The notes under the pieces: model-generated | Told to the model about the DNA's origin: nothing | Databases searched by the model: none | The model's input: only the letters and a program-made list of their open reading frames with translations | Source: Agelas oroides | Lineage: Eukaryota > Porifera > Demospongiae > Agelasida > Agelasidae | Direction of reading: 5' to 3' | Length of the DNA stretch: 64,000 nt | Assembly: GCA_949130485.1 (NCBI GenBank) | Contig: OX422196.1 | Span: 3,516,889-3,580,888, forward strand | Position numbers and translations under genes: made by a program | Part shown: piece after piece, positions 1-64,000 of the stretch | Position numbering within the stretch: the first letter of the stretch is position 1 | How the letters are laid out: each line of letters starts with the position of its first letter

Positions 1-101
1 GCGTAGCGTGTCGTGCTACCGCAATCGACCGGGGCGTGTTTGTCGTGACCGATCTCGAGAAGTATACAAGCTATAAAGATGTGATAAAAAGCACTATATA
101 G

Positions 102-635
102 CAGGGTTGTAGTAATTGAAAAACCAGATGTAATGATTATGTAATGATTACAGGTTTTCAAACACAGTAATTTGTAATTGTAATTTCACTTCACAACAAC
201 TGATGTAATTTGTAATGCCGAACAAAAGGCATGTAATTGTTTGCAGCAGGTAGTAAAATACCAATTACAAGTTCAATTACAATACTTGGGTGCCTCGTTC
301 CCAACTGTTCTGTTGTGTGACTGCCAAAGCTCCATCTCTACATCTTTTTCACACTGGATATCTGGCGTAGCTAACTCGAGTGTAAACATGGCAAACTCAG
401 CACACTCAGCTGATGTTCAAGACGTGGCAAGAGCATGCTTTGTCAGCACATTTACCAATTCACGACTACTTCGACCTGTAATTTAACAATGTAATTTGTA
501 ATTCTGTCATTTTCCTGTAATTGTAATCATTACTCGTAAGCAACCTTGGTAATTGTAATGGGTATTAATTGACGATTCAGGCTCAAGTAATTGTAATCAA
601 TAAAACCATGCCAGAACTCAATTACTACAACCCTG
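102..635. mobile_element. hAT-type MITE with perfect 8-bp target duplication
   Basis: Terminal inverted repeats CAGGGTTGTAGTAATTGA / TCAATTACTACAACCCTG, flanked by the identical 8-mer CTATATAG at 94-101 and 636-643. The 534-bp interior is AT-rich with TGTAATT repeats and no transposase. TIR start CAGGG and 8-bp duplications are hAT hallmarks. Confidence 0.85.
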
Positions 636-643
636 CTATATAG

Positions 644-1478
644 CTAAATGAAAGCTCTAACTTCGCTACATATTTCAAAGGAAGCAGAACTGTAACATCC
701 AAGTAGACCGAAGGTAGAAACTTCCGGTATAAAGAGTTCGGGTTTATCTCCAAGCTTGTTCTTTAGTGGTAAGCTTCAAAACTACAGCGAAGCTAGGCAA
801 AGCCTAAGGTTCTCCAATGTTTTTGACCAGAAGTCTGTAGCTGGTTTGGAACTGGAGATATAACATGGAGTATACAACATGTCGTCTAGGCCGCTTCCGG
901 GATTCCTGTGTGGTCATTCACGTAATATTGCAATAATTTACTATGGTCGGTAAAGAGTTAAAGGCCTAAGTTAGGTACATTTGCTTGTGGCACCTTAGTG
1001 ACAATGGAATCATGAACTTGTTGTATGTAGAGTGGATGAACAATGGTTGCTTTATGTACATGATTATTCTTGTGCCAATTAGAACGGTACACACTGGAGG
1101 TGCCTAGTAAAGCACTTACTTACCCTGTGTTCTTTCTTCTTAAAGCAAGATAGATATGGTAGTGTAGGTCCAAGCTTCCAGCTTCACGATGCTGAGATTC
1201 CAGCCCGCACACACGCCGAGTTACACTCAGGAAGCAGACTCAAAGAATTGTTGCAGCTAGATAGAAGATGCAATAGACATTTTATAGTGTGATATGAATT
1301 TCAGGTGGATGACATGGACAATGGACAAATAAGTAGAAAATGTTCTAGTTAGAACAGTCCAGGAGTCATTCAGTCGATAGCTAATTATGGTTTTGTCTGC
1401 TACACTAGGAACCCTTTTCATGTGTAGTTTCATATATCCCACCTGGTAACAAGACTAACTGTTGTCATCCCACTCCAG
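644..1478 (+). other. Gene A intron sequence
   Basis: No gene seen. The stretch from about 960 to 1478 matches 36127-36627 (intron before the type A exon 36628), showing that introns were copied with exons. Confidence 0.6.
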
Positions 1479-1577
1479 GATGGCTGGACAGCAGTGATGT
1501 GTGCATGTCAGGAAGGTCATGAGCATGTGGTGGAGGCACTACTAAAGAGAGGGGCCACTGTGGACATTCAAACAGAG
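1479..1577 (+). CDS. Gene A ankyrin exon, type A
   Basis: 99 nt, acceptor CTCCAG, donor GTAATA. One repeat starting DGWTAVMCACQEGHEHVVEA and ending DIQTE. Arg replaces the usual Gly in the LLKxGA turn. Most upstream exon seen of gene A. Confidence 0.85.
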
Positions 1578-4500
1578 GTAATACCAGTCATCACTTGACA
1601 GTAGGTCCTCCTCCATTATACCCACATACACATGTAATGTCAAAAATAGCAAACTGCCTTGTGCCGAGGACAAATTTCCAGAGACAAATACATAAGTAGT
1701 AGTTGAAAACACTAATACACTGTGTAATAGTAGCCTCGTCCGCAGGCTCTCTCCTCAAAAATGGGGGGAGGAGAGAGCCTGGTAACATTCGCGAGAAAAG
1801 CTGTCGACTTCCGGTGCATCATCATTCATGTGATCAACGTAGGACGCTCCCACTTTAGTAATAATTGTCATGTGATTTAATAAGCTGCCATGCAATATCG
1901 GTACTATACCTAATAGCAGCGCAAGCTATTTACAATTTTGCTCCTCGTCTTCGTGGCATCTCTGTTGAGTTCCGTGACGCACTTTGTACATGTAAACTCG
2001 GAGCTGCGAAGTATGGTGAGCGAGTCGGTCCCGCAAACCAACTACAGCAAACTTCGATCTTGGACTCTCTGGACTTGCGCCCCTTCCGCACATCCAAAAA
2101 CTGTTTTTCACCAACCTTCGAGGTGTAGTCTACGCTTATAAGTTCATTTTCGAATTGACAATTTTTTGCTGAGTGGACATAATGTCACGTGTACACGTGG
2201 TTTCGTTCTGCAATCTGATTGGTACCGCCAGAGCAAGGCGCCGGAAGTCGACAACTTTTCCCGCGGATGTTACCAGGCTCTCTCCTCCCCCCATTTTTGA
2301 GGAGAGAGCCTGGGGACGAGGCTAGTGTAATAGGACTGTAGTGAGTAAGATCAATTGTGGAACTGTTTCTACAGGCATACCCCACTGCTACTACTGTGTG
2401 ACAGCATAACCATAATTATACTTTTCCACTCTCTGAGTTGTTTCCTATTGAAGATCAGCTGCTATCATACTTCTATTTACATGCTGCTCTTAGAATCTGC
2501 CTTTTTTGCCCCATCACCTTCCTTTGTATTCCACTCAAAATCATCCATATCTGTTATTCTAGTCAGTCCCTGAGAATTTTGGGGCTTTGACCAACTTTCT
2601 TGGTTATGTCAATAGTGCGATGTGACATTGAACTGCTTCTGTAGTCAGCCAAAAGGCACTACTGTATGACTGCATGTACCATCATGACAGCCTCTTGTAC
2701 TTTTCCACTCTTGTTGGGTTGTTTTGCATTGTACTTTTCCACTCTTGTTGGGTTGTTTTGCATTAACAATCTAGCTTTCAAATGGGAGTTCAGTTTACCA
2801 GTGAACCACTTGAGGTAGATTTCCAGTCATATCTCCATGTTGCCATAGCAACAACACCATTATGAGCACAGTACAATGGTAACACATCCTCACTCATCAG
2901 ACACGATTATTTGTTAACCCTCGGCACGCATGCGCGACGAGGGTTACAGTAGTTGTCCTCTGTGTGTGTGTGTGTGTGTGTGTCCCCATTTTCTCTAGTC
3001 TGCCTTCTCGCGCTTTTAGGCATCCAACGAGAAGTATCAGCGGCTACAGTGTGGAAAATGCAGTAAAACTAAAACGCCTTTTTCTCTAAAACTGCTTAGT
3101 TCTAAAGTTAGAAGCGTTATAAAATTATATACCGCGACTAAGTCAGCCATTTTCTTCACGTGCAATGTTTCCTTATACCTCTCCATAACACGTATGTAAC
3201 GGTAATGTGTGATCACGTGACTTGGAGCACGCGGTATTTCCGTCGAACTTAGATGTTTGTGACTGTCTTTTACGAGAGGTTCAGAAAGGTATGCCCACAG
3301 TGTAATACCGTAGTACATGCAACGGAGTGCAATAGGTCTATGCGTCTGAGAAAGGTATGCCCACACTGTAATACCGTAGTGCACATGAAGAGTCAGTTTG
3401 TGACTGTGGCCATGCCTTCGCATCGAAAAAAAGGAAAGCACGGTGTACTGCTGTTGGGGAGCCTGAGAACACAATGAAACGTAGAAAAGCCTTACTGTCT
3501 GAGGAAGAGTTATTAGTGAGGAAAGAGAGAGAGCTTGCGCCGAAGGTTCTGCACTTCAGTGCTGTTCATTTAAACAGGCAACAGTAGTTATTCCAGTGTC
3601 TGTTGTCGTTCACTCTCCTCCCAGACTGGCTGGACAGCTCTCATTTCTGCATCCTTTGATGGTCACCTTCTCATTGTGGAGAGACTGCTGGCAGCAGGGG
3701 CCCAGCCTGACCTGCAGAAGAAGGTACTGTGAATTCAGTGAGGGTGGGAAGTGGTGCAGTCAACAAAACCAGTTGGTATGGATTAGTTGGGGCGAGCCTG
3801 AGTAAGTCCCACACTAGCAAGACTGTACCAAGAGCGCGTAAGAATGGGCGGCTAGAGTAAGAGCGTGTAACTACGTAAATTTGAAACCGGTCGGAATTAT
3901 TGAACCGTACTAAAAATAGTAACACATACTGCGCAGCTGCGCATAGACATGAGCCGTTGTTGCTAAGCACGTGCTGAGTGTTCTGTTTTTAGTGACAGTT
4001 CAATAATTTTGACCGGACTACGAAGCACTTTCAATCTTCATGAAACATTTATTAAATGCACTCAATTAAAATTTACAGTAAGTGGCCACAAGCAAACAAG
4101 CAAGCAAGCAAGCAAACATATACACGCATGTGTGCAATACGTACAGTCAAGAGCACATAAGAATGGGCGGCTAGAGTAAGAGCGTGTAACTCCAATAGAA
4201 GCCCTGGCGTACAGTGCTCCAAAGCAAGAGAGCAAAACTTTCAACTTTGGAAACTCTTAGCTGTAGAGTTTGACACACACACATCAAATGTGTTGACAAA
4301 TTACATAAAATAATGACTCAACACTTATTATGCTTCCCCTAAATTAATTAGTTGTCACATGCCTGCGAATGATGGCTACCATCAAAAACGAGACCCAAAA
4401 ATGACTTCAAAAACGATCTATGAGCCCCCTACATGCTGCAAGCTTACGTGCATGAGTTTGGCTGCACCACCTCTAAACAGCTTGCTATGGCTCTGGGACA

Positions 4501-7500
4501 TGTTACCTAACTGTGAAGAGAGTGCAGGTCACTGAGTGTAGAATGTAACTTCAGTGCTTACTTACTGTCCTTTCTCATTTGCTCAACCATCCAACCCAGA
4601 AACTGATAATTGGAACCACAGACTGTGTGTCCATTTTCCACTGTGTGAGAAGTTTTATTTCTGTAGTGCACATTTCTGTGAAACAATGAACCACCATTTT
4701 TAGATCCAGTGGGTATTAGTTCATGCTCTTCATCTGAGTGAGCTCCTGTTGTTGTCGTCCCACTCCAGGATGGCTGGACAGCAATGATGTGTGCATGTCA
4801 GGAGGGTCATGAGCATGTGGTGGAGGCACTACTAAAGGGAGGGGCCACTGTGGACATTCAAGATGAGGTAACACCAGTCATTATTTGACAGTTGGTCCTC
4901 CTCCATTCTCCATTATACTCACACACACATGTAATGTCAGAGATAGCAAACAACAAATGTGTTCACTATTGAAGCACTTGTAAGAATGTACCACTTGAGT
5001 TCCTGTCATATCTCCATGTTGCCATAGCAACAACATTATGAGCACAGTACAATTGTAACACATCCTCACTCATCAGACAAGATTATTTCTTTAAGCAGGC
5101 AACAGTGGTTATTCCAGTGTCTGTTGTCCTTCATTCTCCTCCCAGACTGGCTGGACAGCTCTCATGTCTGCATCCTTTAGAGGTCACCTTCCTATTGTGG
5201 AGAGACTTCTGGCAGCAGGGGCCCAGCCTGACCTGCAGAAGAAGGTACTGCTAGTTTAGTGGGAATGGGAAGTGGTGCAATCAACAAAACCACTTGGTTT
5301 AGAGTAGTTGGGGCGAGCCTGAGCAAGCGCCACACTGGCAAGACTGTACCAAGAGCGCATAAGAATGGGCGGCTAGAGTAAGAACGTGTAACTCCAATAG
5401 AAGCCCTGGCGTACAGTGCTCCAAAGCAAGAGAGCAAAACTTTCAACTTGGAAACTCTTAGCTGTAGAGTTTGACACACACATCAAATGTGTTGACAAAA
5501 TTAATTACATAAAATAATGACTCAACACTTGTTATGCTTCCCCTTAATTAATTAGTTGTCACGTGCCTGCGAATGATGGCTACCATCAAAAACGAGACCC
5601 AAAAATGACTTCAAAAACGATCTGTGAGCCCCCTACATGCTGCAAGCTTACGTGCATGAGTTTGGCTGCACCACCTCTAAACAGCTTGCTATGGCCCTGA
5701 ATAGAATTGGACATGTTACCTAACTGTGAAGAGAGTGCAGGTCACTGAGTGTAGCATGTAAGTTCATTGTGTACTCACGTATATTACTGTCCTTTCTCAT
5801 TTGCTCAACCATCCAACCCAGAAACTGATAATTGGAACCACAGACTGTGTGTCCATTTTCCACTGTGTGAGAAGTTTTATTTCTGTTGTGCACATTTCTG
5901 TGAAACAATGAACCACCATTTTTAGATCCAGTGGGTATTAGTTCGTGCTCTTCATCTGAGTGAGCTCCTGTTGTTGTCGTCCCACTCCAGGATGGCTGGA
6001 CACCCATGATGTATGCATGTCAGGAGGGTCATGAGCATGTGGTGGAGACACTACTAAAGGGAGGGGCCACTGTGGACATTCAAACAAAGGTAATACCAGT
6101 CATCACTTGACAGTATAGGTCCTCCTCCATTATACACACATACATATGTAATGTCAAAAATAGCAAACTGCCTTGTGCCGAGGACAAATTTCCAGAGACA
6201 AACACATAAGTATTTGTCATCAGTAGTTGAAAGCACTAATACAACTACGTAATAGGACTGTAGTGAGTAACATCAATTGTGGAAATGTTTCTACAGGCAT
6301 ACCCCACTGCTACTACTGTGTGACAGCATAACCATATACTTTTCCACTCTCTGAGTTGTTTCCTATTGAAAATCAGCTGCTATCATACTTCTATTTACAT
6401 GCTGCTCTTAGAATCTGCCTTTTTTGCCCCATCACCTTCCTTTGTATTCCACTCAAAATCATCCATATCTGTTATTCTAGTCAGTCCCTGAGAATTTTGG
6501 GGCTTTGACCAACTTCCTTTAACTAGCATGGCTAAGTTAACTCTGTTTGAAATGCTTACATCATCTAATGGTAGCTGATCATAGGCCAGTGTCTGTTGTC
6601 CTTCACTCTCCTCCCAGATTGGCCAGACAGCTCTCATGGTTGCATCCTTTGAAGGTCACCTTCCTATTGTGGAGAGACTGCTGGCAGCAGGGGCCCAGCC
6701 TGACCTGCAGAAGAAGGTACTGCTATTTCAGTGAGGGTGGGAAGTGGTGCAGTCAACAAAACCAGTTGGTGTAGACTAGTATATGCATATGTAAGCAAAG
6801 GGCCACCTGGTTATGTCAATAGTGCGATGTGACATTGAACTGCTTCTGTAGTCAGCCAAAAGGCACTACTGTATGACTGTACCATCCATTAAGGTGCAGA
6901 ATTGGCTATTTGGGGTAATAATAGCAAAAATAGCAGCATTTCGTTGCTAACATTATATTTTGCTATTATTTGATGTTTGATACAAGAGTTGCAATAATAG
7001 CAAATTTAACATGTCTCACATGGATGCTATTATTACTATTTTGCTATTATAGTATTCACATGCATGGATGCTGTAAGTTTGCTAGTATTGCTATTTTGCT
7101 ATTATTTAACATCTTAGTACTCACATGCTATTTTGCTATTATTGCTATTTTGCTATTATTTAACATCTTAGTACTCACATGCTATTTTGCTATTATTGCT
7201 ATTTTGCTATTATTTAACATCTTACTACTTGCATGGATGCTATTTTGCTATTATATTTTGCTATTATTTAACATCTTAGTACTCACGTGGATGATATTTT
7301 TCTATTATTGCTATTTTGCTATTATTGCTATTTGCTACTTATGATACTGTTTTGCTATTTTACGATGTCATTGCTTCCCTGTGTTTGCTTTTCTTTAACT
7401 CCCACACCGAGCAACCGAGCGTAGCGAGGATGTGAGTTAGTTCACAGGTTATTGTAACTCACGAAAGCAGGTTCATGGTTAGGGTTAGGTAGGCTGGGGG

Positions 7501-10500
7501 GGTGGACATTTTACAATGTCGTTTCTCTCTGTTTGCTCTTCTTCAACTCCCACATCAAGCAGCTGAGCGTAGCGAGAAAGTGAGTCAATTGACAGGTTAT
7601 TGTGACTAAGCAGCACACAGAAAGCAGGTGGTGGGTGGTTAGGGTTAGGTGGGGGGGTGGTGGGTGAAGAGTTTAGAATGTCATTCCTTATCCTGTGTTT
7701 GCTCTTATTCTGTAACATCCACACCAAGCGGCTGAGCGTAGCGAGGACGTGAGTTAGTTCACAAGTTATTGTAACTCAGGAAAGCAGGTTCATGGTTAGG
7801 GTTAGGTAAGCTGGGAGGTGGACATTTTACATGTCATTGCTTCCCTGTGTTTGCTCTTCAACTCCCACACCGAGCGGCTGAGTGTAGTGAGGATGTGAGT
7901 TAGTTCACAGGTTATTGTGACTAAGCAACACACACAAAGCAGGAGGTTCACGGTTAGGGTTACATGGGGGGTGCGTGGATAGTTTTGCTGTTCTTCAACT
8001 CCCACACCGAACAGCTGAGCATAGCGAGGACATTAGTTGACAGGTTATTGTGACTAAGCAGCACACAGAAAGCAGAAGGTTCATGATTAGGGTTACGTGA
8101 GGTGGTGGGTGGATAGTTTAGAATGTTATTGCTTCCCTCTCTTTGCTCATATTCTGTAACTCCCACACCGAGCGGCCGAGCGTAGCGAGGACGTGAGTTC
8201 ACAGGTTATTGTAACTCAGGAAAGCAAGACGTTCGTGGTTAGGGTTACGTGGGGTGGTGGGTGGATAGTTAAGGATGTCATTGCTTCCCTGTGTTTGCTC
8301 TTATTCTGTAACATCCACACCAAGCGGCTGAGCGTAGCGAGGACATGAGTTAGTTCACAAGTTATTGTAACTCAGGAAAGCAGGTTCATGGTTAGGGTTA
8401 GGTAAGCTGGGAGGTGGACATTTTACATGTCATTGCTTCCCTGTGTTTGCTCTTCAACTCCCACACCGAGCGGCTGAGTGTAGTGAGGATGTGAGTTAGT
8501 TCACAGGTTATTGTAACTCAGGAAAGCAAGTTCATGGTCAGGGTTAAGTAGGCTGAGGGGTGGACATTTTACAATGTCATTGCTTCCCTCTGTTTGCTCT
8601 TTAAAACTCCCACACCGAGCGGCTGAGCGTAGTGAGGATGTGAGTTAGTTCACAGGTTATTGTAACTCAGGAAAGCAAGTTCATGGTCAGGGTTAAGTAG
8701 GCTGAGGGGTGGACATTTTACAATGTCATTGCTTCCCTCTGTTTGCTCTTCTTTAAAACTCCCACACAAGCGGCTGAACATAGCGAGGAAGTGAGTAATA
8801 ATAGCAAATTACCATCCACGAGAATACAAAGACATTGAATAATAGCAACATAGCAATAATAGCAAATTAGCAAATAAGATTTGCAAATAAGATTTTCAAA
8901 GATTCAACCAGCAAGGTATGACAAGCAGTACTACAAGTGAGTCAATTGACAAGTTATTGTGACTAAGCAGCACACAGAAAGCAAGAGGTTCGTGGTTAGG
9001 GTTAGGTGGGGTGGTGGGTGGATAGTTAAGAATGTCATTGCTTCCCTCTGTTTGCTCTTCTTCAACTCCCACACCGAGCGGCCGAGCGTAGCGAGGACGT
9101 GAGTTAGTTCACAGGTTATTGTAACTCAGGAAAGCAGGTTCATGGTTAGGGTTAAGTAGGCTGAGGGTGGACATTTTACAATGTCATTGCTTCCCTCTGT
9201 TTGCTCTTCTTTAAAACTCCCACACGAGTGGCTGAACATAGCGAGGAAGTGAGTAATAATAGCAAATTACCATCCACTAGAATACAAAGATATTGAATAA
9301 TAGCAACATAGCAATAATAGCAAATTAGCATCCACTGAATACAAATATATTTAATAGCAAAATAGCAATAATAGCAAATTAGCATCCACTGAATACAAAG
9401 ATATTGAATAATAGCAAAATAGCAATAATAGCAAAATAGCATCAAATAAAATACAAAGATATTATAAAATAGCAAAATAGCATCAAATAGAATACAAATA
9501 TATTTGCAAGATACAAAAGAATAAAAAATATTAAAAAGTAGCAAAATAGCAATAATAGCAAAATAGCATCCAATAGAATACTTAATAATAGCAAAATAGC
9601 AACATAGTATCTAATAGAATACAAAGATAATTAAAAAATAGCAAAATAGCATCCATTACAATATGTAACTTTATAACGCTTCTAACTTTTGAACTAAGCA
9701 GTTTTAGAGAAAACGGCTCTTTAATTTTACTGCATTTTCCGCGCTGTAGCTGCTGATACCTCTCATTGGACGCCTAAAAGCGCGAGAAGGCAGACTAGAG
9801 AAAATGGGGACACACACACACACACAGACACAGAGGACAACTACTGTAACCCTCGTCGCGCATGCGTGCCGAGGGTTAACAAATAATTTTGTCTGATGAG
9901 TGAGGATGTGTTACCATTGAAACGAAGAAAAGCCTTACTGTCTGAGGAAGAGTTATTAGTGAGGAAAGAGAGAGAGCTTGCACCAAGGGTTCTGCACTTC
10001 AGTGCTGTTCATTTAAACAGGCAACAGTGGTTATTTCCATAGTCCAGTGAGAGCCACCTGGTTATGTCAATAGTGCGATGTGACTCTTCTCCAACTTACA
10101 GTGCATTTCACCAGTTTATCACTGCAGCTAGTCTGTTCTCAGACTGTAGCTATACCAGTAGACATTCAACATGTTACCTAACTAGGAAGAGAGTGGAGGT
10201 CACTGAGTGTAGCATGTAGCCAGTGTTTTAAATTACTCACAAATCTGGTTCCTGTATTTCCTCATTTGCTCAACCATCCAACCTAGAAAGTTCCAGGGGC
10301 AGAGGAACATAGTTTGATTTAGGGGGGCTGAGCAGTAGGTGAAACAAGAAGCCTTTAGGGGGGTCTGGGGGCATGCTCCCCCAGAAAAATTTTGAAATTT
10401 GCATATATCTCTGAGATGCAATCTTACGCCATCTGAGACAAAATTCCATGACAATTAAGTAGGTAAGTCAGTCTTGTCTGGTCTGTATAGTGCAATGGAC

Positions 10501-13500
10501 TGGAGACTCAGTGGAGAGTTGGGGGGGCTAAGCCCCCCCTTTGCCAACTTTAGGGGGGCTGTAGCCCCCCTAGCCCCCGTGGTTCCTCTGCCCTTGCTAG
10601 AAATGTAACTATTGAACCACAGACTGTGCATCCACTTTCCATTGTTATGGTAGTTAGAGCCAAATATATACTCTTCAGCCTCCATAGTGTGAGAAGTTTT
10701 GTTATCAAGTCACTGTAGTCACTATGGAATTAACAGGATGATTCTGCATGTGGTACATATTTCTGTGAAGCAATGAGCCACTGTTTTAGATCCAGTGGGT
10801 ATTAGTTTGTGCTCTTCATCTGAGTGAGCTCCTGTTGTTGTCATCCCACTCCAGGATGGCTGGACACCCATGATGTGTGCATGTCAGGAGGGTCATGAGC
10901 ATGTGGTGGAGGCACTACTAAAGGGAGGGGCCACTGTGGACATTCAACTTGAGGTAATACCAGTCATTACTTGACAGTTGGTCCTCCTCCATTATACCCA
11001 CATACATATGTAATGTCAAACTGCCTTGTACCTAGTTCAAATTGTAGAATATCCGGAGGCACTAACTACTTCAGTCAACAAAGAAGTTGTCATCTGAACA
11101 AACAAGTGCCAATGCACTCTGTTACAGCACTATTATTATTTATTATTATATATACAACACACCAATATGAGGAGTAGTAAAAAATATATAAATAACATTA
11201 TTTAGCTACTAGTCACACGATATGGTTCGGATGATCAGTTCAGTATCAGAGTCAGCAACTGAATGACGTAGGGCTCTAATAACTGCAGCGCAAATAAAGT
11301 CTTCAGCGTAATACTACTTGATATGACGGTTGCCTAACATGTTATATCCACAGAAAGAGAAACAGTAGAGAGAGGAATCATAAAAGACGGTACGAGCAAA
11401 CAGAGAAGGGCACTGGGAGGCAGCAAAGAGGAGAGATTTAGAACAGCGGTAGATGACATTGAAGAGGCTGTGAAGATTAGAAACTAAATGAACAATACGA
11501 AAGTGACTACGAGGGGAGAGACTCCAAATTCTGCGAAGAATCTTATTAAAGGCAACTTCAATATTTTGAAGAGTGGTGGAAGAAAGTGACCATAGACCGG
11601 AGCCATAAAGAGAAAGGCAGTAGGACTGAAATAAACGAGTCAAGATATGTGGACCAACTCTTGGAAAGGTAGCAAATAGACAGTTAGCCTTCCTGACCAT
11701 GTCGCACAATTTTAAGTTAATATCTTGAAGTTCAGCATGATCCTTAGGGCTGATGGAGAAGGTGCCAGAAGAACCAAATCATCTGCATAGCATACAGTAC
11801 CAGCAAAAAGAGAGTCCCAGTGACACCCAACACCAAGCTTGCATAGGTCACTTAGGAGGTCATCAATGTAGATGGTAAAAAGAATTGGAGAAAGTACACC
11901 ACCTTGCCTGACACCATTTGAGACAGGAAAACTATCAGAGAAAGAGTTCCCCCACCTGACACACATGTGCTGCTCCTTGTACCATGATAGAAAGATGACC
12001 AGGGAGTTTCCTCTCAAATAATCTTTCAAAGAGTATCTTGTGATTCACAAGATCAAATTCTTTCGAGGCATCAAGGAAGCAGGCAAAAACAGCAGAATTT
12101 TCGTGCATGTAACGAGAGACAATATTCTTGACAGTGCCAGTGCAAAGAGTAGTTGACATTTTCTGCTTAAAGCCAAACTGAAGACCCGAGGTTAGAAAAT
12201 GATCAGAATAAGAAAGAAGAATGCACCACTCAAGAGCTTTGCTCAGAGTTGGAGCAAGGGCAATGGGACAATAGTTGTCAGATGAACTGGGATCTTTATT
12301 ACCTTTGGGTATGGGAACATTGGTACAGTCCCTAATTGGCTTAGGCATATAACCATGTCTAAGAATGGCAGTGAACAAAGAAGCTAGTGATGAACAGATG
12401 GCTGGTAGAGCATGGATAAGATGGTCTGACATTAGTGTAGAACCGTCAGATTTGCCATGTTTAAGATGGGAGAAGGCGTCAACTATGCACTCTTCCGAGA
12501 TAGAAATAGCTTTGAGGTTGTCAACAGAAAGAGAGGATGGAAGAGAGTGGTGAAGTGAATCACACCCAGTGGAAGGCTGAGAATTCAAGAGTCTTTCAAC
12601 CTTAGAAGAAAACAGCTGAGAAATGTGATTAGAACCAGAGACACCATCAACAGAAGAGGCAGGAGGTGGCTTATTAGACTTATTCACACGGTGTACTTGT
12701 TGCCAAAAGCTTTTGGAGTTGGAGGAGGCAAGAGCAGAGCAGCCATTTTCTCACGCCTAATGAATTGTTCACGGCGCTTCAGGCATCTCACTTCATACTT
12801 ATATCGCGATCTGGAGGACTTTTTAATCTGATGAAGAGCACCAGAGGAAGGAGATCCAGCCTGCTTCCAAACAGCATGCCAAAAGTTAGTCTTCTCCTTG
12901 TACAAACGGGCAGCAGTATTCCACCCTGGGACAGAGGAAGAGTGACACACTGTGGGCAGGGTTGACACTGCACAATGATGAAGGCACTGTGAGAGTTCTT
13001 CACAGAACCAGTCGAGTGCAGAAGAGTGTACTGTACACTGAGGATCACAACAGTCACTAATAGAATTAGGAAGTGACAGAAGATAGTGAGAAACTAAATC
13101 ACAATAGGACCTAATGATGTCAGAATCTGCTGCATGCCAGGCAATATGGGTTTTTGTGGATTGAGTAGGAGCAGAGAAGGGAGGGGTTACAGAGCGATCA
13201 ACTTGAAGAGAGCAGGCTAGAGGTGAATGATCAGAGAGATTAGAACCAAAGTCCACACAACGGAAGTGATACTCTCAAGAAAAAGCTAACCTCTGCCCCT
13301 ATCCTAGCCTTTCCAGATTTCATGGAGCCATTTATTCTGGATGCTGATGCCAGTAGTTGTGGACTTGGAGCAGTGCTTGCCCAAACTATTGGAGGAAAAG
13401 ACCAAGCTGTGGCATTTGCTAGCAGGACACTCACAAAAGCTGAGCGTTGTTACTGTGCAACCAGATGTGAGATGCTTGCCTTGGTCTGGGCAATCCGTCA

Positions 13501-16500
13501 CTTTCGTCCCTATCTATATGGTAAACCATTCATGGTACGTACCGATCACAACTCTCTCAAATGGTTAAAGAGTTTCAGGGATCCCAAAGGCCAGTTACCA
13601 CGATGGCTTGAAATACTTGCAGAATACCAATTCACTGTAGAGCATCGTCCCGGCAGCAAGCATGTCAATCCTGATGCTCTTTGTGGCCTACAGGAAAAGC
13701 TGGAAGAAACTCCAGTAGAAGCAGTTATCATGGCTACTGAAATTCTCCTGCAAAACAATAGCCCTGAAATCTGGAGCTGGGCACCTGCATGGTCATCGGA
13801 GGAACTGCGCACATTGCAACAAGCAGACCCTAGTCTACACCCTGTTATCCAGCGGTTGACCAGTGATACAATACCAGTTACATTCCCTCACGAGGGTAGC
13901 CATGCCCTCCAGTGCTATGGACCTAGCGACAGCAGCTTGTACTAAAAGGCGGTATCCTCTATCACAAATGGGAAGATATTCCTGGAAGAGGCCGTCACCA
14001 GCATCTGCAATTGATTCTACCCCAAGAGCTAATACCTACTGTTTTAGATGCACTACATAACCATCCCACAGCTGGGCACTTTGGTGTCACAAAATCTTTG
14101 CAGAAAATGTGAAGCAGATTCTATTGGCCAGGACAACGTAGAGATGTTGAAGATTGGTGTCGAGCCTGCAATAGCTGTGCTTGCCGGAAGATGTTACCAA
14201 GATCTCGCCATACCCCTTTGCAGCTTCACCAACCAGGAGTTCCACTTCAACAAGTGGCCATAGACATTCTTGGACCACTGCCAGAGACAGAAAGAGGTAA
14301 TCGATATGTTTTAGTCATCGCAGACCACTTTACAAAGTGGACAGAGGCCTTTGCTATGTCAAATATGGAGGCACACACAGTGGCAGAACTGTTTGTGTAC
14401 AACTTTGTCTGTCGTTTCGGAGCTCCTGATTATCTGCACACTGACCAGGACCGCAATTTTGAATCCAACCTGTTTAGGGAAATTTGTAAACTGCTCGGGG
14501 TGTTAAAAAACAGAACTACCCCCTACCATCCCCAGTCCGATGAGTTAGTACAATGGTTTAACCACACACTCTTGAATATGGCTGCACAAGACCGGGAATG
14601 TGACTGGGATCTACAGCTACCCCTCATAATGATGGCCTACCGTACAAGCATACAGGAAAGTACAGGAGCAACTCCCTTCAGTTTCATGTTTGGAAGGGAA
14701 GCACACCTTCCCATTGATGTGATGTTTGGTATGCCACCAGGGGAGGAATAAGTCTCACCTAGCCACTATGCTTTCCTCATGAGACAGAGAATGGAAGCAG
14801 CCTACCATCGTGTTCACTCTCAACTGTTCCTGCAACAATGTCAACAAAAGAATTTGTATGACCGGAAAGTGGCAGGTGCTCCCTATTGTGTTGGTGACCT
14901 GGTTTGGCTTCATTCCCCAGAGGTAGCTCAAGGAAGCTCCCGAAAGTTACACCGCCCATGGCAAGGACCTTATAAATTTGTGAAAGTGATCGCTGATGTC
15001 GTATACAGGATACAGCAGATGAAGCAATCATGTCGCAGAATTGTTGTCCACTATGATCGTCTCAAACCATACCATGGACAACTTGAAAGTAGCATTCCGG
15101 TATCTTCCGAGACAATCATACCTACAGATCAATCGGATCCAGCTACCCCATCAAATTATGAAGATGATGAACCAGTTGTTGTTTATCCATCTCCCCCAGT
15201 GCAAACATCTGACGAAATCTCACTGCGAAGGTCATCCAGAATAAGAAGACCTCCTGAATTACATGCATTGACACTGCCTTGCAAAGCCTTTGAACAGACA
15301 TACAATTTACAAGCCAGAAGGGTCTGAAGGTTGTTCATTGAGCAGGGCCTTCTGTGTGTCTACCTTCTGTCTGCGTGAAATTACTGCATGTAATAAGATT
15401 TCTCAGGCTTTATCTGCATATCAATGAATCAAAAACGGGAGACAGTGAAGGTTTGGCTATGCTCAAGGTCAATGGACCAGTAGGTTACAGTCAAACGCTC
15501 AAGCTCTCATTTGGAGTGAGATTAAACTCACTCAAGTACCCAAATTGTCAAACATTTGGACCTGTCTTAGCTGTGACTAGCTAGCTACGTACAGTGACTC
15601 TGAATAACCACCCCTTCACACTTACAAAAAATTTTTTAGAGCACAGTGGTTGACTAACCAATTGCTTTAGTCAACCACGACACTAGTTCAGTCACTGTAG
15701 CAAACTTAACATTGCTATTAGTAGCTATAGTTCACTTTACTTGATGCCTGTATGAAGACATTGTAGGGTTCATGAGTACAACTCCACCCATTCACGCATG
15801 CACACTTTGTTAACTTTGGTGCAGAGACTAAGTTCGAAAAGTGTGTGTCAGATAGAAATTCGCATCCCAGAGACACTACATCAAGATTTGAAAGTGCAAA
15901 TACACTCCGTTACAGCACTGTAATACTGAAGCAATGAGAATCAATTACTGAAATGTTTCTGTAGTCAGCCGAAAGACACTACTGTATGACAGTATCACCA
16001 TTACAGTGTTTTGGTGCTTTCCACTGTTTTGCATCTAGCTTTCAAATGTGTTTACCATTGAAGCACTTGTAAGAATATACCAATTGAGGTGGAATTCCTG
16101 CCATATGTCTATGTTGCCATAGCAACAACACCATTATGAGCACAATACAACAGTAAACTAATCAGACATGGTTATTTGTTTAAACAGGCAAGAGTGGTAA
16201 ACCGATAAATGCCTTCTACCTTGTGCAAACAGATTGCAATAAATTGGTTCTTATCATGTTGAAACCAAAGTGTCATACATTCTGTCATAGTACTGTTGTA
16301 CTGTAGTAATGAATCATTGGACTAACTGCTGTTCCTATTGTATGGCAGTATCATTCCTTTTGCATTGATAATCAACTACTGCTAGTTTTCAAATGGGAGT
16401 ATATTCTTCCCTACAAAGTATAGAGTAGCAGCCATCAGACATGGTTGCTTTGTGTCAATGTATATTTGGGGGAATAGTAGTCAACAAAAAGGTATCCATA

Positions 16501-19500
16501 CTTCTCTCCTCCCCCTCCAGGATAATATTACTGCTTTGATGATAGCTGTTCATCATGGTCATTCACACATTGTTGAGGTCCTCACCAGATTCAAACCTGA
16601 TGTCAACTTTCAGAACAAGGTGGGTGTGGTGACGTACTGTAGTGTGCGTAGTGGATGTGTTTGCTGTGCAGTTACTTGTTATATGTGATATATACAACAC
16701 CCTTTCGTTGGTCAGGGGGACTGGATCGTTTGGATGCACTAAGATCTGGGATCCGGTCTCCCTCAACCAATGAAAGGGTGTTGTATGCCGGATCCCCTGC
16801 TTGGATTGTGGGATGATGTATGTTGGCCAACTGGACGTACCCTATAAGGAATGAGAACCTCATCACACACTTTATACAACTGGATGTGAACATATGCTGC
16901 TGATAAGAACATGTGCATGCAGGTACCACCTGTGGACCTTTGCATGGGGTTAATTTTCAAGTAGTGCATGCACAACCACAGATAGGAAGCCTGAATCTTT
17001 GCTATCAGAAGTACTTATGGTGCCTTTACCAACAACAGGATGGACAAACAGCTCTGACATTTGCCTGCAAGAAGGAAGACCCAAGGAGTGTGGAGCTGTT
17101 GCTAAAAGCAAGTGCTGACCCCAACCACATGACCATGGTGAGTACTGTGGGAAAACAGTCTCTCCTTCAGCTTATTAACTTTGTAATTTGACTTTAAACA
17201 ACAATTGAATCATGTTTTTGCTGTACCTATTCACCAGGAGCGAAAAGGAATCAGTTACCTGACCTTTTCACATCAAATGTGCGTACCTAGCAGTAAATTA
17301 AGTTAGCAAGTAGGTGGAAACATACCCACTAGATCAATGACCTTTGTCTTGGCCAGTAGTATTTTCCATGACACTAACTGTTAACCACATTGTTACATAA
17401 ATGACTTATAAAGTGAGACTGTGAGAAATGGGTATTTAGCACAGAAACTACTGCATGAAATAAGTACTCATTCTTACCTTTGCAGGATGGACAGACACCC
17501 CTGCTGATAGCAACAAGGAAAAGTTCCAGAATGATCATAGCTGCACTGCTGGAGGCTAATGCCAATCCCAACTTTATGCTAAAGGTGTGGTTTATGTTGT
17601 TCAATTTTTACCCCTGAAGTGATACTATTGAAAATGTAGAACATTGTGGGGGTTAGCTTGAATGAGTAGTGCAGAGCAGCATCATTTGGTTAGCTATAAG
17701 CCTTTCCACGTGCATTACCAGATCGCAGCGTACAGACCATGGTCTGAGGTTAAAAGGGATTATCACTCTCTACTGTCTGTCATCACAAGTCCCTACATTA
17801 GCTAGATAGTTTAGAGAAGTTGCCATGCATACAGAGAATAACTTACCACTACCAGTCCCGTTTAAAATGAGCAGTTTCATCCATTAACATGAAGTGGTTT
17901 TAAAGGTAGGACAACCTTGAATCGCGAATCAGGCCGATTCCGCTCATGAATAATTAATGAGGTCAGGTGACCATAATGGCGTAATTGAAATTCATTGGCT
18001 TGTTTACACTTTCCCATGGCGGCAACTGGAATCAACAAGGGGGTGTGTCCCTTTGATGTGGCCTGCGGCCCTTTGTAGTGGTCTGGCGGCACTTTCATAA
18101 AAGATAAAAAAACACACTAAAAAGATTTTCTAGCTCGTTGAATGTGATGGTTGGCCATTTGTGTGTGCAAAGCTTGCCAGAGTGGGCTTGAATGTTTGTG
18201 AGTGTGGTGGAAAGGCAGAGAGCCATCCTGGAAGACGGGTATCATCACACAGTTGTCTGGCCAAGGTACTGTAGAAAGCTGACTTTCGGGCTTGTAGGCC
18301 CCGCCCAATTTTATGCTAGCGGGGATGTGTGTAACTTGGCTCCATTCTAGGGGCAATGACAGGGAGTAGGTTTGTGGGCATAACTCCCTGGCCTGAAAGT
18401 GAGCGGGAAAAAGCATACGTAGTTTTGTAGGGGGTGAGTTGAGCTTTCTGAAACTGGGCTCAGTTTTGGCTGGTTTGAGTGGGGGTGTGTCGAATTTTTC
18501 TTGAAAGCCAGCATAGCCAAAATGACTGTTTTTGAGGTCAGATGTGTGTTTTGGCCTGTAGACTGGTTTTGTGTGTGTGTTGATGATGTGGTCAGACTGG
18601 GGGTGGAGCCTTGGAGAGGGTGCAATTTTTATTTTAGCTGAGGGACTAAAAATTGAGTTTTTTGGCCTTATCAGGTAGAGAAAGTAGTTTGGTACAAACT
18701 TTTTGTGAATCGTGATTCAAGGTTGTCCTACCTTGAAGCATATCATTTACAAAACTACCCTAAACCGATTTGTAAACTGATGTGGAAGCAGTTTAAGGTG
18801 GCAGGATAGTCACAGTGGGCATGTTTTATGATACATATCAACATCAAATTATTTCTTGCTCAGAATTTCTCCAAGCACAACAAAACCCACTGAACACAAA
18901 CAGAGAGGGTATTCAAATAATTCTATAGCTTGTCATGCACACACACACCACACGTGTACATCTTGATAGACACTGAGCAAAAAAATCTCCACTATGAAGT
19001 ACTGTAGTGATTTAGTCCTACTGCTGGAGGTACATGTTAATAAACTGTAGGGCAACTCAAAGCATTTCACTGCTATGATGTACATACCTTGGAATGTTTT
19101 TTTCTTTGTTGTTGAGTTATAGCATAACTTCATAAGGTGATGGTACACTATATAGCAACCTGCCAGAAAAACCAGCTTCAGGAGTTAGTTTCTGCATGCA
19201 CACAGTACTTGTAAAGTGATTCACTGGTCATTGCTACTAATATTTGTGTGTTAAAGTTTTGTGACGTTGGCAGAAACACGACAGTATTCATGATCTATGA
19301 CACTGCTATAACACAAAAGAGTATTGGAACCCATGGTTGAATGTATCCAAGTTGTTAAAACCTTTGAACTGTCGATCAAAAAAGGTTTGAGTTCCACCAG
19401 TCACCACTGGAGAAAGTTGCTCTCTCCACTTGTCACCCTACCCACAGTGGCACTTTGGGTGTCCACACCATACTTGGAGAAATATAGTCAATGCTGCTAT

Positions 19501-22500
19501 GAGTGGTTGCCCCAGCTTCAGGAGTTAGTTTGTCTAGCACTGCATGGCCCAGCATTCCTGAAGTAGTACTAATTAGTTATCCAGGGTAGCATATCCTCTT
19601 GGGTAGTTCCCTACAGTGTCTGTGCTACTGACATGACTAACAGAAATCTGTACCCCTGCTAGGATGGAGTAACCCCTCTGATGCTGGCGTGTGATGAGGG
19701 CAACATTGAGATGGTGGATCTCCTCCTCCAGTACAGTGCTGACCCCAACCTACAGCAACCGGTCAGTAAAATAGAAGTGCTATACTATATCTGTTCTGTT
19801 TGCTGGGAAGTCTTTGCATGGTATGTAGTTGTAATGTATGGAAGCATTATGCAGGCCCATGGTACAAACATATCAACACTTCACATTCTTGTTTGAAATC
19901 GTTTTATTGACAGTAGCATTTCAAAGGTTTCACATCTAAAAATTGCTGTGGACACCCAATATTGGAAGAAAGTTTTCTACTATTCAGCAGAGAGACTACC
20001 GTAATCTCCGTAAATAAGCCCACCCTCGAAAATACGCCCACCCCCTTTTTTGAACGAAGTCACAAAGGGTGCTTTTCTCTCGAAAGTACGCCCATCCATT
20101 TATGCCGCAGTACATGCTGTTATGTTAAGCAAGAAGCACTGAAGAAGCAGCACTATGCAGGAGGAGGGACTAACAAATGAAGGCAGACACCATTTGCTGT
20201 TATTGCGTAAGCAAGCACATGACAAAAGAGGCTTGAATCACTGCATGTGCAAATAACAAACTGTGTGTGAGGTGGGCGTATTTTCGAGAGAAATATGACA
20301 ACTCTCGAAAATACGCCCACCCCCCCACTTTTAGGAGCCACTTAAGTTCATTGCCCATGGGCGTATATGCCCACTTGCACTTACAATATAGAAGGATAAG
20401 CTTACTGTTGGGTACATTCCCACCGAGATCTATCTAAGACAAGGGACACAAATACCCTAGTAACTGTTGTTCTCATTTGTTGACTCTTGCACAATACGTA
20501 CATGAGTCAGCACACACTGCCAGGAATAGCCTCATTTCCCAGGATTCTTGGAAGGAGGCTAACCATGAATGGATTTTGCAATATTGCACAATTGTATGGT
20601 GGGTTGTTACACGAAGGATGCTACCAAATCACTTATGGAGGGCCAAATGTGGGTGCTTGTACAATCAGCAGCAGAATAACATGCTTAGGCTAGAAAAAAG
20701 AATGCTGGAAATATAAAGTCTTAGTCCTGGCCCTTGGCTATAACTTAGTACTTGATAATGATTAGTGTGTTTATAAGTGACCTTGTGACCACTTTCATCT
20801 GCGAGCAGCATACAAAGGATATGTCCAACTGATATCTATCTCTACAGCAAACTGGACATACTGCTCTGATGTTAGCTGCTAAAGCAGGTCACTTGAACAT
20901 TGTTAAGAAGCTGATCACCAGTGGAGCTAGGCTGGATATTACAAACAAGGTGAACTCTCTAGCACTACAGGCATATACTGCACACAGCTGCAAGCTCAGC
21001 ATGTGAGAATGCCATGTAGCTTGTCAGCTAACTGTTGCTTGTGTTGCTATAGTGTCAGCTCACAACTCCCCATACTAGACCTGTATTTATTGACCTTTGG
21101 GAAGCAGTCAAAAACTACGATCAACTTGCTACATAATTTACTTAGCTACAGATTGACTTTACACAACTGCAACATAATGTGTAAAATTCATGGAACTTCC
21201 TTCTTTCGATAGTCAGCTCAGTATAAAAATAGCTTTACCGGAATCTTTGTCATGTAACTCAATGACATGGACACCACCAAAGTTTCCATACATTGTATGA
21301 ATGTAGCAATGTCAGCCCAATTAAACACACAAAGTTCAGATTGCACTCTATCTCCTAGCATGGTATGACAGCTGCAGACATGGCTTCCATCAGTGAGCAG
21401 CCAGATGTATACCAGGAGCTTGTGGAGGCAAGCTTCATCTTTTCCACAATTATGCAGGTACTGTGTATACAGTATAAAATTGTAGCCACTGATAACTGTA
21501 GGTGTGCAGAAAATACTCCACCACATTTGAATATGTCAGTGAGAGTTTTTTGTTCATAGTTTTCATTAGAACTTTACAATGTGAGTTTGGGTGGAGGGTT
21601 ATTGCACAGAGCAGTTGTAGTAACTGTACTACTAATAGTATTTTAAAGAGTATCTTATTCAAGACACGAACCAGCGCAACTACAACTAAAAATGAAAACA
21701 CTGACTTATATACAAAAGGTATGACGTAACTAGACATGCACAGACAGGCTAAGCTACAGGGGGTAACACATGAGCAACACATGAGCAAACACAAAGATGA
21801 CTAGTACAGAACCCAAAAGGTGATATATAAATAACAGCTGACTCACCAAAACATCGCTGAAACATAAAGACACTACATTCCTCCCCACTAGATAAAATGT
21901 TCACATTAATCGATCAGGTTACCCCTAACGGCAGTCTATTATAGACATAGAGCCCTTTGTGTGTGTTAATGACCACGTACTGTTTGGATTCTTGGGACAA
22001 TGCAATTTGTTGGTATGCGTGCGCCAGGTCCAATTTGCTGAAGATCTTGCCTCGGGCGAGCGATGCGAATAAATCTTCGATTCGTGGGAGAGGGTACGTG
22101 TCCATCTCCGTGGCTCTGTTGATCGTGACTTTGTAATCGCCGCAGATTCTCACAGCTCCGTCTCGCTTCACAACCGGCACAATCGGCGCTGCCCAGTTTG
22201 AAAACTGTACGGGCTGGATGATGCCATCTCGTTCGAGTCGTTCGAGTTCCTGCTCCACCTTCCCTCGTAAGGCGTACGGCACACTCCGAGCTTTGAAAAA
22301 TCGGGGAGGTGCTTGAGGATCCACGTGTATCTCAGCAGTCATTCCTTTCATGCACAAGTCCAAGTTCATCCTTGAACACCTCTGTGTGACGGTTCAATAC
22401 GTCTTGCAGCTCCATCGTAGGTGCTGACCCCAAGTGCTTGAGGTTTGTCCAGTCCAACTGGATTTGTAGTAGCCAGTCTCTACCCAGTAGCGTCGGTCCC

Positions 22501-24338
22501 GAACCTGACACAACTAACAGACTCAGTGTTCTTCTCTGTTCCTGATACTGTACGTCGACAGTGATGGACCCTAGTAGAGCCAGCTTCTCTTCTGTATATG
22601 TGCGGAGTATCACTGCAGTCGGACGCAGTGGTGGGGCATCCTCGCGCTTCCATAGTCTACCGTAACTCTCCTCACTAATGACAGAGGCAGAGGCGCCGGT
22701 GTCAACCTCCATCTGCAGGTCTTTGTTATTGACTTTCACAGTCACCATCAGCGGGGTTGCTCTTGTTTTTCCTGTCGTAACCTTGAACATCGAATACGTG
22801 TCCTCGGCGTTCTCGTCCACCGTGTCACCCAGGTGATGCGTCGTCTGGGTACGTCGGCGACCCCTCTGGGAGTTGCTTCCGCTCGGTTGTTGCGGCTTGG
22901 GTTTGCTGCGACACGCTCTAGCCAAGTGTCCCTTCTTGCCACAACTTCTACATTCGGCATCTTTGAACCGACACTCGTGTGGTGAGTGCTTACCACCGCA
23001 ACGATAGCACGGTGAATTTTTCTTGGGCGGTTGCTGCGTGCGAATAGCGTGTACTGCTCCGGTCGGTTTATGGAGATCTCGAGCGTTCTTCTCAGCCACC
23101 TCCGAGGCTTGAGCAAGTTCAAACGCTTTCTTGAAAGTGACGTCTGTCTCTGACAGTAGGCGTCGCTGCACCCGCGAATCTTTGATGCCGCACACTAGGC
23201 GATCGCGTAGCATGTCGTCCAATGTGTCTTGGAATGCACAGTGCTCCGACAGCCTTCGCAACTCGGCCACAAACTGTGCGACTGTTTCGCCGTCTTTCTG
23301 CGAGCGGCTGTTGAAATTGAACCGCTGTACGGTCACGGACGGTGGGGGCGTATGGTGCTCCTTCACTAGAGTCACCAACTCGCGAAACGACTTGTCCACA
23401 GACTTGGCCGGTGCGACCAGATTACGAATCAACTGGTAGGTGGTCGCCCCACAGACACTCAAGAGGATGGCTCGTTGTTTGTCAGCGTCGTTCACATCGT
23501 TTGCTGCAAAGTAGTGCTCCAATCGTTCACAGTACGATACCCAATCCTCATTGCTGTGATTATACTCGCCGATGGTTCCGTGTGTCGCCATGGCCAGAAG
23601 TTTGACCCTCGTCGCCAATTGTAGTAACTGTACTACTAATAGTATTTTAAAGAGTATTTTATTCAAGACACGAACCAGCGCAACTACAACTAAAAATGAA
23701 AACACTGACTTATATACAAAAGGTATGACGTAACTAGACATGCACAGACAGGCTAAGCTACAGGGGGTAACACATGAGCAACACATGAGCAAACACAAAG
23801 ATGACTAGTACAGAACCCAAAAGGTGATATATAAATAACAGCTGACTCACCAAAACATCGCTGAAACATAAAGACACTACAGCAGTCTAATGCTTTTCAG
23901 TGTTGTGTACATTTGTGAGGATGCATACGCATGTATGCATGTGATGTGTGTGTGTGTGTGTGTGTTTCTTACCTAAACAACACACCAGAATAGTGCTGAT
24001 GTTCATAATCCCCACCTCTCTTTCATACAGTGATGTCACCTATAACTAGCTATTGTAATTGAAGCTTGCCTATATGTCAGTGGTATTGTACTGTGGTCTT
24101 GTCTTGCATACAGTCTGAGAGTGGAGGGCAAGTTGAAACAGTCCAGGCAGACCAGCAGCTGCCATTGGCTGAGGAGGAAGGTGACCTTCTTGGGATGTTG
24201 CTCAGAGCACTAGTGCTGAAACTGGACAGGGACAGTGGGCTCATGAAGGCACTTCACACTGAGCTCCAACCACAAGAGAGTAGAACAAGGAAAGGGGTTC
24301 AGGATGTGACTGAACATTGCTTTGAAGATAATGATTAG
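1479..24338 (+). CDS. Gene A: CARD-ankyrin family gene, 3' part (5' end outside window)
   Basis: Split gene. In-window coding exons: 1479-1577, 3625-3723, 4769-4867, 5146-5244, 5991-6089, 6618-6716, 10855-10953, 16521-16619, 17039-17137, 17486-17584, 19663-19761, 20848-20949, 21359-21457 and 24114-24338. Each is bounded by AG and GT and starts and ends in phase 0; together they give 504 residues plus a TAG stop. Thirteen ankyrin repeats are followed by a 74-residue tail. Two types alternate at the start: type A (DGWTAMMCACQEGHEH..., ending DIQ plus two residues) and type B (TGWTALMSAS..GH..., ending DLQKK). The last six ANK exons and the tail are paralogous one by one to gene B, so the missing 5' end probably encoded a CARD too; that is inference. 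Ankyrin repeats bind proteins, and the ligand is unknown. A polyadenylation signal AATAAA lies at 24363-24368. Introns carry an LTR element, a LINE and several MITEs. Confidence 0.82.
1731..2324. mobile_element. Mutator-type MITE, 594 bp, 9-bp target duplication
   Basis: Ends TAGCCTCGTC...GACGAGGCTA with longer imperfect TIRs (CAGGCTCTCTCCTC inside), flanked by GTGTAATAG at 1722-1730 and 2325-2333. A related intron at about 6240 (ACGTAATAGGACTG) shows the empty site. No transposase. Internally similar to 60881-62207. Confidence 0.85.
2325..2872 (+). repeat. Gene A intron with a tandem 33-bp duplication
   Basis: Ankyrin-family intron, similar to 6250-6520 and others. TGTACTTTTCCACTCTTGTT occurs twice in tandem at about 2696-2765. 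No gene. Confidence 0.5.
2873..3130 (+). repeat. Left arm of a 6.8-kb-wide inverted repeat
   Basis: Matches the reverse complement of about 9655-9915 at roughly 95% by eye, including both intron sequence (CACTCATCAGAC) and the hairpin end of the zinc-ribbon element. Includes a (GT)n tract at 2958-2982. Confidence 0.8.
2917..3587 (+). mobile_element. Zinc-ribbon repeat element, forward copy
   Basis: Starts with a hairpin (2917-2954: TTAACCCTCGGCACGCATGC, then its complement), then a GT tract. A degenerate ORF follows. It encodes two KVCPxCNTVVH motifs (3289 and 3352), then, after a frame change, CDCGHAFASKKRK and MKRRKALLSEEELLVRKERE, ending LHFSAVHL at the element/intron border with GCACTTCAGTGC. 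CPxC plus CxC with basic residues reads as a zinc ribbon. No transposase is seen; it may be non-autonomous. Confidence 0.6.
3625..3723 (+). CDS. Gene A ankyrin exon, type B
   Basis: 99 nt, acceptor CTCCCAG, donor GTACTG. The repeat has Phe-Asp in the helix 1-2 turn and Leu-Leu before IVERLLAAGA. It follows directly after a zinc-ribbon repeat element inserted in the preceding intron. Confidence 0.85.
3724..4768 (+). repeat. Gene A intron; 40-bp direct repeats flank an extra 316 bp
   Basis: The intron begins like 5245-5990. AGAATGGGCGGCTAGAGTAA is present at about 3841 and again at about 4157; the extra segment between them is absent from the second intron copy. No gene. Confidence 0.5.
4769..4867 (+). 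CDS. Gene A ankyrin exon, type A
   Basis: 99 nt, acceptor CTCCAG, donor GTAACA. Core DGWTAMMCACQEGHEHVVEA, ending DIQDE. Confidence 0.87.
5146..5244 (+). CDS. Gene A ankyrin exon, type B
   Basis: 99 nt, acceptor CTCCCAG, donor GTACTG. Core TGWTALMSASFRGHLPIVER, ending DLQKK. The preceding intron is under 300 bp, the shortest between an A and a B exon. Confidence 0.87.
5245..5990 (+). other. Gene A intron, reference copy
   Basis: Near-identical to parts of 3724-4768. Contains a recurring GGGGCGAGCCTGAGC motif at about 5309, which resembles the ends of the 38.9-kb element. No gene. Confidence 0.5.
5991..6089 (+). CDS. Gene A ankyrin exon, type A
   Basis: 99 nt, acceptor CTCCAG, donor GTAATA. 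Variant with Pro at repeat position 5 (DGWTPMMYAC) and Tyr at position 8; VVETLL replaces VVEALL; ends DIQTK. Confidence 0.87.
6618..6716 (+). CDS. Gene A ankyrin exon, type B
   Basis: 99 nt, acceptor CTCCCAG, donor GTACTG. Core IGQTALMVASFEGHLPIVER; Ile replaces Thr/Asp at position 1. Confidence 0.86.
6895..7345 (+). repeat. GCTATTATT-rich array
   Basis: Irregular tandem GCTATTTTGCTATTATT units with a longer ~55-bp period (TTTAACATCTTAGTACTCAC). The open frame across it (6970-7344) is an artefact. Inverted relative to the array at 9235-9655. Confidence 0.8.
7380..9240. repeat. ~150-bp satellite array
   Basis: About 12 units, each with CACACCGAGCGGCTGAGCG, TAGCGAGGACGTGAGTTAG, CAGGTTATTGTAACTCA, GGTTAGGGTTAGG and TGTCATTGCTTCCCTCTG. 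Unit spacing is about 145-170 bp. One unit is interrupted by a GCTATT-type patch at about 8795-8930. No gene; open frames here are repeat artefacts. Confidence 0.85.
9235..9655 (-). repeat. AATAGCAAA-rich array (inverted to 6895-7345)
   Basis: Tandem AATAGCAAAATAGCAATAAT units and AATACAAAGATATT spacers. It faces the left array across the satellite. Confidence 0.8.
9655..9915 (-). repeat. Right arm of the inverted repeat (reverse copy of zinc-ribbon element end)
   Basis: Reverse-orientation copy of 2873-3130: AC-tract, hairpin CCCTCGTCGCGCATGCGTGC at about 9850, then intron sequence read backwards up to 9915. Confidence 0.8.
9916..10040 (+). pseudogene. Zinc-ribbon element, 3' fragment, forward
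   Basis: Matches 3475-3590: RRKALLSEEELLVRKERELA, then PRVLHFSAVHL. It is joined head-to-tail to the inverted arm at a short ATTGAAACG microhomology. Confidence 0.65.
10291..10596. mobile_element. hAT-like MITE, ~300 bp
   Basis: Ends CAGGGGCAGAGGAAC / GTTCCTCTGCCCTTG, poly-G/poly-C inner arms, flanked by CTAGAAAG (10283-10290) and CTAGAAAT (10597-10604), a near-perfect 8-bp duplication. No coding. Confidence 0.65.
10855..10953 (+). CDS. Gene A ankyrin exon, type A
   Basis: 99 nt, acceptor CTCCAG, donor GTAATA. Core DGWTPMMCACQEGHEHVVEA, ending DIQLE. It stands alone between the 7-9 kb satellite and the LINE/Gypsy block. A type-B partner exon, expected from the alternating order, is not seen before 16521. 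Confidence 0.86.
11314..11709 (-). pseudogene. LINE C-terminal region
   Basis: YCLSLYGSGLWSLSSTTLQ and FNKILRRIWSLSPRSHFRI match the post-RT region of LINE pol proteins. Separated from the RT frame by a shift near 11710. Confidence 0.7.
11712..12029 (-). pseudogene. LINE reverse transcriptase, motifs B and C
   Basis: GVRQGGVLSPILF (motif B) and CYADDLVLLAP (motif C). In a different frame from the upstream RT part. Confidence 0.78.
11935..12687 (-). pseudogene. LINE reverse transcriptase, N-terminal part
   Basis: Fingers/palm motifs 0-A: IRDCTNVPIPKGNKD, then FACFLDASKEFDLVNHKILF. The motif A Asp (FLDASKEFD) is kept. Frame lost after LFERKLPGHLS. Confidence 0.75.
12684..13256 (-). pseudogene. 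LINE endonuclease tail and linker
   Basis: Begins DFGSNLSDHSPLACSL, carrying the terminal S-D-H of AP-endonuclease domains. The rest of the endonuclease is missing. Confidence 0.65.
13322..13945 (+). pseudogene. Gypsy RNase H domain
   Basis: FILDADASSCGLGAVLAQ (first catalytic Asp), then EMLALVWAIRHFRPYLYG, then RTDHNSLKWL and EHRPGSKHVNPDAL. The order is standard for Gypsy RNase H. The frame ends before the integrase HHCC region, which is in another frame. Confidence 0.8.
13950..14751 (+). pseudogene. Gypsy integrase, inactive
   Basis: HHCC finger pieces LHNHPTAGHFG and CRACNSC are in a frame with a TGA at about 14110. The core is open at 14191-14751: VAIDILGPLPETERGNRYVL (first Asp), HTDQDRNFESNLF (second Asp), and PQSDELVQWFNHTL, where the catalytic Glu of the D,D-35-E motif (normally LVERFN) is Gln. 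TAA at 14749-14751. Confidence 0.8.
14779..15327 (+). pseudogene. Gypsy integrase C-terminal region
   Basis: Same frame as the core but cut off by the TAA at 14749. VGDLVWLHSPEV and HRPWQGPYKFVKV match the Gypsy integrase tail. It ends in an acidic, Pro-rich stretch. Confidence 0.72.
15328..16520 (+). other. Gene A intron; unassigned sequence then ankyrin-family intron
   Basis: 15328-15860: nothing recognised; may be the 3' flank of the Gypsy fragment. From about 15870 it resembles other ankyrin introns (ACTACATCA..., GTTACAGCACTGTA). No gene. Confidence 0.5.
16521..16619 (+). CDS. Gene A ankyrin exon, third type (DNIT)
   Basis: 99 nt, acceptor CTCCAG, donor GTGGGT. Core DNITALMIAVHHGHSHIVEV, then LTRFKPDVNFQNK: Phe-Lys-Pro replaces the usual G-A turn. 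Paralogue of 45096-45194. Confidence 0.85.
16690..16835 (+). pseudogene. Penelope-type GIY-YIG endonuclease remnant
   Basis: Frame around 16780-16830 reads RIPCLDCGMMYVGQ preceded by GVV: the 'GVVY-IPC-C-YVGQ' start of the GIY-YIG nuclease of Penelope-like elements. Preceded by an inverted repeat, CAACACCCTTTCGTTGGTC ... AACCAATGAAAGGGTGTTG. The homologous, longer remnant is at 45270-45835. Confidence 0.55.
17039..17137 (+). CDS. Gene A ankyrin exon (DGQTALTFAC)
   Basis: 99 nt, acceptor AACAG, donor GTGAGT. The GH pair of the usual repeat is replaced by Glu-Asp (KKEDPRSVELLLKASADPNH). Paralogue of 47683-47781. Confidence 0.84.
17486..17584 (+). CDS. Gene A ankyrin exon (DGQTPLLIAT)
   Basis: 99 nt, acceptor TTGCAG, donor GTGTGG. 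Core DGQTPLLIATRKSSRMIIAA; the GH pair is lost (Ser-Arg). Paralogue of 48137-48235. Confidence 0.84.
17905..18732. mobile_element. TIR element present only in left duplicate, ~828 bp
   Basis: Ends GGTAGGACAACCTTGAATC / GATTCAAGGTTGTCCTACC. The right copy at about 48510-48530 (GTGGTTTTCTAAAGCATA) is the empty site. The target duplication is unclear. Open frames inside (18117-18625, -) have no recognised domain. Confidence 0.7.
18733..19662 (+). other. Gene A intron
   Basis: Collinear with 48530-49436. Contains frames such as 19324-19566 that recur in gene B with indels; not supported as coding. No other feature. Confidence 0.5.
19663..19761 (+). CDS. Gene A ankyrin exon (DGVTPLMLAC)
   Basis: 99 nt, acceptor GCTAG, donor GTCAGT. 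Core DGVTPLMLACDEGNIEMVDL, then LLQYSADPN. Paralogue of 49437-49535. Confidence 0.85.
19993..20370. repeat. CG-rich repeat with GAAAATACGCCCACCC motifs
   Basis: Three copies of TCTCGAAAATACGCCCACCC (two forward, one reverse near 20275). A fragment of the same repeat is at about 32920-33010. The right duplicate has a different element at the same point (49773-50774). Confidence 0.5.
20848..20949 (+). CDS. Gene A ankyrin exon (QTGHTALMLA)
   Basis: 102 nt, so one residue longer than the others (extra Gln at the N-terminus); acceptor CTACAG, donor GTGAAC. Close to the ankyrin consensus: TGHTALMLAAKAGHLNIVKK. Paralogue of 51874-51975. Confidence 0.86.
21359..21457 (+). CDS. Gene A last ankyrin exon, degenerate
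   Basis: 99 nt, acceptor CCTAG, donor GTACTG. HGMTAADMASISEQPDVYQE, then LVEASF; a C-terminal capping repeat by position. Paralogue of 53793-53891. Confidence 0.75.
21616..21877 (-). repeat. 3' LTR of the LTR element
   Basis: Preceded on - by a polypurine tract, GTGGGGAGGAA (21878-21888). Differs from the other LTR by C/T near 21653. Confidence 0.92.
21914..22369 (-). pseudogene. Truncated reverse transcriptase of the LTR element
   Basis: Contains RT start motifs: RDGIIQPVQFSNWAAPIVPV, KRDGAVRICGDYK, FSKLDLAHAYQQI, ending YNRLPLGVT then stop. The YxDD catalytic motif, RNase H and integrase are absent, so it cannot copy itself. Confidence 0.85.
22332..23591 (-). CDS. Gag-protease of the LTR element
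   Basis: Start chosen at ATG 23591 (MATHGTIGEYNHS), just after the primer-binding site; the frame also runs back into the LTR. Retro-gag region (YCERLEHYFAAND, FVAELRRLSEHC), two zinc knuckles (CYRCGGKHSPHEC and CRSCGKKGHLARAC), then an aspartic protease with MEVDTGASASV and LLGRDWLLQ. A frame change follows at about 22345-22369, before RT. Confidence 0.85.
   Translation of the reverse strand: MATHGTIGEYNHSNEDWVSYCERLEHYFAANDVNDADKQRAILLSVCGATTYQLIRNLVAPAKSVDKSFRELVTLVKEHHTPPPSVTVQRFNFNSRSQKDGETVAQFVAELRRLSEHCAFQDTLDDMLRDRLVCGIKDSRVQRRLLSETDVTFKKAFELAQASEVAEKNARDLHKPTGAVHAIRTQQPPKKNSPCYRCGGKHSPHECRFKDAECRSCGKKGHLARACRSKPKPQQPSGSNSQRGRRRTQTTHHLGDTVDENAEDTYSMFKVTTGKTRATPLMVTVKVNNKDLQMEVDTGASASVISEESYGRLWKREDAPPLRPTAVILRTYTEEKLALLGSITVDVQYQEQRRTLSLLVVSGSGPTLLGRDWLLQIQLDWTNLKHLGSAPTMELQDVLNRHTEVFKDELGLVHERNDC
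23620..23881 (-). repeat. 5' LTR of the LTR element
   Basis: Read on -, TGTAGTGTCTTTATG...AGTTACTACA, followed directly by a candidate primer-binding site, TTGGCGACGAGGGTC (about 23605-23619). Confidence 0.92.
23945..23966 (+). repeat. (TG)n microsatellite
   Basis: About 11 TG units in gene A's last intron; reduced in the gene B copy. Confidence 0.85.
24114..24338 (+). CDS. Gene A terminal exon, 74-residue tail
   Basis: Acceptor CATACAG, phase 0 start, TAG stop at 24336-24338. Acidic start (SESGGQVETVQADQQL), an amphipathic stretch (GMLLRALVLKLD) and an acidic end (EDND). No domain recognised. The gene B copy differs at about a dozen positions without frame damage, which suggests it is coding. 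Confidence 0.75.
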   Translation, partial: SESGGQVETVQADQQLPLAEEEGDLLGMLLRALVLKLDRDSGLMKALHTELQPQESRTRKGVQDVTEHCFEDND

Positions 24339-24362
24339 TAGTTTGTTTACCTTAAAAGTGTA

Positions 24363-24368
24363 AATAAA
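24363..24368 (+). terminator. Polyadenylation signal of gene A
   Basis: AATAAA 25 bases after the TAG stop. Confidence 0.6.
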
Positions 24369-26528
24369 AGAGCCACACGTCTTATAGTTCCCACTGGCTA
24401 CATACTTTTCAAGTTTTCAGGTTGAAATGTTGGACAAATATTTTGACTTCATTAAGCATTTGTTTAGGTAGTCCATCACCTTTTAGTATGCCTTTTGTTG
24501 TATGCATTGGGGCTCTGTACCTGTCTCTTCTGAACCATTATTGTTTATTTTCTTCTTTTACTTACTTTATCTGAACATCATGCAGCATTCACTGAATTGC
24601 TTAGCTATGTGTACATTACCACTAAGAGTGTATGCCCATCATATTTTTTGGCATGCAGTAGTAGAGTCCAAAGTCCACTCCAGAGTCTGGGTTTTACACT
24701 TACCCTGATATCAGAGAGCACGGCTGTAGTTGATGTACTAGCAACTCACAGTACAAGACATCGTAGGATCGCTCCTTCCCATATTCTCATGAAGGATCTG
24801 TCTTCCATGCATGCATGTGAGTACATCAAGTTGCCCATCTAGGTGCTCCAACCCTATAGGAAAAATGCTGTAGTTACCGAGACTGTGCCTCACTTTTTGG
24901 AGGACAAGCATGCATATGAATGGGATTATCTAGTCAACTTTCAAACCAGGGAAGTGGTGTTACCAGACATTCTGTGAAACTTTTCTGTCTGATCAACAAG
25001 CAAAGGCCTCAGTCCTATACTGCTTAGGATCTTATGAGAGTTAGTCTGACAAAACTGGTAGACAGGTGCCCAGTTCACAAGCACATGCATATGGCTATAC
25101 CTACCTGTCAAAATTTTTAAAGACAACTGCAAGCATATACCTGTGAACACTTCCAATGATAGCAGTAGAAAAGTGACCAAAGGCTGCCTGGTTACACTGG
25201 TCACAAGAGTGATTGACCATGCATTGCATGCCAAGTGTCAGATGTACATAGCTATATATCTATAACATTATTTATCAGATAATTCTGGAAGGTTGCTGAT
25301 GAAGTGCATCAGATTCGGATTCTTTGGTCCAATAGTGGTAGCATGAACACATGATTACCCAGCTCTAAAAGGGCATCCTTCATCACACGCAGCTAGCCAT
25401 GACTGCCATCTCTTCCAGTCACAAGGAGTTCATATATGCATGTTGACTTTGCATAACATCTACGCCTGTTTTATAAGGGAGATGTGGTTCGTTGATTGTC
25501 CATGCATCCCTAATGCCACATAGTGGGGCAGGTGAGACAGAATTATGCGGTTTCATCCTGTTCTGTTCGATCATTACTTGCCTTCAAGGAGTTTGTTCTG
25601 GTTACTTGGTTGGCCCTACCTGTATCTCAGCCATTAAATTTGTCCTTCCCATCAGTGAACGCAAGGTGTCAACTTATTTTCTCAGTGAAGCTATGTTTGC
25701 CCTTTATCATCAGTAAAGACAATTTACCAAGAATTAAAGAATCTCTTTTATATAAAGTGCATGCAGGGTATAACATAGGAGGAACATTGCGATCTCTGTT
25801 TACGCTTGAGATTTCTCCATTAACTTTCCTAAAACTACAGGTTTGAAAACACCCTAATTGATGGTAGCACCTCTCAGGCACACATGATAGGTGACGTGTG
25901 AAAGGTCCTTGCAACCAAAAGTTCACATACTTTGAATGTATAATAGTGTACATGAAAAAATTGAAATGTGTACAAACATTCAACAGTAGCTAAATACATC
26001 AAATAAATAAATCGGCTAAAATGTGATCTCACACATCGCAACACAACATTACCAGTGACAAAAAAAAGCATGTAGACATCAGCTAAAGCACATCAGCTTG
26101 GAGACTGCCTGAAACAAAGAACAGACTAAATGTTCCTAGTTTCTCCTTTGTTAACTTGCTTCCAGCACTCTCACTCAGAGGACTACCAGACACACTCATG
26201 CAAACACCAACAAATGACTGTAGATAACACTGTGAGGAGAACAGAGTTAGACCATTAAAATAAGAGTATAATCAAATGACTCTGGTGATGGATATTCCAC
26301 AAGTCATGCAGCTAGTATGAGGACTCACAGTGTCTGCAGTACTAATTCACTTACTGAAGGCTTCTTGCATACTCATGTATGATGCCTAGTGCATATAGTG
26401 GGTAGAACTAGGTATGCAGTGTAAAGTATGCATTGTGCATACGCATCTTTGCAGCTTTGTTTCCAGGCCTTCACAAGGTCCAATTTTGATGGCTCATATA
26501 TGTAAAAAGTAGAATAAGGTCCGGGGGA
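24369..26528. other. Intergenic stretch downstream of gene A
   Basis: Collinear with 54510-56775 as far as about 25745. No gene supported. The sequence at about 25443-25498 recurs near 53668-53730 (possible retroelement 3' end). Confidence 0.5.
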
Positions 26529-26608
26529 GATTTTATCACGAGGCAAAAACAAATTGCATGTTTCATGAAACATGAGATCAATTTGTTCTTGCCTCATGTG
26601 ATAAAATC
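26529..26608. repeat. Hairpin-forming inverted repeat
   Basis: GATTTTATCACGAGGCAA ... TTGCCTCATGTGATAAAATC, 80 bp, imperfect. Lies in the part missing from the right duplicate. Confidence 0.7.
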
Positions 26609-27046
26609 GCTCTTTCTGACCAAAATCGCTCCTTCTGACCAAATGCATTAGATCTTTTCCTAGGTTCTGCCTCCAATACATCAAACAAACTCTGTGTGGG
26701 AGTAGTCAGTGTGACATAATGAATTGAATCACATGTGTACAGTTATTCCCAGCCCAACTGCACAAGCAGAGTAGCATTTCAGTTGTTGAGCTGAGCAATA
26801 GTGGTTGAGTGAGAATAATGAGTAGAATGTGACCGGCAATAATCATCATTCATTCAAGAAAAACATTTAGGGTGAGTTTCTCAGGCAAGACCATCAGCAT
26901 ATTAAGCTGAAAGTCACAGACTTGTTCAGGTCATGCAGAAGTCCACTTTCTTCCTACCCCCAAACCTAACCAGGTTTGGTTGTCCTAGGCTTAAATAACC
27001 ACTGTGTGTCTGAGACTTTATGGTGACTTTACAGTCACTACAATAA

Positions 27047-27548
27047 CAGGGCCGTAGCCACCGGTCCGGTTAGTCCGGTTTCAACCGGACCACTTTTTCC
27101 CTCACCCATGGCTTGCTTGGCGTCGCCAAATAGGCCAATGCTCGGCAAACGCCCATGGCACGCACACAGCGTGGTGACATGTTGCAACATAATACGAAAT
27201 GGCTGCGAACAGTGCGAAAGACCGAGTCTTCCAACAATTTTCCGTTCTTCCAACCGAACGATCTGCGAAGGGTGTGGCTTGTGAGATTAGCGAACGATCG
27301 GAAAGTCGAAACCATGCAGTGCTATATGGCCCAACGGGAAGAAAGGGTAGATGTTCATGCATGTAAAACTCTGTCGTCTGGCCTCCGAGAAGCATCGTTT
27401 TGGCCCAAAAATGGTCTCAGAAGCAACCTCATAGCCTTTAAATTCCAAAAATTTTCTGGGGGGGCATGCCCCCAGACTCCCCTAGCTGTTGCATGCGTAA
27501 GCACACACCACTAACCTCACCACTCCAAATTTGATGGCTACGGCCCTG
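27047..27548. mobile_element. hAT-like MITE, 502 bp
   Basis: TIRs CAGGGCCGTAGCCA / TGGCTACGGCCCTG, followed by inner poly-G/C stretches. Flanks CAATAA and CAATAT suggest an imperfect duplication. No transposase. Confidence 0.7.
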
Positions 27549-27666
27549 CAATATGTGTTTCTCTATGTACACAACTACAGCTCATACCAATTTGGTACTC
27601 ACACAGGTTTGAAGAATTCATGTCATGATATATACAACCAACCATTACATAATTGTTTTGCTATAC

Positions 27667-28510
27667 CTTCCTCTTCAGTTCCACTTCCATCTCCTTTAGC
27701 TGCTTGTGTAGTTGCCGCTGTTCTCTGTGTACAACATATGACAGAGAAATCAGTTATAGAACACAGTGAATATAGATGGTGTACATATCTAGTTGTGATG
27801 AACATTTGTGTAAACAGAGCTGTCAGCTACTTGGTCACGTACTCCTCCCTTTGCTGACACAGTGCTTCCAGATCCATGCTCTTCCTCACTGCTTCAGCCT
27901 TCTTCCTCTCTGCTTCCCTCAGCTGTTCTTCTGCTAGCTTACCCTCCTGCTCATGCATTAGCAGTCTCTCCTTGGCATCTTCCAACTCAGCTTCAATGAA
28001 CCTAAGATGGTGAAACATCTAAGTGAATACACTGTATCCATATCCACATTTTCTGCCATGACCAGAGTATTCCCTACCCCAAGTCAGGTTCATTCTCTGT
28101 CTCTTGCTCTGTGTTGTTGATTTGACATGATGCATCCATAGTTGGCTCAGTACCTGCCTCATGAACAGTGACACATTTAGTGTCCTGCATGACCACGAGA
28201 TGCTGGTGGTGGAACTATTGAAAGGGTGGGATCAAGGTCAAAAATAGTCAGGTTGCTGCTGATGAAACTTAGATCTAGTGCTGCATGCTCAGATGGAGGG
28301 TCTTGTGTTGATGCTGTTGTGTCGGACACCTCATCTGGTGTTGTACTGGATGTCTCCTCAGAGACTGGACACTCTTCAACACTATTAGACTCCTTCTGGG
28401 TGTCAAGATCTTTACTTGGGGAGTCACTTCCCTGTGAACTGTGGTAGTCGGTGTTAGACTCTTCTCCAATCACTTCTCTAGCTGGTGCTGAACGAAGACG
28501 ACACTTCACA
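27667..28510 (-). CDS. Acidic-linker coiled-coil gene, left copy (partial, frameshifted)
   Basis: Three - strand exons join in frame. About 28078-28510 is a Ser/Thr/Glu-rich linker with EESNTDYHSSQGSDSPSKD. 27843-28001 is FIEAELEDAKERLLMHEQEG and continues as a heptad-rich coiled coil. 27667-27724 ends KEMEVELKRK. Donors: GG|GTAGGG, GA|GTACGT, AG|GTATAG. Splicing joins REE to EQRQLHKQL with heptads kept, which supports the model. Near 28185-28195 the linker exon gains about 4 bases relative to the right copy, giving a premature stop (ASRGHAGH*), so this copy may be a pseudogene or use another splice site. Upstream exons are not resolved and the 3' end is not seen. Function unknown; coiled coils usually mediate dimerisation. 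It is transcribed toward gene A, away from gene B. Confidence 0.55.
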
Positions 28511-28582
28511 TTACATTGTATGGATCGTTGTACAGTTAACAGCATGCAGGGTTGTTGTCATCACTATCACTGTCATTTTCTC

Positions 28583-29223
28583 CTATATAATGAGAGGATG
28601 GAGCAATGCTTCAAGGGAATGCACTTTAATATGTTCAACTTCTAATAACATACAAAGAAAGGTAGAATCATACAACACAACATGCAGCGAATTAGGTATA
28701 TGTCTCAATCCATATGCTTCAAGGTATACTGCAGCAATCCTATCAGGTGTACCTGGGTGAAAGTGACAGTGAAGCACGTGACCAGCTGCTGACATTGTTC
28801 ATCATGGTGGATGCTTCTTGATAATGACTGTCAGAATGATCAGTACACAGAGTCGCAATAGCTATGAGACATGGTGCTGGCCTTGCCTTGTCCCCAGGCC
28901 CAGCCCAGCTTTTCGTTGCTTGCAGTAATTTTGCACTGGAAGCATATGAGTGAGGAATCTACTACACAGGTGTTGAAATGTATCGCCTCTTCTCCAAACT
29001 TCATGCATAAATTATTCATCATGGGGATGCTGGTAGATTATGACATCAAGACATTCATCCAGCAAACAATAGGTTTACATTTTTCATGCCAGCATTCCAG
29101 TGGAGGAACAACTGAGGTGTTGGAGTGTGCTAAACGAAACTTCCTCTCCATATGAAGGGTGTCACAACCTTCACTTCCGGTTGCAACAACATGGAAGCAG
29201 CCACTCCTTGTACACAGAGACAT
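28583..29223. other. Conserved stretch between coiled-coil gene and gene B promoter
   Basis: This stretch is nearly identical to 57508-58150 and better conserved between the two copies than the introns around it. Open frames exist on both strands (+ 28871-29155; - 28583-28795 and 29038-29223), but none has recognisable motifs and I cannot choose. It probably contains the 5' exon(s) of the - strand gene. An ETS-type CCGGAAGT box (on -) lies near 29175-29182; the right copy has a C to T change there. Confidence 0.4.
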
Positions 29224-29384
29224 TTTAGACCTCAGTGTAGCATCATCTACCTCTGTTAGTGAGAACTTCCAACTTCCTCAACTCGCACACTATCACAACG
29301 AACACCCCAACTCAGCCCTAGTCCCAGATCTCGTGCCCAGCTCCACCCACTCAGGAAATGACATGTATTCAGAGGGTGCGGCCT

Positions 29385-29431
29385 CCATTTTCTGGTTGCT
29401 ACTTTCGTCCGAGCTTTCGTCTTTGTGAGAG
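29385..29431 (+). promoter_or_regulatory. Probable promoter and non-coding first exon of gene B
   Basis: The GC-richer stretch with a CCTCCATTTTCTGG motif is followed by a strong donor, GAGAG|GTAAGT (donor at 29432). The next + strand acceptor with a good coding exon is at 31535, three bases before the CARD start codon. The same block with the same donor recurs at 58330-58372. The 5' limit is a guess. The stretch 29160-29430 may also drive the - strand gene. Confidence 0.45.
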
Positions 29432-29540
29432 GTAAGTCAAGTGAGTAACGTACTGATGGTAGCGTTCTCCCCTTCATTCTAAACTCTGAAGGGTCTCGTC
29501 AAGCCATGATCAGACTGTGTGAGGGTTTATTGGTGGGTGT

Positions 29541-29628
29541 TAGCCTCGTTCCCAGGCCTACCCCGTTTTTTGTTCTTCGGTTTGCGCACCGAAGAACAAA
29601 AAACGGGGTAGACCTGGGAACGAGGCTA
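29541..29628. mobile_element. 88-bp Mutator-type MITE (fold-back), left copy only
   Basis: Almost entirely two arms, TAGCCTCGTTCCCAGGC...GCCTGGGAACGAGGCTA type ends, with a GAAGAACAAAAAACGGGGTA inner arm. Duplication GGTGGGTGT at 29532-29540 and 29629-29637. Empty site in the right duplicate at about 58470-58480. Confidence 0.9.
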
Positions 29629-29637
29629 GGTGGGTGT

Positions 29638-30445
29638 GGCATTGGTCCCAATCAGCACTGTTTAGTGAGGAAAGAGCCTGCATGGCCTGAGACAGATGCT
29701 GGGGAAGGGGGGCAATTGGTTACTGTGTGGTAATGCAGGAGACCTATGGTAAAATGTATAGTTTTCCTTTCTTAGTTGTAGCTGTATGACAGACTGCTAT
29801 CTTTCATGGAGTGACAGACAGAAAGCAACACATGGTATGCTTTTTCACCGCAAGAAATGACATGAACTTAGCTGGGGCATGGCACTGGCACGTGCCATTG
29901 ACTTCTGTTCCATTTTCATGGTACAACCAAGTGTCTGCATGGCTTAATCTCTGTGTCAGTCCACAAGTGTATTCCACCTGTGTAGCCATTAAGATCAGTT
30001 ACTTCAGTACGTTTGTGAGTAGTTTTGAAGACCTTTATACTAACCTGTGAAACATATCCATCATAAGGTGATAAAGATCTGTCTGGTATTTAGTCCAGTA
30101 GTTTAGTCTGAAAAATAGGGATGTCTGTGATATGTATGAGAATATCAGGCATACCATGCAGACTCTGCTGGGTGAGTAGAAAGCTTATCAGGCTGTGGTT
30201 GCTAGAACCTTCCCTATAAAAGGTGAATCTGTCACCGTGCGCCAGCTGAAGTAAATCTTGGTATTGGCCACAAAATTAATGTTCCAATCAAAAGTGATGC
30301 AAGAATACATGTCATGCAGTAACAAGAGTACATGTTTGGCCATCACTGATGGAATCCTCAGTTCAGATATGACTAAACTGTGCCTCATTCCATCACCAGC
30401 TACATCACAATCATCCAGCAAGGCAGGGGGAAAACATATATACAT
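29638..30445 (+). other. Gene B first intron
   Basis: Collinear with 58490-59405. No gene seen. Confidence 0.5.
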
Positions 30446-30475
30446 GGGGGGAAGGGGGGGGGGGGGGGGGGGGGG
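30446..30475 (+). repeat. Poly-G tract
   Basis: About 30 bases almost all G (two A). The right duplicate has only a short G run there (about 59400-59415). Confidence 0.85.
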
Positions 30476-30820
30476 TCTAAACTTTAATATTCATAACAAA
30501 ATTTGCTCAGTGTTGCTATAAGTGCAGTGCAACTTTACTAACAAACATAACTAGTCAAGCAGAATGTACTGAGTCCAGGGTAGTGCAACAACTACAGATT
30601 GACAGACAACCTCAGTCAGTCAATTTCAGCCTAAATGTTAATGGTAGTGTCAGAAGTTTGAACTCTTGAGAGGGGGCTTCAGCACTCAGATAGTTACCAC
30701 CAATGTTTACACCCTTGAGCAAGGTAAACATTCTTTGTAAAGCATGGAATTGCAATGGTAGTATATCAGTAGATGGCGCTACTATGCTCATGGTGATACA
30801 TGGTGCACATACCCTATAAG

Positions 30821-31059
30821 CTTCTTGCTACAGTCAAGACTGGGGATCAATATTGCTGGTTTAGTCCTTAGCTCAAAAATGGTCCAGTAGTTCAGTCCAG
30901 TGCTATAGCACCACCTACACTGAAATTTTGGAGGAAAATTGAAGCATGTCAAAAGTAGGAATGTACAGAAGTGTAATCACTGGACTGAACTACTGGACCC
31001 ATTTTTGAGCTAAGAACTAAACCAGCAATATTGATGCCATTCTTGACTGTAGCAAGAAG
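30821..31059. repeat. Fold-back: gene B intron segment duplicated in inverse
   Basis: CTTCTTGCTACAGTCAAGA (30821) recurs as TCTTGACTGTAGCAAGAAG ending at 31059, with arms of about 85 bp. The right duplicate has only one arm (about 62230-62300). Confidence 0.75.
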
Positions 31060-31537
31060 AGGCTTGCCCACAGTAATCTCATTTGCAAATACCCCATGGT
31101 TTTTTAACCAGCTCTTTGTTCAGTGGCACACTAGAGGTAATACTCCTGTTGTGGGGCCTGGGTTGTTAAGTGCACAAGTCTCCTCCCCATTCTACCTCTT
31201 ACCACAGATGTATGCTGTCTGTATGCTTGCATTTCATTTTCCAACCAAGAACCAAACAATCCTAAAATCATTGGTTATTGTGTAACAATTCAATGATATA
31301 CCACACGGCATTTATGTAGTTCTCAAGATACAGCTGCTGCTTTTTTGTTTCCTTCACAATGGTCAATTTAAGCAAAGTATGAAAAGGTGTAACGTGAACA
31401 TCAGACTCATCAGCATGTTGCCAAGAACTTATAGTTGTAGATTGCATATCAACACAGTTGCATTACTATTGCATTACTATTGTACACCAGTCTCTTGGTT
31501 GTAAAACCCAGTATGCTATTCTTCCATTTCTGTAGGT

Positions 31538-31832
31538 ATGAGTTCTGATGATGCAAGACAGCTTCGCTTGGAGAAGAGTGTGTTGGAGAGCAACTACAGT
31601 TTTCTAGTGGAGGCTCTTGTTCCAGAAGACATAGTACCTGAGTTGTTCACACAGAAACTGATCACAAAATCCCAGAAGGAGAAGGCCGATTCACACCCAC
31701 AGAAATATGCTAAAAATGTAGCAATCATGGATTCCCTGCTAGGTCGGGCAGAGGTGGGGGCCTTCCATCGGTTTTGTGATGTTCTCTCAGTGACCTCTGG
31801 GCAGGAGTACATTGCTGTCAAGCTTAAAGAAT
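31538..31832 (+). CDS. Gene B exon 2: CARD domain
   Basis: This exon encodes about 98 residues. The pattern LEKSVLESNYSFLVEAL, then DIVPELF, LITKSQKEK, a basic turn, IMDSLLGR and FHRFCDVL..SGQEYIA matches the six-helix CARD fold: an L-x6-L start, a D-I/V-L-F second helix, 'I-T-x-x-Q' before helix 3, and 'F-x-x-F-C-x-x-L' in helix 5. The donor GT at 31833 splits a Cys codon (phase 1) that is completed by the acceptor at 31975-31976. A death-effector or DEATH domain is a weaker alternative. Confidence 0.82.
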
Positions 31833-34800
31833 GTAGGATGAATGTGTTGAATATGTATTTGAGGTTATTTTAGACAAAATGGTAGCTGGTGAGGTTAATT
31901 TTTACTGTATCAGGTAGTTGTCTGAACATTAAAATAGTTGCATTCAAAGTGACCCTAATGATCATCTGCTCTGCAGGCTTCCAATCATTGAATCAAAGTG
32001 AAGATCCACATTCTATAATTGCTGCAAAGCAGCTCAAGTCCCAATCCACCACTGCACATGGTGAATTGGTGGACATTCCCCAGCTACTCATTGACCTAGT
32101 GAAGATACTAGAAGAAGAGCCTGGTGTACTTGAGAAGATGCAATTTAAGTTGGAATTGATGGTGCTGTCTTGCTGTGGCAACATCATCCACATTGTGGAG
32201 TCCACACAGTACAAAGAAGCCAAAACTGTACGAGCCTTCTTTCGTGCAATGACTCCCTATTTCAATCAAGTTAGCCATTATCTATTTCGATCTGTTGTTG
32301 TGGCTTCTGAGTGCAAGGAAGCAATTCAAAGGCTGGACAAGTATCTTGACGCAAAGGACCCTAGTGCTGTTGTCATTCCCCCTCCACCCAGCTCTGACAG
32401 TTCAACATCTGGTTCTCCAGCCACAAAGTCTATTGATGTACCACCTTCACCTCACAGTGGTCTGACAGCTGGTGTATCTCATGTCCCAGCAAGGACTGGG
32501 CGGAAGCCTAGTGGCACCATCTCCATTTCTGCAGACATAGAATGCAGCAAGCTCACTGTGGAAGAGTACACACTAGTGCACCATCATATCAGCTCACTTC
32601 TGCATCTACCAGCCGTAGCCCTCCGATATGATCATCACCAGGAACAATGCTCCATTAGATTGTTCTGGTTCATTTCAAGAGAACTTGCATCATACACTCA
32701 GGCAGCCCTGGGAAACACCATGACTCCCCAACTGGGAATTCTTCGTTGTTTGGTCAACTGCAACATCAAGGAGGTCTCCATTGGGGATAGAAGCTATAAG
32801 CTTCCTACTCACCTGGTATGCTACATTCATGCAGGAGTGTGGTTTGTGTTACTAGGCTGAGATTATCCTTCTGTACGGTGTGTAGTATGTAATCTTCCAA
32901 AAACAAACCAATCCCTCTATTTTTGATTGAAGCTATTTCAAAGGGTCTTTTCATCATGAAAGTACGCCCACCGATTTATACTGTAGTACAGGCTGTTATA
33001 TCAAACAAGAAAGCATTGGAGTTACAGTACTGTAACAGTGAAATAGACAGCTTAAGCAAGTGCATGACACATCGCATGCATAGAGCTACAAGGTTAGAAT
33101 TGACTCACATCTCTCCTATAGGAGATGGGCTACCTTGAGGCTGCTTGGGATGGATCAGTTGAAGGGGTCTCTGATGCCCTGAGAGCTGGAGTTCATGCTG
33201 ACACCACCTCTCTTGTGAGGAACTTTGGTAGTTTGGACTCACCACTTCTTTTAATACATATGCACATCACACTGGGACAGCATTTCAGCAACAATCATAA
33301 CTTTAATACACCAAGTTACATTGTCAGTGCTAAATGTAAGACCACAGGTATAGTGTTATGCTAGAAATGAGTAGTCGTATGCTCAGGCCTTTCAAGTACA
33401 AGACTGCAAATGGTGAAGAGCATTCAAATCAATGAAGTGTCTGCTGTCTTTGTCTTCTAGTGACAAACAAATATGGACAGTTCTCAGTTCTCAGGAACCT
33501 CATAATTTCAAGCTAAAAATGGTGTAATCCCTGGACTTCTTGAATTGTGCCAGACAACTAGACTAGAAATGGTGTACTCCCTGAGTGTCATGTTATCGTG
33601 TGCTGCATACAATATTCAATGAACAATAGGTCTTGGACTAGCATGGTAGTTTGCAAAATCTTATTTGTAGCATTGTATCACATTCAACTGACATTCTTCT
33701 TCAGGCAACTAAGAGAGTGGCATATATGTATGCCATTCTCTTAGTTGCCTGAAGACATCATCAACTGTCCAAGATCTACTGCTCTTTGAATAGACTTAAA
33801 ATGGTGTCATTACATTGGTAGCTAGTAGGTTCACAGACTCGCAGAAAGCACACATGTAGTCACTCGGTTATTTTCAGAAAGTCTCAGTTTGATTCAAGTA
33901 ATAGTCCCACAGAAAGATACCTAACTGCTGAAGTGGGTTATTGGTAGTTTGGAGGGAACCAGACTATGCAAAAAGTGACTACTACAATAGTAGCACAATT
34001 TTAACCGCACACCACTTACAAACTAATTAGTGCTACCTTGTTTGAAAAAGATGAAAACAGGTTTCATATCTGTGTTCTCAAAGGCATTTTGTAAATGCTA
34101 CTCTTTAATCATCAGAGTTCTTGGGTTTTGCATTTGCTACTTAATTGGGATGTACTTCACTATGGAATTAACAAAGGCAATCCCCAAATACTCAGTGTTA
34201 TTGATATAGTAATCATTGCTGAAGGGCATGCTAGTGAATCCTTGTATGATTGTGGCATGCCTTGTTGATAATAATCTCATTTGGGATGCTCACCTGGATG
34301 CTTTTGTTCTGCAAAAGGATGTTGGTGGTAGCACATGTGGAGTAGAAAAGTTCAACACAATGATGTCCCTTGATTTTTTTTTTGGTGTGTGTGTGTGTGC
34401 TTTTTTATGAGGCTAACCGCACCCCAAGTGGAAAGAAAATGGTGACTTGGATGCAGGTGGCTTGAATGCAAGTGGACAAATCAGCTTGTCCTGCCATAAA
34501 GGAGTCATTAAGCTAATTAGCCCACTAGGTACACATAGTGTGGAAGTCAACCGCACAAAGCGTTTTGAGAGATGTTGGTCGGTGTTGTAATGAAGAGCCA
34601 TTGCCATCAAAAGCACTGTGGATGCACGGGATGTGCTGTAGTGCAGCAAGCCAGTAGCTAAGTGTACACTTCACTGAAGTGTCAAACTGACTTGTAGCTC
34701 AGTGTGGCTGTGCTGTATTGGTAGTCTGCTACCAGAACATTGTAGCTAATAGATCTAGCTTGTTAACAATGTGCCTTAGTCCTTATACAAGGCTCCAGAG

Positions 34801-37800
34801 CTGCAAGTCAGGATGAAGTTTGTGTGACCACTGAAGTGTTAACATTTTTGATCATAACTCAGGCTAGCAGTGGTTTAAGAAAATTCCATATTCTCATCTT
34901 TAGCAAATGTAAGTACCTTCATATTAAGATAGCTAGTTTGACCACTTTATAATCCTGTGTCACCATAGGTCCAATTCATTGATGGCAAATGTTTGGCCCT
35001 GTGCAATCGCCGTGGATTATGTCTGAACCTTGGCGCTTGCACAGTAGATACCGTCATTAATCGTTAGACAATTTCAAATCTGGCCTCCTTTAGATTAGAT
35101 TCATAAAACTTCCAGGAAGCCAATTTCTTCCATTAGATTAGATTCATCGTTGTAATGGAGCACATTTTCCAAGAAAAGCATTAGCCACGCACTAAGGCCT
35201 CTTCGCCCAAGGAAGTGTTGCCTGTAGTACTAAATTACCATAGGCTTTCCCAGAAGTGTAGTAGGCTCTGAGAACTTCAATCGTCGGAGCATCATTCTGC
35301 CAGCGACTATTGTCCGTACTTGTTTTGATAAGAACACAGTCTGGTTGCATTACAACGCCTCTGCAGTGACTTCACAATGTTGTTTTGATAAGAACACTTC
35401 CTTGTGCACTCGGTCTGCCAGGGACTTCACCTTTTTGTTGCTAAGAACACTTCGTTGTGTCTACTACAATGGGCTCTTCCACTAAATTGGATTCACTCGA
35501 AAATAATTAGTGCAGCTACCTTCGCATAATTGGATTACCAAAAATCGCAAGAATTGAATTTCTTCCGCTACATTGGATCTACCGTTCTATTCGAATAATG
35601 ACGGTACTTCAATAACTGTTTCAAGCTGTGGTATCAAACTTCAGTAAGTCCTCTCAGGCTGGGAAAAACATTGGACATACATGTGCACTTTTGTGGCTTT
35701 TCATTCATCCATTCATTCATTCAGTCATTACTATTTTCTTTGTTGTAATTTGTTCCATAAATGTAGAGTTTGGTGCTGAAAATACTGTTTTAAATTTTGA
35801 GCATCATGCTAATCCCCTCCAAGTCACTTTAGCAATTTACTTGTGAAAAGAATACACGTACGTAGGCTCAGAGGATGGAGCGTTTGAAGTAGTATTTTAC
35901 ACTGTTTGATTTCTTTGTATACCACATTGCACTCATATACAAGTGTTGAAGGCCAACTTGCTCTGTCTGATAATTTCCACTGTAGAATGGTGTAACGGCC
36001 TTGATGTGGGCCTCGTTATGGGGTCATCTCCAAGTTGTGGAGAGAATACTGGCAGCGGGGGCCCAGCCTGACCTTCAGAATAATGTAAGGATAACATCTG
36101 AATGTACTCAAGTACATAGGCTTCTTAAAGGCCTAAGTTAGGTGTATTTGCTTGTGGCACCTTAGTGACAATGGAATCATGAACTTGTTGTATGTAGAGT
36201 GGAAGAACTAGGCTAATGAATGGTTGCTTTATGTACATGTATTATTCTTGTGCCAATTAGAACGGTACACACTGGAGGTGCCTAGTAAAGCATTTACCCT
36301 GTATTCTTTCTTCTTAAAATAAGATAGATATTGTAGTGTAGGTCCAAGCTTCCAGCTCCACAATGCCGAGATTCCAGCCCGCACTCACGCCGAGTTAGAC
36401 TCAGGAAGCAGACTCAAAGAATTGTTGCAGCCAAATAGAAGATATAATAAACACTTTATAGTGTGATACCAATTTCATGTGCATGACATGGACAATGGAC
36501 AAATGTTATAAAATGTTCCAATTAGGGTAGTCCAATTATGGTTTTGTCTGCTACACTAGGAACCACTTTCATGTGTAGTCTCATATCCCACCTGGTAACA
36601 AGACTAACTGTTATTGTCCCACTCCAGGATGGCTGGACAGCAATGATGTTTGCATGTCAGGAGGGTCATGAGCATGTGGTGGAGGCACTACTGAAGGGAG
36701 GGGCCACTGTGGACATTCAAAATGAGGTAACACCAGTCATCACTTGACAGTAGGTCCTCCTCCATTACACCTACATACATATGTAATGTCAGTGATATCA
36801 AAGTACCTTGTGCCTAATACAAAGAGTTTAGTACGTATATCCCAAAGACATTACATCAGCCAATAAAGTGCACTGTAATAGTATGTATTGTAGAAATGGG
36901 CAGTCAGGTGGTAGTAATGAACATCAATCACTGAACTGCAGTATTGATGACTTATTATCACGACAGCCTGTTGTACTTCCATTTTGTTGCGCTGATACTC
37001 TAATTTTCAAGCATGAGAATAGTTTACCACTGAAATAATTGTATGACTGTTCCACTTGAGTTGGAATTCCTGTCATAGCTCCATGTTGCCATGGCAACAA
37101 CATCATTATGAGCATAGTACAATGGTACCTTCAACCATTAGGCATGGTTGATTTTCGTTAAGCAGTCACAGTTGTGAACCGACAAAGTTAAACACAACAG
37201 TTCAGCCTCAGTTGTCCTTCACTCTCCTCTCAGACTGGCCAGACAGCTGTCATGTCTGCATCCTTTAGAGGTCACCTTCCTATTGTGGAGAGACTGCTGG
37301 CAGCAGGGGCCCAGGCTGACCTGCAGAAGAAGGTACTGCTAGTTCAGTGTTTACTCACGTATCTGATTACTTTGAAGAGTTTAGTACGTATATCCCAAAG
37401 ACATTACATCAGTCAGCAAAGTGCCAATATAGACTGTAATAGTATGTATTGTAGAAATGGGCAGTCAGGTGGTAGTAATGAACATCAATCACTGAACTGC
37501 AGTATTGATGACTTATTATCACGACAGCCTGTTGTACTTCCATTTTGTTGCGCTGATACTCTAATTTTCAAGCATGAGAATAGTTTACCACTGAAATACT
37601 TGTATGACTGTTCCACTTGAGTTGGAATTCCTGTCATAGCTCCATGTTGCCATGGCAACAACATCATTATGAGCATAGTACAATGGTACCTTCAACCATT
37701 AGGCATGGTTGATTTTCGTTAAGCAGTCACAGTTGTGAACCGACAAAGTTAAACACAACAGTTCAGCCTCAGTTGTCCTTCACTCTCCTCTCAGACTGGC

Positions 37801-40800
37801 CAGACAGCTGTCATGTCTGCATCCTTTAGAGGTCACCTTCCTATTGTGGAGAGACTGCTGGCAGCAGGGGCCCAGGCTGACCTGCAGAAGAAGGTACTGC
37901 TAGTTCAGTGTTTACTCACGTATCTGATTACTTTGAAGAGTTTAGTACGTATATCCCAAAGACATTACATCAGTCAGCAAAGTGCCAATATAGACTGTAA
38001 TAGTATGTATTGTAGAAATGGGCAGTCAGGTGGTAGTAATGAACATCAATCACTGAACTGCAGTATTGTATGACTGTTATTATCATGACAGCCTGTTGTA
38101 CTTCCATTTTGTTGCGCTGATACTCTAATTTTCAAGCATGAGAATAGTTTACCACTGAAGTACTTGTATGACTGTTCCACTTGAGTTGGAATACCTGTCA
38201 TAGCTCCATGTTGCCATGGCAACAACATCCCAATGAGCATAGTACAATGGTACCTTAAACCGTTAGGCATTGTTAATTTTCATTAAGCAGTCACAGTTGT
38301 GAACCGACAAAGTTAAACACAACAGTTCAACCTCAGTTGTCCTTTACTCTCCTCCCAGGATGGCTGGACAGCTCTCATGTCTGCATCCTCAAGAGGTCAC
38401 CTTCCTATTGTGGAGAGACTGCTGGCAGCAGGGGCCCAGCCTGACCTGCAGAAGAAGGTACTGCTAGTTCAGTGGAGGTGGGAAGTAGAGCAATCAACAA
38501 AATCACTTGGTATAGACTAGTATGTAAGCAAAGAGCCGCCTGGTTTTGTCAATAATGGGTGTGACTCTTGTCCAACTAACAGTACATTTCACCAGTAAGG
38601 ACATGCTTATCACTAACAGCCGATCTGTTCTCAGACTGTAGTTGTGCCACTATAGACATTCAACATCTTACCTAACTAGGAAGAGAGTGGAGGTCACTGA
38701 GTGCAGCATGTAACCTCAGTGTTTACTCATGTATCTGCTTACTGTATCAATCTTTTTGTTTAGAACCACAGATTGTGTGTCCAACATTGTCATGAGAAGT
38801 TTTGTTTTCATAGCCATTGTAGTAACTTTAATTGCTAACAGTTACTTTCAGCCATATATGTAGAAACTAGGGGAATGCAGTGCATTGTGGGGGCGAGCGT
38901 GAGCAAGTTGCATGGTGCACTAGTGTTTCATAGCACCACCTTTACCCACTTGTATACATCTCACATAACAATTCTGCCAACATCAGATTCTACGTACACT
39001 TGTTAGCTTTCTACTGGGAGCAAACTGTCTTTACCAACCATGCATGGCTTGCACCCTGACCAATCTATAGGAACAACGACATCAGTAGTAATTTGACTAC
39101 TTGCATAAAATGTGCGGATTGTACACGTCATCATTCATGTTACATGGATGATCATGTTGCTCTAACGGATCTCTTTGCCAACAGCATTAACACCAGTATG
39201 AAAAAGCAATTCAGTTATGTTTATACAATTGAGTAAAAGTAAGTTCAGTTAGTCAATGCATGGTTTGATGGTGTGTGTCTATCTCTAATCCGCTGTAACC
39301 TCGCTTCCGTCTCTTCAGGAGTCTCTGATGCCATTCTTTCACGCTTACAGGTGCTCTTCCGCTGTAATGTGGCTTGTCTCTTACTGGAAGTTTGAGCAGC
39401 GTGCCTGGGACGATCCCTCTCCTTCCACTTTCTCAACCATTCGCTCTTCTGTTGCGCCGTCTCTGCCGCACGTTGAGCCCTCTCGTTCGTTCCTGCTCCG
39501 TCGCCGGTCTTCTTGCTCCTGCGGTGATTTGAGTGCTCTTCTAGAAGTGCTCTGTGTGTCCATGTTCAATACAAGTAGATAAAAAATTTCTCAAGCAGAA
39601 CTCTGAAGTGGAACTCTGAAGTAGAACTCTGAAGTTGAACTCGGAAGTTGAACTCTGAAGTAGAACTCTGAAGTAGAACTCTGAAGTAGAACTCTGAAGT
39701 AGAACTCTGAAGTAGAACTCTGAAGTAGAACTCTGAAGTAGAACTCTGAAGTAGAACTCTCTAAAGTAGAACTCTGAAGTAGAACTCTGAAGTTGAACTC
39801 TGAAGTAGAACTCTGAAGTAGAACTCTGAAGTAGAACTCTGAAGTAGAACTCTGAAGTAGAACTCTGAAGTAGAACTCTGAAGTAGAACTCTGAAGTAGA
39901 ACTCTGAAGTAGAACTCTCTAAAGTAGAATACAGCAAAATGCGTGACCACGTGTTCTTTTCGATATTCTGTCCGCACGTACTCGGCGCGCGCATTGTTTC
40001 GTGTTAAAAGAGTGTAAACATGCATTTATGGAATGACGTACGGCACAAAATAATTATATGAAAAATTCCAATTCGACTCACTAGTGTGGGGCTCGCTCAC
40101 GCTCGCCCCAATAACAGTGCAGCAATGAGCCACTGTTTTAGACCCAGTCGGTATTAGTTCGTGCTCTTCATCTGAGTGAGCTCCTGTTGTCGTCCCACTT
40201 CAGGATGGCTGGACAGCAATGATGTATGCATGCCAGGAGGGTCATGAGCATGTGGTGGAGGCACTACTAAAGGGAAGGGCCACTGTGGACATTCAAACAA
40301 AGGTAATACCAGTCATCACTTGACAGTAGGTCCTCCTTCATTATACCCAAATATCAGAATATCAAACTGCCTTGTACCTAGTACAAATTGTAGCATATCC
40401 CGGCGACACTACATCAGTCAACAAGGTAGTGGTCATCAGAACTGCAAAGTGCACTACACTCTGTTACAGCACTGTAGTACTGAAGCAGTGAGAATCAATC
40501 GTTGAACTGTTTCAGTAGTCAGTCGAAAAGCACTTCTGTATAACCGTACCATCATGACAGCCTCTTGTACTTTTTCACTCTTGTTTTGTTGTTTTGCATT
40601 GAAAATCTAGCTTTCAAATGTGAGCTCAGTATACCAGCGAACTACTTGTAAGAATGCACCACTTGAGGTGGAGTTCCTGTGATATCTCCATGTTGCCATA
40701 GCAACAACACTGTTATGATTACCAGAAACTTATGAACCACTGTGCAGAAGGAGTGTCAAACTAGCATATCCATCTTGTGTCGAATGACACTTTAAAACAC

Positions 40801-43800
40801 GCCTTATATGATTTTCACTTACTCATGTTAACTACTGCCGACTACTGTGGATTCTCAAGAATCCCCCTGCTGGCTTCTTAATGAAGTAGGTGCGAACATA
40901 CAGCTACTTTATAAAGTGTGCAACAGAGGATGGGATCAACTAATGTATTGTAGTTGAACGCTCCTTCACACCACTTCACGGTGTTCGTAAGCTCCTGTGA
41001 GCACAATAGAATGGTATCAATTTCACTCATCAGACATGGTTATTTTTGTTTAAACAGGCAACAGTAGTTATTTCCATAGTCCAGTGTTGTCCTTGACTCT
41101 CCTCCCAGACTGACTGGACAGCTCTCATGTCTGCATCCTCTAGAGGTCACCTTCCTATTGTGGAGAGACTGCTGGCAGCAGGGGCCCAGCCTAACCTGCA
41201 GAAGAAGGTACTGCTAGTTCAGTGGGGGTGGGAAGTGATGCAATCAACAAAATCACTTGGTATAGACTAATATGTAAGCAAAGAGCCGCCTGGTTTTGTC
41301 AATAATGGGGTGTGACTCTTGTCCAACTTACAGTGCATTTCACCAGTAACGACATGCTTATCACTAACAGCCAATCTGTACTCAGACTGTAGTTGTGCCA
41401 CTATAGACATTCAACTTGTTACCTAACTAGGAAGAGAGCGCAGGTCACTGAGTGCAGCATGTAACCTCAGTGTTTGCTCACGTATGCGATTACTGTATTT
41501 TCTCGAAGAGTTTAGTACGTACATGTATATCCCAAAGACATTACATCAGTCAGCAAAGTGCCAATATAGACTGTAATAGTATGTATTGTAGAAATGGGCA
41601 GTCAGGCAGTAGTAATGAACATCAATCACTGAACTGCAGTATTGTATGACTTATTATCACGACAGCCTGTTGTACTTCCATTTTGTTGCGCTGATACTCT
41701 AATTTTCAAGCATGAGAATAGTTTACCACTGAAATAATTGTATGACTGTTCCACTTGAGTTGGAATTCCTGTCATAGCTCCATGTTGCCATGGAAACAAC
41801 ATCATTATGAGCATAATACAATGGTACCTTCAACCATTAGGCATGGTTGATTTTCGTTAAGCAGTCACAGTTGTGAACCGACAAAGTTAAACACAACAGT
41901 TCAGCCTCAGCTGTCCTTCACTCTCCTCCCAGGATGGCTGGACAGCTCTTATGGCTGCATCCTCTGGAGGTCACCTTCCTATTGTGGAGAGACTTCTGTC
42001 AGCAGGGGCCCAGCCTGATCTGCAGGAGAAGGTACTGCTAGTTCAGTGGAGGTGGGAAGTAGAGCAATCCCTTGTTGTAGACTAGTAGTAAGAAATGGAG
42101 CCACCTGGTTATGTCAGTAATGAGATGTGACTCTTGTCCAACTTACAGTACATTTCACCAGTAAGGACAGTACTAACAGCCAATCTGTTCTCAGACTGTA
42201 GTTGTGCCACTATAGACATTCAACATGTTACCTAACTAGGAAGAGAGTGGAGGTCACTGAGTGCAGCATGTAACTTCAGTGTTTACTCATGTATCTGGTT
42301 ACTGTATTTTCTCATTTGCTCAATCATTTTTGTTTAGAGCCACGGATTGTTAATCTATTCTCCATTGTATGAGAAGTTTTGTTTACATAGTCATTGTAGT
42401 CACTTTAATTGCTAACAGTTACTCTCAGCTGTTGGTGGAAGTAACAGGATGATTCTGCATGTGGTGCACATTTCTGTGAAGCAATGAGGCACTGTTTTAG
42501 ATCCAGTTGATATTAGTTCATTCTCATCATCTGAGTGAGCTCCTGTTGTTGTCGTCCCACTCCAGGATGGCTCGACAGCAATGATGTACGCCTGTCAGGA
42601 GGGTCATGAGCATGTGGTGGAGGCACTACTAAAGGGAGGGGCCACTGTGGACATTCAAACGAAGGTAGTACCAGTCATTACTTGACAGTAGTAGTAAGAA
42701 ATGGAGCCACCTGGTTATGTCAATAATGGGATGTGACTCTGGTCCAACTTACAGTGCATTTCACCAGTAAGGACATGCTTATCATCAGTAGCTAGTCTGT
42801 TCTCAGAATGTAGTTGTTACCTAACTGTGAAGAGAGTGCAGGTCACTGAGTGCAGCATGTAACTTCAGTGTCTACTAGCTCACGTGTATGATTACTGTAT
42901 TTTGTCATTTACAAAACCATCCAACCTAGAGACGTAACTATTGAACCACAGACTGTGCATTCACTTTCCATTGTTATGGTAGTTAGAGCCAAATAGGTAC
43001 TTGTCAGCCTCCATTGTGTGAGAAATTTTGTTATCAAGTCACTGTAGTCACTATGGAAATGAAAGGCACTGAAGTGCCAAACCCTTGGCGCAGCACACTC
43101 TCTCATGCTTGCCATACGCATTCTGTTTTGTTCCTGCCTATGCACAGTTTGCTCAAAGGTTTCAGACTCTCTCATGCTTGCTTTGTGCATTCTGTTTTGT
43201 TCCTGCCTATACAAAGTTCACTCACGAGTTTCTGACGCTCTTTCACAGACCTTGTGCAACATATCTTTAGCTTTCCTAGCTGATTTCACAATATCTGATT
43301 CTACTGATCTCACACTATCTGATTCTACTGATCTCATACGTTTCATAGCTTTCTCTCACAAATTACACTCTGCTTTTCGTTTGGATCGAAAGACATGATC
43401 ACAGCATTCACATGTCTTCCGTCTTACAGGTACAGCAGCTTTACACTGCGGGCATACCTTTGTTGGAGGCATACTTACTGCCAATGGCCAATAATCGAAC
43501 TCGCCAAGAGCGTCTCTCCCAAGAGCAAAATCGCCGCTAGCCACGTGGTCCAGATTCATACGCATGCGCGTTTTCCGCGGAGTAAAAAATGGCCGACTTA
43601 TCATGTAGGCCTAGCCGTACCAACAGGAAACGCTCTAGCTTCGCAACGAAGCATTTTCAGAGAAAATCGCTTAAAATTTTCGACCTTCATCCGCCGCTGA
43701 GAAGGTTAGTATCGTTTGTGGCACAAATAATCACGTATAAAGTGAGATGTTGAGTAACAGACACACAGACAGACAGACAGACAGACAGACACACAGACCA

Positions 43801-46800
43801 AGTACCGTAACCCTCGCTCCGCATGCGCGCCGAGGGTTAATAACAGGATGATTCTGCATGTGGTGCACATTTCTGTGAAGCAATGAGCCAACAATGTGAG
43901 ATCCAGTGGATATTAGTTCATGCTCTTCATCTGAGTGAGCTCCTGTTGTTGTTGTCCCACTCCAGGATGGTTGGACAGCAATGATGTATGCATGTCAGGA
44001 GGGTCATGAGCATGTGGTGGAGGCACTACTAAAGGGAGGGGCCACTGTGGACATTCAAGAGGAGGTAATAGCTTGACAGTAGGTCCTCCTCCATTATACC
44101 CACATACATATATAATGTTAGAGTTATCAAACTGCCTTGTACCTAGTACAAATTGTAGCATATCCCGGAGGCACTACAACAAAGAAGTTGTCATCAGAAC
44201 TGCAAAGTGCTACTACACTACATAACACTGTAGTACTGAAACAGTGAGAATCAGTCACTGAACTGTTTCTGTAGTCAGGTGAAAAGGCACTACTGTATGA
44301 CAGTACCATCATGACAGCTTTTCCACTCTTGTTTGATTGTTTTGCATTGAAAATCTAGCTTTCAAATGTGTTTACCATTGAAGCCCTTGTAAGAATGCAC
44401 CACTTGAGGTGGAATTCCTGTCATATCTCCATGTTGCCATAGCAACAACATCATTATGTGCACTATACAATAGTAACCTATCCTCACTCATCAGACATGG
44501 TTATGTTTTGGTAAACAGGTCACAGTGGTGGGCCAACAAATGCCTTGTACCTAGTGCAAACAGATTGCTACACATTCAATAAATTGGTTCTTATCATGTT
44601 CAAACTAAGTGCCAATACACTCTGTTATAGTGTTGCTGCACTGTAGTAATGAACATCAATCATTGGACTGACAGCTGCTACTATTGTATGGCAGTATCAC
44701 CGTGTAAGCCCTTTTCACTCCTTTTACGTTGATAATTAGCTACTGCTAGTTTTCAGATGTGAGTGTATTCTTCCCTAAGTGACAACAAAGTATAGAGTAG
44801 AGCTCTTGTAATCAACTGAATTACATTGATAATGGATGTGTTGTTCACTATTGTGAAAAATGAAAACTCTATAAAAGCTGTGTACCCTAAACCAATTATA
44901 CACCACATGTCCCATCACTAGAAGAATGTACCACTTGGGGTGGAACCCCTGTCATGTTGCCATAATCTAATGTGAGCACTGGTAACTTCCTCAGCCATCA
45001 GACATGGTTACTTTGTTGTCACACTGGCAAGGGTTTATTTGAGGAATAGTAGCCAATAAAAAGGTATCCATATTTCTCTCCTCCTCCTCCTCCAGGATGT
45101 TGTTACTGCTTTGATGATAGCTGTCTACTATGGTCATTCACACATTGTTGAGGTCCTCATCAGATTCAAACCTGATGTCAACCTTCAGATCAAGGTGGGT
45201 GTGTTGACATACTGTAGTGTATGTAGTGCATGTGTGTGCTGTGCAGTTACTTGTTATATATGATAGTATCTATATATACAAATGCCCTTTTGTTGGTCAG
45301 GGGGACTGGATCTTTGGGATGCACTAAGATCTGGGATCCAGTCCCCCTCAACCAATGAAAGGGCATTGTATACCGGATCCCCTGCTTGGATTGTGGGATG
45401 ATGTATGTTGGCCAGAGTGGGCGTGCCCTAGAAGTCCGCAAGAAGAACACATGCAAGCCCTCACAAACTCTGATGCAATGACCTCGGCCTTAACAGAAAA
45501 TGCTATGGACACTATGCACATGATAGCATGGGAAGACGTAGAGGTCCTAGCCTCCAACCCTCGCCCCCATTAGCACTGTGCCATTGAGGCCTGACACATT
45601 CAGTCTCAACCTCTGCCGATGAACAGAGAGGTTGGTCTTCTGCCCCCTGTTTACAACAAACCAATCAACAGACTCTCTTGAATTTCCATGTTCTCTGTCT
45701 ATGTAAATTTGTCACTGTAGTTTATGTTTCCAATTGTCACCCATTTCTGGTTTATATGTGTATTTAAGTGGTCTTTGTAGCACATGTTGTATACCACTGA
45801 AGAAGACTGCTGATTAGCGTGTCGAAACATTGGGTGTCAATTTTAAAACTTGGATACTGTTTGCTCAAAAGAACCCAAACATGTAATATTATTGGTAGCA
45901 TACAGTTATGTATTAGCTGTGATGTATTTTAGTCCTAGAGTTTCTCTCCCTGCTAGCTCCTGTTCCATGGCTGTCTAGAACAAGAGATACTGTCAGCAGC
46001 TGATCAGTTATTACTAACCTCTATCACCAATGTACAGCACTTGGAACTAACAAACCCCTGCGAGTTTTTATGCGAAATTTCTTGTTATGATTTATCGAGA
46101 CGCCTTACCTAAATGTTTAGCTTTTATCGCATGTTAATAGCTTGCTTGCAATCAGAGATAGAATACTGGCAAAAGTTAGCTGCTACTTAGAAAAGCTGAA
46201 GAAGCATTTTCGTTTGCATGGTACTGGATGCCTTTATGTGGGGGCCTATGTCTGTATGGGTGCTTATAAACACAATGTGGTTGCTGTAATGCTTATCTTC
46301 ATGGGTGGTTATTTTGTATAGGTGAATATTGAAATGAAAGGTAAAATTTTCAAGCTTATAGAGTATTTGGAAAGCAAAAAGAAACCCTGGACATGCTTCT
46401 CTTCCAAACAGTCATCCTGGCATTTGGCTGCATGTCCAGGGTTTCTTTTTGCTTTCCAAATACTTTACAAGACATTTAGATACCTGTAACTGAGCTGGGG
46501 CTTTTTTTTTTTCACTCCTCTTTCGTTCTCTCTCTTTAATGAGAAATGATTAACCTTTAATTTATGGGCCGAGTTGTGAGAATGTGTAAGCAGGCCTGTG
46601 TATTCAATCATACATCTCAGGCTATGATGTTGAAATCAAACAAAAGTGCAGCCAAATTAAAAGAATTGGGCCTCTTCCACTCAAGTATATAGATGCTACT
46701 AAAATACCAATTTTATTGTTGTTAAATCATGCTTTTCAGATCAAACTAGCCAAAATAATTGCAACCAAAAAATATATATTGTAGCTACAGCATACAAAAT

Positions 46801-49800
46801 CAGCTACTAGTGTTTAACAGAAAGTGAACCATTAATTATGTTTACAGGTTAAACTACTAACTGACTCCTATGCACTTCAAATTTACAGAACCATGCATAC
46901 TCAAATTGACAACCAACCATAACAGTACTCAGACTGGATAGGAGCCATTATTGCAGCCGCCCCAAATTTTACATGTGCAAGAAAACAACAACCCAATGAA
47001 AGCAAAAAAGATGGTTGGAGCCCATAAACTGAGTTTGACTACATCGCGATAGTACGGGTCATACTGAACATTGACATGCTGACACACAAACAGACTGACT
47101 GATTAACACCTCTTGTGCATACAAAACCAGGGTAATCTCTCTGTCCGGTTTATCTTGAGGGCACAAATCCATGCATGACAACACAGAATCTTCAAAACTT
47201 GCCATACAATCTCTTCACAATGCACCACAGCTGTTGCAATTTTAGTTGAGTGCCATTTCATTCTTCTCACGTGGTACTGTACTTAAATTGAGCAATTCAT
47301 TACACCTCACAGTCATCAGTACCATGCATCTTAAGTATGTATGCATACTTTGCATATGGATGTTAACCCACCAGCCTGGGCTGTCTAGACTGTGCTCCTG
47401 GACTGCACTACTAGGCTGACCTTTTCTTACTTTCTTGTACTCTCATGCAATGCTGTGTGGACTATGCAAGATAATGCAATGTGATGCAGGAATGAGATCC
47501 TCATCACACACTTTATACAACTGGGTGTGAACATATGCCGCTGATTATAAGAGCATGTGCATGCAGGTACCATCTGTGGACCTTTGCATGAGGTTAATTT
47601 TCAAGCAGTGCATGCACAACCACAGATAGGAAGCCTGAATCTTTGCTATCAGAAGTACTTATGGTGCCTTTACCAACAACAGGATGGAGAAACAGCTCTG
47701 ACATTTGCCTGCAAGAAGGAAGACCCGAGGAGTGTGGAGCTGCTACTAAAAGCCAGTGCTGACCCCAACCACACGACCATGGTAAGTACTGTGGGAAAAC
47801 AGCCTCTCCTTCAGCTTATTAACTTTGTAATTTTTAACTTTAAACAACAATTGAATCATGTTTTTGCTGTAGCTATTTACCAGGAGCAAAAAGTAATCAG
47901 TTACCTGACCTTTTCACATCAACTGTGCGTACCTAGCGGTAAATTAAGTTATCAAGTAGGTGGAAACATACCCATGACCTTTGTCTTGGCCAGTGTGAGA
48001 AGTAATATTTTCCATAACACTAACTGTCAACCACATAGTTACATGAATGTCTTATAAAATACAGCAAGACTGTGAGAAATGGGTATTTAGCACAGAAACT
48101 ACTGCATGAAATAAGTACTCATTCTTACCTTTGCAGGATGGACAGACACCCCTGCTGATAGCAACAAGGAAAGGTTCCAGAATGATCATAGCTGCACTGC
48201 TGGAGGCTAATGCCAATCCCAACTTTATGCTAAAGGTGTGGTTTATGTTGTTCAATTTTTACCCACTAGTGAAAATGTAGAACATTGTGGGGGGTTAGCT
48301 TGAGTGAGCAGTGCAGAGCAGCATCATTTGGTTAGCTATTAGCCTTTCCACATGCAGATCATGTCTGAGGCTAAAAGGGATTATCACTCTCTATTGTCTG
48401 TCAGCACAACGCCCTACATTAGCTAGATAGTTTAGAGAAGTTGCCATGCATACAGTGAATAACTTACCACTACCAGTCCCGTTTAAACTGAGCAGTTTCA
48501 TCCATTAACATGAAGTGGTTTTCTAAAGCATATTAGGGCATTTACAAAGTTGCCCTAAACCGATTTGTAAACTGATGTGGAAGCAGTTTAAAATGACAGG
48601 ATAGTCACAGCGGGCATGTTTTATGATATATATCGTCAAATTATTTCTTGCTCAGAATTTCTCCAAGCACAACAAAACCTACTGAACACAAACAGAGAGG
48701 GTATTCATATAATTTTATAGCTTGTTATGTACACACACACCATGCATGTGTACATCCTGATAGACACTGAGCAAAAAAAAAAAATCTCCACTATGAAGTA
48801 CTGTAGTGATTTAGCCCTACTGCTGGAGGTACATGTTTATAAACTGTAGGGCAACTCAAAGCATTTCACTGCTATGGTGTGTATACCTTGGAATGTTTTT
48901 TTTCTTTGTTGTTGAGTTATAGCATAAGGTGATGGTACACTATATAGCAACCTACCACAAGAACCACAGTGCAAGTCATTCATATCTGCATGCACACAGT
49001 ACTTGTAAAGTGATTCACTGGTCATTGCAACTAATATTTGTTTGTGTGGTTGGCAGAAACACGAAATTATTCATGATCTAGATACTGCTATAACACAAAG
49101 GAGTATTGGAACCCGTGATTGAATGTATCCAAGTTGTTAAAACCTTTGAACTGTCGGTCAAAAAAGGTTTGAGTTCCACCAGCCACCACTGGAGAAAGTT
49201 GCTCTCTCCACTTGTCACCCTGGGACTTTGGGTCTCCACACCATACTTGGAGAGGTATAGTCAATGCTGCTATGAGTGTTTGCCCCAGCTTCAGGAGTTA
49301 GTTTGTCTAGCACTGCATGGCCCAGTATTCCTGAAGTAGTACTAATTAGTTGGCCAGGGTAGCATATCCTCTTGGGTAGCTCCTTACATTTTTCTGTACT
49401 GCTGACATGACTAACAGAAATTTGTACTACTGCTAGGATGGAGTAACCCCTCTGATGCTGGCATGTGATGAGGGCAACATTGAGATGGTGGATCTCCTCC
49501 TCCAGTACAGTGCCGACCCCAACCTACAGCAACCGGTCAGTAAAATATAAGTACTATACAGTACCTGTTCTGTTTGCTGGGAGGTCTTTGCATGGTATGT
49601 AGTTATAGTGTATGGAAGCATTATGCAGGTCCATGGTACAAACATATCAACACTTCACATTCTTGTTTGAAATCTTTTATTGACAGTAGCATTTCAAAGG
49701 TTTCACATCTAAAAATTGCTGTTGACACCCAATATTGGAAGAAAGTTTTCTACTATTCGGCAGAGAGACTACCGTAGTGTCCCGCAAATACGCCCCCCCT

Positions 49801-52800
49801 CGCGCATAAGCCCCCCCCTCTGCATTTTTAGCGCAAAGTCTTGCAGAGGTATTTTATTCCCGTGCATAAGCCCCCCCCCCCCCCCCAACTATATATGGCT
49901 GTTACCAAAATAATTTACTAACAACTATGTGTGGCAGTCCCGTGTAGAAATCGAAGGTTATTCTGTCGCGTATTTCGATCACATTGCTGTGTTTGAAGTG
50001 CCATATCGCTGAACTTCCCTTAAGGGCGGGGCTCATATGCGCTTCGTAGATTCATTAGATATTCAATTATTCATGCATCTTCGAAGCACGTATGAGCCCC
50101 GCCCTTAATGGAAGTTCAGCGATATGGCACTTCAAACGGAAGTCGCTAAGTTGACCCAACCCCATGTGGTGACGTCAGAGGTTCAAAGATTAATTTGCAC
50201 TGGCTCCTTACACATGCGCACAACTGCATGCGCTCAACTGCATGCTGCAGAAAGCTGTACTTGATGCGCTGGTTGTCTGTTGTTGGCTAAATGGTTAAGG
50301 GTTAGGGTTAGGGTTAGGGTTAGGGTTAGGGCTTGGGGCCAGGGAATGGTACTTTTTTTTCCCTCTGGTTTATAAGTGTGGTGAACACCTGTCTTCGTTG
50401 GCTCGGTATCCTTAAGTGCGCGCGATGGGTTAGTTATGGATATTCAATAGATGACGTAACCGCATGGAGTTGGGTCAACTTAGCGACTCCCAGCTTCAAT
50501 CACAGCAATGTGATCGAAATACACAACAGAATAACCTTTGATTTCTACATGGGACTGCCACATGTATAAATAACATCATTCCAGATAGCAACTGCAAAGT
50601 TGTCAAAATTAATGCGTTCTCTTCTTCTATCTGGACATGAAGTTGTGGGCGGGGCACCGGAAGGGAGGGCGTAATTGCAAGAGAAAATGTCGCATCCTGC
50701 GTATAAGCCCCCCCCTGCGCTTTCTACTAAGGCTAAGGTTGCAAAAGGGGGGGGGCGTATTTGCGGGACACTACAGTATATGTATATGCCCACTTGCACT
50801 TACAATACAGAAGGATAAGCTTACTGTGGGCTACATTCCCACCGAGATCTATCTAAGACAAGGGACACAAACACCATAACTGTTGTTCTCATTTGTTGAC
50901 TCTTGCACAATACGTACATGAGTCAGCACACATTGCCAAGAATAGCCTCACTTCCCAGCATTCTGGAGGCTAACCATGAATGGATTTTGCAATATTGCAC
51001 AATTGTATGGTGGGTTGTTACACAGAGGATGCTATCAAATTACATATGGAGGGTCAAAATCGGGTGTGCATGGGTGCTTGTCTGTACAATCAACAGCAGC
51101 ATAACCTGCTTAAGCTGGAAAAAGAATGCTGGAAATATAGTGTCTTAGTCCTGGCCCTTGGCTAAAACTTAGTACTTGATAATGATTAGTGTGTTTACTA
51201 GGACTACGCATGCGTATGATGCCTCGCGCCGCTCCAAGCGCCATGCGCGGATGGGGCGCGCGGCGCAGGTGTCAGGCGTTGCTCGTCTAGTGGGAGTCCA
51301 AAGAACAGTACAAAACAACGGTAACGTGAAGAGTGAGTCTAAATACCTGGCTTGTGAACAATCTCCAATACGTGCTTTCTACTTTGAACTCTTTCTTGTT
51401 CTTCTGTCGCTCTCTTAGCTTTCTACGGTGGGCTGACTTCTTTGCTTTTTTTTTTCCTCAGAGTCGGCAGCCGTCGGCTGCGTTCAGCACTCATTTGTGC
51501 ACTTCGCTCCACAAATACGTACGTTGCGAAGGGCCAGTCGCGCTGTCCTCCCCGTCGTCCGTCGGCAAGAAACGTCGTCCCAACTTCGTCGTGTAATGCA
51601 CGTATCCGATATCCTGCCTGGGCGTGAGCACAAATTGACATTGCGAGCGTTGACCTCAAATTGACATTCCTAAGGCTAAGCGATACCGCAAACTGACATT
51701 CCTAAGCGTGACCGACACGTACGTACGTACGCACGCACGTACATTGCGAGAATAGATCCCTCATTCAGAGCCTCGCGCTAATGCGCTCGGCAATAAGTGG
51801 ACTTGTGACCACTTTCATCTGCGAGCAATAGGCCTATACAAAAGATATGTCCAACTGATATCTATCTCTACAGCAAACTGGACATACTGCTCTGATGTTA
51901 GCTGCTAAAGTAGGTCACCTGAATGTTGTTAAGAAGCTCATCACCAATGGAGCTAGGCTGGATATTACAGACAAGGTGAACTCTCTGAGCACTACAGGCA
52001 TACACTGCACACAGGTAGCCTCGTTCCCAGGCCCTGCGCGCGTTCGTCGCTTGCAGTACGAAATTCGCGCAGAGGGCCTGGGCTCGTTCATCACGTGATG
52101 CGTGCCGCAGCTTACGTTACGACCCTTCTACTAGAATCAATGATGTCATAGATGAGCTAGCGCCTTGTTTACCGTTGAAAGAGGCCCCCCGAGATCACAG
52201 TAATGGTGCGTGGGAACTTACCTAAGTGTTAAAAGTCTCGGCAGCGCAAGAGCACAAGCTGCCATGCTTAGGTGGATAGTAGACGTCTATATTCAGATAC
52301 CTTGGCCACATCGTGTTACTAGGTCGAACCTGGATTTCGGCTCCTTGTCTTCAGCTCGAGTTGACTATTGTAGTCTACCGTACGCGCATGACCTGTTCCA
52401 GGTTCTTCCAACTCATTTGTGGTGATCTCTGCAACACAGCGATTTTGCTATATCTGGTGTGACGTAAAATGACGCCTGCGGCACGCATCACGTGATGAAC
52501 GAGCCCAGGCCCTCTGCGCGATCGCGAATTTCGTACTGCAAGCGACGAACGCGCGCAGGGCCTGGGAACGAGGCTAGCACACAGGTGCATGCTCAACATG
52601 TGACAATGCTGTGTAGCTTGTCAGCTAACTGTTGCTTGTATTGCCACTGTCAGCTCACAGCTTCCCATACTTGACTTGTATGTATTGAGATTTGGGAAGC
52701 AGTTAAAAACTATGATCAACTTGCTATGTAATTTACTTAGCTACAGATTGACTTTACACAACTGCAACATAATGTGTAAAATTCATGAAACATTCTTTAA

Positions 52801-54494
52801 TTGGTCTTTCAATAGTAAGCTCAGTAAAAATAGCTTTATCTCACTTACTGGAATCTTTTATCATATAACTCAGTGTCATGGATGTCACCAAAGCTTCCAT
52901 ACAGTCGTTCCGCCTGTGACAATACACAGACGATTATTGAAAAAAAACGGAAAGTGTATACGTACAAAAATTCCATCATTTAATTAACGGCACCTTATCT
53001 CAGAGGGTTATTCGAGTACACGCTTAGTTTCTGCATATATTGTAGCCCTGTTCCAGTGCTTTCAAATGGTACCTGTTCCATGCAGCTCAGGGGAGGCGAA
53101 CAAAAACGTGCCACCAAAAACTGCACCCCTGTCGCACGAGACCGTACGATTGAACCATCCGTAAACAATGGCTTTCCTATGCAAAGTGGTAAGAAGCTGC
53201 AACTTGAAACGTTGGATCTCGATAGTAGACTCATTGGTCTATAAAACCGCTGGCAAAGTAGGCACCTACAGCTTCCTGCTTGTTGGCAAGAGACTTTGAA
53301 AACTCACCGGAAACCAAGGTTCCGTTAATTAAACGATGGAATGCACCTGCGTTTTAACTTCCTGTTTTTGTTTTTTTCAATAATCCCTGTTTACTTGTCA
53401 CTGGCGGAACGACTGCATACGCATGCATTTACGTTTACGCACCGATAACAAGTGATGATCAATGATTACGATCACTACGTAAGATCTTCGAATGAAAGAC
53501 AGCTGCACGAAGAACAGCTGCATGAAGAGACGGTGATTTCGAGGACTCTCTACCGAATTTTGAATAAGGCCAGCCACCTGACTGCATTCTGTGCATGAGA
53601 TAGCAGTCCCCATCTCCCGGTCACCCTAGCTGATGAGGCCTGGTATTGGCCGAAACACGTCCTGCGCAGTGAGTGACTTTGCATAACATCTAGGCCTGTT
53701 TTATAAGGGAGATGTGGTTCGTTGATTGTTCATACATTGTATGAATGTACCAATGTCATCCCACCAAGTTCAGATTGTGCTCTATCTCCTAGAATGGTAT
53801 GACAGCTGCAGACATGGCTTCCATCAGTGAGCAGCCAGATGTATACCAGGAGCTTGTGGAGGCAAGCTTCATCTTTTCCACAATTATGCAGGTATACTGT
53901 CTACGCGGTACAAAATTGTAGCCACTGATAATTGTAGGTGTGCAGAAAATACTCACCACATTTGAATATGTCAGTGAGAGTTTTTTGTTCATAGTTTTAA
54001 TTTAGAACTTTGCTGTTTGAGTTTGGATGGAGGGTTATTGCACAGAGCAGTCTAATGCTTTTCAATGTTGTGTACATTTGTGAGGATGTGTGTGCATGTA
54101 TGTATGTGATTTGTGTGTGTTTCTTACCTAAGCAACACACCAGAATATAGAGCTGAATTTCATAATCTCCACTTCTCTTTCGTACAGTGATGTCACCTAT
54201 AACTAGCTATTGTAATTGAAGCTTGCCTATGTCAGTGGTATTGTTACTGTGGTCTTGTCTTGCATACAGTCTGAGAGTGGAGGGCAATTTGAGACAGTCC
54301 AGGCAGACCAGCAGCTGTCACGTGCTGAGGTGGAAGGTGACCTTTTTGGGATGCTGCTCAGCACCCTAGTGTTGAAATTGGACGGGGACAGTGAGCTCAT
54401 GAAGGCACTTCACACCGAACTCCAACCACAAGAGACAGGGTCAAGGAAAGGGGTTCAAGATGTGACTGAACATTGCTTTGAAGAGAATGATTAG
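31538..54494 (+). CDS. Gene B: complete CARD-central region-17 ankyrin repeat protein
   Basis: Exons 31538-31832, 31977-32815, 33122-33214, 35986-36084, 36628-36726, 37234-37332, 37795-37893, 38359-38457, 40204-40302, 41109-41207, 41933-42031, 42566-42664, 43966-44064, 45096-45194, 47683-47781, 48137-48235, 49437-49535, 51874-51975, 53793-53891 and 54270-54494 sum to 3039 nt: 1012 residues plus stop, with all junctions in frame (one phase-1 intron after the CARD, phase 0 elsewhere). Order: CARD (about residues 1-98), central region with Pro/Ser-rich linker (about 99-378), ankyrin repeats (about 379-938), tail (last 74). The start ATG lies 3 nt after an acceptor (TGTAG), so the upstream exon is non-coding. 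CARDs recruit signalling partners by homotypic contact and ankyrin arrays bind proteins, so a cytoplasmic sensor or adaptor role is plausible but inferred. No nucleotide-binding (NACHT), kinase or transmembrane segment is visible, so this is not an NLR. Confidence 0.85.
31977..32815 (+). CDS. Gene B exon 3: central region of unknown fold plus Pro/Ser linker
   Basis: This 839-nt exon encodes about 280 residues. The first half is helical, with leucine- and charge-rich segments (DIPQLLIDLVKILEEEPGVL). A low-complexity linker follows (VVIPPPPSSDSSTSGSPATK, several SPxSG motifs) that could be a phosphorylated hinge. The last ~90 residues (LTVEEYTLVHHHISSLLHLP ... IRLFWFIS ... ) look like a compact mixed alpha/beta module. 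I recall similar 'H-x-x-S-x-L-x-x-P-x-x-A-L' segments in other invertebrate multi-domain immune-type proteins but cannot name a family. The exon joins the CARD exon in phase 1 and ends in phase 0 (donor 32816). Confidence 0.72.
33122..33214 (+). CDS. Gene B exon 4: N-terminal capping ankyrin repeat
   Basis: Encodes 31 residues: MGYLEAAWDGSVEGVSDALR, then AGVHADTTSL. The 'L-x-A-A-x-x-G-x-x-x-x-V-x-x-x-L-x-A-G' spacing is typical of the first repeat of an ankyrin array. Acceptor TATAG at 33117-33121, donor GTGAGG. It is 93 nt rather than 99. Confidence 0.75.
33215..35048 (+). other. Gene B intron
   Basis: No exon found by ankyrin motif. Contains a GT tract near 34385 and the palindrome at 33700. 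The 80-base stretch at about 35090-35150 has two ATTAGATTAGATTCAT motifs. Confidence 0.5.
33700..33753. repeat. 54-bp near-perfect palindrome
   Basis: TTCAGGCAACTAAGAGAGTG ... then its complement, around GCATATATGTATGC. One mismatch seen in the arms. Confidence 0.85.
35049..35606. mobile_element. Candidate TIR element with TA ends
   Basis: TACCGTCATTAATCG / CGAATAATGACGGTA, 14 of 15 matching, 558 bp, TA at both edges (Tc1/mariner-like). No transposase; no empty site available. Confidence 0.5.
35986..36084 (+). CDS. Gene B ankyrin exon, diverged type B
   Basis: 99 nt, acceptor CTGTAG, donor GTAAGG. Core NGVTALMWASLWGHLQVVER, ending DLQNN; Trp at positions 8 and 12 is unique in the window. 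Confidence 0.85.
36628..36726 (+). CDS. Gene B ankyrin exon, type A
   Basis: 99 nt, acceptor CTCCAG, donor GTAACA. Phe at position 8 (DGWTAMMFAC), ending DIQNE. Its upstream intron (36127-36600) matches the intron before 1479. Confidence 0.87.
37234..37332 (+). CDS. Gene B ankyrin exon, type B, tandem copy 1
   Basis: 99 nt, acceptor CTCAG, donor GTACTG. Core TGQTAVMSASFRGHLPIVER, ending GAQADLQKK. Identical in sequence to the exon 561 bp downstream. Confidence 0.86.
37795..37893 (+). CDS. Gene B ankyrin exon, type B, tandem copy 2
   Basis: No base difference from 37234-37332 was found by eye; the flanking introns are near-identical too. Recent tandem duplication or assembly duplication. Confidence 0.82.
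38359..38457 (+). CDS. Gene B ankyrin exon, type B
   Basis: 99 nt, acceptor TCCCAG, donor GTACTG. Core DGWTALMSASSRGHLPIVER: a type-A-like start (DGW) on a type B body. Confidence 0.87.
39245..39569 (-). pseudogene. Basic repeat ORF (STPR-like), broken
   Basis: Two overlapping - frames: MDTQSTSRRALKSPQEQEDR then RNERE, and LRKWKERDR ... KRERMASETPEETEARLQRI. The E-T-P-E-E-x-E-A-R-L-Q-R-x-R repeat resembles STPR-type DNA-binding repeats found at the N-termini of some transposon helicase proteins (from memory). Frame broken near 39400. Confidence 0.5.
39590..39928 (-). repeat. 13-bp minisatellite, about 25 units
   Basis: Unit GAAGTAGAACTCT with a few GAAGTTGAACTCT and CTCTAAAGT variants. Since 39 = 3 x 13, all frames stay open (FYFRVLLQSSTSE on -), giving a long spurious ORF. 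Confidence 0.92.
40204..40302 (+). CDS. Gene B ankyrin exon, type A
   Basis: 99 nt, acceptor CTTCAG, donor GTAATA. Arg replaces the second Gly of LLKGGA; ends DIQTK. Confidence 0.86.
41109..41207 (+). CDS. Gene B ankyrin exon, type B
   Basis: 99 nt, acceptor CTCCCAG, donor GTACTG. TDWTALMSAS: Asp replaces the near-invariant Gly at position 2; ends PNLQKK. Confidence 0.85.
41933..42031 (+). CDS. Gene B ankyrin exon, type B
   Basis: 99 nt, acceptor CTCCCAG, donor GTACTG. DGWTALMAASSGGHLPIVER, LLSAGA, ending DLQEK. Confidence 0.86.
42566..42664 (+). CDS. Gene B ankyrin exon, type A
   Basis: 99 nt, acceptor CTCCAG, donor GTAGTA. Ser replaces Trp at position 3 (DGSTAMMYAC); ends DIQTK. Confidence 0.86.
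42665..43051 (+). other. Gene B intron
   Basis: Similar to 10040-10740; broken at 43052 by the zinc-ribbon element and resumed at 43839 (AACAGGATGATTCTGC). No gene. Confidence 0.55.
43052..43838 (-). mobile_element. Zinc-ribbon repeat element, reverse copy
   Basis: Hairpin end on the right (43807-43838, TAACCCTCGCTCCGCATGCG...), then GTCT repeats, ORF on -, and the palindrome GGCACTGAAGTGCC at the left border (about 43064). An uninterrupted related intron is at 10700-10760. Confidence 0.65.
43056..43472 (-). pseudogene. Zinc-ribbon / QEQNRM-repeat ORF, two stops
   Basis: From ATG 43472: MPPTKVCPQCKAAVPVRRK, then TCECCDHVFRSKRKA (CPxC...CxCC, zinc ribbon), a basic stretch, then two units of RQEQNRMHKASMRESE type and WHFSAFHF at the end. 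One frame throughout but interrupted by two TGA codons (after AECNL and after ASETRE). Same organisation as 3289-3587. Confidence 0.6.
43966..44064 (+). CDS. Gene B ankyrin exon, type A
   Basis: 99 nt, acceptor CTCCAG, donor GTAATA. DGWTAMMYAC core, ending DIQEE. Two type A exons in a row here; the intron between them holds a zinc-ribbon repeat element. Confidence 0.86.
44065..45095 (+). other. Gene B intron
   Basis: Ankyrin-family intron, matching about 15880-16520 in its right part. No gene. Confidence 0.5.
45096..45194 (+). CDS. Gene B ankyrin exon (DVVT)
   Basis: 99 nt, acceptor CTCCAG, donor GTGGGT. DVVTALMIAVYYGHSHIVEV. Compared with its gene A paralogue, several changes fall at exposed positions (NI/VV, HH/YY, T/I, N/I). 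Confidence 0.85.
45270..45835 (+). pseudogene. Penelope-type retroelement 3' remnant (GIY-YIG)
   Basis: Same hairpin and GVV/YVGQ region as 16690-16835, continuing (with frame changes near 45430-45450) into KEHMQALTNSD-like, SALTENAMDTMHMIAWEDVE, VLASNPRPH: the conserved end of GIY-YIG nuclease domains in Penelope-like pol. At 45796-45830, CTGAAGAAGACTGCTGATTA then GTCGAAACATTGG resembles the 3' end signature of such elements. Confidence 0.6.
45836..47490. other. Gene B intron, absent from left duplicate
   Basis: Corresponds to a gap between 16835 and 16845 in the left copy. Apart from a hairpin at 46362-46464 I see no gene. Confidence 0.5.
46362..46464. repeat. Perfect-armed hairpin, 35-bp arms
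   Basis: AGTATTTGGAAAGCAAAAAG (46362) onward for 35 bases is exactly complementary to 46430-46464; loop of 33 bases. Confidence 0.9.
47683..47781 (+). CDS. Gene B ankyrin exon (DGETALTFAC)
   Basis: 99 nt, acceptor AACAG, donor GTAAGT. Differs from the gene A paralogue at two residues (Q/E and M/T). Confidence 0.84.
47782..49436 (+). other. Gene B introns around 48137-48235
   Basis: Collinear with 17138-19662 minus the left-only TIR element. A run of A at about 48773-48784. No further gene. Confidence 0.5.
48137..48235 (+). CDS. Gene B ankyrin exon (DGQTPLLIAT)
   Basis: 99 nt, acceptor TTGCAG, donor GTGTGG. One residue differs from gene A (RKGS versus RKSS). Confidence 0.84.
49437..49535 (+). 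CDS. Gene B ankyrin exon (DGVTPLMLAC)
   Basis: 99 nt, acceptor GCTAG, donor GTCAGT. Protein identical to the gene A paralogue by eye; only silent changes seen. Confidence 0.85.
49995..50141. mobile_element. Nested palindromic MITE
   Basis: TTTGAAGTGCCATATCGCTG ... and its complement CAGCGATATGGCACTTCAAA; interrupts one arm of the enclosing element, so it is the younger of the two. Confidence 0.75.
50294..50330 (+). repeat. Interstitial (TTAGGG)n tract
   Basis: About six GTTAGG/TTAGGG units in perfect tandem inside the TIR element. Confidence 0.9.
51191..51803. other. GC-rich insertion in right duplicate, origin unknown
   Basis: The left copy reads directly across (GTGTGTTTATAAGTGACC at about 20768). 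Contains CG-rich frames on both strands (+ 51176-51418; - 51423-51659 with LRKKKSKEVSPP) and a (CGTA)n tract at about 51715-51740. No TIRs or target duplication found. Confidence 0.55.
51874..51975 (+). CDS. Gene B ankyrin exon (QTGHTALMLA)
   Basis: 102 nt like its paralogue. Changes A/V, I/V, S/N and N/D relative to gene A. Acceptor CTACAG, donor GTGAAC. Confidence 0.86.
52016..52576. mobile_element. Mutator-type MITE, 561 bp, right copy only
   Basis: TIRs TAGCCTCGTTCCCAGGCCCT / AGGGCCTGGGAACGAGGCTA extended by inner arms (~85 bp) with ATCACGTGATG. Target duplication GCACACAGG at 52007-52015 and 52577-52585. Empty site in the left copy at about 20982-20990. Confidence 0.9.
52901..53731. mobile_element. 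Composite insertion in right duplicate
   Basis: The left copy is uninterrupted (TTTCCATACATTGTATGAAT, about 21275). Inverted pair CAGTCGTTCCGCC at 52901 and GGCGGAACGACTG ending about 53413; then a segment (53549-53668) repeated in inverse at about 56790-56885, and the 25443-type repeat. Probably two or more insertions. Confidence 0.6.
53793..53891 (+). CDS. Gene B last ankyrin exon, degenerate
   Basis: 99 nt, acceptor CCTAG, donor GTATAC. Begins NGMTAADMAS (His in gene A); otherwise as gene A. Confidence 0.75.
54270..54494 (+). CDS. Gene B terminal exon, 74-residue tail
   Basis: Acceptor CATACAG, TAG stop at 54492-54494. Same length as the gene A tail, with substitutions in the middle and ending CFEEND. 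The downstream hexamer corresponding to gene A's AATAAA reads AATAAT. Confidence 0.75.
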   Translation, partial: SESGGQFETVQADQQLSRAEVEGDLFGMLLSTLVLKLDGDSELMKALHTELQPQETGSRKGVQDVTEHCFEEND

Positions 54495-54884
54495 TATATC
54501 TACCTTAAAAATTGTAAATAATGGTGCCACAAGTTCCCACTGGCTACACACTTTCAGGTTGAAAAGTTGCATGAATACACTAACATAATGCATATAATTT
54601 GACTTCAGTAAGCATTTGTTTAGGTAGTTTATCATCTTTTAATACCTCCTGATGCACAGGGCAAGACGTGTCACGTGTCAGGGGAGTTCATGTAGCTGTC
54701 TTTGTGCACACACATCTTGGTATTGGTGTGTGCACAAGGAAGTTCTCGTCTGTATGCTTGCAGTGAACAGTTTCTTTGTAGGTTCGTGCTGCTGCTACTG
54801 TTGTATGTATTGGGGCCCTGTACCTCTCTCTTCTGAACCATTAGTGTTTAACTTACTTTATCTGCTTGTATATGAACACATCAG

Positions 54885-55364
54885 TAGGCCTGAACCAAAT
54901 ATACTGGCATAATATTGGCAATAATAGGTACTTCCTGGCATTGAGCGTATTTTTAGAATAATAGGTGCTATTTTTAGGAATAATAGGCACAGCCTGACCA
55001 CATTAGCGGGCATTAGAAAACCGCAGCTATACACGCAGCTATCAGTACATGTAGCTATGAGCGGTGCTGCAAGCACTAGCGAGCTGTGTCAACGTTTGTA
55101 GTCCCTAGTTCAGGGTCTGAATTTAAAAATGATCCTGAAGAAGCAACAGCAGTACAATATTTTGTGGTCATCTTCCACAAGTGAGAATGAAGTGGTATCG
55201 TTGTTGCACCTATCTGTAATATGTGTTCATGTCCATTATTATAAGAATACTGACAGATATGGAAAGAATAATAGGCATACCTTGGAAGAATAATAGGGAG
55301 AAAAGTTTAGAATTGCAGAATAGAATAATCGGCAAGAAAAAAAAGCATATTTGGCTCAGGCCTA
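54885..55364. mobile_element. TIR element, 480 bp, right copy only
   Basis: TAGGCCTGAACCAAATATAC / ATATTTGGCTCAGGCCTA, imperfect; flanks share ACATCAG. Interior repeats GAATAATAGG. Not present at the matching place near 24560 in the left copy. Confidence 0.65.
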
Positions 55365-56257
55365 AACATCAGCATTCAATTGCTTATGCGTACATTTGTG
55401 TTTTTATAAAACACTCTTGCTGAAATTCTTTGCAATAGTGAATCATGAATTGGTACCATGCAAAATTGCTATGTGCTAATAACCAAAACAACCTTCTGCA
55501 ACATCATAAGAATTCAAACTTTGTCAACCGTTCCATATAGAACATCAACAGCAGTGTCTGATTTCCAACTGTACCTATCATATTTTTGGGGTATGCAATA
55601 GTAAAGTCCAAAGTCCACTCTGGAGTCTGAGTTTTTACACTTAGCCTGATATCAACTACTTTATAGCAACTTAATTGTGAATGATCAAATAGTCTTATAG
55701 ACTTGTTGGTTTATATGGTAGATTACCACACCTTGATTTGTATTCATGACTGTATCACTTCAAATGAATTGTGGGCATAGTAGGTGTGAATATGGCTCAA
55801 GGATTTTCTGTGAGGAAGGCAGTGGACACACATTCAATGTTTTGGGTTCACTGCATGTGACAGCATGGCTATAGTTGATATACTAGCAACCCACACTAGA
55901 AAGCAATATTATGCCTTTTTTCTTTGCTGCCTGCTTGCCTACATGATGGGATATTGCATTACAGAATATTAGCACAATACATTGCAGGACTGCTCTTTCA
56001 CATCTCATGAAGGATCTGTCTTCCATGCATGCATGCGAGTACATCAAGCTGCCCATCTAGGTGCTCGAACCCTAGGAAAAATGCTGCAGCTACCCAGACT
56101 GTGCCTCACTTTTTGGAGGACAAGCATACGTATGAATTAACAAAATAGGATTGCCTAGTTAACTGCCAAACCAGGGAAGTGGTGTTACCAGGAATTCTGT
56201 GTAACTTTTCTGTCTGATCAGCAAGCGAAGGCCTCGATTTTTATAGGATCTTGGGGT
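55365..56257. other. Intergenic stretch downstream of gene B
   Basis: Parts match 24590-25020. No gene supported. Confidence 0.45.
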
Positions 56258-56380
56258 TTACTATAATTATAATTCAATTCTATAGGGCAGCATATAGCCT
56301 AGTTACTAAAGTGGACCTAATTCTCAAACCTGTAACCTATACATTGATGCCCTATACCATCTGAGCTAAGAATCCCACCT
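56258..56380 (-). mobile_element. Possible tRNA-derived SINE
   Basis: On -, from about 56377: GGGATTCTTAGCTCAGATGG (A-box-like; D-stem GCTC/GGGC) and GGTTTGAGAAT (B-box-like) about 45 bases later, then an ATT-rich tail. Total length of the tRNA-like part is about 70. The acceptor stem does not pair, so it is not a working tRNA. Confidence 0.45.
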
Positions 56381-56886
56381 GACAAGCTTATGCAGTCATC
56401 TGTGTATAAGAACACCATTATCTATAACATTATTATATATATTGATATATTGATAATTCTGGAAGGTTGCTGATGATCATGAAGTGCATCAGGTAGATTC
56501 TTTGGTAGCATGAACACATGATCACAAAGCTCTAAAATTCATCACATGCAGCTATGACTGCCATCTCTTACACAGTGGGGCAGATAAGATATATACAGAA
56601 TCATGCAGTTTCCTCCTGCTCTGTTTGACCATTACTTGCCTTCATGCAAGGAGCTTGTTCTATCTCTGGTTACTTGGTTGGACCTACCTGTGTCTTGGCC
56701 ACTAAATTTGACCTTGCCATCAGTGAACACAAGGTGTCAACTTATTTCTCAGTGAAGACAATTTACAAGAATTAAAGAATTCTGTCTTCTACATACCAGG
56801 CCTCATCAGCTGGGCTGGGGTGACTGGGAGATGGGGACTGCTATCTCATGCACAAAATGCAGTCAGGTAGCTGGCGTTATCCAAAA

Positions 56887-57444
56887 GGTTACCCTCCTCC
56901 TCATGCATTAGGAGTCTCCCCTTGGCATCTTCCAACTCAGCTTCAATGAACCTAAGATGGTGAAACATCAAAGTGAATACTCCATATCCATATTTTCTAC
57001 CAGTATTCTCTACCTCAAGTCAGGTTCATTGTCTGTCTCTTGCTCTGTGTTGTTGATTTGACATGATGCATCCATAGTTGGCTCAGTACTTGCCTCATGA
57101 ACATGGACACATTTAGTGTTCTGACTAGGAGATGCTGGTGGTGGAGCTATTGAAAGGGTGGGGTCAAGGTCAAACATAGTCAGGTTGCTGCTGATGAAAC
57201 TTAGATTTAGTGCATGCTCAGACTGAGGGTCTTGTATTGATGCTGTTGTGTTGGACACCTCATCTGTTGGTTCTGCTGTATTGGATGTCTCCTCATAAAC
57301 TGGACACTCTTCAACACTATTAGACTCCTTCTGGGTGTCTAGATCTTTACTTGGGGAGTCACTTCCCTGTGTACTGTAGTAGTCAGTGTTAGACTCTTCT
57401 CCAATCACTTCTCTAGCTGGTGCTGAACGAAGGCGACACTTCAC
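56887..57444 (-). pseudogene. Acidic-linker coiled-coil gene, right copy (3'-truncated)
   Basis: The linker exon (about 57014-57438, donor AG|GTAGAG) is open through where the left copy is frameshifted (PPPASPSQNTKCVHVHEAST) and ends NEPDL, in phase with FIEAELEDAKG... The coiled-coil exon breaks off at about 56887 after the first ~20 residues, where unrelated sequence begins. That sequence is an inverted match to 53555-53650. So the linker is intact but the coiled coil is lost. Confidence 0.55.
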
Positions 57445-58329
57445 ATTACATTGTATGGATCACTGTACAGTTGACAACATGCAGGGTTGTTGTCATCACT
57501 ATCACTGTCATTTTCTCCTATATAATGAGAGGATGGAGCAATGCTTCAAGGGAATGCACTTTAATATGTTCAACTTCTCCTGTACAATAATGACATACAA
57601 AGAAAAATCATACAACACAACATGCAGCAAATTAGGTATATGTCTCAATCCATATGCTTCAAGGTATACTGCAGCAATCCTATCAGGTGTACCTGGGTGA
57701 AAGTGACAGTGAAGCACGTGACCAGCTGCTGACATTGTTCATCATGGTGGATGCTTCTTGATAATGACTGTCAGAATGATCAGTATATATATACATAGTC
57801 GAAATAGCTATGAGACATGGTACTGGCCTTGCCTTGTCCCCAGGCCCAGCCCAGCTTTTCGTTGCTTGCAGTAATTTTGCACTGGAAGCATATGAGTGAG
57901 GAATCTACTACACAGGTGTTGAAATGTATCGCCTCTTCTCCAAACTTCATGCATAAATTATTCATCATGGGGATGATGGTAGATTATGACATCAAGACAT
58001 CCATCCAGCAAACAATAGGTTTACATTTTTCATGCCAGCATTCCAGTGGAGGAACAACTGAGGTGTTGCAGTGTGCTAAACGAAACTTCCTCTCCATATG
58101 AAGGGTGTCACAACCTTCACTTCCTGTTGCAACAACATGGAAGCGGCCACTCCTTGCACACAGACATTTTAGACCTCAGTGTAGCATCATCTACCTCTGT
58201 TAGTGAGAACTTCCAACTTCCTCAACTCGCACGCTGTCACAACGAACACCCCAACTCAGCCCTAGTCCCAGATCTCGTGCCCAGCTCCACCCACTCAGGA
58301 AATAACATGTGTTCAGAGGGTGCGGCCTC

Positions 58330-58372
58330 CATTTTCTGGTTGCTACTAAGCCTACTTTCGTCTTTGTGAGAG
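58330..58372 (+). promoter_or_regulatory. Promoter/first exon of a third CARD-ankyrin gene
   Basis: Copy of 29385-29431 with the same GAGAG|GTAAGT donor (58373). Its coding exons would lie right of the window. Confidence 0.45.
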
Positions 58373-58642
58373 GTAAGTCAAGTGAGTAACGTACTGATGG
58401 TAGCGCTCTCCCCTTCATTCTAAACTCTGAAGGGTCTCGTCAAGCCATGATCAGACTGTGTGAGGGTTTATAGGTGGGTGTAGCATTTGGTCCCAATCAG
58501 CACTGTTTGGTGAGGAGAGAGCCTGCATGGCCTGAGACAGATGCTGGGGAAGGGGGGTAATTGGCTACTTTGTGGTAATGCAGGAGACCTATAGTATAAC
58601 TTGTAGTTTTCCTTTCTTAGTTGTAGCTGTATGACAGACAGC

Positions 58643-58782
58643 ACAAGCCGTTAACGACAGAATGTTAGCATCCGTATGCTATACGGTATTTATACCAGCC
58701 CTAACCCAATCCTAACCCCACCCTAACTGTATAAATCACTGTATAGCTTACGGATGCTAACGTTCTGCTATTAATGGAAATC
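58643..58782. mobile_element. 140-bp MITE, right copy only
   Basis: Duplication CAGACAGC at 58635-58642 and 58783-58790. Inner arms AATGTTAGCATCCGTA / TACGGATGCTAACGTT. Centre has CCCTAACCCAATCCTAACCC. Empty site at about 29790. Confidence 0.75.
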
Positions 58783-59489
58783 CAGACAGCTATCTTTCAT
58801 GAATTAAGTGACAGACAGAAAGCAACACATGGTATGCTTTTTCATCGCAAGAAAAGACATGAACTTAGCTGGGGCATGGCATTGGCAGGTGCAATTGACT
58901 TTTGTTCCATTTTCATAGTACAGCTAGGTGTCTACATGGCTTAGTCTCTGTGTCAGTCCACACGTGTATTCCAGTAGTACCAAAGACCTTTATACAAGCC
59001 TGAAACATATCCATCACATCACATCTGATCAGCTGGAGGTGATATTTAAGTTTAAAGGTCTGTCTGGTATTTAGTCCAGTAGTTTAGTCTGGGATGTCTG
59101 TGATATGTGTGAGAATATCAGGCATACCATGCAGACTGCTGGGTGATTGAAAAGCTTATCAGGCTGTGGTTGCTAGAACCTTCCCTAAAAAAGCTGAACC
59201 GTCACCGTGCGCCAGCTGAAGAAAATCTGCTATTGGCCACAAAATTGATGTTCCAATCAAAAGTGATGCAAGAATACCAAACGACATGTCACTGTTGAGT
59301 ACATGTTTGGCCATCACAGATGGAATCCTCAGTTCAGATGTGGCTAAACTCTGCCTCATTCCATCACCAGCTACATCACAATCATCCAGCGAGGCAGGGG
59401 CAAGTGGGCGGGGGCTAAATTTTAATATTCATAACAAAATTTGCTCAGTGTTGCTACTTATAAGTACAGTGGAACTTTACTAACAAACA

Positions 59490-60623
59490 CAGTGGCGGAT
59501 TTAGGGGGGATAAGGGGGGTGCAAATGCACCCCCCTTTGGTGGCTAGTAATGTATTTTGCGTACATAACTGCACGAGTCCATCAAATGATTATGCAGCAG
59601 TGGCATGCAGCAACAACAACCAGGCACAGTTACACATTCACGTATCAGTTCCTTACTGATCTCCAGATGTTTGACTATACACTGTAAAAAATTGGAGGTT
59701 GATTTAACCCAGAAAAGGTCATCTCAGTTGCAGTCTGGATTCATCTAGGTCAGTGGCTCACCTACTTTTGCCAGGGTTTAGGGTTACACCCCTTGTCCAG
59801 TGCAGGTTTCTAGCAAACAATGAATTGGGTTGCAAATGAAATTCAATTTGTTATTGCATGTTTGTGCCAAAAGGGGGTGGAACTCTCACTATATTCATGT
59901 AGTGTTGGATTGAGTCTGAAAAATATTCATGCACTATTGGCTAACCTTTGGGCAGTATTTACGTGCTTTTATGCGAGTATTCATGCCATATTGGAACTTT
60001 GAGTACACAAACACTGTAACCCTACACTGTGGTAAAAGTGGGAGGTGGTATAGATCCTGCAACTGAGGTAACCCATTTTAAACTGAATGATGAATCCAGA
60101 CTGCAACTGAGATGACCTTTTCTGGGTTAAATTAACCTCCAATTTTTTACAGTGTAGGCCTAGAGTTGCTTTGAGATATTCAGTTCGGCCCGAGGGGTCC
60201 GCCATGGCGCGTCTTGGCATACGAGATTTCGAAATCTACTGGATTTCACGTGGATTTCGGATTTCAGAGTGGATTTCTGGATTTCACAGTGGATTTCTAT
60301 GCCGACAGGTTTCTTCTTGTATGTTCTTGTTATAGTTCCCAGCTTAGCAAAAATTTTTCAGTTAGTTGTAGTTTTGGTTAACTAAATTTTAAAAAGGCCA
60401 TACTAAAATGTATTTAGTTAAAGTTATAGTTAAGTAAAACAACACTGTCGGACAGTGTACGAGATTTCTTTTGTGACGGACCCCTCGGTTCGGCCTTCCA
60501 GCTATATTTTATTTTGAATGCGTTCACGTGACCGAAAGTGGGCGTGGCAACCCAAAAATATCCGCCGCGCAAAGCGCGCCAATGACTTGAACCCCCCTTT
60601 CGAAATTTCTAGATCCACCACTG
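59490..60623. mobile_element. hAT-type element, 1134 bp, right copy only
   Basis: Ends CAGTGGCGGATTTAG / CTAGATCCACCACTG with G/C runs. The left copy (about 30540) is the empty site. 8-bp duplication imperfect (AACAAACA, AAACAGCA). No transposase frame. Confidence 0.75.
59680..60154. mobile_element. Nested Tc1/mariner-type MITE
   Basis: TIRs CACTGTAAAAAATTGGAGGT ..., over 60 bp each, TA at 59678-59679 and 60155-60156. Lies inside the hAT-type element. Confidence 0.8.
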
Positions 60624-60880
60624 AAACAGCACTAGTCAAGCAGAATATACTGAGTCCAGGGTAGTGCAACAACTACAGATTGACAGACAACCTCAGTCAG
60701 TCAATTTCAGCCTAAATGTTAATGGTAGTGTCAGAAGTTTGAAATCTTCAGAGGGGGCTTCAGCACTCAGATAGTTGCCACCAATGTTTACACCCTTGAG
60801 CAAGGTAAGTATTCTTTGTAGAGCATGGAATTACAATGGCAGTATACCAGTAGATGGCGTTACTATGCTCATGGTGATGC

Positions 60881-62207
60881 TAGCCTCGTCCCCAGGCTTT
60901 CTCCTCAAAAACTGGGGGAGAAGAGAGCTCAGGTGTAGGCACGGGTGGAAAACAAAAGTAGGAGGTTTCCATAACTTTATTTCTGCTTAGCATACGTTGT
61001 CCAAATTTAGAGAGAATATGTAGCTCATTAACAGGAATTGCCACACCCACTCTGGTAACCACGTGACCAATTATGATGTCACTATTTCCAAAACGGACCT
61101 AAAAATACATCGCCAAAATACCATTTCTTTTCCTTTAGATGTAAGTTTAAAAATGGTATGAGGATGTACTTTATCACATTAGCAACAAAAAAAATTGGTG
61201 GCTAAGGTACTAGAAATGGTTTTTGGCTGAAAGGTGCTTGGCCATCACTGGCTCCAATATAAAAGTCACGTGATCACCTTAGTGGGCGTGGCCTCATAAT
61301 TTCATTAGTTCTAGTGCACTGTAAAGTTTGGTGGCCAATGTGATCATACCTTTTGAGTTATTCAAATTTTGCATTTAAGGCACTGTTAATGAGCTGCCCA
61401 TGCCTTAATGCTGCTGAGAGCCTGGTAACATCCGCGGTAAAACTTGTCGACTTCCGGCGCGTCATCATTCATGTGATCAATGTAGGACGCTCCCACTTTA
61501 TTAATAATTGTCATGTGATTTAATAACCTCCCATGCAATATCAGTACTATCGCAAGCTATTTACAATTTCGCTCCTCGTCTTCGAGGCATCCGCAGCTCT
61601 GTTGAGTTCCGTGACGCACTTTGCACATGTAAACTCGGAGCAGCGAAGCATGGTGAGCGAGTAGTCTCGCGGAGCCAGACTCTCACACGAAAAGCGGGAG
61701 AGAGTCTGGTGACACTCGCATATTGAGTTGGTGCTAACAGCCCCAGGAATTTCTGGGGGCGATAATTGACCATAAGTGAGTTACCGTTTGAGAGTCTGGC
61801 TTCAATGTCACTTCCATGACTTCCTTTTCTGTCGCACACTTGTTGGCACCCACTTAATTACCTACTGACCTGCTGACAGGGCAACACCAACTCAATATGC
61901 GAGTGTCACCAGACTCTCTTCCGCTTTTCGTGTGAGAGTCTGGCTCCGCGAGACTAGTGAGCGAGTCGCTCCCGCAAACCAACTACAGCGAACTTCGATC
62001 TTGGACTCTCTGGACTTGCGCCCCTTCCGCACATTCGAAAACTGTTTTTCACCAACCTTCGAGGTGTAGTCTACGCTACAAGTTCATTTTCGAGTTGACA
62101 ATTTTTTGCTGAGTTGGCAAAATGTCACGTGTACACGTGGTTTCGTTCTGCAATCTGATTGGTACCTCCCCCCTCGTTTTTGAGGAGAGAGCCTGGGGAC
62201 GAGGCTA
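60881..62207. mobile_element. Mutator-type element, 1327 bp, right copy only
   Basis: TAGCCTCGTCCCCAGGC ... GCCTGGGGACGAGGCTA; duplication TGGTGATGC at 60872-60880 and 62208-62216. About 61430-62200 matches 1780-2320 of the 594-bp member; the extra length is a private left half and a nested MITE. Confidence 0.88.
61662..61956. mobile_element. Nested Mutator-type MITE, 295 bp
   Basis: TIRs TAGTCTCGCGGAGCCAGACT / AGTCTGGCTCCGCGAGACTA; 9-bp duplication GTGAGCGAG at 61653-61661 and 61957-61965. The 1731-2324 member (about 2020) is the empty site. Confidence 0.9.
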
Positions 62208-62419
62208 TGGTGATGCATAGTGCATATATGCTACAAGCTTCTTGCTGCAGTCAAGAATGGCATCACTATTGCTGGTTTAGTTCTTGGCTTCAATTGTCCT
62301 CCAAAATGGCAGTGTAGGTGGGCTACTATGCCCACTGTAATCTCATTTGCAAACACTCTTGTCCAGTGTTGCCTTCAATTGTCCGAGAAGGTCTTAGGAA
62401 AGTCTAGGAAGCATAGTAT

Positions 62420-63100
62420 CCTAGGATGATCCTGGGATACCTCAGCACCCCCTAGCTACTTCAAGTATGGAGTAGTCCAAGTTCACAGGCCAGGATATCC
62501 CAGGACGATCCAGGGATACTCTCACCAACCTCTAGCTACTTCAAGTACGGAGTAGTCCAAGTTCACTGGCCGGGATGATCCTGGCCTGTGATACATCAGC
62601 AACCTCTAGCTACTTCAAGTATGGAGTAATCCAAGTTTATAGGCCAGGATATCCCAGGATGATCCTGGGATGCCCTCAGCACCCCCTAGCTACTTCAAGT
62701 ACGGAGTAGAGGCCAGCTAGGACAATCCTGGGATACTCTCACCAACCTCTAGCTACTTCAAGTACGGAGTAGTCCAAGTTCACAGGCCAGGATATCCCAG
62801 GATGATCCTGGGATACCTCAGCAACCTCTAGCTACTTCAAGGACGGAGTAGCCCAATTTCACAGGCCAGGATATCCCAGGATGATCCTGGGATGCCCTCA
62901 GCAACCTCTAGCTACTTCAAGTACGGAGTAGTCCAAGTTTATAGGCCAGGATATCCCAGGATGATCCTGGGATGCCCTCAGCACCCCCTAGCTACTTCAA
63001 GTATGGAGTAGTCCAAGTTCACAGGACAGGATATCCCAGGATGATCCTGGGATACCTCAGCAACCTCTAGCTACTTCAAGTACGGAGTAGTCCAAGTTTG
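62420..63100. repeat. ~79-bp minisatellite, about 9 units
   Basis: Each unit has CCTCTAGCTACTTCAAGTA, CGGAGTAGTCCAAGTT and CAGGATATCCCAGGATGATC. The inner GGATATCC and GGATGATCC parts are palindromic. Confidence 0.9.
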
Positions 63101-63691
63101 AGGAATATTAAAATAATGCAAACAAGCGACACAACAGTTACGGTGATAAAATATCGTAGCTGGAATAATAATATTGCTGTTAATGCAATGGATAAATAGG
63201 GTGAATGATATAGGGATGCTGGATAAATATAATAAATAGCCAATAAATAGAAGTTGATTAGAATTTTCTCTGGATGCAAGATTGTCTTTCATCAGCAGTA
63301 TCATATTGATGCAAAGATCTGTAATGGTGAGGAGAAATACAATGACTCACTCATGACTCTGTGATGATTATGTAATCAGCTTACAAATGATCTGGCAAGG
63401 AGTGCTGAACACATTCATCATGTGCTGTGTGTGATGTGTGTAGATGTTATTTACTGCTTCAGAACCAGCTTAAAATGTGCAAGTGTTTAGTGTCATTAGC
63501 CGTTCATCTCTCAGATGATCAGCATGATTTTCCACCAAAGCACCATGGTAGTAATTGAAACTAAAACTATGCTTTGAAAGGGCTAATATGTCTCACACAT
63601 AGTAAAGCAGCTACAGGACAGGACATCCTGGACTATTCTCCCAATCAATAGCAGGAAAGAGTGCATTGTATTTAAAAGCTAGGTCTGACGT
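63101..63691. other. Unassigned AT-rich sequence
   Basis: No gene, repeat or TIR recognised. If the third gene follows gene B's layout, this is its first intron. Confidence 0.4.
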
Positions 63692-63870
63692 AGCCTTGCA
63701 CCCAGGCTCTTTGTTGTGGAGTAAAGAACCTGGTAATGTGCATTGGGGGGGGGGGGGGGCAAGTTGTTTACTTACTTCTACTACATCATTATTCATGTGA
63801 TTTGCACGTATACCACACTTTGAAAAGTTATCACGTGATTTCTGGAAGGCCACATCCGCATGTTTCAAAA
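63692..63870. mobile_element. Diverged Mutator-type MITE relic
   Basis: TAGCCTTGCACCCAGGCTCT, then AACCTGGTAATGTGCATT, a G-run, and CATCATTATTCATGTGAT follow the order of 1731-1840. The right end is not identified. Confidence 0.5.
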
Positions 63871-64000
63871 CAATAGGGGAAGTATACCATGGGAAAAGCA
63901 GCAGAGAACATTAGTTACTCTTAGTTAAATTGTATATAGTGCGAGAACTTCAAGACTTGAGAACCAGCATAGTATGCAAAGCAAGTAAGCTTACAATACT

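Follow-up and report, generated by a model that had tools for sequence, protein, structure and literature searches.

The proteins that come closest in architecture to the one analysed here have been described from Amphimedon, in which, according to the text of a 2021 eLife paper (PMC8195603), 357 proteins with TRADD-N domains of the NCOA6 clade represent a lineage-specific expansion. As that text presents them, these proteins mostly possess one to three death-superfamily domains, followed by the TRADD-N domain and then by a variable C-terminus, the commonest C-termini of the class being ankyrin repeats or an SH3-LRR combination (PMC8195603). The same text suggests for such repeats a possible part in recognising invaders and in activating a TRADD-N switch, and states that the vertebrate TRADD-N domain binds the MATH domain of TRAF2 (PMC8195603). 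Published passages on sponge immune challenge report ankyrin-, CARD- and Death-domain genes among those up-regulated in two sponges given microbial molecules (PMC6208332) and regulated ankyrin genes in a third sponge (PMC8242945); these passages do not name the architecture described below, and the passages of the open-licence literature that were searched contain none closer to it.

The gene under study, here termed copy B, comes from the sponge Agelas oroides. It occupies positions 31538..54494 on the plus strand of the window, a stretch of 64,000 nucleotides of contig C14 (OX422196.1; C14:3516889-3580888), and is one of five copies, A to E, that cluster on this contig. All genome searches were run against the 259 Mb of the assembly in its 141 contigs.

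Structure of the gene

The 20 spliced exons of copy B add up to 3039 nt, corresponding to 1012 codons and a stop without any internal stop, and all 19 introns are of the GT-AG type. This bears out the closed reading frame and the 17 ankyrin exons that a sequence-only reading of the window had proposed. The encoded protein is predicted to contain, in this order, a CARD, a helical domain, a TRADD-N-like domain, 17 ankyrin repeats and a tail. Exon 1 (31538..31832, +) encodes the CARD (residues 1-98), which is recognised by means of Pfam, its paralogue family and dN/dS ratios. Exon 2 (31977..32815, +), as delineated by hhalign and dN/dS, supplies the helical domain (approximately residues 126-234), a Pro/Ser-rich linker and the TRADD-N-like domain (approximately residues 278-378). 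The array begins with a capping ankyrin repeat in exon 3 (33122..33214, +), identified from splicing and from its counterpart in copy A, and a further repeat in exon 4 (35986..36084, +). These are followed by nine ankyrin exons of an expandable kind with a and b types, exons 5-13 (36628..44064, +; 36628-36726, 37234-37332, 37795-37893, 38359-38457, 40204-40302, 41109-41207, 41933-42031, 42566-42664 and 43966-44064), and by six of a fixed kind, exons 14-19 (45096..53891, +; 45096-45194, 47683-47781, 48137-48235, 49437-49535, 51874-51975 and 53793-53891). Exon 20 (54270..54494, +) encodes a tail of 74 residues and the stop. Each of the 17 ankyrin exons corresponds to a single repeat, with a length of 93, 99 or 102 nt, all of which are multiples of three.

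The presence of 33-residue ankyrin repeats is supported both by these exons and by Pfam, which returned Ank_2 with 500.6 bits and Ank in 15 stretches of the 1012-residue protein. The same search at E<=1 recovered no NACHT or other NTPase domain, in agreement with the earlier suggestion that a NACHT is lacking; likewise, neither the tail nor exon 2, each taken singly, had a Pfam match at E<=1. Exons 6 and 7 have the same sequence across all 99 nt. An assembly duplication was considered as the source of this identity and rejected, given that the 1.1-kb stretch concerned matches its shifted copy at 96.6% and not at 100%. On the whole, the locus looks like a real 20-exon protein-coding animal gene and not a chance product, since copy A retains the frames and splice sites of the last seven exons and the head shows dN/dS values of 0.09-0.41.

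A cluster of five copies

Five head-tail pairs, paired by position, lie within 0.37 Mb of C14, namely copy D (C14:3477261-3498343, +), copy A (C14:3511674-3541223, +), copy B itself (C14:3548426-3571379, +), copy C (C14:3583436-3614851, +) and copy E (C14:3281104-3249198, -). Every one of the five has exons 1 and 2 side by side, and the tail exon was matched five times on C14 and once on C10. Exon-by-exon tracing covered copies A and B, which share exon order, frames and splice sites and possess 15 and 17 ankyrin exons, respectively. Within the window copy A spans 1479..24338 (+), with middle ankyrin exons at 1479-10953, fixed ones at 16521-21457 and the tail at 24114-24338, its first four exons lying upstream of the window. 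Copies A and B both have exon 3, which could not be located in the retrieved flanks of copies C, D and E.

A search with middle exons of both types returned at least 52 matches at E<=1e-8 (150 of 1162 candidates scored), distributed as 7 in copy A, 9 in B, 16 in C, and 10 each in D and E. All except one (51/52) are clean exons of 99 nt flanked by AG and GT, the exception being an a-type exon of copy C (L105, C14:3598521-3598660) without a clean 99-nt frame and donor. As one of the 16 in copy C is not clean, the intact middle exons number 7 in A, 9 in B, at least 15 in C, and at least 10 in both D and E, the counts for the last three copies being lower bounds.

The description of the gene as complete holds for the closure of its frame and needs qualification at the 5' end. 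An AG located 2 nt upstream of the ATG (AG/NN-ATG) is kept in all seven copies compared, while the sequence upstream of it in copies D and E and in the copies on contig C3 differs from that in A, B and C, which together suggest that a further exon precedes the one with the ATG. The end of a candidate 5' exon can be tentatively placed at 29372..29431 (+), with a GTAAGT donor at 29432. It recurs ahead of the next copy, where its end is at 58372, and sits in a repeat of 93% identity (27936-29540 / 56886-58481). Splicing it to exon 1 introduces an in-frame stop with no later ATG, so that this exon would, tentatively, be untranslated. The repeat units, which lie downstream of copies A and B, also contain minus-strand frames, one of them coiled-coil-like by eye; for two pieces of the repeat, Pfam had nothing at E<=0.01.

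The last intron of copy A contains a short LTR retroelement (21612-23881, -) with Pfam matches to an aspartyl protease and a zinc knuckle, whose terminal repeats are 99.2% identical and which looks young. Elsewhere the window contains a Pfam reverse transcriptase match (11200-13250, -), a stretch that appears integrase/RNase H-like by eye (13251-15350; a single frame was scanned and lacked Pfam matches at E<=0.01), and minisatellite-like tandem arrays in the intron between exons 8 and 9 (39589-39929) and downstream of the gene (62417-63099).

The CARD exon

Exon 1, together with the first residues of exon 2, matches the Pfam CARD family (PF00619) with E 3.9e-4 and 20.8 bits; the E-value obtained with the whole 1012-residue protein is 6.8e-3. 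A profile check of residues 1-98, proposed in the earlier note, has yielded a CARD match, albeit under the curated cut-off of 23.9 bits, which is exceeded by the paralogous exons of copies D and E (29.0 and 27.2 bits). The latter two are among the 52 places found by PF00619 in the genome, and the exon of copy B is not.

When used as a genome query, the exon 1 protein matches 37 places at E<=0.01, and 27 of the 30 loci retrieved were aligned, leaving out the near-duplicates L015, L032 and L034. Taken singly, 16 of the 27 aligned exons match Pfam CARD and 8 match CARD_2 (E<=0.1), the best with E 7.5e-12. The profile of all 27 recovered 19 PDB sequences at E<=10, none of them below E 0.001; 15 are natural CARD proteins (E 0.010-1.4), including BCL10, CED-3, RAIDD, MDA5, CARD8 and CARD9, and the other four comprise three designed proteins and one unrelated protein. 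Set against a profile built from 8 unambiguous CARD exons of this genome, the 27-exon profile reached a probability of 97.1%, against 1.6% for the reversed control, and a profile of the five closest copies only reached 82.1%. The single exon gave no interpretable match in a search of PDB sequences, and its AlphaFold2 model, computed from the single sequence without an alignment, has a pLDDT of 42. The prediction of a CARD in exon 1, which lies below the cut-off when this exon is taken singly, is convincing as a family, through its paralogues.

Two conserved domains in the second exon

The sequence-only reading had the CARD joined directly to the ankyrin array. While both the CARD and the long array stand, they are separated by 280 residues, in which our analysis points to a helical and a TRADD-N-like domain. 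Exon 2 as a genome query finds 31 places at E<=0.001, and alignments of the helical domain and of the part following it were built from 29 of the 30 retrieved loci, with one duplicate (L066) dropped. The profiles of the two parts had no interpretable relative in Pfam or the PDB, the single exon had no interpretable match among PDB sequences, and none of the 29 window-type TRADD-N-like sequences matches a Pfam TRADD-N family.

The connection to TRADD-N emerges through other loci of the same genome. At E<=1 the Pfam family NCOA6_TRADD-N (PF13820) finds two places, L069 and L070; in the genome search the former (24.3 bits, E 0.0038) lies above the cut-off of 22.5 bits and the latter (21.6 bits) below it, and in hmmscan L069 falls below the cut-off as well (20.5 bits). 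Their open frames of 765 and 711 residues, respectively, each show by eye a unit of helical domain plus TRADD-N twice over, and L069 ends in a Pfam Death domain. One L069 unit used as a query has at least 144 matching places (150 of 290 candidates scored), which are places and not genes. Many close relatives of L069 and L070 are seen on contigs C8, C9, C16 and others. A reference set of 14 units was hand-picked across this range, three from L069 and L070 and eleven others of the genome. In hhalign comparisons with it, the helical part of the window family reached 98.05% (E 1.5e-13) and its TRADD-N-like part 96.79% (E 2.6e-10), with controls using mismatched pairs and reversed profiles at or below 1.72%. 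The corresponding values for the five closest copies only are 94.6% and 82.2%, and for these copies against eight core units only they are 78.6% and 9.6%; this last drop implies that family members lying in between are needed to make the TRADD-N assignment.

On C3, units detected with the TRADD-N query (E 1.9e-7 and 3.7e-7) lie 1.8 and 2.8 kb downstream of two CARD exons that share their strand and are 63% identical to the exon of copy B. In Pfam, three of four unit sequences, a C3 unit among them, match TRADD-like_N (PF20694) below its cut-off (E 1.7e-4, 0.004 and 0.018); four whole-locus translations, in one frame each, did not match this family, and a search of the whole genome with it gave nothing at E<=0.1. 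At several places on C3 (approximately 0.45-0.80 and 13.9-16.1 Mb), helical or TRADD-N matches lie about 8-36 kb from NACHT matches, and these could possibly be TRADD-N-NACHT genes or mere neighbours.

At the tiny-Ser/Cys motif of the turn between strands beta2 and beta3, a Ser or Cys occupies the aligned column in 10/29 window-type sequences and in 12/14 reference units, and the copy B protein has Gln-Cys-Ser there, shifted by one residue. The AlphaFold2 model of exon 2, from the single sequence without an alignment, is weak (pLDDT 48) and displays a beta-alpha-beta-beta-helices-beta-beta topology. Foldseek searches with it returned a best E of 0.18, and hence no match at E<=0.001, in a list with many folds that we take, from their names, to be ferredoxin/RRM-like. 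A relationship of the helical domain to the CARD was also considered and rejected (0.3-1.1% in profile comparison; no Pfam match below E 0.01). Taken together, exon 2 appears to encode a conserved helical domain and a TRADD-N-like domain, the latter being identified indirectly, via intermediate members of its family.

Selection on the head and variation of the repeats

Across the ten pairs formed by the five copies, dN/dS ranges from 0.09 to 0.41 in the CARD exon and from 0.20 to 0.40 in exon 2, and both exons are under purifying selection. Among five pairs examined by part, the ratio is 0.19-0.38 for the helical domain and 0.10-0.23 for the TRADD-N-like domain; in the linker, which has few changes, it is 0.50-2.31 in four pairs and undefined in one. 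The last six ankyrin repeats and the tail, compared between copies A and B, have dN 0.050 and dS 0.126.

The middle repeats of copies A and B (n=16) show a pooled dN/dS of 0.48 for the a-type and 1.81 for the b-type. Over all five copies, the b-type exons (25, of which 20 are distinct) have pN 0.074 and pS 0.043, with pN exceeding pS in 1803 of 2000 codon bootstraps, a suggestive excess that falls short of significance. For the ankyrin repeat we assume seven ligand-contact positions, taken from DARPin design and shifted by hand to the exon numbering. At these the b-type pN is 0.185, as against 0.040 at the other positions, a value that random sets of seven positions reach in 88 of 20000 cases, although the random-set and bootstrap counts overstate independence because the repeats are related by duplication. 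The a-type exons (26, of which 21 are distinct) show no such enrichment, 7492 of 20000 random sets reaching the observed value, and their most variable position is 32. Overall, b-type variation is located mainly at the usual ligand-contact positions, and a-type variation is not.

Proposed function and alternative explanations

The domain composition is best accommodated by a cytoplasmic sensor, in which binding to the ankyrins probably clusters the CARD/TRADD-N-like heads and thereby starts a cell-death or immune response. For its ligand, clustering, partners and output we infer the following scheme. The ankyrin solenoid would bind a cytoplasmic protein, either of foreign origin or one of the host's own that infection or stress has altered, and binding or clustering would gather several N-terminal units. 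The CARDs so gathered might nucleate CARD assembly, the TRADD-N-like face might recruit a TRAF/MATH-type partner, and the resulting cell-death or immune response would be produced without a nucleotide-driven switch. A cytoplasmic sensor had been suggested from the sequence alone, and the suggestion appears reasonable since it is mainly at the usual ligand-contact positions that the middle repeats of the b-type vary. A role in recognition is further supported by the difference in repeat number between copies, and is weakened by the a-type repeats, which lack the concentration of changes at contact positions.

These a-type repeats and the last six, all of them well kept, would be more readily understood if the ankyrins held a host partner that stays constant, with the CARD/TRADD-N-like part linking it to caspases or TRAFs, as in a scaffold or adaptor acting downstream of other receptors, such as the NACHT proteins of the same genome. 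The genome has at least 105 NACHT matches (105 of 314 candidates scored), none of them listed on C14, that could lie upstream of it, and purifying selection on exons 1 and 2 is also compatible with a scaffold. However, the location of b-type variation and the range of 7 to 15 intact middle repeats across copies speak against this possibility, as a varying repeat number is more usual for recognition proteins than for constant scaffolds, and we consider it unlikely on balance. Vertebrate CARD-only proteins cap CARD filaments, and a decoy or inhibitor that caps the CARD filaments of receptors would likewise have an N-terminal CARD and, as Pfam indicates for copy B, no effector or motor domain. 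Such a function is quite improbable, since a simple decoy would have no need of the second conserved domain pair and the long array. It is hardly credible that the model wrongly joins neighbouring exons or represents a decaying pseudogene. The open 5' end, the missing exon 3 in the retrieved flanks of copies C, D and E, the absence of AATAAA and ATTAAA from about 500 nt downstream of the copy B stop, the retroelement in the last intron of copy A and the unclean middle exon of copy C could all be cited in its favour, but the agreement of copy A in order, frames and splice sites, the adjacency of exons 1 and 2 in every C14 copy, the clean state of the remaining middle exons and dN/dS values well under 1 in exons 1 and 2 contradict it.

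Returning to the sensor, the cluster might be viewed as a receptor system that has no motor and diversifies along two routes at once, through the gain and loss of whole repeats and through changes at b-type contact positions, though we hold this to be rather unlikely. In such a system, with one exon per repeat and all exons in phase, unequal recombination would add or remove complete repeats in the central part of the array; the changing contact positions of the b-type repeats are presumably 1, 3, 8, 11 and 12. Both the CARD/TRADD-N-like head and the final six repeats would stay fixed. If true, individuals would differ in array length and contact surface, with a bearing on immunity or self/non-self recognition.

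Exon coordinates and domain limits are now available for a CARD/TRADD-N-like/ankyrin cluster of five copies, situated in an animal genome of large contigs that is also rich in NACHT and TRADD-N-type matches. The tandem copies clearly illustrate how repeat exons are gained and lost, and hint at diversification of contact sites. With a defined gene, it becomes testable how early-branching animals may sense invaders without a nucleotide-driven switch.

Comparison with known systems

Some NLR receptors combine a CARD with a long repeat array, as is the case here; however, NLR receptors have a NACHT domain, and the copy B protein is without a NACHT or other NTPase domain. NF-kB p100/p105, the ankyrins and DAPK1 resemble it in uniting an ankyrin array with a death-superfamily domain, a combination that a published passage also mentions for NF-kB (PMC8260672). 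These proteins differ in possessing a Death domain instead of a CARD, and in their Rel, ZU5 or kinase domains, for which Pfam found no match in the copy B protein. TRADD of vertebrates has its Death domain at the C-terminus and lacks ankyrin repeats. Like copy B, it pairs a TRADD-N-type domain with a death-superfamily domain, which in TRADD is, according to the text of PMC8195603, a Death domain, whereas in copy B it is a CARD.

The nearest counterparts are the NCOA6-clade proteins of Amphimedon. As judged from the text of the paper describing them (PMC8195603), copy B shares with these proteins an N-terminal death-superfamily domain, a TRADD-N-type domain, an ankyrin C-terminus and a lineage-specific expansion; it departs from the class as described there in opening with a CARD and in a TRADD-N-like domain that has diverged beyond the reach of the Pfam models. 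An N-terminal death-superfamily domain, variable C-terminal repeats and an expansion (at least 144 unit places) are all found in Agelas oroides, and the two conserved domains between the CARD and the ankyrins would place the protein in the described TRADD-N class. The gene opens no new class and fits, on its predicted architecture, as a further member of one already described.
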